A DNA stretch of 64,000 nucleotides from Pedobacter polysacchareus (GTDB taxonomy: Bacteria > Bacteroidota > Bacteroidia > Sphingobacteriales > Sphingobacteriaceae): NCBI RefSeq assembly GCF_019802255.1, contig NZ_JAHYSS010000001.1, positions 62,001 through 126,000 on the forward strand. Direction: 5' to 3'. The notes under the pieces were generated by a model that was not told the origin of the DNA, did not search any database, and was given only the letters and a program-made list of their open reading frames with translations. Each line of letters opens with the position of its first letter. Within the stretch, counting starts at the first letter, position 1. A program made the translations under genes and the position numbers. Positions 1 through 64,000 of the stretch are shown one piece after another.

Positions 1-2801
1 TGGTCATGCAAACCTGCATTTGTTCCATAAGACACATAGAATCCCAATTGATAAGTGAACATCACGTTCAGGTCAAACCCTTTATAACGAAAAGTATTGT
101 CAAATCCACCATAAACTTTTGGAGCAGTATTTTTATACATTACCGCATCTGCAGATTGTGTAATCGCAGGAGCGGAACTATTATCGTCCAAATATCTCCA
201 ATTAGGTTGATTCAGCGGATTGATGTGCTGATAAGTTACTTTTCTTCCTGCAGCATTAATAAAGATTCTTCTTCCGGTTGCTGGATCTACACCACCTGTT
301 CTCACCACATAAAGATAACCCAGAGAATAGCCAGGAGCAGTTCTGTTTACGTTCTCTCCGGTAGCGGTACTACCTGTTGCATAGATGATCTCATTTAAAC
401 CGGGAGCCAATGCAGTCACCTCATTTTTATTAAAGGAGATGTTAAAATTACTGGTCCAGCTAAAATCATTGGTCATGACTGGCTTTCCAGAAATGGCAAG
501 CTCAAAACCTCTATTATACATGCTACCTGCGTTCATTAAAATACTGCTTGGAACACCCGTTGAAGGTGACTGAGGAACATTTATAATCAAGCCATCAATG
601 TTATTTTTATAATAAGCAACCTCTGCAGTCAGGCGGTCATTTAACACGCCGAAATTGAAACCTATGTCTGTTTTCTTACTGGTTTCCCATTTCAGATCCT
701 TGTTACCTGCAGCATTATAAACTGAAGTAGGCGTACCTCCATATAATCCAGGAGAGAGGGTCGTAAAAGTTGCATAATTAGGGATACCAGCAACATTTCC
801 TACTTTACCATAACTTCCTCTTAGCTTGAAACTGCTAAAGATATCGGACATGTCTGAATTCTGCCAGAAATTTTCTTTAGTAATTTCCCATCCTGCAGAT
901 GCTCCCCAGAATGTTCCTTTTTTCTGACCAAGTGCAGAATATTCATCCTGTCTTAAGTTTGCACTTAAGAAATACTTTCCGTCATAGTTATAATTTAGAC
1001 GACCAAAATACGAAAGCAAATAATTTTCCTCTCTAATCATTAAAGTAGAATTGTTCAGCGTAAATCCTGCTTGAACATTGTCATAAAGAGGATCTGTTAA
1101 ACCTTGACGGTCAATTCCAAAGCCACGAACCGTGTTTCTTTGCTGCTCCTGACCGACTAATAAATTGAAATTATGTTTATCTACACTATAAACCGCATTA
1201 GCAGTGTTTGTCCAGGTCCAGTTCTTTCTTTTTCTAAAACCAGCAATTCCTTCTCCGCCAGGGCCTTGTCCTGAACCATGAATCGGGTTATAAAAAATAT
1301 CATTGTCACTGCCGATATAGTCAATCCCATAAACCGAGCGTAAGTTTAACCATTTGAATGGATTAACCTGAATATAGGCATTGGACTGTACATGATCCGT
1401 CTCGTTATTTTCTCTGTTTTTCTCGAGAATCTGTACGAAATTATAGAAGCCCACCTGATTACTAGCCACCACATTGTTCATCGGACCCACAAAAGTTCCA
1501 CCCAGATTATAAGATCCATCATTGTTATAAGGAGAAACATTGGGTGCATTAACCACTGCTGTTCTTGCGATCCCTGCTGTGCCATAGGCCTCACCAGATA
1601 ATGATCCGCTGCTAATTGCAGCTAAATTCTGCTCATTGGAGTAAGAAAGTTTTCCACCGATCCATAAATAATCGTTGATCTTACTGTCAATATTAAACAG
1701 GGCATTCATTCTTTTGAAATCATTCTTTTCATAGATACCCTGTTGTTTCGTGTATCCTGCCCCCAAGTAATACTTGGTTGCTTCCGTACCACCGGATACA
1801 TTGACGTTGTGGCTCTGAGAAAAACCTGTGCGATAGGCATAATCCAACCAATTTGTATTGATCGGTGAGCCATCAGGTCCATTCGTTAATGCAAATTTTG
1901 GAAGGGTAGACACCGTACCTAGCTGAAAATTAACACTTCCTGGTCTGATGCTGTTTGCATTGGCAACCGCTTCATTTTTATAGTCGGTATATTGAAAAGC
2001 ATCCAATAATTTCGGAAGGCGGTAAGGGCTTGACCAGCCTACCCAGGCATCATAACCTACTCTTGGTGCACCTGTTTTTCCTTTTTTAGTCGTCACAAAA
2101 ACTACCCCATTGGCCGCACGACTACCATAAATAGCCGTAGAAGCGGCATCTTTTGCAATGTCAATACTTTCAATGTCATTCGGATTGATACTAGATAATG
2201 GATTGGAGGCCGTAGCAGTCAGAGACTGATCTCCTGTAGTCGCTACAATCCCATCAATCACAAACAATGGCTGAGAGCTTAGTGATACTGAGTTCGTACC
2301 CCGAATCCTAAATACCGGAGGTGCATTTAATACCCCTGTAGGAACCGTGATCTGTACACCAGAAGCTCGTCCGGCCAAACCTGATTCAAAACTTTGAACT
2401 GGTTTCTCTGCAATTGCTGCACCGCTCACAGAAGCGGTACTTCCGGTAATCTCTCCTCTTTTCTGGGTACCGTAACCAACAACCACCAATTCATTCAAAT
2501 CCTGTGAATCACTTTGCATGCCGGCATTGACCACATTGGCACTTCCTAAGGGCCTTGTAAGCGTTACATAGCCAAGATAAGAGAATTCCAAGGCGGTTAT
2601 TCCTGAAGGTACTTTAATGGAATAACGTCCATCTGAGGCCGATTGAGTACCACCTTTGCCGCCTTTTGGCCGAATGGTTACCCCTGGTAGTGGCTTTCCG
2701 TCGCCGCTATCCGTAACTGTTCCTGTGATTGTTCGCTCCTGTGCCATCGCGGATCCCGCAACAAACAACAGAATGAACAAACTCTGTAGAAGTTTCTTCA
2801 T
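1..2801 (-). CDS. SusC/RagA-family TonB-linked outer membrane protein, C-terminus cut by window edge
   Basis: Outer-membrane TonB-dependent transporter of the SusC/RagA family, which imports large nutrients together with a SusD lipoprotein. About 933 codons are visible, reading out of the left edge without a stop; related proteins here have 1015-1064 residues. The ATG at 2801 begins MKKLLQSLFILLFVAGSAMA, a signal peptide nearly identical to the other three SusC in the window. Next come a CarboxypepD_reg-like domain (about 22-100), a TonB-box-like stretch (ELVVVGYGTQKRG) and a plug domain with the family motifs PLFVIDGI, NPNDIESI and AIYGSRAANGV, then the start of the barrel. Transcription runs leftward from its own leader, after the terminator of the preceding pair. 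Its SusD partner would lie beyond the edge. The substrate cannot be read from the sequence. Confidence 0.95.
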   Translation of the reverse strand, partial: MKKLLQSLFILLFVAGSAMAQERTITGTVTDSGDGKPLPGVTIRPKGGKGGTQSASDGRYSIKVPSGITALEFSYLGYVTLTRPLGSANVVNAGMQSDSQDLNELVVVGYGTQKRGEITGSTASVSGAAIAEKPVQSFESGLAGRASGVQITVPTGVLNAPPVFRIRGTNSVSLSSQPLFVIDGIVATTGDQSLTATASNPLSSINPNDIESIDIAKDAASTAIYGSRAANGVVFVTTKKGKTGAPRVGYDAWVGWSSPYRLPKLLDAFQYTDYKNEAVANANSIRPGSVNFQLGTVSTLPKFALTNGPDGSPINTNWLDYAYRTGFSQSHNVNVSGGTEATKYYLGAGYTKQQGIYEKNDFKRMNALFNIDSKINDYLWIGGKLSYSNEQNLAAISSGSLSGEAYGTAGIARTAVVNAPNVSPYNNDGSYNLGGTFVGPMNNVVASNQVGFYNFVQILEKNRENNETDHVQSNAYIQVNPFKWLNLRSVYGIDYIGSDNDIFYNPIHGSGQGPGGEGIAGFRKRKNWTWTNTANAVYSVDKHNFNLLVGQEQQRNTVRGFGIDRQGLTDPLYDNVQAGFTLNNSTLMIREENYLLSYFGRLNYNYDGKYFLSANLRQDEYSALGQKKGTFWGASAGWEITKENFWQNSDMSDIFSSFKLRGSYGKVGNVAGIPNYATFTTLSPGLYGGTPTSVYNAAGNKDLKWETSKKTDIGFNFGVLNDRLTAEVAYYKNNIDGLIINVPQSPSTGVPSSILMNAGSMYNRGFELAISGKPVMTNDFSWTSNFNISFNKNEVTALAPGLNEIIYATGSTATGENVNRTAPGYSLGYLYVVRTGGVDPATGRRIFINAAGRKVTYQHINPLNQPNWRYLDDNSSAPAITQSADAVMYKNTAPKVYGGFDNTFRYKGFDLNVMFTYQLGFYVSYGTNAGLHD

Positions 2802-3052
2802 AAAATATAATTTAGGTTAGTTAATAGTTCTCTTAAGATATGTAACATTCGCGATATTTTTCAATGTTTTATCATTTTATTGTCTTTTTTACACAAAAAC
2901 ACAATAAAAGTCAAAAACCTGAACAGATGGCGTTTACAAAAAACCCTTCCAGCGCTATTAAAACCCAATTATTTCATGAAATCCTAGTTTTCAGACCCTT
3001 ATAATTATTTTCAATAATTCATTGCCGGTTTTGTTAAAAACATCATCAAAAT
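2802..3052. other. Intergenic region upstream of SusC copy 1
   Basis: Together with the adjoining terminator this makes a 337-bp stretch without a gene. It is AT-rich and must hold the promoter of the leftward SusC gene starting at 2801. Apart from the conserved leader element I see no exact TAnnTTTG -7 box and no credible small ORF. Confidence 0.5.
2811..2826 (-). promoter_or_regulatory. Conserved SusC leader element, copy 1
   Basis: The minus strand carries TATTAACTAACCTAAA nine bases upstream of the SusC ATG at 2801. The same word occurs 10-13 bases before the SusC starts at 12604 and 18165. Its position suggests a 5'-untranslated or translation-initiation element. The function is inferred only from conservation among paralogues, which could also reflect recent duplication. 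Confidence 0.45.
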
Positions 3053-3092
3053 AAAACGGCTGATCCTCCCAGAATGAAAGATCAGCCGTTTT
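3053..3092 (-). terminator. Rho-independent terminator after SusD (3139-4593)
   Basis: A perfect 13-bp stem (AAAACGGCTGATC / GATCAGCCGTTTT) with a 14-nt loop lies 46 bases past the SusD stop. Read on the minus strand, the stem runs into TTTTATTTT. It closes the SusC-SusD pair at 3139-7651. Confidence 0.85.
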
Positions 3093-3138
3093 GTTTAAAG
3101 CAATACTCCGGAAATTTCCGAAAATTCAGGATAAGGTA

Positions 3139-4593
3139 CTAGTTTGGGTTCTGAATCAACACTCCATTTGAGGCATTAATGGAAACCTGATCAATAGGTA
3201 ATTGGAATTTATCAGATCCGGCAGGAAGCAGTACTTTTCTGTACGGGCGACCGGTTCCATCTGCTCTGTCACCATAAACTGCATTTCTAACTACGGGTAA
3301 GTTTTTACGTTTCAGGTCTACAAAGCGATCGCCTTCAAAAGCGAGCTCTAACCTTCTTTGTAAAGCTATGGCTGCCTGCAAAGCTGTTCCCCGCTCCCCA
3401 CCTGCTATAAAATCAGTATAACGTTTTGACCTCAGGTTATCTAAATCGGCAAGCGCCAGTCCATCATCACCTGGGATATTGCTATAGGCTTCTGCCCTAT
3501 TTAATAATACTTCAGCAACACGCATGAGTTTTATATCTACTACGTTCAGATTTCCAGAAGCCCTGCCTTCGTATTTACTTACATAATTGAGCAGAATATC
3601 TTCATTTGTTTTCTGAGTAAAGTAAGCTACTTTTCTAACATCCGTTGTCTTGTACAAGTTGTAAAAGTCGAAAGCCGGCACTTGCTCCGCTCTGGCATTT
3701 TGGCCTAAAACGATACCTGGAGTAAGCCTATTCACATCAAGAACAGCTAACTTGAACAATACACCTGCATCAGTAGCATCTTTCCAAATCCCTGGGAATT
3801 CGCTCAATGAGCCTGCATCTCCGTTAATTGCTAAGGCATTGCTACTTGCAGTCACACATTTATCCCATTCCCCGCGGTATAAATACACCCTCGATAAATA
3901 GCCATAAACTGCCGCCTTAGACAAACGTCCTTTTGCTTTAACGCCGGACAGGTTATCAATTAAGCCCGCTGCTTTTTCTAAATCATCTCTGATTTGATCA
4001 TAATTACTTTTTACCGTTGCTCTGGCCGGATTATCCGTCACCAATTGAACCGTTTTGATATAAGGAATACCTAAATCCACAGCTGAAGCATTGGTATAAG
4101 TTTTACCGAATAACCTCAGCATATCAAAATGTACAATCGCTCTGACTGCTAACGCCTGCCCTTCAACATCAGCCCTTGAACCATCTTTAAGGTGCTCAAT
4201 TTTTGCTAAAATTGCATTTGCAGCTCTGATGATGCTGTAACCGTCCTGGTAGAAATTAGTAGTCGCTAAGCCATTGTAATCCCAATTCTGATAAACCAAA
4301 CCTGTTTGTCGGCCACCGCTGTAGCTGATCGCATTATCCGCAAGGATGTCATTTGAAGCAATGAAATTAAAATTATCAGTACCACCATAGTAATCATTGG
4401 GGACATAAGCCGCCTGATTTCCTTTAGACAGCATTCTTAAATACATTCCTCTCGCTGCCGCCGCAAAATCGCTTGGGCTGATCAAGGCTTGTTCATCAGT
4501 TACGGCATTGAATGGCTTTAAGTCTAATTGTTTTTTACAGGAAGTAAAAGCGATTACAGCCATCAATCCCGTTAATATATAAATACGTTTCAT
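3139..4593 (-). CDS. SusD/RagB-family nutrient-binding outer membrane lipoprotein
   Basis: Surface lipoprotein that caps the SusC channel and binds the substrate. The protein has 484 residues. A lipoprotein signal ends in the lipobox FTSC, with the acylated Cys at about residue 19, followed by KKQLDL. The N-terminal half contains the TPR-like helices of the classical SusD fold (SusD-like_3 type, with GQALAVRAIVHFDMLRLFG). The C-terminal half has the SusD_RagB pattern, including ALNRAEAY-like and RRLELAFEGDRFVDLKR motifs. It starts 10 bases after the stop of the SusC gene at 4604, so the two are co-transcribed. The terminator at 3053-3092 follows. The ligand is not predictable; no polysaccharide-degrading enzyme is adjacent. 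Confidence 0.95.
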   Translation of the reverse strand: MKRIYILTGLMAVIAFTSCKKQLDLKPFNAVTDEQALISPSDFAAAARGMYLRMLSKGNQAAYVPNDYYGGTDNFNFIASNDILADNAISYSGGRQTGLVYQNWDYNGLATTNFYQDGYSIIRAANAILAKIEHLKDGSRADVEGQALAVRAIVHFDMLRLFGKTYTNASAVDLGIPYIKTVQLVTDNPARATVKSNYDQIRDDLEKAAGLIDNLSGVKAKGRLSKAAVYGYLSRVYLYRGEWDKCVTASSNALAINGDAGSLSEFPGIWKDATDAGVLFKLAVLDVNRLTPGIVLGQNARAEQVPAFDFYNLYKTTDVRKVAYFTQKTNEDILLNYVSKYEGRASGNLNVVDIKLMRVAEVLLNRAEAYSNIPGDDGLALADLDNLRSKRYTDFIAGGERGTALQAAIALQRRLELAFEGDRFVDLKRKNLPVVRNAVYGDRADGTGRPYRKVLLPAGSDKFQLPIDQVSINASNGVLIQNPN

Positions 4594-4603
4594 CTTTCTT
4601 AAT

Positions 4604-7600
4604 TTAGAAGGTCATGTTTAAACCAACAGTCCATGATTTATAGTTAGGATAAGAATACAAGCTATAAATACCATTTACATAAGGAGTGCCGTTCACTGGG
4701 TTTGTCGGATCAGTCTCTGTAGAACCAATCCCGACCTCAGGATCACCCTTGTAATGCGGACGATAAGTCAGCAAATTATGCCCCGTTACATACACATTTA
4801 CGGCCTGAATAAACCCAGTTTTCTGCAAGATCACTTTAGGAATGCTATAAGCTATAGTCACATCTCTCAAACGGACATAATCCCCCTTTTGAAGAAATCT
4901 ATCCGTATCCTGGAAATCCGTGTTCCCCTTAACTGGCTTTGGATTTTTACTGAGCTGGCCTGGAGTTTTCCAATAATCCAAAGCATCCTGAGCCAGTCTT
5001 AAACCAACGCTTGAACCATCGGAGATTTGAGTGGCATAAATGGCGTTATAAATATAGTTCCCACCACTAAAAGCAGCGATTGCCGACAGCGTAAAATCTT
5101 TATAAGCTAATTGAACATTTGCACCCCCATAATAGGTAGGCGTAGCCGATTTGCCATCTAAAGCAACTGCATAGCTGCCAAATTTATTCGTCACATTCCC
5201 TGCTAAATCATAATAAAGCGCATCTCCATTTGAAGGATCAACTCCTGCAGATCTGGTTAGGAAAAAGTTTGCATAGGGCCGGCCTACCGCTAAAGTAGTA
5301 TAGCCATCTGGCTGCGGGATGCTTTCATTGGGCTTACCAGTTAACCTTGTGATTCTATTTTTATTAAAAGAGAGGTTCCCTCCAGCACTAAGCCTCCAAT
5401 CATGAGTCCTGATAAACTTGTAGTCTAATGAGAATTCATAACCTGAATTTTTCATAGTACCCATATTTTTAAGTTCTGAAGTAAAGCCTACAGTACTTGG
5501 AACAGGCACCAATTGCAGCAAGTTTTCTCTAACTTGAGTATAGTAGTCGATCGAACCCATTAATCTGGCCTCAAACATGGCGAAATCTAAGCCAATTGAA
5601 CGCGCTTTTTGTTTTTCCCAAGCCAAATTATTATTGCCCAATTGTGTTGGTCTCAAGGCTGATCCGCCACCATAACTCCCATAACCATATAAAGGTAAAG
5701 AGTTGTAGTTGCCGATGTTAAAATTCCCGGAAGTACCGATACTTGCTCTGAATTTTAAGTTGTTGATCACATCAACATCAGCCATGAAGTTTTCTTTGGT
5801 TACATTCCATGCCACACCAGCAGAGTAGAAAGTACCATATTGATGGTCCTGACCGAATCTTGAAGAACCATCTCTTCTTACAGAAAAGTCAGCAAAATAT
5901 TTCTCCTGGTAATTATAGCTGGGTTTAAAGAATACAGAGAATAAGCTCCATTGCTCTCTGCCTGTACTTGTAGTTAAAGGTACTGAAGAGTTATTTTGAG
6001 TCGTTAAATCACCATTTGCGAAACCTTTACTGGACAGAAAGTAATTTTTTGCATCATTCTTCGTAAACTCAGAACCCAATAAGAAATCTAAGTGATGGTC
6101 TTCATTGACCCTTTTTTCATAATGAGCGGTATTCGTCCAGGCATAATTAAACAACCTGGTACCATTGTCCGTTTTCGTTCCTGGAGCTGCTTTATCTCCG
6201 CTAATCTGATCCAGGTAAGAACCTGGTTTTATATAAAACTCTCTGCTGTAGTCATAAAAATTCAAACCCATTTGAGACTTTAGTTTTAATCCTTTAATCG
6301 GATTTGCTTCTATATACAGGGACCCAAAAGCAGCGTTTGTATTGTTAAATTCCGGATTATTTTTGATTGCCTCTAATACCGGAAAACCACTATAAGTAAG
6401 GTTATAACTGCCATCCTTATTAAATACTGGCTCATAAGGATTGGTTCTCATGGCCACGTAATATGCATTCTGTGGGCTATATCTATCTCTTTGCGCATCG
6501 ATGCGGAAAGATGACAAGTTAGTATTCGCACCAACGTTTAACCATTCTTTGGCTTTATAGGTGATGTTTAAACGACCGCCAGTACGTTTAAACTTAGACC
6601 CAATCACAATTCCATCCTGGTCAAGATGTTCTAAACTCAAGTAATAATTAAATTTATCGTCTGCTCCAGATAGGGAAACCTGATGTCTGACCTGTGGCGC
6701 AGTACGCAGGATTTCTTTTTGCCAATCTGCACCATTTGCATTTAAGCTGTTCCATTGCTCGGTCAATTTATCCGCAGGGATAGCCTGAAGATTAGCATAA
6801 CCATTATTTCGCATGAAAGCAGTCATGAACCTATTACTGAATCCTAAATCATACTCATACTGTAAAGTCTGATCAGGGGTCATCAATTTATAGTTATCAT
6901 TGATGCGCGATTGCTCCGTATATGCTACCGAATAAGTGAATTTTGGCTCATTTAATTTTCCTTTTTTTGTACTGATTAAGACCACTCCATTCGCCCCTCT
7001 GGCACCATAAATAGCCGAAGAAGAGGCATCTTTAAGGATAGAGATCTGCTCTATATCATCTGCATTGATCGCATTGTATACTTTAGCATCTACAACCGTC
7101 CCATCGACTACGAATAAAGGATCAGAACCTGCGGCCAGGGATCCCAGGCCTCTTAACCTGACAAAGGCGCCCTGTCCTGGAGCTCCATTCATCGCGGTTA
7201 CCTGCACGCCTGCAGCCTGGCCTTGTAAAAGGTTACCTAAGTTAGGCACAGGTAAATTATGAATTGATTTACCGCTAATGGAAGATACCGCACCGGTAAT
7301 CGTTGATTTTTTCTGATCTGAATAACCAGTTACAACCACTTCTCCCAGTTGTTCCGCATCAGTGCTCAATATCATATTGATGACCATAGCCGAACCGATA
7401 AGTTTGGTGATTTTTGTATAACCTACCGAATAGAATTCAATAGTAGTAGCTGAGGAAGGGACTGAAATGGAATATTTCCCCCTTTCATCGGTGGAAGTAC
7501 CCATCTGAGTACCAATAATTTTGACAGAAACACCAGGAATCGGTAAACCGTCATCCTTTCCTGTCACTGTACCAATAATTGTCCGATTTTGAGCCAGTGC

Positions 7601-7651
7601 AGTCCCTGCGATGAACATCAAAATGAACAAACTTTGTAAAAGTTTTTTCAT
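4604..7651 (-). CDS. SusC/RagA-family TonB-linked outer membrane protein
   Basis: Complete 1015-residue TonB-dependent transporter. The signal peptide (MKKLLQSLFILMFIAGTALA) ends at about residue 20 and is followed directly by a CarboxypepD_reg-like beta-sandwich (RTIIGTVTG to about residue 100). The TonB-box-like segment GEVVVTGYSDQKKST precedes the plug domain with PLFVVDGTVVDA, DDIEQISILKDASS and AIYGARGANGVV. A large beta-barrel fills the rest and the chain ends in an aromatic residue (WTVGLNMTF), as outer-membrane barrels do. It pairs with the classical SusD 10 bases downstream. Of the four SusC leaders this one is the most diverged from the common TTAACTAACC word. The substrate is unknown. 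Confidence 0.96.
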   Translation of the reverse strand: MKKLLQSLFILMFIAGTALAQNRTIIGTVTGKDDGLPIPGVSVKIIGTQMGTSTDERGKYSISVPSSATTIEFYSVGYTKITKLIGSAMVINMILSTDAEQLGEVVVTGYSDQKKSTITGAVSSISGKSIHNLPVPNLGNLLQGQAAGVQVTAMNGAPGQGAFVRLRGLGSLAAGSDPLFVVDGTVVDAKVYNAINADDIEQISILKDASSSAIYGARGANGVVLISTKKGKLNEPKFTYSVAYTEQSRINDNYKLMTPDQTLQYEYDLGFSNRFMTAFMRNNGYANLQAIPADKLTEQWNSLNANGADWQKEILRTAPQVRHQVSLSGADDKFNYYLSLEHLDQDGIVIGSKFKRTGGRLNITYKAKEWLNVGANTNLSSFRIDAQRDRYSPQNAYYVAMRTNPYEPVFNKDGSYNLTYSGFPVLEAIKNNPEFNNTNAAFGSLYIEANPIKGLKLKSQMGLNFYDYSREFYIKPGSYLDQISGDKAAPGTKTDNGTRLFNYAWTNTAHYEKRVNEDHHLDFLLGSEFTKNDAKNYFLSSKGFANGDLTTQNNSSVPLTTSTGREQWSLFSVFFKPSYNYQEKYFADFSVRRDGSSRFGQDHQYGTFYSAGVAWNVTKENFMADVDVINNLKFRASIGTSGNFNIGNYNSLPLYGYGSYGGGSALRPTQLGNNNLAWEKQKARSIGLDFAMFEARLMGSIDYYTQVRENLLQLVPVPSTVGFTSELKNMGTMKNSGYEFSLDYKFIRTHDWRLSAGGNLSFNKNRITRLTGKPNESIPQPDGYTTLAVGRPYANFFLTRSAGVDPSNGDALYYDLAGNVTNKFGSYAVALDGKSATPTYYGGANVQLAYKDFTLSAIAAFSGGNYIYNAIYATQISDGSSVGLRLAQDALDYWKTPGQLSKNPKPVKGNTDFQDTDRFLQKGDYVRLRDVTIAYSIPKVILQKTGFIQAVNVYVTGHNLLTYRPHYKGDPEVGIGSTETDPTNPVNGTPYVNGIYSLYSYPNYKSWTVGLNMTF

Positions 7652-7912
7652 AGAAATAATAAATTAAGGAATTAATGAGGCCAAATACAGACGGCCATGA
7701 TAGATATACATCATAAAAGGCCCACAATATAGCCCTAAATGGCGATTTTTCTAATAAGAAGATCAATAAAAGGAAAGAAATATAGCATGAAATACACCCA
7801 TATGTTATATTTCACATTTTTCTATCACAAACTTATAGATTTTGATTCAAAAAAACACAACTGCTAAATCTTATTGGAACAACAAGTTGGCCTGACTGGA
7901 ATTATTAAAAAC
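7652..7912. other. Intergenic region upstream of SusC (4604-7651)
   Basis: With the adjoining terminator this is a 319-bp stretch without a convincing gene. It should contain the leftward promoter for the SusC gene at 7651. On the minus strand, about 40 bases before the ATG, TGTATTTG matches the TAnnTTTG -7 consensus at all but one position. No clear -33 partner was identified. Confidence 0.4.
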
Positions 7913-7949
7913 AAAAGGCCCGCTGAATTTGAAATTCAGCGGGCCTTTT
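7913..7949 (-). terminator. Strong Rho-independent terminator after SusD (7971-9437)
   Basis: A nearly uninterrupted hairpin of about 16 bp (AAAAGGCCCGCTGAAT paired with its complement) has a very short loop. It lies 21 bases downstream of the SusD stop. On the minus strand it ends in TTTTGTTTTT. It separates this SusC-SusD pair from the next. Confidence 0.9.
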
Positions 7950-7970
7950 ACTTAAGTATTTAAACGAAAA

Positions 7971-9437
7971 CTATGGTCTTGTATCCCAGAATACTCTCAC
8001 ATCCATGCCTGTTTTTTGTTTGGCATTTGGATTTAAATCAATTTCTGATTGTGCGTAGAATAATGATCTTGGAATATAAGTCGTAACTGCCTGAGCAGCG
8101 ATTGCGATTGCAGGATAACCTGTTCTTCTCCAATCTGTCCACGATTCTCCAATTACACCGAAACTAGCAATATATTTTTCATTGATGATTTGTTGAAGTT
8201 GTTGAGCAGGAGTACCTGTCAAAGTTCCATGAGCTAAGATATAGTTATTGCGATCTACAGCTGCAACACCTGCGTCATTCATAGAAGCAGTAATACCTGC
8301 TTTAAAGAAAGCATCCGCACTACCTGCAGAATTGAATCTCAATGCCGCCTCAGCTCTGATGAAGTTATATTCGGCAAAGGTCAACATTCTAACAGGGGCT
8401 GTACCATTGAATGTATTTCCTGTACCCCCTCTTAAATATAGACCTATTTTAGAATAAGCTTGAGAAGGAGCGGCCCCACTTACACTTCCTTTATATAAAC
8501 CAGATCCAGCAGGAAACTGAGTAAAATAAAATGGACGTCTCGGGTCAACATTTGTATTCATCAAGGTAACCATGAAATTGTTAGCTACTAAATAACCAGT
8601 ACGAGCAATTTCATAAGCATCAATAGGGTTTCTTCGACCAGCACCACCTACAAAGAACATTTGGAAACTATCATCATTACTAGCAAACAACGGAGCGCCT
8701 GAAGCAATCAGTTGATCAATCTGAGCTTTCGCAAAAGCAGGATCTTTCTCACTGTAATGTAAATACATTCTTAATTTTAAGGTATTGGCAAATTTAATCC
8801 AGTTGGCTTTTGTAGTTCCAAAATCGCCAGGAAAAATAGTACTGTTAATGTCTGGTGATTTATTAGACGTAGCAGCATTCACTTCTGCAATACCCTGATC
8901 CAATAAGGTAATCAAGTTTTTATAGATCTGCTCAGATGGATCATATTTTGGTTGAAGATTTTCTGTTAATTTCTGTGTTTCAGAAAATGGAATATCTCCC
9001 CAGATGTCTACAGAAATCTGATAAGCATATGCTTTCATAATTTTTGCAACACCTGAATAATGAGGACTTCCTTCCGCTGTAGCTTTAGTAATGATGTTTT
9101 CTGCATCATTCAAAATTGTAGCATACATACTTGACCATGCATTATTTTCATCAGAGCCCTGAATCAAATAGCGCTCATAAAGCTGAGTAGCATTCTGAGT
9201 TCCACTACTTTGTCCAGAAAACTGCTGCATAATCAGCGAAGTATTTCTATTCATATCACTTCCGGCATAAAACGAAAGGTTTACCGTAAGAGAGGTCAAT
9301 TGCTGATCAATCGGTGCTTCAAGCAACGAATCCGGATCCGTATTAATGTCGTAAAACTTTTTGCAAGAGCTTATAGACAGTATTCCTACTGTAAGAAAAG
9401 CAGCAACGACTATATGTTTTATATTTTTCATAAACAT
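7971..9437 (-). CDS. SusD-like_2-family (SusD/RagB) outer membrane lipoprotein
   Basis: A 488-residue SusD-type lipoprotein of the second SusD subfamily (PF12771-like), recognised by the CKKFYDINTDPDS segment straight after the lipobox (ISSC, Cys about 25) and by IMKAYAYQISVDIWGDIPFSE. Near the C-terminus the typical EKYIASFGVIGESWTDWRRTG motif is present. The start could be Met-1 or Met-3 (MKNIKHIV); both give a good lipoprotein signal. The gene begins 11 bases after the stop of the SusC at 9449-12604 and is followed by a strong terminator, so it is the distal gene of a two-gene operon. Its job is surface substrate capture for that SusC; the ligand is unknown. Confidence 0.94.
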   Translation of the reverse strand: MFMKNIKHIVVAAFLTVGILSISSCKKFYDINTDPDSLLEAPIDQQLTSLTVNLSFYAGSDMNRNTSLIMQQFSGQSSGTQNATQLYERYLIQGSDENNAWSSMYATILNDAENIITKATAEGSPHYSGVAKIMKAYAYQISVDIWGDIPFSETQKLTENLQPKYDPSEQIYKNLITLLDQGIAEVNAATSNKSPDINSTIFPGDFGTTKANWIKFANTLKLRMYLHYSEKDPAFAKAQIDQLIASGAPLFASNDDSFQMFFVGGAGRRNPIDAYEIARTGYLVANNFMVTLMNTNVDPRRPFYFTQFPAGSGLYKGSVSGAAPSQAYSKIGLYLRGGTGNTFNGTAPVRMLTFAEYNFIRAEAALRFNSAGSADAFFKAGITASMNDAGVAAVDRNNYILAHGTLTGTPAQQLQQIINEKYIASFGVIGESWTDWRRTGYPAIAIAAQAVTTYIPRSLFYAQSEIDLNPNAKQKTGMDVRVFWDTRP

Positions 9438-9448
9438 TCCTAATTAAA

Positions 9449-12400
9449 TTATAATACCAATTTCAAACTCACACCCACTGTTCTTGTATTTGGTAAGGAG
9501 TTAAACTCAAGACCTTGTGCATTACTAACACCAAATGCATTTTGTTCTGGATCAAAGTGGGGGTAATTTTTCGCTTTCAATAAAAGGTTACGACCAAATA
9601 CGCCAAGCTCCACACTTCTAAATGGCGATTTGCCAAGCAGTGTTTGCGGCAATCTGTAGTTTAAAGCAGCTTCACGAAGTCTAATCCATGAAGTATCATA
9701 GATGTAACCTTCAGCAGCAACATACTTACCTAAGTTTCCATAATAATCCTGTGCACGCACCATTGTAGTATTTGGCTGACCTGCATTTGGACCAGAAGCA
9801 TAAACTCCCTCGAATTTATAAGGTCTAGTTTGGGTAAGACCATCTGCTTCAAAACGTGGGAACTCAGCTGTTTCTTTAGCCGCACCATTACGTTGAACGT
9901 CAGCAATATTCCTTGAATACTGATCTCCACCTTTACGGATGTCAATTAAGAACGATAAAGAGAAGTCTTTGTATTTGAAAGTATTGAAGATACCAGCAGT
10001 ATAATCAGGGTTTGGGTTACCGATTTTTTTAACATCCGAAGACGCAATTGGCAATCCATTTGAATTAATCAACAATTGACCTGCCTCATTACGTTGGTAA
10101 GCAGAACCATAAATTTGACCATACTCATCGCCCGCTACTAGTCTGATATTTGGTGTAGTAAAACCGGCTAAGAAAATATTTTGTACACCTGGAGCTAATG
10201 ATTCAACAGTAGATTTGAACTTCGTGAAGTTTAAACTGATGTTCCATGAAAAATCAATTGTTTTTAATGGCGTACCAGATATCATAAACTCAAAACCTTT
10301 AGTTGATAGCTTTCCAGCATTCTGAACTACTGAAGTGATTCCTGATGCAGCAGAATAAGGAACTGACAAAATTACGCTCCTAGTATTTCTGGTGTAATAA
10401 GTCGCATCTAATGTCAACCTGTTTTTAAAGAAAGACATCTCTGTACCAAATGCAACCTCTCTCGTAAATTCAGGAGTAATATTAGGATTACCCGCTGCGT
10501 CGTTCAACGTAAAAGCAGCTAAGCCATCATAAGGAAAAATAATCTCTGCACCAGTACCATCTCCTGCAGAAGATTTATCATAATAAGTTAAGGTCTGGTA
10601 AGGATCTGCACCTTTTCCTACCTCACCAGCACTCGCTCTGAACTTAATTTGATTTACATACTTGTCATCTTTCAATTCAGGGAAAGCATCGGTAAGCACA
10701 AAACTCAAAGCAGCTGCAGGATAGAAGATAGATCTGTTTTTCGGTGTCAATGTAGAAGACCAATCGTTACGCGCCTTTAAGTTTAAAGACAAATAACCTT
10801 TGTAGTCCACCACAAAATCCGCAAATACACCTAATAATCTTGTTTTGCTAGATCCGAAAAATGGATCGTAAGATAAAGCATTTTTTTGATTGTCAAAATG
10901 AGGAACAACCAACTCCAAGCCAGTTACTGTAGAATTACCAATGTAATTTTGAATAATCTCGTTACCAAGAGTAGCTAGCAAATTAAAGTCACCGAACTTT
11001 TTATTAGCATTAACAGTAAAGTAAGACGTAAAGTTTCTCACATTGTTATTTTGATCAACAATACCACCTACACCTGTTGAACTAGCGCCAGCAAAACCGC
11101 CACCTCTGTTCCCCATCTCATCAAATCCTTTGCTTTTCAAATTAAAGAAATCTGTTCCAACTTTAAAATCTGCGTTTAACCAGTCTGTAAACTGGTACTT
11201 TGCATTTGCATTTCCAAGAACACGGTTTACCTCATCATTATATTTATTGTATTTAATTGTCCAGTAAGGATTATCTTCTCCAAAAGGAGAAAGCTGATTA
11301 CCATTTGCATCTTCAAAAGGATAGCTGCTCAAATCATAGGATCTTGGTGTAAAATAAGCCCTGAATAATGGATTCGATAATTGGTTTCCTTGTAAAGTTC
11401 TGTTGGAATTGGTATTGGTATAAGTAACAGAAGCCCCAACGGTTAACTTAGAAGTAACTTCAGTTGTTCCGTTAAAAGTCAGGTTATTTCTTCTTAGCTT
11501 ATTGTTGTCAATTACATACGTTTCAGTAGAGTTACCATAAGCCACTCTGAAAGTTGACTTTTCTGTACCTCCAGAAAAACTCACGTTGTTCTGCAAATTA
11601 TAAGCCTGCTTGAAAATATCTTTTACGTTATCCGGATAAGCCTGCAAGGTTGCTGGCTGACCAAATGCATTAGTATATGCCTGACCAGCAATTTTTGGGC
11701 CCCATGAAGTATTAACAGCTGAGCTCTGAACAGTAGCATTACCAATGTTAGCTGGTGTTAATAAACCATTATTACCCTGAGCATACTCATTTTGATACTC
11801 TGGAAGACGGTTTACATTTCCAACATTGTAACTTGATGAAACTGTAATTGTTCCTTTCTCATTCTTTTTACCCTTTTTCGTGGTAATTAAAATTACCCCA
11901 GAAGCACCCCTTGAACCATAAGTTGAAGTTGCAGCAGCATCTTTCAGCACCACAATGTTCTCAATATCGTCTGGATTTATATCAATTGCCCTATTAGACA
12001 AAGAAGGCCCCCTCTGCAAAGGTGTATTACCACCGCTATTGTCAATTGGCACACCATCTACAACATATAAAGGCTGGTTACTCCCTGTAAATGTAGTCAT
12101 ACCCCTGATAATCACGCCAGAACCAGTAAATGCACCACCTGAACCTGAAGCACGAACACCTGGTACTTTCGCTACCAGCTCATTCGTTACGTTTGTAGAT
12201 TTAGAAGTAGTTAACTCCTCCGCATTAATCTTAGTAGTAGAATATCCCAGAGATTTTTTATCCCTTTGGATACCGAAAGAAGTTACAACAACTTCATTCA
12301 ACGCTTTTGAATCAGACGCTAAAGAAACATTCACTACATTTCCTGCGCCAAGCGTTACAGATTTTGCTACATAACCCAGATAAGAGAATTCTAAAGTAGC

Positions 12401-12604
12401 AGCAGATGAATTCACTTTTACAGCATATTTACCATCCGCTCCAGTTTGAGTCCCGGTTTGGGTTCCTTTAATTTTTACAGTTACCCCTGGTAATGGCTTA
12501 CCATCTTCAGTGTCCGTAACTGTACCAGTAATTGTCCGATCCTGTGCCATAGCGGTACTCGCTATAAACAGCAAAATGAACAAACTTTGTAAAAGTTTTT
12601 TCAT
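9449..12604 (-). CDS. SusC/RagA-family TonB-linked outer membrane protein
   Basis: Complete 1051-residue TonB-dependent transporter. It starts with the shared signal peptide MKKLLQSLFILLFIASTAMA, then a CarboxypepD_reg-like domain (about 22-100). The TonB-box/plug entry reads NEVVVTSFGIQRDKKSLGYS, a variant typical of SusC partnered with SusD-like_2 proteins. The plug motifs PLYVVDGVPIDN, NPDDIENIVVLKDAAA and STYGSRGASGVI are intact. The barrel ends in VGVSLKLVL. The conserved leader element lies just upstream and the partner SusD lies 11 bases downstream. No regulator (SusR, hybrid two-component or ECF sigma/anti-sigma) is adjacent, so control is not evident. Confidence 0.96.
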   Translation of the reverse strand: MKKLLQSLFILLFIASTAMAQDRTITGTVTDTEDGKPLPGVTVKIKGTQTGTQTGADGKYAVKVNSSAATLEFSYLGYVAKSVTLGAGNVVNVSLASDSKALNEVVVTSFGIQRDKKSLGYSTTKINAEELTTSKSTNVTNELVAKVPGVRASGSGGAFTGSGVIIRGMTTFTGSNQPLYVVDGVPIDNSGGNTPLQRGPSLSNRAIDINPDDIENIVVLKDAAATSTYGSRGASGVILITTKKGKKNEKGTITVSSSYNVGNVNRLPEYQNEYAQGNNGLLTPANIGNATVQSSAVNTSWGPKIAGQAYTNAFGQPATLQAYPDNVKDIFKQAYNLQNNVSFSGGTEKSTFRVAYGNSTETYVIDNNKLRRNNLTFNGTTEVTSKLTVGASVTYTNTNSNRTLQGNQLSNPLFRAYFTPRSYDLSSYPFEDANGNQLSPFGEDNPYWTIKYNKYNDEVNRVLGNANAKYQFTDWLNADFKVGTDFFNLKSKGFDEMGNRGGGFAGASSTGVGGIVDQNNNVRNFTSYFTVNANKKFGDFNLLATLGNEIIQNYIGNSTVTGLELVVPHFDNQKNALSYDPFFGSSKTRLLGVFADFVVDYKGYLSLNLKARNDWSSTLTPKNRSIFYPAAALSFVLTDAFPELKDDKYVNQIKFRASAGEVGKGADPYQTLTYYDKSSAGDGTGAEIIFPYDGLAAFTLNDAAGNPNITPEFTREVAFGTEMSFFKNRLTLDATYYTRNTRSVILSVPYSAASGITSVVQNAGKLSTKGFEFMISGTPLKTIDFSWNISLNFTKFKSTVESLAPGVQNIFLAGFTTPNIRLVAGDEYGQIYGSAYQRNEAGQLLINSNGLPIASSDVKKIGNPNPDYTAGIFNTFKYKDFSLSFLIDIRKGGDQYSRNIADVQRNGAAKETAEFPRFEADGLTQTRPYKFEGVYASGPNAGQPNTTMVRAQDYYGNLGKYVAAEGYIYDTSWIRLREAALNYRLPQTLLGKSPFRSVELGVFGRNLLLKAKNYPHFDPEQNAFGVSNAQGLEFNSLPNTRTVGVSLKLVL

Positions 12605-12614
12605 AAAAAATAAA

Positions 12615-12630
12615 TTTAGGTTAGTTAATA
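12615..12630 (-). promoter_or_regulatory. Conserved SusC leader element, copy 2
   Basis: The minus strand shows TATTAACTAACCTAAA ten bases before the ATG at 12604, identical to copy 1 and almost identical to copy 3. About 15 bases further upstream the minus strand reads TATATTCA, a word also found upstream of the SusC at 18165. It may be a weak -7 box (TAnnTTTG with one base changed and a different last base). Confidence 0.45.
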
Positions 12631-12829
12631 ATTATATGAATATAGGCAGTTTGATTACCATAATGTTACTCTAATTATTCTGCAATAAATAAATGACAAT
12701 TTAATGACCATAACTTTTTGTAACAAAATCCACAAAAAACAGACTAAAACCTCTATTAATTTGCTAGAAAAGCACTTTTACAATATTAAATACCAAAAAG
12801 AATAAATGAATTTATTGTCTTGAATTTTT

Positions 12830-12970
12830 ATGACAAAAAATGACATTTATATCGAATGGAGATCCATTTTAAAGGTTTTCTGTGAAAAGTCAAAAGGAAA
12901 GCTAAAGAAAAACAGAGGGGTTCTTGATGAAGAAAATGACTTAAGCCAACAACTTAAAGGAGTGATTTAA
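12830..12970 (+). CDS. Possible small protein, 46 codons, unrecognised
   Basis: On the plus strand, opposite to the Sus genes, an ATG at 12830 opens a 46-codon frame ending at TAA 12968-12970. The product is lysine-rich and hydrophilic: MTKNDIYIEWRSILKVFCEK, then a KSKGKLKKNRGVLDEENDL stretch, ending QQLKGVI. The KGKLK...G.L.EE.DL spacing loosely recalls CsbD-type stress proteins, but the similarity is too weak to name it. There is no clear ribosome binding site. It could be a chance frame in AT-rich DNA or a relic of a gene. Confidence 0.25.
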   Translation: MTKNDIYIEWRSILKVFCEKSKGKLKKNRGVLDEENDLSQQLKGVI

Positions 12971-13213
12971 GACTTAATTCTTTTAAAAATGAAACAGTTA
13001 GTGGAACTTTGGGATTAAAGAATGAAGGCTTTATCTTCTTTAAAACTTAATCCTATAAATGCCGCGGCAGCATGAAATATGAGATTTAATGGCGTATAAT
13101 TGCCATGAAAACCATTTTATTGACAAACAATCCAAAACGCTGAGGACTTATTAAAATAAAAGAAAAGATAGCACCAATAATGAAAATTATGTTAATAATT
13201 ACTTTTTTAAAGC

Positions 13214-13256
13214 CCCTCAATTAACAATAAGTTAATCCCTAAAACTCAATTGAGGG
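13214..13256. repeat. Inverted repeat, 9-bp arms, with a nested hairpin
   Basis: The arms CCCTCAATT and AATTGAGGG are perfectly complementary and separated by 25 bases. The loop itself starts with a second palindrome overlapping the arm (TTAAC-AATAA-GTTAA, 13221-13235). There is no U-tract, so it does not look like an ordinary terminator. Confidence 0.5.
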
Positions 13257-13456
13257 AGAATGTAAAAACGGGGCATTCGTCCCTGAAAGCCCAAATAATA
13301 CATCGAACTAATACAATAGATCATAACGCTTTCAGCCCTTAGATGCAGTTGAATCACACAGTAACGTTGATCAAGGACAACAATAAGACCTAACTTTCTT
13401 TACATTAAAGACCCTTCGCTCAAGGGCAGGTCACCCAACGCAAAAAACACCAACAA

Positions 13457-13486
13457 AAAAGGCGCCCATTTTCATGGACGCCTTTT
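13457..13486 (-). terminator. Rho-independent terminator after SusD (13509-14957)
   Basis: The hairpin is AAAAGGCG, one mismatch, then CCAT, a four-base loop and the complementary arm. It lies 22 bases past the SusD stop. Read leftward, the stem continues into TTTTTT. It ends the 13509-18165 operon. Confidence 0.88.
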
Positions 13487-13508
13487 CAGAATTATTTAAG
13501 AGAATTAA

Positions 13509-14957
13509 CTATCGTGTACCACCGGCCCACCATACATTCTCAGTTTTTACATATTGACCGTTGCCGTAAGCATTTTTAACGTTATTGTTAGTGGTCACAT
13601 CACTGCTGCCATAAGTAAAACGTAATGGGAATTCAGACGGTTTTGGATTAGTCAAAACAATAAAGTTATCACCCATCGCTTTCAACCTACGGTAATCATT
13701 ATAAGATTCGATTGCTTCGTCATCATAGAAAGCAAGGTATTTCTGAACCATGATCTCCTTTGTAGGATTCTGATCGAATAAAGCTTTCACATGATCCGTA
13801 TAATAGGCATCTGCAGCAGCTGAGGTCAAACCAACCTTAACAAAAGCAGCGCTAATACCGGCCTTTAAAGCTGTTTCAGCATTACCACGATCACCTAATC
13901 TGGCATAAGCTTCTGCTTTAAGGAATTGCAGCTCATGGAAACTCAATAGGTTAACAGCAGCAGTAGGATCAAGCAACCCTGAAATGCCATAACGCTCCTG
14001 TACCTGACTTGGCGCACCATTTGGTGCAAATTCCAAAGGAATTGGGTTTTTCTTAGGGTAAGCCTTGAAGAACACATCATCACGTGGATCTGTTCTATCT
14101 ACTAATTTTTCATGTAAGCTCTGACTTGCACCGAAATAATCACGATCGCTGTAGAAGCTATACAAAGGATTAACGGTAGAACCGCCGTTGAATTTGAATG
14201 CAGCTTGTTCAGATGCTGAAGCAAAAGATTTATTGGCATCATCAATTACTTCCTGATATTTAGCAGATCTGAAAGAAAGACGCATTTTATAACGCGCTTT
14301 TAATCCTTGAGCCATTTTAACCCATAATTCGTTCTTTCCAGCGTACAATAAATCCTGGCCAGCCATTGAAGGGAAGACACTTGTTTTTTGAAGATTTACG
14401 ATTGCCTCATCCAAAAATTTCATAATGTCTCCGTAAATCGCTTCTTGTTTATCCAGTTTTGGCTGAAAAATCACAGCTGGCTGAAGTGCTTCAGACCATG
14501 GAATATCTCCCATTAAATCTGTCTGAATCGCAAGGTTATAAGCAGACAAAATCTGGGCAACACCCAATGCCTGGTAATTTCCTGCCTCAGATCCACCTGG
14601 AGAACATTTTTCAATCACCGCCTTTAGATTCAAAAGATTGGTGTAAGTAGAACTCCATGCATTATCATAAGTAGAAGAAGAAAAAGGTTCTGCTATTCTG
14701 ATCTCTGCATTAAACATCTGACCATAAATACCAACCTGCTGCTCCATATAAATTGCAGAGTAGAAGGCATAATCACTTCCTGTTACCTTAAATGCACTTG
14801 ATACAATCGCATCAGTTAACACAAAGCGAGCAGGTGCTGTAATTGGGTTATTTCTATCCTCGTTGATTCTGTCCATCACATCTTCTGAACAAGAGGAAAA
14901 CACAACGGTCGTTAAAAGTAACGCCAGTCCTGTTTTTTTTATATTTTCTAATATCAT
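13509..14957 (-). CDS. SusD-like_2-family (SusD/RagB) outer membrane lipoprotein
   Basis: A 482-residue surface lipoprotein of the SusD-like_2 subfamily. The signal ends in the lipobox FSSC (Cys about 23), followed by SEDVMDRINEDRNNP, the usual N(E/T)D.NNP start of this subfamily. Characteristic internal motifs include AYNLAIQTDLMGDIPWSEA and ELQFLKAEAYARLGD. The C-terminal part has EIMVQKYLAFYDDEAIESYNDYRR. It starts 13 bases after the stop of the SusC at 14971 and ends before a clear terminator, forming the second gene of a SusC-SusD operon. The ligand is not predictable. Confidence 0.94.
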   Translation of the reverse strand: MILENIKKTGLALLLTTVVFSSCSEDVMDRINEDRNNPITAPARFVLTDAIVSSAFKVTGSDYAFYSAIYMEQQVGIYGQMFNAEIRIAEPFSSSTYDNAWSSTYTNLLNLKAVIEKCSPGGSEAGNYQALGVAQILSAYNLAIQTDLMGDIPWSEALQPAVIFQPKLDKQEAIYGDIMKFLDEAIVNLQKTSVFPSMAGQDLLYAGKNELWVKMAQGLKARYKMRLSFRSAKYQEVIDDANKSFASASEQAAFKFNGGSTVNPLYSFYSDRDYFGASQSLHEKLVDRTDPRDDVFFKAYPKKNPIPLEFAPNGAPSQVQERYGISGLLDPTAAVNLLSFHELQFLKAEAYARLGDRGNAETALKAGISAAFVKVGLTSAAADAYYTDHVKALFDQNPTKEIMVQKYLAFYDDEAIESYNDYRRLKAMGDNFIVLTNPKPSEFPLRFTYGSSDVTTNNNVKNAYGNGQYVKTENVWWAGGTR

Positions 14958-14970
14958 GATTTACTAATTA

Positions 14971-17900
14971 TTAAAATGTAAGGTTTAAACCCATACCGAA
15001 AGTAGACGTTTGAGGAACCGAGAAACGCTCGAATGCTCCACCCATATTTGTATTACCTTGAGAAGACTCAGGATCGAAATTTGGCAATTTAGACCAGATT
15101 AAGATGTTACGTGCAAAAGCAGAAACGCTTAAGTTCATTTTGTTGAACTTAGGAACTTTGTAGCTAAACACCAATTCTCTCATTTTCACAAATGAAGCAT
15201 CATAGATGAAAGCTTCATCAATGTTACCCAATACATTTGAATACAACATTTCGTAAGCATAAGAATCCGATGCACCACCTCTAACAATATCATTCGCAGA
15301 TCCATCAGCTTTTACACCTGGATAGATAAATGGCGTTGTACGATCTTCTGTATCTTTACCCATACCATAAGTATTCATCAAGCCATTGCTACCTGAATAC
15401 ATTGAACCACCGTTTTTCCACTCAAAAGTAGTACTTACAGAGAAGCGTTTGTAGCGGAATGCAGCATTACCACCTAAAAGGAATTTAGGAGAAACACTAC
15501 CGATCACACCTGGCTCACCTGCCAAAGGCATACCATAATCATCTGCGTTTTTATCTTCCTGAACAAGAATGTTTCCATTTCCATCTCTCAGGTAAGTACC
15601 ACCATAGATTACCGGGAATTTATCTCCTACACCTGCACGTACTTGTGGGGTAGTGAAACCACCTAAGAAAATGCTTTCTACACCTGGCGCTAACTCATCT
15701 ACAAAGTTGTCAATTTTCGTGAAATTGAAACCGATGTTAAGGTCCATATTCTCCCTTTTAATTGGGTTGATATTTAAGGCAATCTCATGTGCATTGGTAT
15801 GGATTTTTCCACCATTCATAATGATTTCACTTGCACCAGATGAACCTCCAAGAGGAACAGGGAAAATCTGATTCTTTACATCTTGTCTCGAGAAAGTATA
15901 GTCAATGGTGAATAAGTTATTTAGCACTCTTGCTTCAAAACCAACCTCTTTAGAAATGGTATTCTGAGGTTTAAGCGTTTTGCTGTATAACGTTCCATTA
16001 GGCGTATAAGCAGTATTTCCATCAATAGGATAATTAATAGGATCATTAAGCCAGAAACCACCACCATAACTAGGTGTGCTGTAGTAATTCTGTAAATAAG
16101 TACCAGCCTGACCAACTTCTGCATAAGAAGCTCTTAATTTTAAGAAGTTAAGTACCTCATTCTGTTTCAAGCCTTCCAGCTCAGTTACAATAAAGCCTAA
16201 AGATGCTGAAGGGTATACAAATGAACGGTTACCTCTTGGCATGCTTGAAACGATATCATTTCTTCCTGTTAAATCCAGGTATAACATGCCTTTATAAGCT
16301 AAGTTTACGCTAGAGAAGAAACCTACTGTTCTGTATCTGTTTTTAGATTCAGTCGCATTTCTAGTCGTCGTATTGTCTATATGTTTCCAGCCACCGAAGT
16401 TGAAGTTCAAACCAGTTTCATCATATCTTTTCAAATTCTGATCATTAATCTCATTACCCAATAAGGCAGTTAAGCTGAAATCATCGGAAAGTTTAACCGC
16501 ATAATTAGCAGTTAACAAAGAGTTATAAGTTGCAACTGTAGCACCGTAGTTGTTGATAGAGCCAGCTTTGCCGCTGCTTCCGTACTCAAAAATATCCTGG
16601 TAGTTTGAAGCATAAGAATCTACACCTAACTGATATTTAACGAAGAACTTAGAATCTCTTCCCCAGTTTACTACTGGATTAAAGTTCACATAACCATTTC
16701 CAAAGAAGCGGTTGGTACGCTCATTAAACACGTTATTTTCCATACCCCAATAAGGGTTATTAAAGGTTAATGAACGGTAATTGATCTGTGTGTATGGATC
16801 ACTAGGAATATGACTTGGAATTCCTTTCAGGTTATAGTTAACCGGAGCAGAATAAACAGTTCCTAACAAGGCATCATTACCTCCAGAAGCTTTGTCAATA
16901 TCCGACTGCACATAGTTTCCAGAGAAACCTACTTTCCATGCTTTGTTCAAATTAGTTTCAGCAGAAACTTTAGCATTATACCTTTCCATTGAAGTAGAAG
17001 AAATAATACCTGTTTGGCTGGAGTTACCTAAACCAATAGAAAAGTTTCCTGTTTCAGTCGCCTGAGCTACGTTTACTGAGTTGTTGAAGGTTCTTCCAAT
17101 TTCGAAGAAATCTTTAACATTGTTGTATTTTGTAGGTGTAGCCCATGGGTCCAAACCTGCTTGTGCTAGTTGCGGAACATAATATTGACCTGGGTGCAAC
17201 TCCTTCACCGTGTATTTATTGTCTTTGCTTTGGTTATTTCCACCATATAAAGGACTATTTGGAAGGTCCTCTACTTTTGGTCCCCATGACATAGAGGTAC
17301 TCGGTGCAAATTCACCGTCGCTACCCTGAGCGTAAGTACTCTGCAATTCTGGTTTACGTGAAATCCTGTCTAATGCAAAACTAGAATTGAAAGTAACCAC
17401 TGGTTTCCCTTTGGCTAATCCTTTACCACTTTTAGTGGTGATCACAATCACACCATTCGAAGCACGGATACCATATAAAGCTGAAGCTGCCTGGCCTTTT
17501 AATACACTCATGCTTTCGATATCGTTTGGATCAAGATCCACTGAACGATTCGCGATATCAGATCCTGTTACTCCATTTCCTGTAGAAAAATCAGAAGTAG
17601 AAGCGATTGGCATACCGTCGATTACATATAAAGGGCTATTGTTTCCTGTAAATGATCTTGCTCCACGTACCACTACGTTTGCAGAAGCACCTGGCATACC
17701 ACTTGAAGGCTTGATCTCTACACCTGACAATTTACCTTGAAGCGATCCAACCAAACTTGGGTTAGATGCTTTTGTTAAATCTTCACTTTTTAAAGTCTGA
17801 ACATTGTAAGCCAACGCTTTTTTCTCGCGTGAAATACCCATTCCTGTAACCACAACCTCAGAAAGTAATTTTGAATCAGCTACTAAAGCAACATTAATCA

Positions 17901-18165
17901 CATTAGAAGATAACGGACGCAATTGCGTTAAATAACCTAAATAAGAGAACTCTAATTCTGTTGCGGATGAATTTACCTTTACGGTATATTTACCATCTCC
18001 GCTTGTTTGTGTACCCCCTTGGGTACCCTTAATCCTAACTGTTACTCCTGGAAGTGGCAAGCCATCTCCTTTGTCAGTAACCGTCCCACTGATTGTTCTG
18101 TCTTGTGCTATCGCTGATCCCGCGATAAACATCAAAATGAACAAACTTTGTAAAAGTTTTTTCAT
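14971..18165 (-). CDS. SusC/RagA-family TonB-linked outer membrane protein
   Basis: Complete 1064-residue TonB-dependent transporter, the longest of the four. It has the shared signal peptide MKKLLQSLFILMFIAGSAIA, a CarboxypepD_reg-like domain (about 22-100), then SEVVVTGMGISREKKALAYN, the same GI.R.KK.L.Y signature as the SusC at 9449. Plug motifs PLYVIDGMPIAS, DPNDIESMSVLKGQAA and ALYGIRASNGVI are present. The barrel ends in FGMGLNLTF. It is partnered with the SusD-like_2 lipoprotein 13 bases downstream. The M14 carboxypeptidase gene lies about 420 bp upstream on the same strand. A link to peptide uptake is possible but unproven. Confidence 0.96.
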   Translation of the reverse strand: MKKLLQSLFILMFIAGSAIAQDRTISGTVTDKGDGLPLPGVTVRIKGTQGGTQTSGDGKYTVKVNSSATELEFSYLGYLTQLRPLSSNVINVALVADSKLLSEVVVTGMGISREKKALAYNVQTLKSEDLTKASNPSLVGSLQGKLSGVEIKPSSGMPGASANVVVRGARSFTGNNSPLYVIDGMPIASTSDFSTGNGVTGSDIANRSVDLDPNDIESMSVLKGQAASALYGIRASNGVIVITTKSGKGLAKGKPVVTFNSSFALDRISRKPELQSTYAQGSDGEFAPSTSMSWGPKVEDLPNSPLYGGNNQSKDNKYTVKELHPGQYYVPQLAQAGLDPWATPTKYNNVKDFFEIGRTFNNSVNVAQATETGNFSIGLGNSSQTGIISSTSMERYNAKVSAETNLNKAWKVGFSGNYVQSDIDKASGGNDALLGTVYSAPVNYNLKGIPSHIPSDPYTQINYRSLTFNNPYWGMENNVFNERTNRFFGNGYVNFNPVVNWGRDSKFFVKYQLGVDSYASNYQDIFEYGSSGKAGSINNYGATVATYNSLLTANYAVKLSDDFSLTALLGNEINDQNLKRYDETGLNFNFGGWKHIDNTTTRNATESKNRYRTVGFFSSVNLAYKGMLYLDLTGRNDIVSSMPRGNRSFVYPSASLGFIVTELEGLKQNEVLNFLKLRASYAEVGQAGTYLQNYYSTPSYGGGFWLNDPINYPIDGNTAYTPNGTLYSKTLKPQNTISKEVGFEARVLNNLFTIDYTFSRQDVKNQIFPVPLGGSSGASEIIMNGGKIHTNAHEIALNINPIKRENMDLNIGFNFTKIDNFVDELAPGVESIFLGGFTTPQVRAGVGDKFPVIYGGTYLRDGNGNILVQEDKNADDYGMPLAGEPGVIGSVSPKFLLGGNAAFRYKRFSVSTTFEWKNGGSMYSGSNGLMNTYGMGKDTEDRTTPFIYPGVKADGSANDIVRGGASDSYAYEMLYSNVLGNIDEAFIYDASFVKMRELVFSYKVPKFNKMNLSVSAFARNILIWSKLPNFDPESSQGNTNMGGAFERFSVPQTSTFGMGLNLTF

Positions 18166-18178
18166 AAAAATAATAAAA

Positions 18179-18193
18179 TTAGGTTAGTTAATA
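18179..18193 (-). promoter_or_regulatory. Conserved SusC leader element, copy 3
   Basis: The minus strand reads TATTAACTAACCTAA 13 bases before the ATG at 18165. Five bases further upstream is TATATTCA, a candidate weak -7 box shared with the leader at 12615-12630. Conservation in sequence and spacing with two other SusC leaders is the only evidence. Confidence 0.45.
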
Positions 18194-18584
18194 GGGGCTG
18201 AATATAGACATAACATGCTATGCGAGCATCATAAAAAACCCTCAAATTAGCCTTAAATGACGGTTTTTTGACAAAAAACCCAAACAGTTTAAAAAAAACA
18301 GAAGACAAAAAACGATATTTAATTTTGCCACATTGTATTTTTCAGAATTTTATTTTCTTAGTGATAGCTTAGAGGCGCTAAATCCTTTTTTTTTAATTGA
18401 AATAACAGTTTTTAATTAAATTTCAATTTTTATGTAACAAAAACACATAATTGTAGTCGCAAAATCACAAAATTGCCAAATCTCCCATATTATTGAGTAA
18501 ATGTGTCCGTTGACAAATCGATAAAATTTGACTTTGATACCTTAATTCGAAGAAAAATCGGGAGATAGAGTAGCACTTCGTCAG
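18194..18584. other. Intergenic region between M14 peptidase and SusC
   Basis: With the SusC leader this is about 420 bp of AT-rich DNA without a credible gene. It must carry the leftward promoter of the SusC at 18165 and the 3' end of the peptidase transcript. I see no strong terminator hairpin after the peptidase stop, so read-through into the SusC operon cannot be excluded. Confidence 0.4.
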
Positions 18585-21086
18585 TTAATCCACTAAAAAC
18601 AATGCATTTAGGAACAGTTGCTTTCCATTTTCCCAAAAAGAGCGGAACAAGACATCGGTTCCGATATAAATAATCGCTCCTTTGCCCAGCGATTGGACCC
18701 CTAGTGTCATTCCGGAATTCAGTGTTTTCATCACCGTTTTTCCAGCCACACCCGCTACATAGCTGTCTGGCTTAAATAAGCCCACATTCCAACCTTTATT
18801 TAAAGGGGAGTAAATATGATCGTCGGTTTTAAGCGCATAATAATAAGCCCCTAAACCGATTGCCAGCGGATGGCTATGGTCTAAATGTACTTTAAATATG
18901 GCACCCGGGATTGCATCAGACAAGTCCATTGTATTCCGGTTTGCATACAATGCAGGATTTACCAGCACTTCTTCCTCCTTAAAGACTTCCTTCTTTCTGA
19001 CTTCAAAAAGCTTGGAATCAGTGACACTTTGAATGGCGTCCTCCATCAGGATCAACCTCCCCCCAATTTTTATCCAATCTTCTAATTTGTCCATCATTTC
19101 AACTGGATAAGCGCCATCAGGGAGAATCAAAACGTTGATTTTATTCAAATTAAGGTTATCAATATTTCTCAGGGCAATCATGCTTACCGGGTAATTTAAC
19201 TCCTGTTCCATAAAATGCCAAAGCTGTCCTACGCTTTGAGAAGAACTTTCTGGTCCGGAAACTATTGCTACTTTGGGCTTGGTCAATACGCGGTAGGCAG
19301 AGGATCCAAAATCCTTTCCCCGATCCACAAAGCCACTTGCTGCCGGATAAAAAGCCTGTTTCCACTTTTTCTCAATTGCAGCCATTTTTGCCGCCAGCGC
19401 TGGAACCAGCTTCTCATTTTCTGTCCGGTAAACCAACAATGAGCCGATCTCGAATTTACGCTCTGCAATAGTAAATGGCTCCTCGGCAATCCGGACCTTG
19501 ATGTTTTCATTCTGAAGGGAAATCAGTACTTGCGCATCGTTCATACTCCGCCAGGGAAAAATCCAGGCATAAGGCCTGTCGACCACAGGAAAGAGTTCAA
19601 TTTTTTCTTCCGGCGCAGGAAAAAGACCTTTAACGGCTTCCTGGGTAGCGAAAGCAGGCAATCCATAGGCATAAGGCAGTGCCCAGGCAGTAATATCGTA
19701 AGTGTTAGAATCGCTCACTGCAGTCTGAGGTTCCATCAGCACATTTGCCAATATGGCCCTGGGCTGGTTTAAATTGATCACCAGGTCATTCCGCTCCCCT
19801 TTAAAACGTTGAATTTTTTTATTTTCATAACTATAACCAGTATATTCTTTATCCAGACCATAGGCAAACTGTATGCGGTTCTTTTTCAAAAGATTTGCCA
19901 TTTTCTGCTGTCTGTATTTGTTTTGTGCCTTGATCACATAACTCTTATAAACGCCAGGTGGGGCGGTCACTCCTTTTTCAAAATACTTTCCAAACTCCTC
20001 AACTAATTGATCGGCATAGGTGGATACGGTTTCCAATGTGGCCATTCCTGTAGTAAAATGATGCGCAATCCGGTCTTTTAAGGTCAGCGTGTCCCCATCA
20101 ATGGTCGTCACCGCTAGTCCCGCACCAATTCCACCTTGTTCATAAGTCATTCCAATCGCCCCATTATATAAAGGATAAGTATCCCCATAAGATGGGTACA
20201 ACAGGTCAAACTGTTCTTTTGTGAAATATTGCCATCCATTCTTGTCAAAATACTTGGCATTATTTTTCCCAACAGTGATCTGAAAATTCCTTTGCCAGGG
20301 AGTAATGTCCTGATGAATCGGTTCAGCAGCAGGCGCGAAATAGTAAGGCTCATTATAGCTTTGCTCATGAAAATCAACATGAACTTCCGGCATCCAATCC
20401 TGGTATAAATCCAGTCGCTGCTGCGTTTCTATTTGTGATTGCCAAGCCCAATCCCTGTTCAGATCAAAATAATAATGATTAGATCGACCTCCAGGCCAAG
20501 GTTCAATATGTTCTCTGGACAACGGATCTGGATTGGGCTGTATTCCTATTGTTGAGCCGAAAAAGTTCAAGTACCGCTCCCTCCCATCTGGATTCAGACA
20601 AGGATCAATGATCACCACCGTATTCTTTAACCAGTTTTGAATGTTTACGGTCTTTGCCTCTGCAAGTGTAAACAGCATTTTCAACGCAGTTTCCGTAGAA
20701 CTCGCCTCATTGCCATGGACATTGTAACTCAGCCATAAAATAGCGGGCTGTTTAGCTTTAATAGCCAACTTATTAGCCGAAGAAAGCCCTTCAGCATTAC
20801 TTAAACTCAGATTTTGCTTCCTGACACCCTCCAGATTATCCATATTCTCTTTTGCAGAGACAATGGCCACTAATAGTTCCCGACCTTCATAAGTCTTGCC
20901 GTATTTCTGGATTTTGATATTCTTATGGGCAGATCCCAAATATTTAAAATATTCCAGCACCTTATAATGAGGTGTAAATTTACTGCCCAAAGGATAGCCT
21001 AAAAACTCTTCCGGCGACCTTAGCTGTGCTTCCGCAGGCTTTAGTCCAGTCAGCAACAACAAAAATGAGAGCAAATAATACTTCAT
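18585..21086 (-). CDS. Secreted M14-family zinc carboxypeptidase with C-terminal amidotransferase-like domain
   Basis: An 833-residue exported metallopeptidase. The signal peptide MKYYLLSFLLLLTGLKPAEA is followed by an M14 catalytic domain. The zinc motif HGNE (H124, E127, in YNVHGNEASSTE) is intact. NPDGRERY (about 165-172) supplies the substrate-binding loop, and DFHEQ (His about 240) is the likely third zinc ligand. The last ~230 residues contain VAIVSGPESSSQS and INVLILPDGAYP, resembling the class-I glutamine-amidotransferase-like fold that accompanies this subfamily. The family releases C-terminal residues from peptides in the periplasm or outside the cell. It is transcribed away from murF, 89 bp apart. 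A link to the downstream SusCD pair is suggested only by position. Confidence 0.9.
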   Translation of the reverse strand: MKYYLLSFLLLLTGLKPAEAQLRSPEEFLGYPLGSKFTPHYKVLEYFKYLGSAHKNIKIQKYGKTYEGRELLVAIVSAKENMDNLEGVRKQNLSLSNAEGLSSANKLAIKAKQPAILWLSYNVHGNEASSTETALKMLFTLAEAKTVNIQNWLKNTVVIIDPCLNPDGRERYLNFFGSTIGIQPNPDPLSREHIEPWPGGRSNHYYFDLNRDWAWQSQIETQQRLDLYQDWMPEVHVDFHEQSYNEPYYFAPAAEPIHQDITPWQRNFQITVGKNNAKYFDKNGWQYFTKEQFDLLYPSYGDTYPLYNGAIGMTYEQGGIGAGLAVTTIDGDTLTLKDRIAHHFTTGMATLETVSTYADQLVEEFGKYFEKGVTAPPGVYKSYVIKAQNKYRQQKMANLLKKNRIQFAYGLDKEYTGYSYENKKIQRFKGERNDLVINLNQPRAILANVLMEPQTAVSDSNTYDITAWALPYAYGLPAFATQEAVKGLFPAPEEKIELFPVVDRPYAWIFPWRSMNDAQVLISLQNENIKVRIAEEPFTIAERKFEIGSLLVYRTENEKLVPALAAKMAAIEKKWKQAFYPAASGFVDRGKDFGSSAYRVLTKPKVAIVSGPESSSQSVGQLWHFMEQELNYPVSMIALRNIDNLNLNKINVLILPDGAYPVEMMDKLEDWIKIGGRLILMEDAIQSVTDSKLFEVRKKEVFKEEEVLVNPALYANRNTMDLSDAIPGAIFKVHLDHSHPLAIGLGAYYYALKTDDHIYSPLNKGWNVGLFKPDSYVAGVAGKTVMKTLNSGMTLGVQSLGKGAIIYIGTDVLFRSFWENGKQLFLNALFLVD

Positions 21087-21175
21087 AATCAGGAATTAAG
21101 ACTCCAAAATACTAAAGAATATTTTTTGTTTCTCTTTCATAGTGTAATTTTACCATATCATTTAGATTTAAGCAC

Positions 21176-22477
21176 ATGTCAACTCCACATTCCCTGTATC
21201 AATATTTTTTAAAATACCCTATGATATGCACCGATACAAGGAGCATTACTAAAGACTGTCTTTTCTTTGCCCTTAAAGGCGAAAATTTTGATGCCAACTC
21301 CTTTGCGGAACAGGCATTAGCCAATGGTGCTGCACATGCGATCATTGACAATCCCGCTTATTTGATTGATGAGCGCTGTATTCTAGTACCTGATGTATTA
21401 ACTGCACTACAGGAACTGGCTAAATACCACCGCGAACAATTACATATTCCTGTGATCGGTTTAACCGGCAGTAACGGAAAAACAACGACCAAAGAACTGA
21501 TCAATGCCGTTCTTTCTGAGAAATACCAAACATTTGCCACTAAAGGCAACCTGAATAACCACATTGGTGTCCCGCTTTCCCTGCTTTCCTTAACGAGTGA
21601 AACAGAAATAGCAGTGATAGAAATGGGTGCAAATCACCAAAAAGAGATCGAATTTTTATGTGAACTCGCACAGCCAACACATGGCCTGATTACCAATATT
21701 GGCATGGCACATCTGGATGGCTTTGGAGGATTTGAAGGCGTTAAGAAAGGAAAGGCCGAGCTTTACACCTACCTAAAAAAACACGATGGAACTGCTTTCA
21801 TCAACCGAGATAACCCGTATTTATTAGAAATGACCGCTGTTGCTGAGTTGACAAAAACAGTATATTATGGCAGGGAGGTCAACAATGCTATTTCGGGTAA
21901 ACTGTTGAAAACCGACCCTTTTCTGGAGCTTTCCTGGACAGACCAGGTGAGAAGCCAGCAGGTACAAACGCAGCTTACCGGGGCTTATAATTTTGAAAAC
22001 ATACTGGCTGCGATCTGTATCAGTCATTTCTTTGGCCTGACTGCCGAACAAATCAATGCTGGATTATCGGGATATCAACCTAAAAACAACCGTTCTCAAT
22101 TGAGTAAAACGGATAAAAACACCGTGATCTGTGATTTTTATAATGCCAATCCAAGCAGTATGACTGCGGCTCTAGCCAATATCGAGTCCCTTTCTGCCGA
22201 CAAGAAGGTAGTCATCATTGGAGATATGTTTGAGCTGGGCAATGAATCTGCTGCACAGCACCAACTGATCATTTCCGAAGCAGAAAACACCAATGTAGCA
22301 ACCCTAATTTTCATTGGAAAATATTTTTATGAGCAAAAAGGGGATCACAGAGGTCATTTTTTCCAAAATCCAGCCGAAGCAAAAGCCTTCCTGGAACAAG
22401 CTTCAATTGAAGATAGCCTGGTGCTGCTGAAAGGTTCAAGAGGAATGGCTTTGGAACAATTACTTCCTTCTTTGTAA
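21176..22477 (+). CDS. murF: UDP-N-acetylmuramoyl-tripeptide--D-alanyl-D-alanine ligase
   Basis: Cytoplasmic Mur ligase that adds D-Ala-D-Ala to the UDP-MurNAc-tripeptide, completing the peptidoglycan precursor using ATP. The product has 433 residues, normal for the family. The N-terminal substrate-binding domain contains TDTRSITKDCLFFALKGENFD. The ATP P-loop GLTGSNGKTTTKE is at about 95-107, followed by TKGNLNNHIGVPLSLL and EMGANHQKEI, diagnostic of MurF. The C-terminal domain has DFYNANPSSMTAAL and VIIGDMFELG. The ATG at 21176 gives the usual short N-terminus. It stands alone here rather than in a dcw cluster and is divergent from the M14 peptidase gene. Confidence 0.96.
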   Translation: MSTPHSLYQYFLKYPMICTDTRSITKDCLFFALKGENFDANSFAEQALANGAAHAIIDNPAYLIDERCILVPDVLTALQELAKYHREQLHIPVIGLTGSNGKTTTKELINAVLSEKYQTFATKGNLNNHIGVPLSLLSLTSETEIAVIEMGANHQKEIEFLCELAQPTHGLITNIGMAHLDGFGGFEGVKKGKAELYTYLKKHDGTAFINRDNPYLLEMTAVAELTKTVYYGREVNNAISGKLLKTDPFLELSWTDQVRSQQVQTQLTGAYNFENILAAICISHFFGLTAEQINAGLSGYQPKNNRSQLSKTDKNTVICDFYNANPSSMTAALANIESLSADKKVVIIGDMFELGNESAAQHQLIISEAENTNVATLIFIGKYFYEQKGDHRGHFFQNPAEAKAFLEQASIEDSLVLLKGSRGMALEQLLPSL

Positions 22478-22572
22478 AAAAAATTAAAAAAATAGAGCAA
22501 TTTTAGTAGAGGAATTTTCTTTTCCTCAATCAAAGCGCTAACAGGCTTTTACCAGAGGGCTGGTAGGGCCTT

Positions 22573-22591
22573 GCAGGGCCACAAGCCCTGC
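22573..22591. repeat. GC-rich hairpin downstream of murF
   Basis: GCAGGGC, loop CACAA, GCCCTGC is a perfect 7-bp stem in an otherwise AT-rich spacer, 96 bases after the murF stop. It has no U-tract. The surrounding bases are also GC-rich (GGGCTGGTAGGGCCTTGC). Confidence 0.5.
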
Positions 22592-22773
22592 TAGAACCTC
22601 ATCAATAACTACTTATAGCGCTCATAGCACTCAGAAGTGTACAGACAGTTTCCCCTGAAATCTATAGACAGCTTCCCAAGCCTTGCAAACTGCGATCTAT
22701 CCTAATCTTTAATGGTACCTTTAATTATGATGACTAGAATTCATCAGAGAATTGAAACCATAAACCAATTATC

Positions 22774-23424
22774 ATGGCAATCATGAACAACAGTGCCTTG
22801 GGTACCCCCAATGGAAAAATCGGAAATTTAGTCTTCTATCTTTTAAATGACAAACTGATCTGCAAGGGAATCGGCAAACCCGGTCCGGCAACGCCATTAC
22901 AGCTGGTGAATCGTCAAAAGATGACGGTCACCATGAAGCTGCTCAGTCCAATGGTCAAATACCTCGATCTGGGATTCGCAATAGCGGTAAAAGGAACCGA
23001 TAAGAATGCCCATAATCTGGCCACAGCTTATCACAAAAAACACGCTTTGAAAGGGGAATACCCCAACATAGAAGTGGATTATGAAAAGGTGATCATCAGT
23101 CAGGGAACACTCGCTGTAATTCAAGGTGTACAGTTCAACAAGGCAGCGACAGGTCTAAATTTTACCTGGGATGCCCGTCAGAAAACTGAAAATGGGGAAT
23201 ACGATGATCTGGTGATGATCATGGTATGCTATACCGCTACTCAAAAAGCAGATGCTCACCTAAATGCGGCAAAGAGAAGTGATGGTATTCACTTTCTAAA
23301 AATGCGGCCTAAGGACCTTAAACAACCAATGGCCCTATTTATGAGCCTTAGGAGTGCAGATGGCAAGCGCATTTCGGATAGCAGCTACCTTGGCGCCTTA
23401 AATGTCAAACTTAGGGCTGAATAG
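22774..23424 (+). CDS. DUF6266-family protein
   Basis: A 216-residue protein without a signal peptide. The N-terminus (MAIMNNSALGTPNGKIGNLV, then FYLLNDKLICKGIGKPGPAT) matches the family usually labelled DUF6266, common in Pedobacter and relatives, whose members start with a 'GKIGN(V/L)V.Y.L' pattern. The middle part has SPMVKYLDLGFA and the C-terminus DGKRISDSSYLGAL. Function is unknown; the beta-rich pattern and repeated hydrophobic spacing fit a structural or phage-derived protein, which is only a guess. Its 3' end overlaps the 3' end of gldH, on the other strand, by 14 bases. Confidence 0.75.
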   Translation: MAIMNNSALGTPNGKIGNLVFYLLNDKLICKGIGKPGPATPLQLVNRQKMTVTMKLLSPMVKYLDLGFAIAVKGTDKNAHNLATAYHKKHALKGEYPNIEVDYEKVIISQGTLAVIQGVQFNKAATGLNFTWDARQKTENGEYDDLVMIMVCYTATQKADAHLNAAKRSDGIHFLKMRPKDLKQPMALFMSLRSADGKRISDSSYLGALNVKLRAE

Positions 23425-23890
23425 CAGAGACCTTTATGCCCGCGTCACTGATCCCTTTTAATGGATTATCGCGCATATTTTGCTCCAATTCCAACTCATA
23501 TTTTCCCGGAGAAGGGAACTTATAATTGGTCAATAAAGGCAAAGTGTAGGTATAAAGATTGCCGGAACCTGAACCATTCCATTGACCATCGGGCTGTGCC
23601 AAGCGGTATTCGTAACGTCGGGTTACTTTTTTATCTCCTGTTTTGCGCAGGTGCATCAAAACAAAGATGTTAGAATAGCCATAATCAGCAGTATGGCGAA
23701 GCTTAAAATAGATATTATAAGGCTTGCTGCTATCGGTAATATCGATTACGGCTTTTACCCTATGGTCATAACTCCAGTTTCTGGAGGGCATAGAAACATT
23801 GTTATCAATTACATTATGGGTATCACAGCCGCTCAAAAGAGTGGCCATGATACCCGTAATTAGCAAAAAAACTGCTTTAAAATTATTCAT
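23411..23890 (-). CDS. gldH: Gliding motility lipoprotein GldH
   Basis: A 159-residue lipoprotein of the GldH family, needed for gliding and linked to the type IX secretion machinery in Bacteroidetes. The start is the ATG at 23890, which overlaps the stop of ricT by 8 bases (ATGAATAA) and gives a good lipoprotein signal MNNFKAVFLLITGIMATLLSGC with Cys at 22. Upstream in-frame codons belong to a frame lying over the ricT low-complexity tail and are not part of the gene. The body contains WSYDHRVKAVIDITDSSKPY, YRLAQPDGQWNGSGSG and FPSPGKYELELEQNMRDNPL, a GldH-like pattern. It is the last gene of the holB-ricT-gldH operon. Its end overlaps the convergent DUF6266 gene. Confidence 0.88.
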   Translation of the reverse strand: MNNFKAVFLLITGIMATLLSGCDTHNVIDNNVSMPSRNWSYDHRVKAVIDITDSSKPYNIYFKLRHTADYGYSNIFVLMHLRKTGDKKVTRRYEYRLAQPDGQWNGSGSGNLYTYTLPLLTNYKFPSPGKYELELEQNMRDNPLKGISDAGIKVSAIQP

Positions 23891-25574
23891 TTGCAGGCTT
23901 ATCCGTTGGTTTTTTTCTACGGTTATTATTTCTGTTTCTATTGTTGCGGCTCTTTGCAGGAGGCGTAGTCCCCTCAGCTGCAGGTGTTCCATCCACTGCC
24001 GGACCTGATTCTCCAGCGGCATTTGGCGCTGGTCTTGGTGCTTTTGGCTGTGCATTTGGATTACCTCCCTGTGCTTTTGCATTTGCATTTCCTCCAGGAC
24101 CTTTATTTTGACCTTTCTGCTGCCCTGCATTACCGCCTGGCTGCTGTGCTTTTACTGTCGGACCTGATTCTCCAGCGGCATTTTGAGCTGGTCTTGGCGC
24201 TTTTGGCTGTGCATTTGGGTTAGCTCCCTGTGCTTTTGCATTTCCAACAGGAACTTGCCCTTTTGGCTGTGCATTTTGCCCGCCAGCCGCAGGTACATTT
24301 TTATTCCCTTCAGGACGTTCCGGACGTGGTCTGGCTGGTTGTCCAGGTCTGTTTTGCTTCTCTGGTCTGGCCGTTTTATCGTTTCTATTAGGGTTATTAT
24401 TCGCTTTTTGCTCCCCGGTACGAGGTGCATTATTTCTATTGTTGTTATTGTTGCGGTTGTTTTTATTCCTAGGCTTATCGTCCAGACGTGTTAAACTATC
24501 CTGTCCAACTACATTTTCATAATCAGGGATCTTCTCAATCACTGTGTTTGAAACCAATTCGACAGCTTCTTCTTTCAGGTTATTCGGCTTCAGCCCTTTC
24601 TTATTCATGGCCATGATCTCTTTCACACGGTCCACTTTCAGCGGAATCCAGTCTTCCATATTAGGATAGCTGAACCACATCAATTTCTTGAAAATATCGG
24701 TTTTTTGGTGACGTGCAACGCCAACTTCTGTCTGCAGGTTCTCAATACGGTCAGGAATGTCTTTCAACGCATCCAGATACGTATCCAGTTCATAGTTTAA
24801 GCAGCATTTCAACTTTCCGCATTGTCCGGCAAGTTTCAAAGTGTTTAACGACAAATTCTGATACCTTGCAGCAGCGGTAGATACCGTTTTAAAGTTCGTC
24901 AACCAGGTAGAACAGCACAATTCACGACCACATGAGCCGATTCCGCCCAGTCTGCCGGCTTCCTGTCTCATTCCAATCTGGCGCATTTCGATCCTGATTC
25001 TGAACGTTTCCGCCATTTTCTTGATCAATTCTCTAAAATCTACCCGCCCTTCAGCAGTATAAAAGAAAGTAGCCTTGGTTTTATCACCCTGGTAATCTAC
25101 ATCGCTGATTTTCATCGACAAACGTAAATCTAAAGCCAGCGTACGTGCCTTATGCATGGTTTCCCATTCTAAGCCTTTTGCCAACTTCCATTTCTCTACA
25201 TCTGCTTCCGTTGCTTTCCTGTAAATCTTTCTGGTCACCTGATCAAGCGGGGTCTTACGACGTTTCATCTGCATGCGCACCAATTCTCCGGTTAGAGAAA
25301 TGTGACCTACGTCGTAACCTCCTGTAGGGCCTTCTACGGCCACTAATTCACCAATTTCAAGATAGATGTTCTCCGTATTCAGGAAAAATTCTTTCCTGGC
25401 ACCTTTAAATTTAACTTCTACTACTTGAAAAGGTATATAATTTGAGGGCATGTCTAAATTCGACAGCCAATCGTAAACTTCTAATTTCTGACAGCCGCCA
25501 GTAAGGCATGAGCCATTACTTTTGCAGCCCGAGGGGGCGCAACCGCCACCTGTAGAACAACTTCCACATCCCAT
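23883..25574 (-). CDS. ricT: PSP1-domain protein (RicT/YaaT-like) with long Asn/Gly/Pro-rich tail
   Basis: A 563-residue cytoplasmic protein. A Cys-rich N-terminus (MGCGSCSTGGGCAPSGCKSN, then C23 and C28) precedes the PSP1 domain (about 50-300). Its signatures are GRELCCSTWLTNF, LNTLKLAGQCGKLKCCLNYE and RMQMKRRKTPLDQVTRKIYRKA. In Bacillus the homologue is RicT/YaaT, part of an iron-sulfur complex affecting RNA processing; the conserved cysteines are present here. Residues from about 370 to the end are low complexity (N, Q, K, P, G, A) and contain a 30-residue unit twice. The tail is unusual in length and looks disordered. The gene starts 2 bases after the holB stop and overlaps gldH by 8 bases. 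Confidence 0.88.
   Translation of the reverse strand: MGCGSCSTGGGCAPSGCKSNGSCLTGGCQKLEVYDWLSNLDMPSNYIPFQVVEVKFKGARKEFFLNTENIYLEIGELVAVEGPTGGYDVGHISLTGELVRMQMKRRKTPLDQVTRKIYRKATEADVEKWKLAKGLEWETMHKARTLALDLRLSMKISDVDYQGDKTKATFFYTAEGRVDFRELIKKMAETFRIRIEMRQIGMRQEAGRLGGIGSCGRELCCSTWLTNFKTVSTAAARYQNLSLNTLKLAGQCGKLKCCLNYELDTYLDALKDIPDRIENLQTEVGVARHQKTDIFKKLMWFSYPNMEDWIPLKVDRVKEIMAMNKKGLKPNNLKEEAVELVSNTVIEKIPDYENVVGQDSLTRLDDKPRNKNNRNNNNNRNNAPRTGEQKANNNPNRNDKTARPEKQNRPGQPARPRPERPEGNKNVPAAGGQNAQPKGQVPVGNAKAQGANPNAQPKAPRPAQNAAGESGPTVKAQQPGGNAGQQKGQNKGPGGNANAKAQGGNPNAQPKAPRPAPNAAGESGPAVDGTPAAEGTTPPAKSRNNRNRNNNRRKKPTDKPANE
23995..24084. repeat. 90-bp direct repeat inside ricT, copy A
   Basis: This segment encodes KAQGGNPNAQPKAPRPAPNA followed by AGESGPAV. 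It recurs 159 bases away (copy B) with a few substitutions. The offset is 53 codons, so the frame is kept. The repeat is tail expansion of the RicT-like protein. Confidence 0.8.
24154..24243. repeat. 90-bp direct repeat inside ricT, copy B
   Basis: Second copy, encoding KAQGANPNAQPKAPRPAQNA followed by AGESGPTV. Several differences from copy A are synonymous, suggesting that the duplication is not very recent. Confidence 0.8.
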
Positions 25575-25576
25575 AG

Positions 25577-26725
25577 TTAATTGTATATATATTGAGTCCC
25601 TTTCGGGAGCGTTTTAAACTTAATTATTTTTACCAATTGTAAAGATACATCTAAAAACAGGATTTTAGGGTTAGCGTTCCTTTCGATATGGTAATGAGCG
25701 CGTTCCAGTTCCTGAATAATGGCCTCCGCCATCGGTAAATCCAATACCTTTTCGCTCAGCTTTTTTGCGGTATCTAATGTTCTTGCGGGCAGTTTCACCA
25801 GTACTTCTGCATCACTGAGCAGCAGGCTACATTCCCTCAGAAAATTAATTCCATATTTTAAAAAATTCTTTTGATTTTCTCTTCCCCAACCGGCAGCCTG
25901 ATCCACAAAAGCAGTCAGCTCCAACACGCGGTTGCCATAACCCATCCTCAGCCATTCGGCAAATTTATCAGCATTGCCATTTTGAGTATTCGCCAGTAAC
26001 AGCTTCGCTTCAATCAGATTTCCATCTGCAAGAAAGCTATACTCTGTAGCCTGTTCTTCCGGCATGCCGTGTTTTTCGGTCAGGTAGTTTTCAATTGTTT
26101 CATGTGATAACTTCGGAATCTTCACAATTTGCGTACGAGACAGCAACGTTGATAAGATCTGATCCTGATTATTCGCCACCAACAGGAATAAAGTGTTTGC
26201 AGGTGGTTCTTCAATGATTTTCAACAGAGAATTCCCCTCACGATCCAAGTATTCTGGTAGCCACATGATCAATACCTTGGTCTCTCCTTCAAAAGCTTTA
26301 TAACTCAGCTTTTTTATAATGTCATGACATTCGGCAATGTTAATATTGGCCTGTTTATTCTCCGCATTCAATTTTGAGCGCCAGATGTCCATGTCAAAAT
26401 AAGGATCTTCGAGCAGCATACTGCGCCATTCGTCGATCACATCAACGGCAATTCTGGCATCTTTAGAAGCGAAAAAAGGATAGGAAAAATGCAGGTCTGG
26501 GTGGATATATCGCTCGTACTTCCGACAGGATGAACAGGCCCCACAGCTATCATTATCCTGCTTATCCAGGCAATTGATGTATTGTGCATAGGCGATAGCC
26601 AGAGGTAGAGCACCACTCCCTTCAGTAGACAGAAATAACTGGGCATGACTCACCCTGTTTTCGACAACGGTTTGTACCAACTGTGCCTTAATCTCTTCCT
26701 GTCCGATGATGTCTTTAAACTGCAT
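25577..26725 (-). CDS. holB: DNA polymerase III subunit delta'
   Basis: Clamp-loader subunit that helps load the sliding clamp at primed sites. The preferred start is the ATG at 26725 (MQFKDIIGQEEIKAQLVQTV), giving 382 residues; a TTG three codons earlier is less likely. The RFC-like AAA+ domain shows the SRT-type sensor (LLSRTQIVKIPKL) and the FEGETKVLIMWLPEYLDREG region. Where DnaX has a Walker A, this protein has a degenerate STEGSGALPLA, as expected for delta', which usually does not hydrolyse ATP. Four cysteines (CLDKQDNDSCGACSSC) form the zinc site. It is divergent from ruvX (50 bp between starts) and leads the operon with ricT and gldH. Confidence 0.93.
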   Translation of the reverse strand: MQFKDIIGQEEIKAQLVQTVVENRVSHAQLFLSTEGSGALPLAIAYAQYINCLDKQDNDSCGACSSCRKYERYIHPDLHFSYPFFASKDARIAVDVIDEWRSMLLEDPYFDMDIWRSKLNAENKQANINIAECHDIIKKLSYKAFEGETKVLIMWLPEYLDREGNSLLKIIEEPPANTLFLLVANNQDQILSTLLSRTQIVKIPKLSHETIENYLTEKHGMPEEQATEYSFLADGNLIEAKLLLANTQNGNADKFAEWLRMGYGNRVLELTAFVDQAAGWGRENQKNFLKYGINFLRECSLLLSDAEVLVKLPARTLDTAKKLSEKVLDLPMAEAIIQELERAHYHIERNANPKILFLDVSLQLVKIIKFKTLPKGTQYIYN

Positions 26726-26775
26726 TTGGTGCAAAATAACAATTTTTTAGATTATTGATTTGCATATTTGCATTT

Positions 26776-27189
26776 ATGCCGAGAATTGTAGCTTTTGATT
26801 ACGGAACTAAACGGATCGGAATTGCCGTTACAGACCCCCTGCAAATTATTGCCACCGGGCTGGATACCATACATCCGAAAGACATCATCGATTACCTGAA
26901 AAAATATATGCTTACAGAAGCTGTGGAAGCCTTTGTACTCGGAGATCCCATACAAATGGACGGCACGCCTTCAGCATCCAAACAGCATGTAAAAGGTTTT
27001 GCGAAGCTATTAAAGAGAACCTTTCCAGACATCCCGCAGTTCTGGATCGATGAACGTTTTACCTCTAAGCTTGCCCATCAAACCATCATGCAGAGTGGAT
27101 TTAAAAAGCAAGACCGAAGGGATAAAGAGCGGGTAGATACGATTGCAGCGACGATCATCCTGCAATATTTTATGGAACAGCCCCGTTAA
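26776..27189 (+). CDS. ruvX: Putative pre-16S rRNA nuclease / Holliday junction resolvase-like YqgF
   Basis: A 137-residue RNase-H-fold nuclease of the RuvX/YqgF family, involved in 16S rRNA 5'-end maturation. The N-terminal catalytic strand is MPRIVAFDYGTKRIGIAVTD, with the conserved Asp in FDYGTKRIG. Later motifs are VLGDPIQMDGTPS, IDERFTSKLAHQ and the C-terminal DRRDKERVDTIAATIILQ with the conserved acidic residues. The ATG at 26776 fits the family; an in-frame TTG seven codons upstream would add a non-conserved leader. It is divergent from holB over a 50-bp spacer that must hold both promoters. Confidence 0.93.
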   Translation: MPRIVAFDYGTKRIGIAVTDPLQIIATGLDTIHPKDIIDYLKKYMLTEAVEAFVLGDPIQMDGTPSASKQHVKGFAKLLKRTFPDIPQFWIDERFTSKLAHQTIMQSGFKKQDRRDKERVDTIAATIILQYFMEQPR

Positions 27190-27319
27190 TAGTACAATTT
27201 TGACTTGCAAGGCCGATCCAGATAAAGCATACGCTTGCTATATTTAAAGCCATAAACCTGGTTTATTAAAGAAATAAACCAGATCCAATTAAAGAATACG
27301 AATGCCGAATAATTAAATT

Positions 27320-27955
27320 ATGAGCCTGATTAATGACGATATGCAGCAATTGCTGCTCAATTACTGCGAACCGGAATCAGCGTTACTTAAAAAAATAGAC
27401 CGCGAAACCAACCTTAAAGTACTGATGCCGAGAATGATTTCCGGTCATTATCAAGGCCGTGTATTGAGCTTTTTAAGCAAAATGATCACTCCGCGAAGAA
27501 TTTTAGAAATTGGTACGTTTACCGGATACGCCACAATTTGTCTGGCAGAGGGTTTAACCGAAGACGGAATCATTTATACGCTGGACAAAAATGAAGAGCT
27601 GGAAGAAATGGTGATCCGCAACCTTGCAGCTGCCCCAAGTCCAGAAAAAATCCGTTACATTTTAGGGGATGCTACGGAAACCATCAATGATCTGGAGGAG
27701 ACTTTTGACCTGGTATTTATCGATGCTGATAAAAAAAACAACGGTACTTATTATGACCTGATTTTCGACCGTGTACGTCCTGGAGGACTGATTATCGTAG
27801 ATAATGTGCTTTGGAGTGGTAAGGTATTAAAGCCCGCACAAGATAAAGAAACTAAAAATATAAGTACATTTAATGATAAAATAGCGGCCGACAACCGTGT
27901 AGAAAAACTGATTCTCCCCATTAGGGACGGACTGTTTATCATCAGAAAAAAATAA
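27320..27955 (+). CDS. O-methyltransferase (class I, SAM-dependent, caffeoyl-CoA OMT type)
   Basis: A 211-residue cytoplasmic methyltransferase of the Methyltransf_3 family. SAM-binding motif I is ILEIGTFTGYATICLAEGL, and motif II-like residues are in IIYTLDKNEELE. The metal/substrate acidic motif is FDLVFIDADKKN, followed by VRPGGLIIVDNVLWSGKV. All are typical of the TrmR/caffeoyl-CoA OMT group. The acceptor is not certain: small catechols or a tRNA wobble uridine are both known within the family. The next gene starts 3 bases after its stop, so it probably leads a short operon with the two cell-wall hydrolase genes. Confidence 0.9.
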   Translation: MSLINDDMQQLLLNYCEPESALLKKIDRETNLKVLMPRMISGHYQGRVLSFLSKMITPRRILEIGTFTGYATICLAEGLTEDGIIYTLDKNEELEEMVIRNLAAAPSPEKIRYILGDATETINDLEETFDLVFIDADKKNNGTYYDLIFDRVRPGGLIIVDNVLWSGKVLKPAQDKETKNISTFNDKIAADNRVEKLILPIRDGLFIIRKK

Positions 27956-27958
27956 AAT

Positions 27959-28642
27959 ATGGTTAAAAAACTATGGTCGATTTTGCTCATCATCACACTT
28001 TTTAGTGTTGCTGCGCAGGCCCAAAGTACAGAAGATTATATTACAGAACGCGTTGATCACGCCCAGGAGCTCATGCGGGAAAACGGAATCCCGGCCAGTA
28101 TCATTATCGCCGTTGCGATTCACGAATCGGCTTCCGGACAAAGTAAAATTGCCCGATATATGAACAACCATTTCGGCATTAAAGGACCCAATAACAATAC
28201 GGAAATCCGTTCCGCTTACCGTGATTACGACTCTGTAGAGGCCTCTTATGATCATTTTATTGAGTTTTTGAAAAGCAGGGCAACTTTCAGCCCCTTATTT
28301 GAAAAATATAATCAATATGATTACCGGGCCTGGGCCAGGGGCATACAGCGCGGTGGTTATGCACACAGCAGATCATGGTCCTCGCAAATCGTTGGTCTCA
28401 TCAAAAAATACGAGCTTTACCAGTATGATGAACGACCTGAAGATTATGTAGAACCTGCAGTTGTGGTTAGCAGTCATGTCAAGAAAAGGGCTTCTGCTGC
28501 TACAGGAAGAAGATATACCGTAAAAAGTGGGGATAATTTAAGTACGATCGCCAAGCGTTACCATACCAGCACTAAAGCAATTATGAAAAAGAACGGACTG
28601 AAGAGCATACGCCTGAAACCCGGACAAAAAATAAGAATCTAA
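27959..28642 (+). CDS. Secreted glucosaminidase with C-terminal LysM domain
   Basis: A 227-residue exported peptidoglycan hydrolase. The signal peptide MVKKLWSILLIITLFSVAAQ ends near AQAQ. A glucosaminidase domain of the FlgJ/GH73 type (about 30-165) carries the catalytic Glu in AIHESASGQSKIA, and the NNHFGIKG and ARGIQRGGYAHSRSWSSQIV motifs. A single LysM (about 180-227, RRYTVKSGDNLSTIAKRYHT) binds peptidoglycan. It is probably periplasmic. The stop overlaps the start of the next, paralogous gene by one base (TAATG), implying translational coupling. Confidence 0.9.
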   Translation: MVKKLWSILLIITLFSVAAQAQSTEDYITERVDHAQELMRENGIPASIIIAVAIHESASGQSKIARYMNNHFGIKGPNNNTEIRSAYRDYDSVEASYDHFIEFLKSRATFSPLFEKYNQYDYRAWARGIQRGGYAHSRSWSSQIVGLIKKYELYQYDERPEDYVEPAVVVSSHVKKRASAATGRRYTVKSGDNLSTIAKRYHTSTKAIMKKNGLKSIRLKPGQKIRI

Positions 28643-29553
28643 TGAACAATAATTTTCTAATGAAAAGTAGAGTAGTCTTGCTTGCCCTGATTTTTCCGCT
28701 ATTATTTGCCTGTAAAACCAAACAATACAGTCGCAATAACAAGCAAATTGAAAAGGCAGCCAATAAAGCAAATCCAAATATGCCTTCTTATACCACTTTG
28801 AACTACATTGAGTCGTTTAAAGCAGTCGCAATTGAAGAGATGAATGCTTTTGGAATTCCAGCAAGTATTACCCTGGCACAAGGAATTATTGAATCCGGTA
28901 GCGGAAACAGCAGTCTGGCGAAGTTTGCCAATAACCATTTTGGGATTAAATGCACATCTGAATGGAAAGGAAAGGCGTATTACAAAGACGATGATAAAAG
29001 TGACGATTGCTTTCGCGTGTATAAAGATGCGAGAGAATCTTATAAAGACCATTCACAGTTTCTCAAAAGAAAGCGTTACAGCTTTCTTTTTGAGCTAGAC
29101 AAGAACGACTATAAAAACTGGGCTTATGGCCTGAAACAAGCAGGATATGCCACAAACCCAAAGTATCCGACCATGCTGATTAACATCATTGAGAGGTACC
29201 AATTGTATCAATATGATCAATCGGAAACAGAAAAAGAAAAATTGAAAAGAGAGGATAAAGTATTCACTGAGATCAATGCAGGCATCACTGAGGAAAAGAA
29301 AAAATTCACGCCGGTAGCGACGCCGCCATCTAAACAAGTCATTAAAACACCTGCAGATACCAGCGGTACAGTGCCATCAGGTCCTGGATCTGTAGACCCT
29401 CCGAGCCCTGATAAAAGCTATACTGTTCAAAAAGGAGACACCTTGTATAACCTATCTAAAAGATTCAACATTAGTATTGAAGACATCAAAACCTTGAATT
29501 CGCTATCAGAAGAAGGCATTAAGATCGGCCAGAAACTGATCCTGGTTAAATAA
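28642..29553 (+). CDS. Glucosaminidase-LysM lipoprotein
   Basis: A 303-residue paralogue of the preceding gene, but made as a lipoprotein: the signal ends in the lipobox LFAC (Cys about 24; Met-7 is an alternative start). The GH73-type domain includes GIIESGSGNSSLAKF with the catalytic Glu, then NNHFGIKC and GLKQAGYATNPKYPTMLINI. A Lys/Glu/Pro/Ser-rich linker (about 200-255) leads to a C-terminal LysM (KSYTVQKGDTLYNLSKRFNI). The different anchoring suggests that the pair hydrolyses peptidoglycan in two places, one soluble and one membrane-bound. The ATG shares its A with the TAA of the upstream gene. Confidence 0.9.
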   Translation: MNNNFLMKSRVVLLALIFPLLFACKTKQYSRNNKQIEKAANKANPNMPSYTTLNYIESFKAVAIEEMNAFGIPASITLAQGIIESGSGNSSLAKFANNHFGIKCTSEWKGKAYYKDDDKSDDCFRVYKDARESYKDHSQFLKRKRYSFLFELDKNDYKNWAYGLKQAGYATNPKYPTMLINIIERYQLYQYDQSETEKEKLKREDKVFTEINAGITEEKKKFTPVATPPSKQVIKTPADTSGTVPSGPGSVDPPSPDKSYTVQKGDTLYNLSKRFNISIEDIKTLNSLSEEGIKIGQKLILVK

Positions 29554-29606
29554 ATCCGGGCTTAGTTAAATAATGTTAATCTTTAATTCGAAGTATAGAT
29601 ATCTCG

Positions 29607-29614
29607 TAATTTTG
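29607..29614 (+). promoter_or_regulatory. Candidate Bacteroidetes -7 box
   Basis: TAATTTTG matches the TAnnTTTG -7 consensus. It lies only six bases before the ATG at 29621, so a transcript starting about seven bases downstream would be nearly leaderless. No matching TTG -33 element was found at the usual spacing, so this remains tentative. Confidence 0.35.
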
Positions 29615-29620
29615 TAGGCA

Positions 29621-30373
29621 ATGAAGCGGTTAGGTTTATTCTTGTTACTTTCTTTTCTAAGTTTTAAAATTTTTGCACAGCAACCAGTGGTGCAGGGATT
29701 TGTCATTGACAAAGAATCCAAATTGCGATTGGCAAAGGTATATGTATACAATTCCAGTAAGGACGAAGGTATTTACAACAATCCAAAAGGAGAATTTAGC
29801 ATCAAAGCTTCGGTTGGGGACACGTTATTTGCCGTATTACAAGGTTATGCCCTGGATACCTTGGTTTATAAAGGCCAGAAAGCCGTCTATTTTCAATTGA
29901 AATCATTAGGTATTAATTTAAGAGAGGTGGCCATTATTGGTGAAAAATACACTCCTCAGCAACGTCATGAACTTAGCTTAAAAGAGTACAAATACGCCTT
30001 GGATAAAGGCAAAGCCAAAGACTTGCTCAATTTAGGGACAGGTGGTGTCGGACTGGGGATTGATGCGATTTACAACCTGTTGAGCCGCGATGGCAAGAAT
30101 GCCAGACACCTGCAGCAGATCCTTGAAAAAGACTATAAAGAAGCAATTATTGACTACCGTTTTAAGCCCGAATATGTGAAAAGGGTACTCCATATCGGTG
30201 ACTATGAAGCCGCAGATTTTATGCAGCAATACCGTCCTACGTATCAGTTTGCACTGACGGCATCTGATTATGCCTTCATCGTATTCCTGAAAAACAGTTA
30301 TGCGAGCTATAAGCGAAATCCGGCCGCATTCCGGCTTAAGCCACTCCCAAAATTAACGGTTGATGAGTTTTGA
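29621..30373 (+). CDS. Secreted CarboxypepD_reg-like domain protein
   Basis: A 250-residue exported protein. The signal peptide MKRLGLFLLLSFLSFKIFA is followed by a beta-sandwich of the CarboxypepD_reg-like family (about 21-105: VVQGFVIDKESKLRLAKVYV, then NPKGEFSIKASVGDTL). This is the domain found at the N-terminus of SusC proteins, here without plug or barrel. The rest (about 110-250) is charged, contains a glycine-rich GTGGVGLGIDAIYNLL stretch resembling a membrane-inserting helix, and was not recognised. The stop overlaps the TTG start of the next gene (TTGA), so the two are probably coupled. Confidence 0.8.
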   Translation: MKRLGLFLLLSFLSFKIFAQQPVVQGFVIDKESKLRLAKVYVYNSSKDEGIYNNPKGEFSIKASVGDTLFAVLQGYALDTLVYKGQKAVYFQLKSLGINLREVAIIGEKYTPQQRHELSLKEYKYALDKGKAKDLLNLGTGGVGLGIDAIYNLLSRDGKNARHLQQILEKDYKEAIIDYRFKPEYVKRVLHIGDYEAADFMQQYRPTYQFALTASDYAFIVFLKNSYASYKRNPAAFRLKPLPKLTVDEF

Positions 30374-30705
30374 GGTATTTCTTTTTGATATGGCCCCGGA
30401 TGTCTGCCAATGCAATGGCCATCTTTCCCTTTATCATTTTACAGCATAAAGCGCAAAAAACCAATTCAACCTTAATCAATCATGAGCGCATTCACCTGCG
30501 CCAGCAGCTGGAACTCCTGATCCTTCCTTTCTATATTTTATATGGCCTGAACTATTTGCTGAACCTTTACCGCTTCAAAAATCACTATCTCGCCTATTTT
30601 AACATCCGTTTTGAGCGGGAAGCCTATGCAAATGAATCAGATTTAGGCTATTTGAAAAGACGTAAATGGTGTGCATGGTGGCCTTACCGTGCTGAAAAGC
30701 CGTAA
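30370..30705 (+). CDS. Small membrane protein with HExxH motif (minimal zincin candidate)
   Basis: A 111-codon frame starting with TTG at 30370, overlapping the preceding stop as TTGA; an ATG at codon 11 (30400) is the alternative. The motif NHERIHLRQQ (HExxH at about 38-42) sits between hydrophobic segments (about 15-25 and 47-66, LELLILPFYILYGLNYLLNL). About 40 residues later FEREAYANE offers a glutamate (E82 or E84) in the position of the third zinc ligand of M48/M56-type gluzincins. The whole resembles only the core of such a peptidase, without further domains. Similar short proteins are, to my knowledge, carried as hypotheticals in Bacteroidetes. Function is inferred from motif spacing alone. 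Confidence 0.7.
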   Translation: MRYFFLIWPRMSANAMAIFPFIILQHKAQKTNSTLINHERIHLRQQLELLILPFYILYGLNYLLNLYRFKNHYLAYFNIRFEREAYANESDLGYLKRRKWCAWWPYRAEKP

Positions 30706-30776
30706 ATCCCTCAGCATCTGCAATTAGTTTGCTATTAAACTTTTAATAAGCAACATTTTTGTTTTTCTTTGTAGGA

Positions 30777-31799
30777 ATGAAGATTTTTTACGCCAGCTTC
30801 TTATTGATCTTAGTCGTGTCCCTCAATTCAGCATCTGCTCAAGAAGTAGACAGCATTCCAATTGATACTAAAGGTTTAGACATTAAACTTAAACGCAGCC
30901 CCCTGCCTTCGAGAACGGGAAACCTGAATTTTAAAGCGGTGCCCCTGGCGCCAATTGTTGTGAATGCAAAAGTAAATTACTGGAAGACCAGAACTTCTGT
31001 GGGCATTAATTTCTCCCAGGCTGCATTTTCCAATAACTGGACTGGTGGTGGAGTAAACTCTGTGGCTTTAGGTGGCGTAGTCAATTACAAGGCAGAATAC
31101 AGCAAAGAAAACTACAGTTATGTAAGTGAGCTGATCCTGGAATATGGAAAGGTGAGAAATAAAGGACAACTTCAGAAAAAAACAAGAGATCGTATCTTTT
31201 GGGATAACAAAGCGGCAATCCAGCTTTCTAAAAACTGGTACTTCTTCGGTTCCATCAACTTTGAATCTCAATTCGATAAAGGATTTAAATATTATAATGA
31301 TGCGGCAGGTGTAGAAAGAGAAATTCTGACCTCCAAATTTATGTCGCCAGGTTATTTAACAGAATCCATGGGTTTTGAGTATAAGCCGAATAAGTACTTC
31401 TCTACCCGAATTGGTACAGGTACTGCGAAACAAACTTTCGTGCTTGCACCAAATGAACTGTTCATCACCCCACCGGATTCAGTCAACCGCAGTGAATCTA
31501 ATTACGGGGTGCCTAAAGGAAAAAAATTCAGAAATGAGCTGGCTTTCCAGGTGGTGAGTAATTTTGAGAAAGAAATTTTCACAAATACAGTGCTGAAGGC
31601 TAGATATCAGATGTTTATTCCTTACGACAGGGCTTTGTCGAACATCGATCACCGTTTGGACATCACCCTAACTTCTAAGCTTAACAGGCTGATGAATGTC
31701 AGTTTAAATGGTGTTGGTTTGTTAGATAAAGATACAGATCCTAAGATTCAGGCGAATCAGACACTTGCTATTGGCGTGATGTTTGTTTTCCCGAGGTAA
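30777..31799 (+). CDS. DUF3078-family secreted/outer membrane protein
   Basis: A 340-residue protein of the DUF3078 family, widespread in Bacteroidetes and of unknown function. The ATG at 30777 opens a good signal peptide (MKIFYASFLLILVVSLNSAS). An in-frame TTG six codons earlier would weaken it. The characteristic segment is WKTRTSVGINFSQAAFSNNW with TGGGVNSVALGG, followed by alternating-residue strands and paired aromatic positions consistent with an outer-membrane barrel (EYGKVRNKG, KNWYFFGSINFES, LKARYQMFIPYD), ending in VMFVFPR. The neighbours (cell-wall hydrolases, ffh) do not reveal a role. Confidence 0.85.
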   Translation: MKIFYASFLLILVVSLNSASAQEVDSIPIDTKGLDIKLKRSPLPSRTGNLNFKAVPLAPIVVNAKVNYWKTRTSVGINFSQAAFSNNWTGGGVNSVALGGVVNYKAEYSKENYSYVSELILEYGKVRNKGQLQKKTRDRIFWDNKAAIQLSKNWYFFGSINFESQFDKGFKYYNDAAGVEREILTSKFMSPGYLTESMGFEYKPNKYFSTRIGTGTAKQTFVLAPNELFITPPDSVNRSESNYGVPKGKKFRNELAFQVVSNFEKEIFTNTVLKARYQMFIPYDRALSNIDHRLDITLTSKLNRLMNVSLNGVGLLDKDTDPKIQANQTLAIGVMFVFPR

Positions 31800-31812
31800 T
31801 ACTTTATAAATA

Positions 31813-31846
31813 TTGCCATTTCATTCGGCCAAAATTAATAACTTTG
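31813..31846 (+). promoter_or_regulatory. Bacteroidetes-type promoter of ffh
   Basis: TTG (31813-31815) and TAACTTTG (31839-31846) match the -33 TTG and -7 TAnnTTTG elements, with a 23-base spacer, the upper end of the usual range. The ffh start codon is 37 bases downstream of the -7 box. Confidence 0.6.
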
Positions 31847-31883
31847 GCTTTCACAAAAAATTGAACACTAAGCATTAAAGAAA

Positions 31884-33224
31884 ATGTTTGAAAATTTACA
31901 GGATAAACTAGACCGTGCATTTAAAGTTTTAAAAGGACAAGGCAGTATTACAGAAATCAACGTGGCCGAAACCATGAAAGAAATCCGTAAGGCTTTGTTG
32001 GATGCCGACGTAAATTACAAAACAGCCAAGAGCTTCACAGATGATGTGAAGGAAAAAGCACTTGGTTTAAATGTACTTACCGCTGTTTCTCCGGGTCAGT
32101 TGCTGACTAAAGTAATGAACGATGAGCTGACTGCCTTAATGGGTGGTGAAGTGACAGAGTTAGATTTAAAAACCAATCCAACCATCATATTGATCGCCGG
32201 ACTGAATGGTGCGGGTAAAACTACCTTCACTGGAAAACTGGCCAACTACCTGAAAAGTAAGGGCAAGAAACCTTTATTGGTTGCAGGTGATATGTATCGC
32301 CCTGCGGCGGTAGACCAGCTTCAGATTCTTGCAGAGCAGATTGGCGTACCAGTATATGCGAACCTTGCATCGAAAGATCCGGTAGCCATTGCTATGGAAG
32401 GTATTGCGGAAGGTAAAAAGAACCACAACAATGTAATTATTATTGATACGGCAGGTCGTTTAGCAATAGACGAGGAGATGATGAATGAGATCGCTGCCGT
32501 AAAAGAACATACAAAACCCCACGAAATTCTATTCGTAGTGGATGCCATGACCGGTCAGGATGCGGTGAATACTGCAAAAGCCTTTAACGACAGGTTAGAC
32601 TTTACAGGTGTGGTATTGACCAAATTAGATGGTGATACTCGTGGTGGTGCGGCATTATCGATTAAATCGGTAGTAAACAAGCCGATTAAATTTATTGGTA
32701 CCGGTGAGAAAATGGAAGCCCTGGATGTGTTTTATCCAGAAAGGATGGCTTCACGTATCCTGGGTATGGGTGACGTGGTTTCCCTTGTTGAGCGTGCACA
32801 ACAGCAGTTTGATGAGAAAGAAGCGGCAGAACTTCAAAAGAAAATCCGCAAGAACAAGTTTGACTTCAACGATTTCTACAGCCAGATTCAGCAGATCAAG
32901 AAAATGGGTAACATGAAAGACTTGATGGGCATGATTCCAGGTGTGAGCAAAATGATGAAGAATGTGGAGATCGAAGACGATGCTTTTAAAAATGTAGAAG
33001 CCATTATTCAATCGATGACCAAGTACGAGCGTGAAAATCCGGATAGCATTCAGCAAAGCAGACGCGCAAGGATTGCTAAAGGTTCTGGAAACAAAATTGA
33101 AGATGTAACGAAACTGATCAAACAGTTCGAAGATATGCGTAAAGTCATGAAGCAATTCTCTAATCCTGCAGCAGCAGCGAAAATGATGAAAAATATGCCT
33201 AAAATGCCAATGGGCAGAATGTAG
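31884..33224 (+). CDS. ffh: Signal recognition particle protein Ffh (SRP54)
   Basis: GTPase that binds signal sequences of nascent membrane and secretory proteins with 4.5S RNA and delivers ribosomes to FtsY. The product has 446 residues. The N domain starts MFENLQDKLDRAFKVLKGQG. The G domain has GLNGAGKTTFTGKLANYLK (P-loop), DMYRPAAVDQL, IIDTAGRLAIDEE and TKLDGDTRGGAALS. The methionine-rich M domain (MGNMKDLMGMIPGVSKMMKN) ends with a short Met-rich tail KMMKNMPKMPMGRM. It is monocistronic, with a promoter at 31813-31846 and a terminator at 33264-33293. Confidence 0.98.
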   Translation: MFENLQDKLDRAFKVLKGQGSITEINVAETMKEIRKALLDADVNYKTAKSFTDDVKEKALGLNVLTAVSPGQLLTKVMNDELTALMGGEVTELDLKTNPTIILIAGLNGAGKTTFTGKLANYLKSKGKKPLLVAGDMYRPAAVDQLQILAEQIGVPVYANLASKDPVAIAMEGIAEGKKNHNNVIIIDTAGRLAIDEEMMNEIAAVKEHTKPHEILFVVDAMTGQDAVNTAKAFNDRLDFTGVVLTKLDGDTRGGAALSIKSVVNKPIKFIGTGEKMEALDVFYPERMASRILGMGDVVSLVERAQQQFDEKEAAELQKKIRKNKFDFNDFYSQIQQIKKMGNMKDLMGMIPGVSKMMKNVEIEDDAFKNVEAIIQSMTKYERENPDSIQQSRRARIAKGSGNKIEDVTKLIKQFEDMRKVMKQFSNPAAAAKMMKNMPKMPMGRM

Positions 33225-33263
33225 GTTCAGCGCTTAAAAAAGAATAATTTTAGAAAATTTTAG

Positions 33264-33293
33264 AAAACCCGGTCCTTTAAGACCGGGTTTTTT
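33264..33293 (+). terminator. Rho-independent terminator after ffh
   Basis: The 11-bp stem AAAACCCGGTC / GACCGGGTTTT with a six-base loop CTTTAA continues into a run of six T, 39 bases after the ffh stop. Confidence 0.92.
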
Positions 33294-33382
33294 ATTTGCA
33301 GTTTATTTCGGTTTTATTGGCGGGAATCTAACCACTGTATCGTTGATTCACATAGATTAGACCAGAACCCGATCTGTTAACT

Positions 33383-34924
33383 ATGCTGGTAAAAACTTAT
33401 GGAAGCGCCGTTTTCGGCGTCGATGCACTGACCATTACGATTGAAGTCTGCATAGGCGGCGGCAACAAATACCATATCGTCGGCTTGCCAGACAATACGA
33501 TCCGGGAAAGCCTGAGGAGGATAGAGAGTGCAATCCAGTCTGCTGGATTAAAAATGCCCAGACAGAAGATTGTGATCAATCTGTCTCCGGCTGGAATCCG
33601 GAAAGAAGGCGCCGCTTACGACCTTCCAATTGCCATTGCGATTCTCGCCGCTTCAGGGCAAATAGAAGCACTCCATGCCGATCAATACTTCATTATGGGA
33701 GAACTCTCTTTAGACGGCGGATTACAGCCAATCAGAGGAGCCTTACCGATTGCTATACAAGCACAGGCCGCTGGATTCAAAGGTTTCATTCTCCCTAAAG
33801 ACAATTCCAGAGAAGCGGCCATCGTCAGTGAACTGCTGGTTTATGGAATGGATAACCTATTGGAAGTGGTTTCCTTTTTTAAGCTTCCCTTAGCGGAGAA
33901 GCCTCCTCATACTTTTGTGGCGACAAAAGATACCTTTTCTATTTCAGCTGATTTTGACTGTGATTTCGCTGATGTGAAAGGTCAGGAGAATATTAAGCGG
34001 GCCTTAGAAATTGCAGCTGCCGGAGGCCATAACCTCATTTTAATTGGCCCCCCTGGCGCCGGAAAAACAATGTTAGCAAAGCGATTGCCCAGCATTTTAC
34101 CTCCATTAAGTATTCCTGAAGCCTTGGAAACCACTAAAATTCATTCCGTTGCGGGAAAACTAAATGGCCTGGATGCTTTATTGAGCAGTCGGCCATACCG
34201 TTGTCCGCACCACACCATTTCAGATGTGGCATTGGTGGGTGGTGGCGCAAACCCACAACCCGGAGAAATTTCCCTGGCCCATAACGGGGTACTGTTCCTG
34301 GACGAACTCCCGGAATTTAAAAGAAGCGTGTTAGAGGTGATGCGGCAACCTTTAGAAGAGCGTAACATCACAATTTCCAGAGCGAAATTAAGTGTCAGCT
34401 ACCCGGCTAGCTTCATGCTGATTGCTTCTATGAATCCCTGTCCCTGTGGTTTCTATAACCATCCCACCAGAGAATGCAGCTGTGCCGGAGGTATGGTACA
34501 AAAATACCTGAGCAAGATTTCCGGACCACTGCTGGATCGGATAGACCTTCATGTGGAAGTCACACCAGTAAATTTTAAAGAGTTAACTTCTGAAGTCACT
34601 GCGGAAAAGAGCGAGCTGATTAGAGCAAGGGTGATTGCCGCAAGAGCCATTCAAGGGATTCGCTTCCAGGGAAGGCCTGATATGCATTGTAATGCACAAA
34701 TGAATGCGAATATGGTACGTCAGGTCTGTCAGATCAATGCCAAAGGACAGGCACTGATTAAAAAAGCGATGGAAAGGTTGGGCTTATCGGCCAGGGCTTA
34801 TGACCGGATTTTGAAGGTAGCGAGGACCATTGCAGATCTTGCCGGAACAGAAGACATCAGGTCGGAACATTTAGCAGAAGCCATCAATTACCGGAGCCTG
34901 GACCGGGAAAGCTGGACGCCATAA
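33383..34924 (+). CDS. yifB: YifB-family Mg-chelatase-like AAA+ ATPase (ComM-like)
   Basis: A 513-residue ATPase of the YifB/ComM family; in naturally competent bacteria ComM promotes branch migration during transformation. The N-terminal ChlI-like domain (MLVKTYGSAVFGVDALTITI; IVGLPDNTIRESLRR; NLSPAGIRKEGAAYDLPIAI) lacks a complete Lon active site. The central AAA+ module has Walker A GPPGAGKTMLAKRLP, Walker B GVLFLDELPEF, then SMNPCPCGFYNHPTRECSCA with the zinc-type cysteines. The C-terminal lid includes YDRILKVARTIADLAGTEDI. The ATG at 33383 matches the family start. It is convergent with the 92-aa gene, separated by a bidirectional terminator. Confidence 0.94.
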   Translation: MLVKTYGSAVFGVDALTITIEVCIGGGNKYHIVGLPDNTIRESLRRIESAIQSAGLKMPRQKIVINLSPAGIRKEGAAYDLPIAIAILAASGQIEALHADQYFIMGELSLDGGLQPIRGALPIAIQAQAAGFKGFILPKDNSREAAIVSELLVYGMDNLLEVVSFFKLPLAEKPPHTFVATKDTFSISADFDCDFADVKGQENIKRALEIAAAGGHNLILIGPPGAGKTMLAKRLPSILPPLSIPEALETTKIHSVAGKLNGLDALLSSRPYRCPHHTISDVALVGGGANPQPGEISLAHNGVLFLDELPEFKRSVLEVMRQPLEERNITISRAKLSVSYPASFMLIASMNPCPCGFYNHPTRECSCAGGMVQKYLSKISGPLLDRIDLHVEVTPVNFKELTSEVTAEKSELIRARVIAARAIQGIRFQGRPDMHCNAQMNANMVRQVCQINAKGQALIKKAMERLGLSARAYDRILKVARTIADLAGTEDIRSEHLAEAINYRSLDRESWTP

Positions 34925-34942
34925 GATGAACATAAAAATGCT

Positions 34943-34978
34943 TAAGGAAGGCGCAACCCATAAGTTAAGCCTTCCTTA
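34943..34978. terminator. Bidirectional terminator between yifB and the 92-aa gene
   Basis: The 10-bp stem TAAGGAAGGC / GCCTTCCTTA with a 16-base loop is followed by TTTTAT on the plus strand and by CATTTTTATG on the minus strand. It lies between two convergent genes. Confidence 0.8.
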
Positions 34979-34987
34979 TTTTATGGA

Positions 34988-35266
34988 TTAAGCTTCGTCG
35001 TCCTCGTACTGATCCTCGCCCTCTTCATCTTCCTCTTCTACTTCCGGCACATACGCCATAATTTCTTTACCGATATTATTGATCTCTTCGTCGATCTCGA
35101 ACAAAGGCAATGCGGTTTCTTCATCTAGTTTCAGCCATTGAAGGTCTGTATCTTTTTGAATGTGGGCATATTCTTTACCTTCTTTAAAAATTACATACGT
35201 ATCATTTCCTTCTGGAAAGACCGCATAACTCACATCCCCTATTTCAATATCAAAAGGCTCTTGCAT
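34988..35266 (-). CDS. Small acidic protein, unrecognised
   Basis: A 92-residue, strongly acidic cytoplasmic protein (no signal or membrane segment). Residues 1-45 have alternating hydrophobic strands (FDIEIGDVSYAVFPEGNDTY and VIFKEGKEYAHI). The C-terminal third is almost entirely Glu/Asp (EVEEEDEEGEDQYEDDEA). I do not recognise a named family. It starts 39 bases after the stop of the TPR lipoprotein gene on the same strand and may be part of that operon. The acidic tail suggests a protein-binding or charge-shielding role, a guess only. Confidence 0.75.
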   Translation of the reverse strand: MQEPFDIEIGDVSYAVFPEGNDTYVIFKEGKEYAHIQKDTDLQWLKLDEETALPLFEIDEEINNIGKEIMAYVPEVEEEDEEGEDQYEDDEA

Positions 35267-35304
35267 AATGTTTTATTTTTATTTTATTAATATGATCATC
35301 GCGA

Positions 35305-36735
35305 CTAACGCAAGGTGGAGTAGTTGTAAAACTGCAGCCGTCCTGTGCCCATCACTTCTATTGTTTTTATTTCTTCTGTCCCATTCGATGCTTTCAAAGT
35401 CAGCGTAATGGTATTTTTCCCTTTTTGTAAAGGGATTCTTGCATAACTAATGCTGGCGGGTAAAGACTGCCAGTTTCTGGTATCGGATTTCTCCGACAAT
35501 AAACTATACAATTGAACGCCAAAACCTAGTCCTTCCAGTAAAGAGTTGTCTTTTCCATTCTTTCCAGTTCCTTTTGAACTTTCCCGAAGCACATATTCCG
35601 CGCTTTTCTTCACTGCCAGGCGACTTAGCGTTTTACCCATTTCTTTTAGAAATCGCTGTTGCAAAGTTTTATAGGCCAGTTCATTGATGTCCTCTGCTTT
35701 TTCAAACCCCACTGTTGTTTTCCCATCCGTCAAAGTGGCGCTGCTAAAAAATGGCGGCCTGCTCACATATTTCGGAAAAGCAGCCCTTAAACTCTGAACG
35801 GAATTTACATTAAAATCGCTGCCGTAACCGTTGCTGAAAGGAATAATAATTGTTCCGCCCACATTGGTGAAAAACAAACTGCCATCCTCTCCTTTGACCA
35901 AAGAGAAGAAAAACTCTTCCTGTTCCTTTACCGGGGCCAGTCCATTCTCCCAGAAGAACACCAGTTCGCCGCCTTCCGGTGCTTGCACTGGCGTATATTT
36001 AAGCTTTAAAATTGCCTCGAAACGCTGTAATTCGGCGGTAAAGCCCATTGCCGCAGCCGTTCTTAAAAGGTCTTTTTTCAGTTCTTCCGGCATCGGCGTG
36101 CCATAATAGGTTTGATCTTTACTGTTCAGGTAAACCTCCGCAGCATTACGATAAGCAATGAATGCATTGTTCATATCGCCATCATATTCATAGATCAAGC
36201 CCTGCAGCATTAAAGAGAAGGCATCTTTCGAATAGCGGCTATCCTTATTATTGAACTTATCGCCTTGTTCCTGAGACTGTAATCCGATCCGTCTGGCTTC
36301 CACAATAGCGTCTTCCGGTTTACCGAGATACACATAATTTAAAGCCTTATAATAATGGATCATGAACTTCTCAAAATCTTCTCCTTTATAGACCTGATTC
36401 ATTGGGTTTACTAAAGTCCCAACTACTGCGTCCATTGTACCGCCCAATCCATTTTCCAACAGCTGATCGGCTTCATTGAAGTAGCGGTTACTATTTTCAT
36501 AATCACCCATCAAGTGAGCCGTTTTCCCCTTTTCCATCAGGAACAGCAGCTTATTACGAGGTTTTTGCAGGAGCTTATTCTTTTCCAGCTCCTTCATCGC
36601 CTCTGTATAATTACCACTAGCCATCTGCTTATAATATGGCGTAATCATATCATTATAGCTGGAACAGCTAAAAAGAAAGAGCATCAATCCTATAAAGATT
36701 GATGCTCTAAAAGTATGCTTAGTGTGATTCACCAT
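35305..36735 (-). CDS. COG3014-like TPR lipoprotein
   Basis: A 476-residue lipoprotein (lipobox FLFSC, Cys about 24). The N-terminal ~250 residues are TPR-like: YTEAMKELEKNKLLQ, GDYENSNRYFNEADQLL, MIHYYKALNYVYLGKPEDA and DGDMNNAFIAYRNAAEVY are consecutive helical-repeat pieces. The C-terminal half is beta-rich with ELVFFWENGLAPVKEQEEF and ARIPLQKGKNTITLTLKA. This resembles COG3014 lipoproteins, which are often encoded beside LpoB-type penicillin-binding protein activators, and the LpoB-like gene here is directly upstream (25-bp gap). A role in peptidoglycan synthesis control is therefore inferred from context. Confidence 0.82.
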   Translation of the reverse strand: MVNHTKHTFRASIFIGLMLFLFSCSSYNDMITPYYKQMASGNYTEAMKELEKNKLLQKPRNKLLFLMEKGKTAHLMGDYENSNRYFNEADQLLENGLGGTMDAVVGTLVNPMNQVYKGEDFEKFMIHYYKALNYVYLGKPEDAIVEARRIGLQSQEQGDKFNNKDSRYSKDAFSLMLQGLIYEYDGDMNNAFIAYRNAAEVYLNSKDQTYYGTPMPEELKKDLLRTAAAMGFTAELQRFEAILKLKYTPVQAPEGGELVFFWENGLAPVKEQEEFFFSLVKGEDGSLFFTNVGGTIIIPFSNGYGSDFNVNSVQSLRAAFPKYVSRPPFFSSATLTDGKTTVGFEKAEDINELAYKTLQQRFLKEMGKTLSRLAVKKSAEYVLRESSKGTGKNGKDNSLLEGLGFGVQLYSLLSEKSDTRNWQSLPASISYARIPLQKGKNTITLTLKASNGTEEIKTIEVMGTGRLQFYNYSTLR

Positions 36736-36760
36736 GTGAGATTTAGCCTGTTAAGCCAGA

Positions 36761-37354
36761 CTAATTTTTAACGTATTTCGTGATTTTTTTATCGCCAATC
36801 CAAACCACTTCATTGGTCTGAATATCGGTCAGTTCCAGATTTACCTGGTAGTAAACTACTTTTTGTCTTTTATGAGCGTCTACAATAGAGTTGATCGATC
36901 CCTGAAGGATGTAATCTGCACCATTCTCCAGTCCGAATTTCTTCATCGTAGATACCGAAGCATTTTCCTGCTGATCTGCTTTCTCTGCACGCAGTTCTTC
37001 TCTCTTTTTACCACCTTGAACCAGCCTTACCCGGCCACTTTGGATGAAAGCCTGTTCTACATCTTTTACGAAAGTCTCCGCATCAATGTGTTCATGACTT
37101 TTATTGGTCACCACACCCACGATTACAGTCGGTTTCTTGCCCGCTTTCGCTTCTAAATATTCCGGTAACCATTTGCTTCCCAAAATGCTCTGTGTCATTT
37201 CCTGGGCCACTAATCTTGAATCTGTATTGTTCCAATTACCGCTGATGTCGATCGTTTGATCAGGATTTACACGTGTAACTTGTCTGGAGCAAGAACTGAT
37301 CATGATTCCAGAGGCTGCAATAGCCACTAAGGTGATTATCTTTTTGAACTGCAT
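36761..37354 (-). CDS. LpoB-like penicillin-binding protein activator lipoprotein
   Basis: A 197-residue lipoprotein (lipobox ISSC, Cys about 22). The body matches the LpoB/FlgO-type fold: DISGNWNNTDSRLVAQEMTQ, PTVIVGVVTNKSHEHIDAE, FGLENGADYILQGSI and VYYQVNLELTDIQTNEVVW. In E. coli LpoB reaches through the peptidoglycan from the outer membrane and stimulates PBP1b. This protein lacks the long Pro/Gln-rich linker of E. coli LpoB, so its reach may differ. It is the middle gene of a three- or four-gene minus-strand cluster with the COG3014-like lipoprotein and the Gly/Tyr-rich protein. Confidence 0.85.
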   Translation of the reverse strand: MQFKKIITLVAIAASGIMISSCSRQVTRVNPDQTIDISGNWNNTDSRLVAQEMTQSILGSKWLPEYLEAKAGKKPTVIVGVVTNKSHEHIDAETFVKDVEQAFIQSGRVRLVQGGKKREELRAEKADQQENASVSTMKKFGLENGADYILQGSINSIVDAHKRQKVVYYQVNLELTDIQTNEVVWIGDKKITKYVKN

Positions 37355-37391
37355 ATATTTAAAAAATAAAATTTTCTATTGTTGTGGTGTC

Positions 37392-37802
37392 TTACCAACG
37401 TCCAAAATGTCTGTGGTAGCCAATATTAAAACCTCCATACCGACCATAATGTCCAAATCCCAGACCTAAAGTAGCGCCAAAATTAGGATAATAATTATAA
37501 TTAAAGGAGGGGTAAAAATAACCATTGTTATAATCGTAAGGGCTGTACCAGTTGTTGTTTCTTTCCCTGCGCTGCTGACGGCGTTCTTCTCTGGCAGTAT
37601 ACCAGTCGTAAGCTTTATAGGTACTTTGGACAGTACTGCCTTGTGTCAGATTTAAAGAATCTGCCAGCCCCATGTATTTGGCGCGGCTTTCCTGATACCT
37701 CGGGTTTTGATCTTTAAACAGTGGAGGCGTTTGCGCAAAACCAATTGTAGCATATACAAAACTGATCATGCAACCTAAGCTAAATATCAAATTTCGTTTC
37801 AT
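37392..37802 (-). CDS. Secreted Asn/Tyr/Gly-rich protein, unrecognised
   Basis: A 136-residue exported protein with signal peptide MKRNLIFSLGCMISFVYATI, cleaved near GFAQ. A charged middle (YTAREERRQQRRERNNNW) leads to a C-terminal third rich in Tyr, Asn, Phe and Gly (DYNNGYFYPSFNYNYYPNFG, then GLGFGHYGRYGGFN), ending HRHFGRW. The composition is that of low-complexity surface or envelope proteins; no family is recognised. It is the first gene of the cluster with the LpoB-like gene 37 bases downstream, and has a candidate promoter at 37864-37871. Confidence 0.75.
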   Translation of the reverse strand: MKRNLIFSLGCMISFVYATIGFAQTPPLFKDQNPRYQESRAKYMGLADSLNLTQGSTVQSTYKAYDWYTAREERRQQRRERNNNWYSPYDYNNGYFYPSFNYNYYPNFGATLGLGFGHYGRYGGFNIGYHRHFGRW

Positions 37803-37863
37803 CTTTTTATGTTTTTATCTGACGCTTAAAATAGGACAACATTTATGCCAATGATTCACGATA

Positions 37864-37871
37864 CAAAGTTA
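37864..37871 (-). promoter_or_regulatory. Candidate -7 box for the LpoB-like gene cluster
   Basis: On the minus strand TAACTTTG, an exact TAnnTTTG match and the same octamer as in the ffh promoter, lies 61 bases before the ATG at 37802. No clear TTG at -33 was found. Confidence 0.45.
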
Positions 37872-37997
37872 AACATGACCCTGATTTTTACTGCCATTTT
37901 AACGTTAAAAAATGTTAATTAACCAGCGTAACAAAACTTTGACATCCTGGCAATCAACGGACATTATCTACCTGGTATTCAGAACACTGACTACCAA

Positions 37998-38591
37998 TCA
38001 ATCTGCTTTCAACTGCTTAATGAAATCTACAAACTTCTTATTCCCATAATCCGCAGCACCAACTTCATGGTAAGAAAGGCGGCCATGCTTATCCAGGACT
38101 ACGGTTGTAGGCAGGGAACCCGCAAATAACTGCTGAGGAATTCGACTTGCTACCGCATAAACCGGCATCTGGTATTTCTTTCTATCCATATATTTCTTCG
38201 CTTTTGCGAAATCACTATCGGCATCCACCATAATGAAAACGACTCCCTCATCACCCTTGAATTGTTCGTATAGTTTATTTACGGAAGGCATTTCCGCTAA
38301 ACACGGAGGGCACCAGGTAGCCCAAAAATTAATGAAGATTACTTTGCCTTTTAAATCGCCCAGGTCTACCACTTTTCCTGACGCATCTTTAAACCTTACT
38401 CCAGCAAGACTTTCCGACTGTATATTTTCATTACCTTTTTTATAATCGATACTGGTATCAGGTGAAAACAGACCTACCTTCATCAGCCCCTGGATCATTA
38501 ATGCCTTTGCCGATGGTACAAAAAGAACCACCAGGATCAGCACACCCAAAAGGCCGTTTATCACATTACTCTTATTGAAGATCTTTCTCAT
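37998..38591 (-). CDS. TlpA-family thioredoxin-like disulfide reductase, membrane anchored
   Basis: A 197-residue thioredoxin-fold protein facing the periplasm. The N-terminal hydrophobic helix (about 10-30, VINGLLGVLILVVLFVPSAK) has no clear cleavage site and acts as an anchor. The redox motif WATWCPPC (C94, C97) sits in FINFWATWCPPCLAEMPSVN. The cis-Pro region is SLPTTVVLDKHG. The family reduces disulfides in exported proteins, for example for cytochrome c maturation; no such genes are adjacent, so the partner is unknown. It is divergent from the prolyl oligopeptidase gene (84-bp spacer). Confidence 0.92.
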   Translation of the reverse strand: MRKIFNKSNVINGLLGVLILVVLFVPSAKALMIQGLMKVGLFSPDTSIDYKKGNENIQSESLAGVRFKDASGKVVDLGDLKGKVIFINFWATWCPPCLAEMPSVNKLYEQFKGDEGVVFIMVDADSDFAKAKKYMDRKKYQMPVYAVASRIPQQLFAGSLPTTVVLDKHGRLSYHEVGAADYGNKKFVDFIKQLKAD

Positions 38592-38675
38592 TTAGATAAA
38601 GTTTTAATTGGAATTATCCCAAATTAATGAAATTAATCTATTTTGTAGAGAATATGCCTCAACCTTTACTAACTT

Positions 38676-40826
38676 ATGATAAAAAAAACTCTTCCAGGAT
38701 TACTGTTACTCAGCGTAGCTTTGTCCTGTACAAACAAAGCACAAAAAATGGAACCCTATAAATGGCCAAATGCTACCCCACCGGTAGCGGAAGTGAAACC
38801 ACATATCAGAACTATTCATGGTGATACGGTGGTAGATAATTATTACTGGATGATTGACTACTTTAAAAAAGGGAAAGACAGTACTGCTGTAGTGGAATAC
38901 CTGACCGAAGAGAATAAATACCTGGATACGATGATGGCTGGGACGAAACAGCTTCAGGCTGATCTTTTTAAAGAGTTGAAAGGTCGTATCAAAGAAAAAG
39001 ACGAATCAGTACCCGTATTGAAAAATGGTTATTTCTATTATACCAGAAGCGAAGAAGGACAGCAATATTATAAATACTGCAGAAAAAAAGGCAGTCTGGA
39101 TGCCAAAGAAGAGATCTTATTAGATGTAGATGACCTGGCAAAAGGATTACCTTACTATTCCGCTACTGGTTTTGCCATCAGCCCGGACAATAAAATGCTG
39201 GCCTTTGGTGTAGATAAAGTATCGAGGCGCCAATATGTGATCCATGTTAAAAATCTGGAAACCGGCGAAGTTTTTAAAGATGCCATTCCAAATACCGAAG
39301 GTGATGCCACTTGGGCTGCCGACAATAAGACCATTTTTTACACGGCTAAAAATCCAGTCACTCTACTGAGTGAAAAGATAAAAAAACATGTATTAAATAC
39401 CGACGCGAAACTGGATGAGACCGTCTATGAAGAAAAAGACAAGTCGAATTATATTGGTGTGGGTAAATCAAAATCAGGTAAATACCTTTTCATTTATTCG
39501 CAGGCCACGCAATCAAATGAGATGAGGATTCTGGATGCAGATAAACCTAATGAAGCCTTTAAAGTTTTCCAGCCAAGGGTAAAAGATGTGCTGTATGATG
39601 TGATTGCACTGGATGATAAGTTTCTGATCCTGACCAATTGGGAGGCCAAAAACTTCCGGCTGATGGAATGTCCACTGGACAAGCCAGAAAGGGCAAATTG
39701 GAAGGAAGTAATTCCGCATCGCAAAGATGTTTTACTGGAAAGTGTGGATGAATTTAAAAGTCATATCGTAGTAACTGAGCGTAAAAACGGATTGACACAA
39801 CTGCTGGTTCGTCCATTCAATGGTGCTGAATATCACATTGCTTTTGAAGAGCCAACTTATATGGCGCAGGTCGGTTCAAACCCAGATTATCAAAGCAAAA
39901 CTTTGCGTTATATCTATTCATCGCTCACCACGCCAACTGCTACTTATGATTATCATGTAGACACAAAAGCGCAGCAACTGATGAAACAGCAGGAAGTAGT
40001 GGGTGGCTATGATAAAGCAGCATATGTTTCGGAACGCCTATATGCGACTGCAAAAGACGGCACCAAAGTTCCCATCTCCCTCGTTTACAAAAAAGGATTG
40101 AAGAAGGATGGCAATGCGCCATTATTGTTATATGCCTATGGTTCTTACGGATCCAGTATGGATGCGACTTTTAGCAGCGGCAGGTTAAGCTTACTGGATA
40201 GAGGCTTTGTATTTGCCATCGCGCACATTCGTGGAGGCCAGGAGATGGGCCGACAATGGTATGAAGACGGTAAATTGATGAAGAAGAAGAATACTTTTAC
40301 CGATTTCATTGATTGCGGACAATACCTGATTGATCAGAAACTGACCAGCAAAGGCCATTTATATGCGCAAGGCGGTAGTGCCGGCGGGTTGTTAATGGGT
40401 GCAGTCATCAATATGGCTCCAGACATGTGGAATGGCATCATTGCACAGGTTCCTTTTGTAGATGTGATCAACACGATGCTGGACGAAAGTATTCCTTTAA
40501 CCACCAATGAATTTGATGAATGGGGAAATCCGAAGCAAAAAGCCGCTTATGATTATATGAAAAGTTATTCTCCGTATGAAAACATTGAGAAAAAAGCTTA
40601 TCCGAATATGTTGGTCACGACTGGACTTCACGATAGTCAGGTGCAGTATTTTGAGCCCGCTAAATGGGTCGCCAAACTAAGGGCTACCAAGACCGATAAG
40701 AATGTATTGCTGCTCAAAACTGACATGGACTTTGGCCATGGCGGCGCATCTGGCAGGTTCGATTACCTGAAAGACGTTGCGCTAAATTATGCCTTCTTAT
40801 TTGCATTGGAAGGGATCAATAAATAA
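38676..40826 (+). CDS. S9A-family prolyl oligopeptidase, lipoprotein
   Basis: A 716-residue serine peptidase that cleaves short peptides after proline (or basic residues in oligopeptidase-B-like members). The N-terminus is a lipoprotein signal (MIKKTLPGLLLLSVALSC, Cys 18), placing it in the envelope. A seven-bladed propeller (about 85-430) is followed by the alpha/beta-hydrolase domain. The catalytic triad is visible as S568 in GGSAGGLLMG, D653 in TGLHDSQVQYFEP and H688 in DFGHGGASGRF. Motifs DNYYWMIDY and AHIRGGQEMGRQWYEDGKLM are typical. It has no operon partner. It is convergent with the S74-protein gene, with a hairpin between them. Confidence 0.95.
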   Translation: MIKKTLPGLLLLSVALSCTNKAQKMEPYKWPNATPPVAEVKPHIRTIHGDTVVDNYYWMIDYFKKGKDSTAVVEYLTEENKYLDTMMAGTKQLQADLFKELKGRIKEKDESVPVLKNGYFYYTRSEEGQQYYKYCRKKGSLDAKEEILLDVDDLAKGLPYYSATGFAISPDNKMLAFGVDKVSRRQYVIHVKNLETGEVFKDAIPNTEGDATWAADNKTIFYTAKNPVTLLSEKIKKHVLNTDAKLDETVYEEKDKSNYIGVGKSKSGKYLFIYSQATQSNEMRILDADKPNEAFKVFQPRVKDVLYDVIALDDKFLILTNWEAKNFRLMECPLDKPERANWKEVIPHRKDVLLESVDEFKSHIVVTERKNGLTQLLVRPFNGAEYHIAFEEPTYMAQVGSNPDYQSKTLRYIYSSLTTPTATYDYHVDTKAQQLMKQQEVVGGYDKAAYVSERLYATAKDGTKVPISLVYKKGLKKDGNAPLLLYAYGSYGSSMDATFSSGRLSLLDRGFVFAIAHIRGGQEMGRQWYEDGKLMKKKNTFTDFIDCGQYLIDQKLTSKGHLYAQGGSAGGLLMGAVINMAPDMWNGIIAQVPFVDVINTMLDESIPLTTNEFDEWGNPKQKAAYDYMKSYSPYENIEKKAYPNMLVTTGLHDSQVQYFEPAKWVAKLRATKTDKNVLLLKTDMDFGHGGASGRFDYLKDVALNYAFLFALEGINK

Positions 40827-40876
40827 AAAAAGTTTTTCTGGGGAGTAGAAAAGCCCCCGTAATTACCTAAATACAA

Positions 40877-40914
40877 AGCCCCCCTCAAAAACATTCAACT
40901 TTTTAAGGGGGGCT
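40877..40914. terminator. Hairpin between convergent genes, probable bidirectional terminator
   Basis: AGCCCCCCT (40877-40885) pairs with AGGGGGGCT (40906-40914). After one mismatch a further A5/T5 stem leads to an eight-base loop. The flanks are T-rich but lack a clean U-run on either strand. It lies 50 bases after the oligopeptidase stop and 20 bases after the end of the leftward S74 gene. Confidence 0.65.
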
Positions 40915-40933
40915 CGGTATTTTATAAAAGTGT

Positions 40934-41863
40934 TTATTTCTTTGCTTTCAGTAGTTCCTTCAATTCCGCAACTGCCTTTTTCAAATCCTCAATTTCTGAT
41001 TTCATGCTTTTCAATTCTCTTTGCTGAACCGCGATTTCTTCATCATGTTCCTGCCATCCTTTCAATAAAGGGACGGTCATCGATTGATAATTCAGGGAAA
41101 GTGTCTTCTTTTGATCGCTGCCTGCTTTTACCAGAGAAGGGAAAAACTCCTGTACATTTTGCGCGATAAAACCGATCTGGTGTAAATCTACATCACGTCG
41201 GTCATAAGACACGGCATGCAGCCTCCTCAGCTGTTCAGAAACCGGAGGAAGCGTCTCAATGTTCTTCTTCAAGCGGATGTCGGAATTTGCCGTTACATCC
41301 CCTGAAGCTTTAATGTCTCCATTCACAATCACCTGCCCGGTTACTGTCAACTCTGAGTTCACATCCAGGGTGGTAAACTTTCCTTGTGCAGGTGTAGAAC
41401 TACCAATCAGCGTATTGTCGATTGCCCCTTTGGTAATTTCCACGTTGTCTTTATTCTGAATGGCTAAGGTTCCTAAGCCCAGATTTTCTCTTGCGGCTTC
41501 GGCAGTAATTGCACCCGTTCCTCCTTTTTCAATAGCCAGGGTTTCTCCTGTACCACCTCCGGTACCGCCACCCATTTGGCTTTCTACCCAGTTAGTATTG
41601 GCAAGCCCGCCTTTTAGCTGGTAAAATTTCTCTTCCAGGATGGAGTAGACCAGCATCCCCACAGATCTCCTGGCCGGAGTAATCAGGTCTCTTTCCGCAT
41701 TGCTGGCTACAGACCGGAAGCCTCCTTTCCCATAAATATCACTATGGGTTGCATACTTATCCGTCAGGTCGTTCGGCTCCAAAGCCCCGATTACCTTTAC
41801 CTGCGCTACCGCGGAAAATGAGCTGATGCACAGGAATACACAAAATATATAGATCGCTTTCAT
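40934..41863 (-). CDS. Secreted tail-fibre-like protein with C-terminal S74 (intramolecular chaperone) domain
   Basis: Exported protein of about 309 residues from the preferred ATG at 41863, which opens a good signal peptide (MKAIYIFCVFLCISSFSAVA). The frame extends upstream to an ATG at 41932 (332 residues), so the start is uncertain. An N-terminal domain (GGFRSVASNAERDLITPARR, then SVGMLVYSILEEKFYQL and NTNWV) also occurs in the upstream gene. The middle has the EKGGTGAITAEAARENLGLG pattern of fibre proteins and a GQVIVNGDIKASGDVTANSD stretch. The S74 domain starts at SDIRLKKNIETL and includes QIGFIAQNVQEFFPSLV and LSLNYQSM. A C-terminal coiled coil follows. S74 domains trimerise fibres and may cut themselves off before the SD.RLK motif. 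It is the third gene of the giant-protein operon. Confidence 0.85.
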   Translation of the reverse strand: MKAIYIFCVFLCISSFSAVAQVKVIGALEPNDLTDKYATHSDIYGKGGFRSVASNAERDLITPARRSVGMLVYSILEEKFYQLKGGLANTNWVESQMGGGTGGGTGETLAIEKGGTGAITAEAARENLGLGTLAIQNKDNVEITKGAIDNTLIGSSTPAQGKFTTLDVNSELTVTGQVIVNGDIKASGDVTANSDIRLKKNIETLPPVSEQLRRLHAVSYDRRDVDLHQIGFIAQNVQEFFPSLVKAGSDQKKTLSLNYQSMTVPLLKGWQEHDEEIAVQQRELKSMKSEIEDLKKAVAELKELLKAKK

Positions 41864-41958
41864 TGGGATATAATTTTCATTACGCTTCATTGCTGTTTCA
41901 AAACTCATCATTAATGCTTTAAAATTCTTCATTGCTGTTTTAGATATGAAATGATGGC

Positions 41959-43371
41959 CTATTGAATGGTAAAAGTTACCGGTGCTGCTGTATTGTCTTT
42001 TTGCACATAAATCACATAATCGGTGACCCCGCCAGCAGTATTTCTAAAGGACCTGGTGGTCTTTTCAAAAGCACCGGTAGAATCCAGAATGCCGACGATG
42101 ATTTTAGTTCCACCCCAGGCTGCAGGATAGGCAATTACCAGCTTTTGTCGGCCGGAAGGACTTGCTGCTTTATTGCTTACAGCCGCCGAACTCCCGAATT
42201 CACTAGTCAGGGCCAGGATTTGTGCATCAGTGGGTGCAAAATTTTCACCATCATCACCGCCAGTTGCAAAACCATAGTACCGTTTCCATTGGAAGCTCAG
42301 CGAGGCCGTTGCTTCTGTAGTTTTATTATCGGCTGTTTTTACGATTAATTTAAACACATTCGCCTCATTATTTTTTGCCATTACAGTGACCGTTCCAGTG
42401 ACCGAAGCCCCTGGAGCTGGTGAAGTGCTAAAAACCTCCTGACCTGCTACATTGATACTGGTCAGCTCTCCGGTTTCCATTGCCCGCCCCGCGGTCCAGT
42501 TTAGAGAAACCGAAGTGGTACCTGATGGGCCCATCTCTCTATTTCCTGATGGATTACCGGTTAAACTCGCTGTGGGGCCTAAAGAAGGATAGAATACGGC
42601 TTCAATCCATTTAGCAAGGTCGTTGGTTCCAGGGTTTACATCTTTATAATAGGCTCCGGTAATCGGTCTGTTTCCATTGAAAGCACCAACATTTCCACCA
42701 CCGCCACCGCCTAGAGTTGCTTTGTCTACCCAGGTCACAGATCCTTCTGCATTGCTGACCATCACCTGATCTTCCGCCTCAGACTTGATGTGCGCTGCGG
42801 TAATTACTTTTTCCGCTATCGAGGGATTCGGATAAGTTCCCTTTAAATCACCCCCTGCAGGTCCGCTAACTGCGCCCTGCAATAAAAGCGGAGGCCAGCT
42901 GGCATCTTCTTTCTTCGGGCCAAAAAGCGTCTGATCTGTTGTATTCACATAAAAATCTCCTGTTTTTCCTGTTCCTGCAACCGGGATTCCCACCCCATAA
43001 ATCAGGTTATTTCCTGCTGCCGCAGCACCAGAGGAGAACAAGACCCAGTTGTTGTTGTTTTCCAGTTCTGCCGGTACATCTGCACAGATCAATTGATATG
43101 TTTTTGTTTTCCCGGTACCGTCGTCCATCACGGTACACAGCATTCCTGGCTGACGTCTTAGCGGGCTCAGGTTATTCCGATCTGCGAGCGTCTGCACCTG
43201 ATGATGTCCACCCTTTGCATCATTCGTATAGATGATCACCTTTCCGGGTACCGGAATCAGTGGATTACCCACAAATTGTGCTGTTCCCTGCTTCGGGGCA
43301 AAAAACACAAATCCCATCGCCACCACCGCACATCTGATCCAATAATCTGTTCGTTTTTGTTTGATTTGCAT
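41959..43371 (-). CDS. Secreted fibre-like protein, shares N-terminal domain with the S74 protein
   Basis: A 470-residue protein, probably exported: after a charged start (MQIKQKRTDYWIRCAVVAMG) comes a short hydrophobic segment ending near GTAQ. Residues about 45-110 hold GGHHQVQTLADRNNLSPLRR, PGMLCTVM, TYQLICAD and NNNNWVLF, the same order of motifs as in the S74 protein. The segment GGDLKGTYPNPSIAEKVITA (about 190-210) is the collar/fibre motif of many Bacteroidetes tail-fibre-like proteins. The remaining part is beta-rich with Thr/Ser/Asn, and ends YVIYVQKDNTAAPVTFTIQ. It starts 5 bases after the stop of the giant gene (TAAAGGATATG), so the two are co-transcribed. I cannot name a known function. 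Confidence 0.8.
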   Translation of the reverse strand: MQIKQKRTDYWIRCAVVAMGFVFFAPKQGTAQFVGNPLIPVPGKVIIYTNDAKGGHHQVQTLADRNNLSPLRRQPGMLCTVMDDGTGKTKTYQLICADVPAELENNNNWVLFSSGAAAAGNNLIYGVGIPVAGTGKTGDFYVNTTDQTLFGPKKEDASWPPLLLQGAVSGPAGGDLKGTYPNPSIAEKVITAAHIKSEAEDQVMVSNAEGSVTWVDKATLGGGGGGNVGAFNGNRPITGAYYKDVNPGTNDLAKWIEAVFYPSLGPTASLTGNPSGNREMGPSGTTSVSLNWTAGRAMETGELTSINVAGQEVFSTSPAPGASVTGTVTVMAKNNEANVFKLIVKTADNKTTEATASLSFQWKRYYGFATGGDDGENFAPTDAQILALTSEFGSSAAVSNKAASPSGRQKLVIAYPAAWGGTKIIVGILDSTGAFEKTTRSFRNTAGGVTDYVIYVQKDNTAAPVTFTIQ

Positions 43372-43376
43372 ATCCT

Positions 43377-44600
43377 TTATTTCTTTACAATTTCTATTTG
43401 TCCATCTTCTTTGATCAGGAAGGCCAACTCATTTCCATAGGCTACCCCCAATTTATTTATCGCATAAGCCTTCAGGTAATACGGAATTCCCGTACTTAAA
43501 CCTTCCAGACTGATCACCGAAGCATCCGCTCCTGCGATGACTTTCGCATCTGCCAACGTTGGGTTTGGCACCGTACTCCAGCAAATTCCTGATTCAGTAA
43601 TTGCCGATTCGCCATCGGTGATTAAAGTCAGCCCGCTGAGCACGGCAGTGGTACTTTTAGCAATGACCGGTACGGTTTTCAGCAATGGCTTTTTAACCGG
43701 TGCATAACCATACCATTCCGTCAGTTTAAACGGAGCCTCCTGATCTGCCAGGTGACTCTTGCTATTCAACCATGACAGGGAGAACGGTACTTTTCTTTCT
43801 GTCTCATTGATCTCTCCGATGGCGAGCATATAATCTGCCACTATCTTCATACTGATCCCTCCGGAAGCCGGCAATGGATTCAGCTTCCAATCGGCATAAA
43901 GCGTTACGCTTGCTGTAATTGGGAGGCCAAAATTAAAAACAGTTTCCATATTTTGATCACTATACCAGGCATAAAAAGTACTGCCCGTTTTAGTGCTGGC
44001 AGCAGCTGTGATCATAGATTGATCTTCTACTACCTGTGAAGCGACAGCACTGCCGCCATTACTTATCCAGGTGATTGTATGGTACAATCTGGAGATCTCC
44101 AGAGCACCATTCACAAAAGCAAAGTCATAATTGGCTGCTTTTAAATCCCCTGCCAGGAAGAGTACCGGATAAACTCCCGGCAGACTTGCAGTTGCAGCTG
44201 TTGTACTCGTTAGGGGTTCTCCCTCTAATTTTGCTGCGGCTCTCAAGCTCAATTCCGTTTCGCCATATTTGAAGCCTTTCATTTGATAAGTAAATGATGG
44301 ATTCTCATGTCCGAAGAAACGTTTCAAGGTATCTCCATAAACCGTCAGTAAAGCTTTGCTGATGAGGAAGCTTTGCTCTGCCTCTACTTTTTCATAAAAC
44401 GCATTTCCTGACTGAACCGCTTTGATTAAGACTGTACCGGCGCCTTCAATTGTCGCCAGATCCCCGTTGATATCCAGCTGACCTTCTAACAATTCAAAAG
44501 TAATCGGCAATCCGGAAGTCACTGTTGCTTGTAGCTGGAAAGGGTCATCGCCATATTGTTTGTTTGTAATTGCGGCAAAATTGAGGATCTGCGTCGCTTT
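43377..44600 (-). other. C-terminal module block of the giant protein
   Basis: After the Ig array come a domain with TNKQYGDDPFQLQATVTSGL and AGTVLIKAVQSGNAFY, an MBG-type domain (LTVYGDTLKRFFGHENPSFT; VYPVLFLAGDLKAANYDFAF), an InlB-repeat-like unit (YHTITWISNGGSAVASQVVE; FYAWYSDQ), and a final FN3-like domain (ITESGICWSTVPNPT; GIPYYLKAYAINKLGVAYGN). This order is common at the ends of large Bacteroidetes and Firmicutes surface proteins. The chain stops right after the FN3-like domain. Confidence 0.75.
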
Positions 44601-47600
44601 CTGAATGCGGATCATCACTTGTGCCGTCTGTAAAGTTGTATTGAAGGTATTTGGAGACAGGGCTAAATCGCCAACCATCAGCAATTCGCCAATTGGAGCA
44701 GCAGCATAGTTTGCCGGATCCCAGGTCACGATCAGGTTTTCTTTTGAACCATCATTATAGGTCACTTCAACACGGCCAGGTAATCCTAATCCAGCGAATG
44801 GTGTGCCGTAAGCCACCGTAATTGGTGTGATTACCGCGACCGAATCAATGTCCTTTTGAAGGGTAATTTTGATTTTCGCTTTCAGGTCTAAAGTGTTTCT
44901 AACGTCATTTGTGAGCTGTACCTCCCCGCTAATTGTCTGCTGCTGCAGGAGGTTACTTTGGTAGGCGCTTTCCTCCCATAGCACTGGTAAATCTTCGGTA
45001 CTCTGATCATCATAAGTTACTTTGACGCTTAATGGCAACTCCAATGCACTGAATAACTTGCCATACACATCCACTAATGCCTTCGATTCTTCTACCGAAA
45101 TGATATTTTTCTGATCGATGATCACTTGTATTTTAGCCATGATATCGGTAGGATTTGATGCCCCATCTGCAGGATCTAGAATCCCTGTAAAGTTAAAGCT
45201 CCCGACTTCATCTTCGATGAAATCTGCCGATTCCCAGGTCACTCCTGCCAGCCCCGTCGCACCAGTTGTATAAGTTACCGGCAAGGAAGTACCGAGTTGC
45301 GTCATCACGGTTGCCTTGCTCGTTCCTAAAGGAAAATGAACTGGTGTCGTTACCGTCACCGAATTGATCATCAGCAATGGAACCTGTACGGTAATCTTTA
45401 TGGATGCCGTTTTATTGTCCTTATTTTCTTCCGGGCTATCTGGCAATAATGTTCCGTTTAACAAGTAATCAGCAGCCGTATTCCCATCAAAATTTCCTGC
45501 ATCCCATAACACCGACAGCGGTTCTACCTGCTGATTATTATAGGTCACATTGACCGTAGGCGGCAAGGCCAGGTTGGCAAATAATGTTCCGTAAGGAACG
45601 ATCATATCTGGTACAGCTGCCACAGCAACCACAAAACGAGGCGCTACTTTTACTTCCATTAAGGCCATTACGTCATTCGGATTTTCAGTATTTACCGGCA
45701 TCATGACCTTGGTCATGAACCTATAATAGCCCGTTTCAAATGGGTTATAATCCGAATTTTCCCAGCTGCTGATGCTCAGCATTTCCGTAGCACCATCATC
45801 AAATAATCCGGTTACTTTCGCTGGTAAACCCAAGGCAATTAAAGCTGTTCCGTTAGCCACCTGAATGGTATCCGTCGCTATAGAAACCAAGGTTCTGATC
45901 TTCTCCGCGACAGTTACACTGATCGTTGGCTGTAAAACATTAGGGTTGTCAATTTCCGTAGGAACCACCATTGTTCCTGGTAATATATAAGTGCTCGCTA
46001 TTTTTTCGTCGTAATTTCCTTTGGCCCAATCCACCGATAATAAGTCTTCCGACTGGTCATTGTAAGTTACTTTTACCGATTCCGGTAAAGTTAAGGCGTC
46101 AAAAGCAGTACCATAAGGAACCGTTAAAGGAGCAACTGTGGCAATCTTCAGGATCGCTTTCCTGCCTACTTTAACCCATACCTGAGCAGGCAGATTGCCT
46201 GGATTCTGTACCCCTTGCGGCAATACCAATTCTCCTTCAAACAGGTAGGTTCCAGCAGTGGTTTCGTCATAATCCAGACTTTCAAATGAAAGGCTCATTA
46301 CTGGAATATCCTGATTTGTGCCATCGTCTAATTTCGCATTGCGGGTTCCTGGGAATACCAATGTTTCGAGTTTTGTACCATAAGCCACTTCGATCGTATC
46401 TGCTATCAGCGAGACAATTTCTTTTGCCCTTGGCAACACTGTGATCTCTATTTTAGGAATAATCCCTTTAGAATTTTCTATATCATCCGGCAGGATAAAC
46501 TCGCCAGTAACATTGTATTTTGCCGCCAGGTTTCCATTATACCCTGTTAAATTCCAGGTGACGCCAAGATCCTGTCTGCCTCCATCTACAAATTCGGCGA
46601 TCAGCGCATCCGGTAAAATCAAGGTATTGGCATCCGTTCCAAAAAACACGGTTAAAGGATCTGGAGCAAGGTAAGATTTGATGATGCGTTTGCCGATATT
46701 GACTTTTAAACTGGCCTTTACACTATCCGGATTGATGAACCCTTCAGGTGTTTCCAGTTCCCCTACCAGCTGAAAAGCACCAGGCTCATCCGCCAGGTAA
46801 TCACCCTCCATCCAGGTTACATTTAAGCTGCCGGAAGTTCCATTATCATAAGTGACCAATGCTTTTTTAGGAAACAATAATTTAGCGGCAGTAAATGTAG
46901 TTCCATAAGGAATATTCACTGAATCCGCTGCTGCGGTGAGTACTTTTAATGGTTTTGGCCCTACTTTAACCAACACTTCTGCGTAGCGTAAATTCGGATT
47001 TTCGATTTGGTCGTGGATCACGATCTCGCCTTTAAAAGTATATGTTCCTTCCTGGAAACGGTTATAAGTTGCAGAGCCCCAAAGCACGCCTTCTGTTCCG
47101 GTCGACTGATCATTATAAGTCACTGTTACTTCATCCGGCAAGCCGATTTCGTCGGTTTCTGTGCCATATTTTACATTGATTAAAGGAGGATTAATTACCG
47201 AAATCACTTCCTTTTTGCCCAGGATAATTGTAATTGAAGTGCTGCGCACATCTTTGTTCGCCACACCAGGAATCAGTATAGGGTCTCCATCAAAGGTATA
47301 GTTCCCGGGTTTCAGCGGGTCATAACCTTCCGTATCCCAGGTCATATTCAAGCTCCCGGTACTGTTGTCATCATAAGTTACCGGAATAGCCAGTTTTAAA
47401 GCTTCAATAGCATTTAGCTTTGTTCCGAAAGCTACATGAACAGAATCCGGACGGGCAATAGACACAATGTTTTTAGGCTTCGGAAGTACCGTTAAAACAA
47501 TTTTTGCTTCCAGATTTCCGGTGTTGTCAATGCTCTCATTGTGCAGTAATTTCCCTGATAGGTTATAGTCGGCGGAAACCAGAGGATTATATTTTCCAGG

Positions 47601-50600
47601 TTTCCATTCTACGCCTACGGTGTCCGTAGTTCCATCATCAAACCTTGCTTTAATCGTTTGCGGCAATTCCACCACATCATCAAATGCGGTTGCATACTGC
47701 GTACTTACTCCTGCCACCGGAAGCACAGAAACGATGTTTTTACGGATGATGACTTGCTGATTTGCGAACAGGCGCTTACTGTTGGACGTCAATGGTTTCA
47801 GCTGCAAATCACCTTTTAAATCATATTCTCCACCTTTATTTGAGGTATAAGTAGATTTATCCCAGATCACGCTAAGGAAACCTGTAGTCTGATCATGGTA
47901 AGTTACCCGGATCGAAGACTGTAATGGCAAGTTTGCTGCCGGTGTATTCAGGGGTACTGTGATGTCTGCTAATGGTTCTATTTCAATGATGTTTTGCTGT
48001 GCATACACATCTACACTGGCCTCAAATTCTGCTGGATTGGCATGTTCTTCTTTCAATACCAAATCTGCATAAAGGCGGTACACACCCGATTTTAAATCGT
48101 AAGCACCCGGTCTCCAGATGAGCGTTAACATATCAGTCGTGACGCGGTCATCATAAGTTACCCTCACTTGTTTTGGCAATAATGGCAGGACTTCTGAGAA
48201 TGGTGTCCCTGATAAAACATATACCGGCGGTAATTCTTCCAGGGCAATGATGTAAGGGAAAACCGGATCTATTACGGCTACTTTCGCAGTGGCGGTCAGG
48301 TTGTTCCTGTTCATCTCCGGTTTAGGGACCATAATGTTCCCGATCAAGGTATACAGCCCTTCCGCATTTCCATTATAATCACCAGCCAGCCAGGTTACAG
48401 GGAACTTCACCTTGCTCTGATCACTCATCACTACCTCAACTTGCGGTACCAGGTTTAACTGGTCGAAAGGTGTGCCGGTATCAATTTTAACAGGGATCGG
48501 ATAAGGTTTCAGCACCTCAATAATATAAGGCTCCCTGGTGTTCACCTTCATTTTGATTTTCAGAGAACCACATACATTATCTCCGGCAACGGACAGGATA
48601 AACTCATACTCCCCAGCTTCGGTTGCTTCTCCGGAGATCAAACCTGCAGGGCTGAGCGTCATTCCATCCGGCAAAAGCCCTTGTGCTAAGGTAAACGTAT
48701 AATTTCCTGCAGTAGCCAAAGCGATCTGGTGGCTGTATTGGCTCCATTGATCCGCTTCAGGAAGCTGCTGTTCTGCATTTTCCAGGTATAATCCCTGGAA
48801 TTCATAAGCCCCGATATCTACAGTATTGTGCTGAATCCTTGGTGCACCGGCAAGATCCTGAGTGATCCCGTTGATTTTGCTGTTATCTCCCATATTAATG
48901 GAAGGTGAACATGGCGAAAGTGACAATTCATCCCCTTCAGGATTGTTAAACTGAGGGTCTTTACTTAAGATCAGTGTTCCTGTTTTATAACCATTTTCGA
49001 TGGTACTGTTGGCCACAACAATACCTGTATTGAGCTGATCGGCTACTTTGTTGCCACGTTTATTACCCCATAAAATGGTGTTGTAAATGTTCAGTGTTCC
49101 GGTATATCGATACACCCCTCCACCATATTGATTGGCGGCAGAAGTATTCGCATAAGCGATGCTGTTGTTAGCAATCGAGGTGTTCACCAGGTTGGTGATT
49201 CCATTATAATGGTACAATGCACCCCCATAATATCCACCGGTACTGGTCACCCTGTTTCTGCTGAATACTGCGTTATTGATGTTCAGTGTTCCCGAAGTCT
49301 GATAGATTGCTCCACCGTGCTGTACCGCAGTATTTCCGATAAATTTCGCATTATTGATGGTGGGTTTTCCATTGCTGGCATTATATAAAGCACCTCCGTA
49401 AATCGCAGCGGCATTGTCTTTAAAGGACACTTTATCCATTGTAACTGCCGAACTGATATTATACAATCCCGCACCATAACTTCCTTTATTCCCGATAAAT
49501 TTAACGTCTTTAAAGCTGATTACTGCCGAGTTGTACATCCCTCCGCCATAAGCATAGCCACCCGGACCTACCGTATTATTCTCCAGGGTGATGTTGCTGA
49601 ATTCCGATGCACCGCTATTGAAAACACCACCGCCATAATTATAAGCGACGTTGTCTTTAATCCATAGGTTCCTAAAGATGATCTTTCCTAAGGCATTGTA
49701 AATACCCGCTCCATAATACGCTTCATTGCTGGAATTAGATCCTGTTGCGGTCTTTCCACCAACAATACTGAATCCATCTACAATCGTTGCATTTGTTAAA
49801 GCAACACGGTTATAAAGGACATGGTAACTTCTTTTTTCTCCGCTTAAAATCGTCTCATTTGTTGTCGAAATTGTTTCCGGATCTCGCTCTGAAAACTCAT
49901 TTTCTGTGCCTGCAAAACCACCGAATAGTTTCACATTTTCTTTGAGGACATAGTAATCGGTGACTTTCAATCCAGGAATATATTTCCCTTTCGCCACCCA
50001 TACCGTATCGCCGGCAAGGGCAGAGCTGAGTCCTTTTTGGAGGTCAAGGAAACCATTGGTCCAGTCGGCACCATTGTCCATTCCTGTGGCGGCCTGGTTC
50101 ACATATATGCGTACCCCACCGATTCCTGGTCTGACGTCTACAGTGTATAGTCGGTTTCCACAAAGCATCCCATCGTTTGCGGTGACATTGAACGTATATG
50201 TTCCGCTATTGATCGGGCGGCCAGTAATCTGACCGGATTTGTTCATCAACAATCCATCTGGCAATTTACCGTAACTGATGGCGTAAGTGTAAGTACCGCT
50301 GCCACCGCTAGCGATGATCTGCTGTGTATACCGTTGTCCGCGGATCCCTTCCGGCAATGCCGCCGGGCCGACCATAATTCTACTTTGCTGGTTTTCATCA
50401 GCCCCCAGATCTACCGCATCTGCCATGATCCTGGTTTTACCATTGATGTCTTTTGTTAATCCAGCAGCAAATACATTGTCTCCCATATTGATTGCAGGCG
50501 AACAATCCGATAAAGAAAGGTCGTCGGGATCGGCAAGATTAAACATCGGATTTGCATCAATCACTGTTTTTCCGGCCAGGTAACCGCCCCTAATCAAGGC

Positions 50601-53600
50601 ATTGCTCACTTTAACATTCAGGTTCAGCTCATCAGCTATATTGTTGCCGCGTGTATTGCCCCAGAGAATACTGTTCTGCAGGTTTAACGTTCCCGCATTG
50701 CGATAAATTCCTCCTCCATATTTGGTTACTGCAGCATTCACATAAGCGATGCTGTTATTGCTGAAAGTTACGTTATTCAGATTGGAAGTAGCGGTGTACT
50801 GATACAAACCACCGCCGAAATAAGCAGCGTTACCCGTCACTTTATTCCTGCTGAATGCTGCATTGTTTAAAGTTAAAACAGCTGAATACTGGTATAAACC
50901 GCCTCCATGCTGTACCGAAGTATTGCCCATAAATTTAGCGCGATCCAGGGTGATTTTACCATTGTAAGCATAAAACCCACCACCTGTTAATACTGCTTTA
51001 TTCTCTTTAAATAACACATCATTCAACACCAATGCAGCCGTAGCATGGTACAATCCTCCACCGTTATTTGCAGTATTGCGGATGAACTCGATATGGTTCA
51101 TGACAGCGGCTCCTGAGTTGTACAATCCACCGCCATAAGCGTAGGAACTAGAGCTGATCGTATTGTTTTCAAAAGTGATCTTATTGAATACTGCTGCACC
51201 AGTATTGTACATTCCCGCACCATAACTGCTGGAGTTGTTATTTTTAATCCAGAGGTCCTTAAAGATTATGGCTCCCTGAACATTATAAATACCTGCACCG
51301 ATATAAGGTTCGCCGGTGCTTCCGCCAACTACGGTACGGCCACCAGTAATCGTGAAACCATCCAGCACCGTTGCCTTCGTTAGTGCTTTGTTGTTGAAGA
51401 CCACATGTCTGTTGATGTTTTTCCCATCTAAAATCGTTTGGTTAAGTGTTCTTGTATTTAGGCTATCTCTTTCTGAAAGCAGGCTTTCCCTGGCAGCAAA
51501 ACCACCGTATATTTTGACGCCTTCTTTCAACTGAAAGGTAGAAGTGATGAGCGGCCCTGGGCTATAAGTTCCTTTCGCTACCCATATTTCATCTCCGGCA
51601 ATCGATACTTTCAGTGCATTTTGTAAGTCGAGGTAAGCATTGCTCCAGGTACTCCCATTGTCTTGTCCCCCAATTGCGGCCTGGTTCACCAGGATGCGAA
51701 CGACTCCGCTTCCTGCTACAATTTCCATGTTGTACATCCGGTGTCCACATAAGTTGCCATCGGTAGCTTTGACTACAAAAGTATATTTACCGATCACGAT
51801 TGGATTACCGCTGATCAAGCCCGCAGGTGTCATTGAAAGTCCATCGGGAAGTTTTCCGGAAATCACCTGATAGGTATAGTTTCCGGTACTTCCTGTATGA
51901 CCAGATCCGGTTATTCCTTGTAACTGGACACTGATACTTTCTCCGCGATTTCCTTGTGGCATTGTCGCTGGCCTTACCTCAATTACTTCTTGCTGGTATT
52001 CTAAAGCCCCCATATCTACCCATTCAGACTTGATCCTTTCCGATCCCAGAAGGTCTTTTCCACCTGCAAGTACCAGTGTATTCTCTCCTGTATTTACTGC
52101 CGGCGAACATCCGGTAAGGCTTAAATCATCTGCTGCCGCGTTTACAAACATCGGTTCGGCATCAATGATGTTAGCACCTGCTGCATAACCTCCCTGAATC
52201 AGGGAATTGCTGACTTTAATATTCAAGTTGAGCTGATCTGGCGTTGCGGAGCCTCTCGTATTTCCCCAAAGCACACTATTATTCAAGGTTACCGTTCCTG
52301 CATTTCTAAAAATGGCCCCACCATAATTTACGGTTCCTGCCTTGAAATAATTGATGCTGTTGTTGCTAAAAGTGTTGTTAGTGAGCGTTGCTGTTCCGGA
52401 ATAGATAAAAATGGCACCGCCATAATTTCCTGCGGTTGAGGTCACACTATTCCTGCTAAACGTGCTATTGTCAAGTTTAAATGTACTGTTAGACCAGATC
52501 GCTCCACCATGTAAGACCGCGGTATTATTGGTAAATAAAGTTCTGTTTAAGGTTAATGTTCCGCTGGCATAAATTGCACCACCACTTCCTGCGGCACTAT
52601 TATTTTTAAAGGACACATTGGTAAATACCGGTGTGCCATTGGCGATAAAAACAGCGCCTCCGGTAGTGGATTTATTAGCGGTAAAACTGGCATTGGTGAT
52701 GGTTAAAACTGCTCCGGAATTGCTGTAGATCGCGCCTCCCTGTCCGTTGGTGATCGTGTTATTGTCGAATCGGACATCGATCAACTCGCCCAGCCCTGCA
52801 TTGAACAGGGCAGATCCGTAACCCGGATAACTGGCAGATTCAATGATCTTATTGTTTTCAAAAACACCTCCTTTGAGCTTAAATCCACCGGCATTATACA
52901 CCGCCGAACCTCTGGCATATTGCCCGGTTGTCCGGTTATTGCTGAAAATGATATTGCTGTAAGTTGCATTTCCGCTATGGTAAAGTCCACCTCCATAACT
53001 GGCGATATTATTCTTTATCCAAAGGTGATTGAAGACTGCAGCTCCGGCTGAATTGTAAATCCCAGCGCCATAATAATTGCCATTGTAATAATAGCTGTTG
53101 TAACTGGTTCCGGCATTTCCACCCTGGATTGAAAAACCATCCAGTACCGTTGCGTTGCTTAAGGCGGCGACGTTATAAACCACATGGAAACTCGACTTCC
53201 CCTGACTGCCATCAAGGATGGTTTCGTTCAACCCACGAACAGCTGTACTGTCTCTATCTGCCAATAAAATTTCTGTTCCTGCGAAACCACCATAAATCTT
53301 CACTCCTTCTTTTAAAGTGAAGGAAGAAGTGTTCAGCAGTCCCGGACTATAAGTTCCTTTGGCCACCCAAACTGTGTCTCCTGCGGAGGTTTGTGCCAAT
53401 GCAGGCTGCAAATCGGTAAAGGCATTCGCCCAGTCGCTGCCGTTGTTTTCTCCTTTTGCGGTCTGATGTACAAACAGTTTTCCTGAGCCATTTAAAATGT
53501 TGACTGTATACTGTCTGTTTCCGCTCATTGTACCATCGGTGGCACCGATTACGAAAGTATAACTGCCCACTACTGTTGGTGTGCCCTGTAGTTTTCCATT

Positions 53601-56600
53601 TGGCAGGAAGATCAATCCGGTAGGTAATTTACCCCCTTGCAGCGACCAGGTAACCGGTAAAGTCGTTCCCGTTGTGGTTAACTGGATGGCTGCGTAAGCG
53701 CCCCTTTTCAGAGGAGCAATAGTTACTGGATTCAACATCAGACTTTGTCCGCCTTCATTTTCATAAGCACCCAGGTCTATCAGGTCATTGATCAAACGCG
53801 GTTTTCCATCAAGGTCTTTATCAAATGCCTGCCAGCTATTTTTTCCGGCATCAATTGCCAGAGATCCACCTTTTAGCCTCAGGTTATCTGCGGCTGCATC
53901 TTCAAACATGGGATCTCCAAACTTGATGTCTTCCCCGGTTGAATAGTTATTCTGGATTAAAGTACTGCCGGCGATGATGCCTGCATTGAGTTGATCCATT
54001 ACCTTATTACCGCGTTTATTGCCCCATAGAATGCTATTATGAAGTGTTACCGTTCCTGAGTTGCGGAACAATGCCCCTCCGTAGCTTAAGGTTGCACTGG
54101 CATTGATGTAATTGATGCTGTTGTTGCTAAACGTGACGTTATTGATCAACGCTTCCCCGGAGTTGACAAACATTGCCCCGCCGTAATAAGCCGCTGTTGA
54201 GCTCACCTTATTTCGGCTGAATATACTGTTGTCGATTCTGATACTTCCAGTGCTCCAGATGGCTGCTCCATGTTGTCCGGAAGTGTTTTCAATAAAAGAA
54301 ACACGATTTAACACCGGGGTTCCCGCAGCATACATTGCCCCTCCAGTTCCGGTAGTACTGTTCCCTTTGAAGATGGCGTCTGTAATTTCCGGGAAGCCAT
54401 TGGCAATAAATAGCGCTCCACCTGTGCTTGCTTTATTGCCTGTAAATTCGGCTTTGCTGATCTTTATTCCAGCGCCAGAATTACTATAAATCGCACCTCC
54501 TTGTCCGTTGGCAAGCCTATTATTTAGGAATTTAACTTCTTCTAATTCCAGTAAACCCGTATTAAAGATTGCGGCTCCATAACCGGTATAACTAGCGGAT
54601 TCTATGATGCTATTTCCTTCAAAAATCCCTTTTGTTATGGCGAAACCTTTGGTATTATAAACCGCAGCACCGCGTGCATACGAGCCTTTAGCGATGTTAT
54701 TCGTAAACCTGATATTGGTATATTCCGCATCACCATTATGGTATAAACCTGCACCATAAGTAGCGATATTATTTTTAATCCATAGGTTTCTGAAGATCGC
54801 CGTTCCAGCGGTATTGTAAATTCCACCACCATAATAATTGGCATTAGAGGAAGAGGAATAAGTCGTTGCTGCAGCTCCTCCCTGAATACTGAAACCATCC
54901 AGTATCGTGGCCGAAGTTAAGGCCGTGGTATTGTAAACAACATGGTAGCTGGCCACTCCCTTACTTCCATCCAGGATCGTTTCATTCAGCGTTGCGATGT
55001 CATTTGATACCCTTTCGGTGATCAGCGTTTCTGTACCTGCAAAACCGCCATAAATCTTTACTCCCTCTTTTAGAGTGAAAAAGGAGCTTGCTGTGATTCC
55101 CGTACTGTAACTTCCTTTAGCCACCCAGATTTCATCGCCTGCTTTAACTTGTGCCATTGCCGCTTGTAAATCTGTGAAAGCATGTTGCCAATTGCTTCCG
55201 TTGTTATCTCCTGTTGCTGTTTGATGTACGAATAAGCGAACTGGTCCTTCTTTTACGTTTACGGTGTATTGTTTGTTGCCTGCGATGGTTCCGTCCCCGG
55301 CGCCGATCACGAAGGTATAGCTGCCTACTAAAGTTGGTGTTCCTCTTAATTTACCATCGGGTAAGAATACCAGCCCTGTGGGCAATTTGCCACCCTGGAA
55401 GCTCCAGGTAACTGGAGATGTGGTTCCGGTGTAGGTCAGCTGAAGGTCCAGGAATGCTCCTCTGCTGAGGTCTGGAATGACTCCCGGACTGATCAATAAT
55501 TGTCCGGCACCATCATGCTCGTAAGCACCCAGATCTACGACTTCATTAACCAGCCGTGGGTTTCCTGCCAGATCTTTGTCGAAAGTTTGCCAGTTGTTGT
55601 CTCCCACATTCATGGCTAATGAACCTCCTTTGAGTCTTAGGTTGTCTGTTAATGGGTCTTCAAACATCGGATCTCCGATTTTAATGTCGGTTCCGGTGGC
55701 ATATCCATTCTGGACAATCGCATTGCCGATAATGACACCTGCATTCAATTGATCGGCTACATTATTGCCTCGTTTGTTGTTCCAAAAGATACTATTGTGA
55801 ACATTCACCGTTCCAGAGCTGCGGAATAATGCGCCTCCATAGCTTAGGGTGGCACTGGCATTGACATAGCCAATACTGTTGCCGCTGAAACTCACATTGC
55901 TGATGTTTGTCGTTCCTGAACCCACATATATAGCTCCTCCATAATATGCGGCGGTAGCATTGATTTTATTCCTGCTGAAAATGGTGTTGTCTATTTTTAA
56001 AGTTCCGCTGCTCCAGATGGCGGCTCCATGCTGAAGCGAAGTATTTCCTGTAAAGCAGATACGGTTTAACAACATCGTTCCTGCGGAATAAATAGCTCCG
56101 CCTGTGCCCGTAGAAGCATTGTCTTTAAACCTGGCCTGGCTCAGGTCAGCAGTACCATTGGCAAAGAATAAAGCCCCGCCAGTAGTCGCTTTATTTCCAA
56201 TAAATTCAACTTCTTTAATTTTCACTGCTGCTCCAGATCCAGAGTAAATTGCTCCTCCCTGCCCACTGTTAATGGTATTGTTTAGGAATTTAACTTCATT
56301 TAGTTCTAAAGCTCCAACGTTAAAAATACCCGCTCCATATCCGGTATAGCTGGTTGATTCCGTGATCTTATTGTATTCAAAAACACCGTTCTGCAGCTTA
56401 AATCCAGCACCATTATAAACACCAGCCCCTCTTGCATAAGACCCTTTTGCTTCGTTATTGCTGAAAGTGATGTTCGTATAACTTGCGGTTCCCTGATGGA
56501 ACAAACCTGCTCCATAGGTAGCGATGTTATTTTTAATCCAAAGGTTGCGGAAGACTGCTGATCCTGCCGTATTGTAAATCCCACCACCATAATAATTGGC

Positions 56601-59600
56601 ATTGGAAGAAGAGGAGTAAGTAGTGGCTGCTTTTCCTCCCTGGATGCTGAAACCGTCTAACACGGTCGCCTCCGTTAAGGCTGCCGTATTGTACACCACG
56701 TGGTAACTGGCTACACCTTTATTACCTTCAAGAATGGTTTCATTGGCGTTGCGAATGGCGGTACTGTCGCGCTCTGCAAGCAGATTTTCTGTTCCTGCAA
56801 AACCACCATAAATCTTTACGCCTTCTTTTAGGATGAAGTAAGAACTGGCGGTCGGACCGGCACTATAACTTCCCTTCGCCACCCATATTTCATCCCCTGC
56901 TGAAGTTTGTGCCAGGGCCGGCTGCAGATCTGTAAAGGCATTGGCCCAGTTGCTTCCATTGTTTCCTCCGGTTGCCGCTTCATGCACAAATAACCGGGCT
57001 ATACCACCGGTCACGCTGACTGTATATTGCTTGCTGCCGATCAGCTGACCATCCGTTGCCGCAGCCACAAAAGTATAACTGCCAATTAAGGTGGGCACTC
57101 CTGTGATTAAGCCTTCAGGGGTTAACGTCAGTCCGACTGGTAAGCTACCCGATTGAACAATCCAGGTATAGTTTCCTGAACCACCGGTTGCGGTCATTTG
57201 AATCTTTGGATTTATTCCCCTTGGGAACGGGTTAAAGCTTGCTGGCAAGATTTTCAGCCCTGATCCACCTTGATTCTCGTAGGCACCAAGATCGATCTGA
57301 TCATTCACCACCCTTGCATTTCCTGACAGGTCAGTAGTACTGGTATTTTTGGCATTGTCTCCTGCGTCTATTCCTGGAGATCCGCCTTTTAGTTGTAAGT
57401 TATCGGCCTCTGCCTGCTGAAATAAAGGATCGCCAATCAGCACATTTGTTCCGCTGGCATATCCGCCCTGTACCAGCGAGTGGTACACCACTATGCCGGC
57501 ATTGAGCTGATCTGGGAGATCATTACCTCGTTTATTGCCCCAGAAAACACTGTTATTGACATTGATGACACCCGCACTGCGATACAATCCAGCACCTCCA
57601 ATGGTGGTCGCATGAGTAAAGGCAATCCGGTTGGCACTGAAGGTCACATTGTTTAGTGTTGCTGCTGCTGCAACAAACAAACCTCCGCCATAATATGCCC
57701 CAGCTGTAGTCACCGCATTTCTGCTGAACACCACATTTTCCAGGCTAGCCGTTCCAGACAGATGGTACATTCCACCTGCCTGCTGACCAGCACTGTTATT
57801 AATAAATGAGCTGTTGAATACATTGATCAGTCCGCCATTATGTGCAAATCCACCTGCGTAAAGCCTGGCAATATTGCCTTTAAATGTCGCATTGACTAAA
57901 GTGATGGAAGCGTTTAAATTGTACATACCCCCACCATAAGCACTGGCTTCGTTGTCCTGGAAAAGGATTCCTGTAAATACTGCAGGTCCCTGATTGTAGA
58001 TCCCTGCTCCTCTATCCGCTTTGTTATTTATAATTTGAAGGTTATTGAATACTGCTTTTACAGAGGCATAATTGTAGATACCACCACCGCGATGGTTGTC
58101 GGTATCTCCTCCCGATAAAGCTTGTCCGCCGCTAACCGTAAATCCATCCAATACGGTGGCGGTAGTTAAAGCGAGGTTGTTAAATAAGACGTGTCTGCTG
58201 GCCACTCCTTTGCTTCCATCTAAAATACTTTGGTTATCGGTATGGATGGTATTCGCTTGGCGCTCTTGAAGGGTCTTTTCTGTTCCGGCAAAACCGCCGT
58301 AAACTTTTACCCCTTCTTTCATGGTAAACCAGTCGGTGGCCAATGGCCCTGGGCTGTAATTTCCTTTCGCCACCCAGATCTGATCTCCGGTAATGGATTT
58401 GTTCCAGGCATTCTTTAAATCTGTGAATCCATGTTCCCAGCTGCTGCCATCATTATTACCGGATGCAGCGGCTGCATTGGCATATAAAACTGCAGCTGCA
58501 GGATTTACCAGTAACGTATATTGCTTGCTGCCCACCAATTCTCCGTCGGTTACACCGATCACAAAAATATAGGTTCCGGCAACCATTGGTCTACCAGAAA
58601 GCGCGCCATTTGGTTTAAGCACAATTCCGGATGGTAAGGTTCCTGAAGTCACTTTCCAGGTCAAGGCATTTGTAGAACCCGTTACCGTTAAAGGCACTTC
58701 CAATACCTCCCCGCGACTATAAGCGGATAAGCTCAATGGCGTAATGATCAGACTTGCTGTACCTTGATTTTCATAGGCACCCATATCTACCGTTTCGTTG
58801 ATTAAACGTGGGTTTCCATCCAGATCTTTTACGGTAGAGATCTTTGCATTGTTCCCCATATCTATCGCTGGAGATCCTCCTTTCAGGCGAAGGTTATCCG
58901 CTGCTGCGTTGACAAATAAAGGATCGCCGATCACGATGTTTGTACCGCCAGAATAACTGCCCTGAACAATACTCTGATCGATAGTCACTACCCCAGTAAT
59001 CTGATCTGGAAGGTTTGCTCCGTAAGTATTTCCCCAAAAAATACTGTTATAAATGGTAACGGCTCCGCTGTTGCGGTATAAAGCGCCACCACCTGCCGAA
59101 GCTCTGGCAATGCTGTTACCGCTAAAAGTCACGTTGATTAAGCTTGCATTTGCGCTGGCATAGATCGCAGCTCCATAAAAGGCACCGGTAGACGTCACCT
59201 TATTTCGGCTAAAGATCACGTTGTCCAATTTAGTCGCTCCTGCCAGATAAAATGCACCACCATGCTGCACAGATTCGTTGGCAATAAATGAAACGCGATC
59301 TAATACGCCATTCGCGCTACTGCTGTACAATGCACCGCCCGCACCAGTGGCTGTGTTTCTGATAAAGCTCACATCAGTCAATTCCAGCAGTCCTGTGGCT
59401 GAATACAGGGCTCCCCCAGTAAAGGCTGTATTTTCTATAAATGAGGTTTTAGAGATTTTCGAAGTCGCTCCTGCGGCATGGTAATAGGCACCACCCTGTG
59501 CATAAGTCGTTCCCTCCACCCTGTTGTTTTTAAACACCGTATTGCTCATATTTAAAACACCATAGTTGATCAGGGCACCAGCATAGGTACCCGTTCCTGC

Positions 59601-62600
59601 AGTCACCACATTGCTTTCAAAAGAGACACTGTCCAGATTTGCCGTTGCAGTCCCAATGTATAATCCTGCCGCCCTGCCATAAGTACCGGTGGTGGTATTT
59701 GCGACAAACTTTGTATTGCTCAATGTAATTGTACCCCCAGAAACCATCATACCTCCACCGTAAACGGCATTATTACCGGTAATGATGAGGTTGTTGAATA
59801 CGGGATTTCCCAGGCTGTTAAAAATTCCCGCACCATAATAATTTGCGCCCAGCGAACTGCTGTTGGTCATTAATGTTTTTCCCCCGCTAATGGTAAATCC
59901 ATCTAATAATGTCGCATTGCTTACCGCGATAGTATTGGAAACCACATGGTAGCTGGCTACCCCCTGACTACCATCAAGGATACTTTTATGAGTAGTGTGG
60001 ACATCCGATATTTTTCTGCTTTCCAGGCTTGCTTCTGTTCCGGCGAAGCCTCCGTAAATTTTAACACCTTCCTTTAAATTGAAAGTAGAGGTAGCGAGTA
60101 ATCCAGGGCTATATGTCCCTTTAGCCACCCAGATCTGATCACCAGCAATGGCTTGGGCAATGGCCAATTGTAAATCAGAATAGGCGTTTACCCAATCGCT
60201 GCCATCTTTTTTTCCAGTTGCCTTTTCATCCGTAAACAGGTGTGTACTGGCGGCATTAACGATGTACGTATATTGCTTGCTGCCGATAAACTGACCATCG
60301 GTTACCGAAAGCACGAAGGTATAACTGCCAGCAAGCATTGGCCGGCCAGTTAACCATCCTCCCGTACTCAGGGAAAGTCCCTGAGGCAATGCTCCTGAGG
60401 ACACGGTCCATGTTAATTTTCCTTCAGCTCCAGTTGCAGTAAATTGCTGGTTTAAAATAGTACCTCTGTTTATTGGGCTCAGTGTTGCCGGCAAAATACT
60501 CAGACTTGCTCCACCCTGGTTTTCATAAGCACCCATATCTACTTGCCCGTTGACCACCCTTTCATTGATGTCCAGATCCCTTGAAGTTCCTGTAGCCGCA
60601 TTATCACCAGCATCTATGGCTGCCGATCCGGCTTTCACCCGGAGGTTATCATTCGCTGCATCTGTAAATAATGGGTTTCCTATGGAGATATTGGTTCCCG
60701 CAGCGTAACCACCTTCTACGATGGAGTTGGCAATGGTTAAAGCGGGACCAGCTAGCTGATCTGCGACATTCCCCCCACGTTTATTGCCCCATAAAATACT
60801 GTTGTAGATTGCAGCTGTTCCCGATGCAGCCTTGAAAAAAGCGGCTCCGGTTGCTGTTGTGGCATGAACATAAGCGGTGGTATTGTTGCTGAAAGTAATG
60901 TTGGAAAGCGTAGATGTTCCTGAGGCATGGTACATTCCGGCACCATATCCATTGGTATTTGCCCCGGTAATTGCATTTCTGCTAAAGATGACATTGTCCA
61001 ATCTGACAATTCCACTGTTATACAGTCCGGCACCATGCTGTACCCCGATATTGGCAATAAAGGATCCGCGGTTGAGGCTGAAATTTACGGTAGTGTGCAC
61101 TCCAGCTCCTAAAGTGCTGGCGGTATTGCCTTTAAAGCTTACATCTTCTGCATCAATTACGCCATTATTCAAGATACCACCCCCATTTGTTAAGGAAATA
61201 TTATTTTGGAAATCACCTTTTCTAATGGTCAGCAAGCCTGTTCTATGGTATAAACCACCTCCACCACCGGTAGTCGCCTTGTTGCGTAAGAACTGAACAT
61301 CCTCCAGTTTTACCTCCGGAGTGTAATTGTACATCCCTCCTCCAATAATCGCCTCATTCTCGATGAAATTCAGCTTTCTAAAACTGGCCAGGGCATTCTG
61401 GTTGTATAGTCCACCGCCCTGAGCGTTACCACCAGACACGATGTTTTTTTCCATCCTGATATTTTCAAATGTAGATGGGCCATTGTTAAAAATCCCACCA
61501 CCGTAATGGTAGGCATTGTTATTTTTAATCCAAAGGTTTCTGAATACTGCCGTTCCTGCATTGTTGTAGATTCCGCCTCCATAATAAGCCGGACCGGAGC
61601 TATTGATGGCTGTTCTTCCTCCGCTGATGCTAAATCCATCTATGACCGTCGCTGCGGTTAAGGCCACTGCATTATTGACTACATGGTAACTTTTCCCATT
61701 TCCATTCAGGATGGATTCATTTGTTCCAAATAGGGTATTTGCATCTGCCACACGTTGTGTTAGGGCATCCTCAGTTCCTGCGAAACCACCATACATTTTA
61801 ACCCCTTCTTTCAGCGTGAATGTGGAAGTCAAGTCTGGTCCCGGGGAGTAATTCCCTTTGGCCACCCAGATTTCATCACCTGCTCCGGCTTGTGCCAGCG
61901 CAAGCTGTAAATCTGTAATTGCATGTGCCCAGTTATTTCCTGTCTTCGTTCCTGTTGCAGCTTCACGTACATATAAGCGTGCTGGTGCCTGCTGTACTTC
62001 GATTGTATATTGTTTAGATCCAATCAAATTGCCATCCGAAGCGGCAACAGCAAAAGTATATCCGCCAATCACCGAAACCATTGCGCGCCCATAGATTTTA
62101 CCTGCCGGAGAGATGAAAAGCCCGGTAGGAAGTTCTCCGGATAATAAGCTCCAGGTATAAGTCCCGCTCCCGCCAGTAACTTGTAGCTGGATGTTCTGCT
62201 CTTCACCGCGTACCAGTACCGGCAAGGTTGCTGGTGTAATTTTTAACGAAGCACCACCCTGGTTTTCATAAGCACCCTGATCAACAGTAGTATTATAAAA
62301 ACGTGGATTTCCTTCAATATCCTTTGTAGTCGTGGTATAGGAATTATTTCCTTTATCAATGGCCAAGGAGCCGTTTTTCAGGTTCAGGTCGTCGGTTGCG
62401 GCATTGGAGAATAATGGGTCTCCCACTAAAATAGCCGTTCCTGCTGCATAATCATCTTGAACCGTACTGTTCGCGATGGTGATTCCTGTATTCAATTGGT
62501 CAGGAACTCCAGCTGCTCTGGTATTTCCCCAGAAGATACTGTTGTACACTTTTACTGTTCCCGAAGCTCTGAACAATCCTGCTCCAGCATTTGCTGCGAC

Positions 62601-64000
62601 AGAAGCCACGCTGTTATTGCTGAAAGTAGCATTGGTCATATTTAATGTTCCACTGCCAATGTATACGCCAGCACCCGTAGCCGCTGTTCCTGTTCCTTTA
62701 TTACGGCTAAACACCACATTGTTCATGGTGTTCGTTACCGTTCCATAAAAACCTGCACCGCTTTGTACGGCAGTATTGCCAAGGAAGGATACGCGGTCCA
62801 GATCTATAATACCTGCGTTATTTATCGCTCCCGCATAAGTTACCGCAGCATTTTCTCTGAAAACAGCATCCGTAATTGTTACCGAACCCGTATTATAAAT
62901 TGCGCCTGAACTTGCATCTGATCTGTTGCTGATAAATTCAGCATTGCTGATGCTGAAACCAGTTCCTCCGGAACTATTAAATATGGCCCCAGCATAAGTA
63001 TTCCCCAGGTTGTTTTCAAATACCGCTTTATGGATAGAAACATTGGCTGCGGAAGTAAAAATCGCCCCGCCATAATTTGCCTGGTTTCCTCTGAAAATCA
63101 CATTATTCAGCACCAGATTCGCCCCTGTATTATAGAGACCGGCACCATAACGATTGCCTGTGAGCAGGATGTTATCTTCAAAAAGGACATTGTCTATTTT
63201 TGTTCCTGCTGCAAGGTTATAAAAGCCTGCTCCATATTGAGCTCCTTTATTCTTTTTGATGATCAGATTCCTGAAAGTTCCGTTCGCTGCTGCCGCAAGG
63301 TGGTTAATTCCCGCTCCGGAAGCATTGGTATATCCTCCGGAAATGGTAAAACCATCCAATAAAGTTTCTATCCCTAAAAACGTCGTGTTGTTGACTACAC
63401 GGCGGTTGAAATCGTTTCCGCTCAATTCGGTCTCGTGGAGGGTAAACTTACCATTGGCATCCGCAATACGGTCTGCCGTACTCGTTTCTGTGCCCGCAAA
63501 CCCACCATACATCTTTACTCCGGAAACCATATAAAACGAAGAATCCAGCTCTGCAACCGGCAGGTATTTTCCTTTAGCCACCCAAATCTCATCCCCATCT
63601 TTTGCCAGTGTCAATGCGCTTTGCAATCTCAAGAACCCGTTTTTCCAATCTACTCCATTGTTGATACCTGTAGCGGCCAGATTCACATGTAACCTGGTGG
63701 CTCCTGGATTAACAATGATGTTGTATTGTCTGGTTCCAACTTTAGCTCCCTGAACCGCACGCAATACAAAAATGTAGTTTCCGGCGATCATCGGAATTCC
63801 GCTGATCACACCTGTTTGCGTATTTAATGTCAATCCTAAAGGCAGTGCTCCTGTGAATAAAGACCATGTTGTTAGCTCTTGGCTATTGCTTAAACTAAAC
63901 TGCTGCTCCAGAATTGCTCCTCTGGTCATCGGCATTAATGTTGCCGGAAGGATGGTTAAAGAACCTGGAGTTCCCAATGGATTTTCTAATGCCCCTAAGT
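43377..64000 (-). CDS. Giant beta-helix / Ig-repeat surface protein, N-terminus beyond window edge
   Basis: An uninterrupted frame of 6,873 codons before the stop, still open at the right edge. The first visible residues (LGALENPLGTPGSL) match the end of a preceding repeat unit, so at least one more unit lies outside. Nine units of about 500-585 residues follow, each with a putative Ig domain (LP.GL.L...G.I.G.P...G.YTF.V.A.DG) and a right-handed beta-helix. The helix part carries IWVAKG.Y.PG, V.MYGGFAGTE, LDGF.I.GG, many GGA/GGG.YN and F..N motifs, then A(I/V)D.GDN and VD.GAYEN. A lone Ig domain, about 15 Big_4-like domains, an MBG-like pair, an InlB-repeat-like and an FN3-like domain complete it. 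The end (LAFLIKEDGQIEIVKK) lacks a recognisable type IX sorting domain. Likely a secreted or surface adhesin. Confidence 0.93.
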   Translation of the reverse strand, partial: LGALENPLGTPGSLTILPATLMPMTRGAILEQQFSLSNSQELTTWSLFTGALPLGLTLNTQTGVISGIPMIAGNYIFVLRAVQGAKVGTRQYNIIVNPGATRLHVNLAATGINNGVDWKNGFLRLQSALTLAKDGDEIWVAKGKYLPVAELDSSFYMVSGVKMYGGFAGTETSTADRIADANGKFTLHETELSGNDFNRRVVNNTTFLGIETLLDGFTISGGYTNASGAGINHLAAAANGTFRNLIIKKNKGAQYGAGFYNLAAGTKIDNVLFEDNILLTGNRYGAGLYNTGANLVLNNVIFRGNQANYGGAIFTSAANVSIHKAVFENNLGNTYAGAIFNSSGGTGFSISNAEFISNRSDASSGAIYNTGSVTITDAVFRENAAVTYAGAINNAGIIDLDRVSFLGNTAVQSGAGFYGTVTNTMNNVVFSRNKGTGTAATGAGVYIGSGTLNMTNATFSNNSVASVAANAGAGLFRASGTVKVYNSIFWGNTRAAGVPDQLNTGITIANSTVQDDYAAGTAILVGDPLFSNAATDDLNLKNGSLAIDKGNNSYTTTTKDIEGNPRFYNTTVDQGAYENQGGASLKITPATLPVLVRGEEQNIQLQVTGGSGTYTWSLLSGELPTGLFISPAGKIYGRAMVSVIGGYTFAVAASDGNLIGSKQYTIEVQQAPARLYVREAATGTKTGNNWAHAITDLQLALAQAGAGDEIWVAKGNYSPGPDLTSTFTLKEGVKMYGGFAGTEDALTQRVADANTLFGTNESILNGNGKSYHVVNNAVALTAATVIDGFSISGGRTAINSSGPAYYGGGIYNNAGTAVFRNLWIKNNNAYHYGGGIFNNGPSTFENIRMEKNIVSGGNAQGGGLYNQNALASFRKLNFIENEAIIGGGMYNYTPEVKLEDVQFLRNKATTGGGGGLYHRTGLLTIRKGDFQNNISLTNGGGILNNGVIDAEDVSFKGNTASTLGAGVHTTVNFSLNRGSFIANIGVQHGAGLYNSGIVRLDNVIFSRNAITGANTNGYGAGMYHASGTSTLSNITFSNNTTAYVHATTATGAAFFKAASGTAAIYNSILWGNKRGGNVADQLAGPALTIANSIVEGGYAAGTNISIGNPLFTDAANDNLRVKAGSAAIDAGDNAATGTSRDLDINERVVNGQVDMGAYENQGGASLSILPATLSPINRGTILNQQFTATGAEGKLTWTVSSGALPQGLSLSTGGWLTGRPMLAGSYTFVLSVTDGQFIGSKQYTYIVNAASTHLFTDEKATGKKDGSDWVNAYSDLQLAIAQAIAGDQIWVAKGTYSPGLLATSTFNLKEGVKIYGGFAGTEASLESRKISDVHTTHKSILDGSQGVASYHVVSNTIAVSNATLLDGFTISGGKTLMTNSSSLGANYYGAGIFNSLGNPVFNNLIITGNNAVYGGGMMVSGGTITLSNTKFVANTTTGTYGRAAGLYIGTATANLDSVSFESNVVTAGTGTYAGALINYGVLNMSNTVFKNNRVEGTTYAQGGAYYHAAGATSKISKTSFIENTAFTGGALYSATGLLELTDVSFIRNTATGAGGALYSSSANGVLDRVSFIANESVQHGGAFYLAGATKLDNVIFSRNKVTSTGAFYGAAIYASANASLINVTFSGNSIARASAGGGALYRNSGAVTIYNSIFWGNTYGANLPDQITGVVTIDQSIVQGSYSGGTNIVIGDPLFVNAAADNLRLKGGSPAIDMGNNAKISTVKDLDGNPRLINETVDMGAYENQGTASLIITPLSLSAYSRGEVLEVPLTVTGSTNALTWKVTSGTLPSGIVLKPNGALSGRPMVAGTYIFVIGVTDGELVGSKQYTLLVNPAAAVLYANAAAASGNNDGSSWEHGFTDLKNAWNKSITGDQIWVAKGNYSPGPLATDWFTMKEGVKVYGGFAGTEKTLQERQANTIHTDNQSILDGSKGVASRHVLFNNLALTTATVLDGFTVSGGQALSGGDTDNHRGGGIYNYASVKAVFNNLQIINNKADRGAGIYNQGPAVFTGILFQDNEASAYGGGMYNLNASITLVNATFKGNIARLYAGGFAHNGGLINVFNSSFINNSAGQQAGGMYHLSGTASLENVVFSRNAVTTAGAYYGGGLFVAAAATLNNVTFSANRIAFTHATTIGGAGLYRSAGVINVNNSVFWGNKRGNDLPDQLNAGIVVYHSLVQGGYASGTNVLIGDPLFQQAEADNLQLKGGSPGIDAGDNAKNTSTTDLSGNARVVNDQIDLGAYENQGGSGLKILPASFNPFPRGINPKIQMTATGGSGNYTWIVQSGSLPVGLTLTPEGLITGVPTLIGSYTFVAAATDGQLIGSKQYTVSVTGGIARLFVHEAATGGNNGSNWANAFTDLQPALAQTSAGDEIWVAKGSYSAGPTASSYFILKEGVKIYGGFAGTENLLAERDSTAIRNANETILEGNKGVASYHVVYNTAALTEATVLDGFSIQGGKAATTYSSSSNANYYGGGIYNTAGSAVFRNLWIKNNIATYGAGLFHQGTASYTNITFSNNEAKGSYARGAGVYNGAGFKLQNGVFEYNKITESTSYTGYGAGIFNVGALELNEVKFLNNTINSGQGGAIYSGSGAAVKIKEVEFIGNKATTGGALFFANGTADLSQARFKDNASTGTGGAIYSAGTMLLNRICFTGNTSLQHGAAIWSSGTLKIDNTIFSRNKINATAAYYGGAIYVGSGTTNISNVSFSGNSIGYVNASATLSYGGALFRSSGTVNVHNSIFWNNKRGNNVADQLNAGVIIGNAIVQNGYATGTDIKIGDPMFEDPLTDNLRLKGGSLAMNVGDNNWQTFDKDLAGNPRLVNEVVDLGAYEHDGAGQLLISPGVIPDLSRGAFLDLQLTYTGTTSPVTWSFQGGKLPTGLVFLPDGKLRGTPTLVGSYTFVIGAGDGTIAGNKQYTVNVKEGPVRLFVHQTATGDNNGSNWQHAFTDLQAAMAQVKAGDEIWVAKGSYSTGITASSFFTLKEGVKIYGGFAGTETLITERVSNDIATLNETILDGSKGVASYHVVYNTTALTSATILDGFSIQGGAAATTYSSSSNANYYGGGIYNTAGTAIFRNLWIKNNIATYGAGLYHNGDAEYTNIRFTNNIAKGSYARGAAVYNTKGFAITKGIFEGNSIIESASYTGYGAAIFNTGLLELEEVKFLNNRLANGQGGAIYSNSGAGIKISKAEFTGNKASTGGALFIANGFPEITDAIFKGNSTTGTGGAMYAAGTPVLNRVSFIENTSGQHGAAIWSTGSIRIDNSIFSRNKVSSTAAYYGGAMFVNSGEALINNVTFSNNSINYINASATLSYGGALFRNSGTVTLHNSILWGNKRGNKVMDQLNAGIIAGSTLIQNNYSTGEDIKFGDPMFEDAAADNLRLKGGSLAIDAGKNSWQAFDKDLDGKPRLINDLIDLGAYENEGGQSLMLNPVTIAPLKRGAYAAIQLTTTGTTLPVTWSLQGGKLPTGLIFLPNGKLQGTPTVVGSYTFVIGATDGTMSGNRQYTVNILNGSGKLFVHQTAKGENNGSDWANAFTDLQPALAQTSAGDTVWVAKGTYSPGLLNTSSFTLKEGVKIYGGFAGTEILLADRDSTAVRGLNETILDGSQGKSSFHVVYNVAALSNATVLDGFSIQGGNAGTSYNSYYYNGNYYGAGIYNSAGAAVFNHLWIKNNIASYGGGLYHSGNATYSNIIFSNNRTTGQYARGSAVYNAGGFKLKGGVFENNKIIESASYPGYGSALFNAGLGELIDVRFDNNTITNGQGGAIYSNSGAVLTITNASFTANKSTTGGAVFIANGTPVFTNVSFKNNSAAGSGGAIYASGTLTLNRTLFTNNTAVLHGGAIWSNSTFKLDNSTFSRNSVTSTAGNYGGAIFIYSGTATLTNNTFSNNSINYFKAGTVNYGGAIFRNAGTVTLNNSVLWGNTRGSATPDQLNLNIKVSNSLIQGGYAAGANIIDAEPMFVNAAADDLSLTGCSPAVNTGENTLVLAGGKDLLGSERIKSEWVDMGALEYQQEVIEVRPATMPQGNRGESISVQLQGITGSGHTGSTGNYTYQVISGKLPDGLSMTPAGLISGNPIVIGKYTFVVKATDGNLCGHRMYNMEIVAGSGVVRILVNQAAIGGQDNGSTWSNAYLDLQNALKVSIAGDEIWVAKGTYSPGPLITSTFQLKEGVKIYGGFAARESLLSERDSLNTRTLNQTILDGKNINRHVVFNNKALTKATVLDGFTITGGRTVVGGSTGEPYIGAGIYNVQGAIIFKDLWIKNNNSSSYGAGMYNTGAAVFNKITFENNTISSSSYAYGGGLYNSGAAVMNHIEFIRNTANNGGGLYHATAALVLNDVLFKENKAVLTGGGFYAYNGKITLDRAKFMGNTSVQHGGGLYQYSAVLTLNNAAFSRNKVTGNAAYFGGGLYQYTATSNLNNVTFSNNSIAYVNAAVTKYGGGIYRNAGTLNLQNSILWGNTRGNNIADELNLNVKVSNALIRGGYLAGKTVIDANPMFNLADPDDLSLSDCSPAINMGDNVFAAGLTKDINGKTRIMADAVDLGADENQQSRIMVGPAALPEGIRGQRYTQQIIASGGSGTYTYAISYGKLPDGLLMNKSGQITGRPINSGTYTFNVTANDGMLCGNRLYTVDVRPGIGGVRIYVNQAATGMDNGADWTNGFLDLQKGLSSALAGDTVWVAKGKYIPGLKVTDYYVLKENVKLFGGFAGTENEFSERDPETISTTNETILSGEKRSYHVLYNRVALTNATIVDGFSIVGGKTATGSNSSNEAYYGAGIYNALGKIIFRNLWIKDNVAYNYGGGVFNSGASEFSNITLENNTVGPGGYAYGGGMYNSAVISFKDVKFIGNKGSYGAGLYNISSAVTMDKVSFKDNAAAIYGGALYNASNGKPTINNAKFIGNTAVQHGGAIYQTSGTLNINNAVFSRNRVTSTGGYYGGALYHYNGITNLVNTSIANNSIAYANTSAANQYGGGVYRYTGTLNIYNTILWGNKRGNKVADQLNTGIVVANSTIENGYKTGTLILSKDPQFNNPEGDELSLSPCSPSINMGDNSKINGITQDLAGAPRIQHNTVDIGAYEFQGLYLENAEQQLPEADQWSQYSHQIALATAGNYTFTLAQGLLPDGMTLSPAGLISGEATEAGEYEFILSVAGDNVCGSLKIKMKVNTREPYIIEVLKPYPIPVKIDTGTPFDQLNLVPQVEVVMSDQSKVKFPVTWLAGDYNGNAEGLYTLIGNIMVPKPEMNRNNLTATAKVAVIDPVFPYIIALEELPPVYVLSGTPFSEVLPLLPKQVRVTYDDRVTTDMLTLIWRPGAYDLKSGVYRLYADLVLKEEHANPAEFEASVDVYAQQNIIEIEPLADITVPLNTPAANLPLQSSIRVTYHDQTTGFLSVIWDKSTYTSNKGGEYDLKGDLQLKPLTSNSKRLFANQQVIIRKNIVSVLPVAGVSTQYATAFDDVVELPQTIKARFDDGTTDTVGVEWKPGKYNPLVSADYNLSGKLLHNESIDNTGNLEAKIVLTVLPKPKNIVSIARPDSVHVAFGTKLNAIEALKLAIPVTYDDNSTGSLNMTWDTEGYDPLKPGNYTFDGDPILIPGVANKDVRSTSITIILGKKEVISVINPPLINVKYGTETDEIGLPDEVTVTYNDQSTGTEGVLWGSATYNRFQEGTYTFKGEIVIHDQIENPNLRYAEVLVKVGPKPLKVLTAAADSVNIPYGTTFTAAKLLFPKKALVTYDNGTSGSLNVTWMEGDYLADEPGAFQLVGELETPEGFINPDSVKASLKVNIGKRIIKSYLAPDPLTVFFGTDANTLILPDALIAEFVDGGRQDLGVTWNLTGYNGNLAAKYNVTGEFILPDDIENSKGIIPKIEITVLPRAKEIVSLIADTIEVAYGTKLETLVFPGTRNAKLDDGTNQDIPVMSLSFESLDYDETTAGTYLFEGELVLPQGVQNPGNLPAQVWVKVGRKAILKIATVAPLTVPYGTAFDALTLPESVKVTYNDQSEDLLSVDWAKGNYDEKIASTYILPGTMVVPTEIDNPNVLQPTISVTVAEKIRTLVSIATDTIQVANGTALIALGLPAKVTGLFDDGATEMLSISSWENSDYNPFETGYYRFMTKVMMPVNTENPNDVMALMEVKVAPRFVVAVAAVPDMIVPYGTLFANLALPPTVNVTYNNQQVEPLSVLWDAGNFDGNTAADYLLNGTLLPDSPEENKDNKTASIKITVQVPLLMINSVTVTTPVHFPLGTSKATVMTQLGTSLPVTYTTGATGLAGVTWESADFIEDEVGSFNFTGILDPADGASNPTDIMAKIQVIIDQKNIISVEESKALVDVYGKLFSALELPLSVKVTYDDQSTEDLPVLWEESAYQSNLLQQQTISGEVQLTNDVRNTLDLKAKIKITLQKDIDSVAVITPITVAYGTPFAGLGLPGRVEVTYNDGSKENLIVTWDPANYAAAPIGELLMVGDLALSPNTFNTTLQTAQVMIRIQKATQILNFAAITNKQYGDDPFQLQATVTSGLPITFELLEGQLDINGDLATIEGAGTVLIKAVQSGNAFYEKVEAEQSFLISKALLTVYGDTLKRFFGHENPSFTYQMKGFKYGETELSLRAAAKLEGEPLTSTTAATASLPGVYPVLFLAGDLKAANYDFAFVNGALEISRLYHTITWISNGGSAVASQVVEDQSMITAAASTKTGSTFYAWYSDQNMETVFNFGLPITASVTLYADWKLNPLPASGGISMKIVADYMLAIGEINETERKVPFSLSWLNSKSHLADQEAPFKLTEWYGYAPVKKPLLKTVPVIAKSTTAVLSGLTLITDGESAITESGICWSTVPNPTLADAKVIAGADASVISLEGLSTGIPYYLKAYAINKLGVAYGNELAFLIKEDGQIEIVKK
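44600..48530 (-). repeat. About fifteen tandem Big_4-like Ig domains
   Basis: Fifteen consecutive units of about 87 residues (262 bp) follow the pattern (I/V)...(V)PYGT.F..L.LP..V.VTY.D.S...L.V.W....Y.....G.Y.L.G.L..P....NP....A.I.V.V. The pattern fits the Bacterial Ig-like domain family Big_4. The copies are well diverged from each other at the protein level, unlike beta-helix units 5-7, so this array is older or selected for diversity. It probably forms a long stalk. Confidence 0.85.
48800..64000 (-). repeat. Nine tandem beta-helix plus Ig units (about 1.5-1.76 kb each)
   Basis: Unit borders, taken at the GAYENQGG-type junctions, fall near 62255, 60515, 58765, 57270, 55510, 53755, 51995, 50395 and 48800. 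Counting from the right edge, units 1-3 and 5-7 are about 1.74-1.76 kb, unit 4 about 1.50 kb and units 8-9 about 1.60 kb. Units 5, 6 and 7 are the most alike (shared FSIQGG, YYGGGIYNTAG and LWIKNNIA-YGAGL stretches). The helix coils carry F..N and GGA(I/L/M) motifs like those of chlamydial Pmp adhesins. The closing part of each unit resembles the region before 'choice-of-anchor Q' domains. Confidence 0.88.

Follow-up and report, generated by a model that had tools for sequence, protein, structure and literature searches.

The genome of Pedobacter polysacchareus encodes a giant exported protein of the β-helix adhesin kind with a new arrangement, in which as many as 12 tailspike-like units follow one another in a set order ahead of 15 Big_4 domains and the gene is locked to two genes resembling those of phage tail fibers. 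The protein is neither a Pmp autotransporter nor a recognized type IX secretion system (T9SS) cargo. The reading favored here, with a probability of about 0.58, is that the giant forms a very long, rigid, exported, non-enzymatic, and multivalent glycan-binding surface fiber, with the products of the two adjoining genes (genes 2 and 3) as possible trimeric partner heads.

General features of the giant gene

The genome totals 5.83 Mb and is split into 19 contigs. The window analyzed is a 64,000-nucleotide stretch of it (C1:62001-126000), and window numbering is used below. Within the window, the frame of the giant runs on the minus strand from 43377 to 63998, comprises 6,873 codons, and is open at the window edge. 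A preliminary description of this DNA had reported a stop-free frame of more than 6,870 codons, open at the edge, and a protein that probably exceeded 700 kDa, and both statements proved correct: the complete gene, of ~25 kb, has 8,418 codons (68633 to 43377) with zero internal stops or frameshifts, and the mature protein has a computed mass of 882 kDa. The upstream sequence supplies an ATG start at 68633 (C1:130633), 4.6 kb past the window edge, and a clear, typical Sec signal peptide, MRTSLFKAITFSILFFSALQITAQ, which has counterparts at the start of all full-length orthologs (about 11). The remaining five frames over the same DNA contain 319 to 553 stops, with longest open runs of 93 to 146 codons, which excludes chance as the source of the open frame. 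The isoelectric points differ along the protein, being acidic in the Big_4 region (pI 4.5) and the tail (pI 4.9) and near neutral in the unit region (pI 6.8). The features of the gene and its partners are listed in Table 1.

Elsewhere in the window, positions 3-18165 hold consecutive tandem SusC/SusD-type pairs (TonB-dependent receptor plus lipoprotein) on the minus strand, with no obvious enzyme among them in the window. Two overlapping long minus-strand ORFs in different frames (239 and 563 aa) are found at 23411-25574; the later part of the 239-aa ORF is lipoprotein-like and its start is probably called too early, and the 563-aa ORF has a repetitive Asn/Pro/Gln-rich C-terminus.

Table 1. 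Features of the giant gene and its operon partners within the window
Feature	Position	Strand	Residues (aa)	Remarks
Giant fiber gene, in-window part	43377..64000	-	about 1545-8418	Frame read on contig beyond window
Unit 4, β-helix + choice_anch_Q cap	62262..63692	-	1648-2124	Profile matches; unit 3 ends right at window edge
Unit 5	60519..61976	-	2220-2705	He_PIG Ig4 before it
Unit 6	58767..60239	-	2799-3289	He_PIG Ig5 before it
Unit 7	57273..58484	-	3384-3787	Shortest unit; Ig6 before it
Unit 8	55515..56993	-	3881-4373	Ig7 before it; AlphaFold model of Ig7 + unit 8 covers 55515-57272
Unit 9	53757..55235	-	4467-4959	
Unit 10	51996..53477	-	5053-5546	
Unit 11	50391..51692	-	5648-6081	
Unit 12	48798..50108	-	6176-6612	
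He_PIG Ig12	48528..48797	-		Last of 12 Ig spacers
15 tandem Big_4 domains	44598..48527	-	6703-8012	Same number in 11 orthologs compared in full
Ig-like tail domain	44349..44597	-	8013-8095	AlphaFold pLDDT about 90
MBG_2 domain	44100..44348	-	8096-8178	Profile match
Flg_new / Listeria-Bacteroides repeat	43893..44081	-	8185-8247	Relative of internalin-B B-repeat
64-aa element (ISMKIVADYML...LNSKSHL...KLTEWYGY)	43680..43871	-		Only predicted helices of the tail
C-terminal FN3-like domain	43380..43691	-	8315-8418	Ends IEIVKK; no recognized T9SS sorting domain
Gene 2	41959..43371	-	470 in total	Signal peptide; GDLxGTYPNPxI tail-fiber-type stem; C-terminal ~240-aa domain
Gene 3	40934..41932	-	332 in total	Signal peptide; tail-fiber-like N-domain; S74 chaperone with SDIRLK; C-terminal coiled-coil-like segment

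The unit array

Each unit of the giant is a right-handed β-helix ending in a choice-of-anchor-Q cap and followed by a He_PIG Ig domain of ~94 aa. The whole protein has 12 such units of 404 to 494 aa, of which nine (units 4 to 12) lie inside the window, as had been described, and units 1 to 3 lie upstream of it. The β-helices show pairwise identities of 37% to 72%. In Pfam and NCBIfam profile scans, run on three overlapping pieces spanning the whole protein, NF041518 (the choice-of-anchor Q cap) matched every piece, with E values down to 6e-53, and TIGR01376 (the Pmp coil repeat) scored over its cut-off. The F..N and GGA-type motifs noticed earlier are far more frequent in the unit region than in shuffled sequences, with 97 FxxN observed against 27 expected and 66 GG[AGS]-type motifs against 11. 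Tandem Repeats Finder detected no arrays in the giant, as the units have diverged too far from one another and exceed the maximum period of 500 bases that the program allows. The full unit occurs in this gene alone within its own genome, and single units were found in 8 of 79 sampled genomes of other Bacteroidota, mostly in much smaller proteins. The choice-of-anchor Q proteins of Bacteroidota (NF041518) share the unit with the giant, namely an IYV..ATG..NG..W leader, a β-helix, and an anchor-Q cap; however, these relatives carry a single unit in roughly 600 to 2,000 aa, one of them with a T9SS type-A tail, whereas the giant has 10 to 12 tandem units and lacks such a tail.

An AlphaFold model of Ig7 plus unit 8, built with 31 aligned units, gave an Ig sandwich and a long β-helix with a pLDDT of 85 and a pTM of 0.86. 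With a signal peptide at the start of the gene, no frameshift, and a confidently predicted β-helix, neither a disrupted or signal-less frame nor a unit of another fold was found, and the core of the preliminary description therefore stands. The best structural matches of the modeled unit are the AlgE mannuronan epimerases (Z 29, with an rmsd of 2.4-2.9 across ~310 residues), followed by the Sf6 and CBA120 tailspikes (Z 27), RbmB and the PL6 lyases (Z 26 each), and the pneumococcal β-helix adhesin PfbA (Z 22.7). The modeled Ig spacer resembles the cadherin-like domain of the staphylococcal adhesin SraP (rmsd 2.0 Å, 27% identity). The fold of a single unit is thus like that of phage tailspikes (Sf6, P22, and CBA120), alginate epimerases, and PL6 lyases, with Z scores of 22 to 29. 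Phage tailspikes, however, are trimers, mostly with active sites, whereas the blades of the giant follow one another on a single chain, and no candidate catalytic residue is shared by all of them.

Given that AlgE epimerases, PL6 lyases, and RbmB are the closest folds, and that four SusC/SusD-type pairs lie 22 to 40 kb from the giant within the window, the units could instead be active polysaccharide lyases or epimerases and the giant a multi-enzyme for the breakdown of surface polysaccharides. This is quite unlikely, because the SusCD genes are outside the conserved operon, the Pfam and NCBIfam scans returned zero carbohydrate-enzyme profile matches on the giant, and the central helix has no position at which a lysine, arginine, histidine, or tyrosine is common to all 12 aligned units, although individual units could still be active. 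Most of the letters conserved across the 12 units are Gly, Asn, or Phe or belong to capping residues. As judged from residue conservation, the units probably serve binding or structure rather than catalysis. The apparent lack of conserved catalytic residues, together with the size and rigidity of the giant, would also fit a passive surface coat or decoy that is no adhesin but protects the cell from phage, predators, or desiccation. Such a role seems improbable, as the unit at each position remains distinct from species to species, a pattern more in keeping with specific binding than with bulk.

The Big_4 domains, the C-terminal tail, and the route of export

The number of Big_4 domains, estimated as about fifteen in the preliminary description, is exactly 15: when any one of them is left out, a profile built from the remaining 14 recovers it at E <= 1e-17 (E values for single sequences). 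They are followed by an Ig-like domain, MBG_2, Flg_new, a 64-residue helical element, and an FN3-like domain, in this order. An AlphaFold model of the C-terminal 407 residues (pLDDT 57, pTM 0.32) is usable only for the first ~82 and the last ~100 residues. Among 60 sampled genomes of the genus, the 64-aa element is confined to those that bear the giant and occurs once in each. It was suspected to be the phage ISMxxVxxELG...ISMSDLYGK motif, but a scan of viral contigs with the element found no relative, so this presumed identity is unproven.

Chlamydial Pmp and type V adhesins share with the giant a right-handed β-helix with FxxN and GGA[ILV]-type coil motifs, export, and large size. The Pmp likeness proposed previously holds for these coil motifs, including the TIGR01376 match, but does not extend to the domain organization. 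Neither autotransporter barrel nor PMP_M profiles matched anywhere over the whole giant in its three overlapping pieces. The giant has twelve separate helices split by Ig spacers and a Big_4/FN3 C-terminus in place of a middle domain and C-terminal barrel, and its identification as a Pmp autotransporter (type V) was rejected. Two-partner secretion of the FhaB/CdiA type is likewise not indicated: the Pfam and NCBIfam scans of the giant contain no hemagglutinin TPS domain, and the conserved operon, whose members are the giant, gene 2, and gene 3 alone, does not include a TpsB gene. A role in gliding, which had also been suggested, found no support.

An ordinary T9SS-exported adhesin, in which the FN3-like end (IEIVKK) would be an unrecognized sorting domain and genes 2 and 3 unrelated passengers, is a possibility of some weight, though one that we lean against. 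The organism has a T9SS, with SprA at G000:C1:647900-654898, and the very C-terminus of the giant is conserved in all orthologs; in addition, a single-unit homolog of another lineage (L099) ends in a true type-A T9SS domain. However, the type A (TIGR04183) and type B (TIGR04131) profiles, which find two type-A and nine type-B loci elsewhere in the genome, gave no match on the giant, its last domain is mostly internal, and also tandem, in other Pedobacter proteins, and genes 2 and 3 are kept with the giant in 12/12 genomes. How this 882-kDa Sec substrate, in which no known sorting domain was recognized, exits a Bacteroidota cell is a question of interest in itself, and passage through the outer membrane is the weak point of the favored reading.

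The same genome has further very long frames. A type-B T9SS domain at G000:C14:780656-780904 closes an open frame of 5,794 codons, and the genome thus encodes several giant exported proteins. A second giant ORF of 4,945 aa (L028/L029; G000:C16:296057-310894) has ~32 FN3-like repeats, which are relatives of the domain that ends the window's giant, and is adjoined by a PorP/SprF gene, a CHU_C type IX signal protein, and a 1,060-aa S74 tail-fiber-like protein. It forms another neighborhood of a giant and a tail-fiber-like gene, there with T9SS parts.

Genes 2 and 3 and their phage relatives

The order giant, gene 2, gene 3 is kept in 12/12 genomes, with a gap of 4 to 9 bp between the giant and gene 2. 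Gene 2 products of giant-bearing genomes range from 361 to 474 aa. The GDLxGTYPNPxI stem gives a weak DUF5907 match below the cut-off, and the ~240-aa C-terminal domain has relatives in viral (Bacteroidota phage) contigs. Gene 3 matches the S74 profile PF13884 (E 3.6e-12), which denotes an intramolecular chaperone of the self-cleaving, trimerizing type, and, strongly, tail-fiber profiles; its N-domain resembles the phage profiles phrog_23630 and phrog_25379, and its S74 motif, SD[IV]R[LI]K (a form of SDxxxK), is intact in 12/12 genomes. On one contig (L080), adjacent gene-2-like and gene-3-like genes directly follow baseplate-hub and tail-collar genes; their products have signal-peptide-like N-termini and share 36% to 37% identity with those of the window over the aligned parts. 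A comparable pair is present in a prophage of genome G160 (L082). These two loci (L080:5857-9164 and L082:5854-9493, the latter equal to G160:C3:94165-97804) represent a Bacteroidota phage/prophage tail-fiber-like pair with Sec-type signal peptides. Such signal peptides are odd for virion proteins, and the products of the pair may instead be exported by the lysogen. Relatives of the β-helix plus anchor-Q unit are also found in phage contigs, one adjoining a baseplate-hub gene. Gene 2, gene 3, and the unit each have phage relatives, and thus every part of this three-gene cassette is akin to phage tail parts.

The closest experimentally studied precedent for gene 3 is the mosaic adhesive trimer (MAT) family of Bdellovibrio bacteriovorus, in which an S74 member self-cleaves at the serine of SDxxxK, and tested MATs are surface displayed, one of them binding glycans (PMC10769870). 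Gene 3 shares with the MAT fibers a signal peptide, a tail-fiber-like character, and a C-terminal S74 domain with SDxxxK. It differs in that it belongs to a different phylum and is strictly linked to a giant β-helix gene and gene 2.

The phage relatives, which lie near tail or baseplate genes in Bacteroidota phage contigs, also suggest that the cassette could be a domesticated phage structure derived from a tail module, the giant being a host-made tail-like fiber for attacking or gripping other cells. This origin is unlikely, since capsid, tail tube, sheath, and baseplate genes are all missing beside the cassette, the phage relatives of the unit are distant (27% to 35%), and the He_PIG/Big_4 array is absent from the phage loci examined. 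In addition, single units are not confined to phages, since bacterial proteins contain them as well, and one of these proteins is a T9SS cargo.

Distribution and evolution of the giant

Relatives were searched with gene 2 as the probe over 400 genomes of the family. A scan with the C-terminus of the giant identified nine genomes, all Pedobacter, including P. gandavensis, P. nyackensis, P. hiemivivus, and strain BAL39. In all, the giant is present in 12 Pedobacter genomes, so that at least 11 others share its architecture, and the 11 copies that were read completely measure 7,324 to 8,460 aa. It is accessory, as the majority of the genomes in the genus are without it. The number of units is 12, 11, or 10, and there are always 15 Big_4 domains (11 compared). 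In a tree of all units, clustering follows position and not species, except for the unit 8/9 pair and for units 2 and 3, which in one clade arose by a duplication and subsequently mixed within species. On these sequence relationships, the array appears old and ordered, in contrast to the common picture of repetitive adhesins that freely expand and contract. The dN/dS of the giant is 0.09 at a dS of 1.3, based on two close orthologs, and 0.05 to 0.15 in every segment with an estimable dS, which indicates strong purifying selection along its whole length. The three N-terminal units change fastest, and the last six units and first Big_4 domains change slowest.

The cassette lies in different surroundings in several genomes (G012, G026, G432, and G345). 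Upstream of the giant (L010:9355-11386) are a sigma-factor-like gene of the ECF type (189 aa) and a second gene, of 477 aa, with the look of a membrane or anti-sigma partner. An M3-like peptidase stands between these genes and the giant, and this synteny is seen in several giant-bearing genomes. In another genome, the peptidase beside the cassette is in two pieces of 457 and 223 aa (L050/L051; G340:C1:7126403-7128529), which indicates a possibly broken gene or a sequencing error.

Proposed function and comparison with other giant proteins

In the favored reading, that of a non-enzymatic glycan-binding fiber, the chain would cross the outer membrane after Sec export and remain on or near the cell. 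The earlier suggestion of a very large surface or secreted fiber is well supported as to a very large exported fiber; a surface location we infer. The acidic Big_4 stalk would be proximal to the cell and the faster-changing N-terminal units would point outward, an orientation proposed because the stalk is acidic and slower changing. If straight, the giant might reach roughly 200 to 250 nm, an estimate from general rises of 4.8 Å per β-helix coil and ~4 nm per Ig domain rather than a computed length. The β-helix blades may bind polysaccharide without cutting it, since no potentially catalytic polar residue is conserved across all units, and twelve non-identical blades could together grip the glycans of plant, algal, fungal, or bacterial envelopes in a multivalent and multi-specific manner. 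Genes 2 and 3 would form separate, MAT-like trimeric fibers that add binding heads or dock on the tail of the giant, and self-cleavage of the gene 3 S74 chaperone would yield self-processing trimeric heads. That the cassette is displayed on the surface, binds glycans, and assembles with its partners is in each case a prediction.

Huge bacterial surface proteins as such are already known (PMC11573180; PMC12863079). Giant1-5 of Apilactobacillus kunkeei are extracellular proteins of 3,000 to 8,000 aa, and Giant1-4 have an N-terminal beta-solenoid, with glycan adhesion inferred, which makes them similar to the Pedobacter giant. They differ from it in that they are Gram-positive proteins with an N-terminal solenoid domain rather than an ordered array, and the abstract on them mentions no phage-tail-like partners (PMC12863079). 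In the open-access literature, no description of "choice-of-anchor Q" or of the Pedobacter giant or cassette was found.

The cassette is of interest because a bacterial protein of very large size is bound here to one particular conserved operon, in which its partners are phage-tail-like, and because tailspike-like blades arranged in a fixed order might each read a member of a set of glycans. A more far-reaching and still doubtful proposal is that the cassette is a new bacterial surface-recognition machine, in which a scaffold with a length of at least about 200 nm bears twelve ordered tailspike-like blades and is combined with a co-opted phage tail-fiber pair that processes itself into trimeric heads. 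If this is true, a free-living Bacteroidota cell would display phage-style receptor-binding parts to recognize other cells or polysaccharides.
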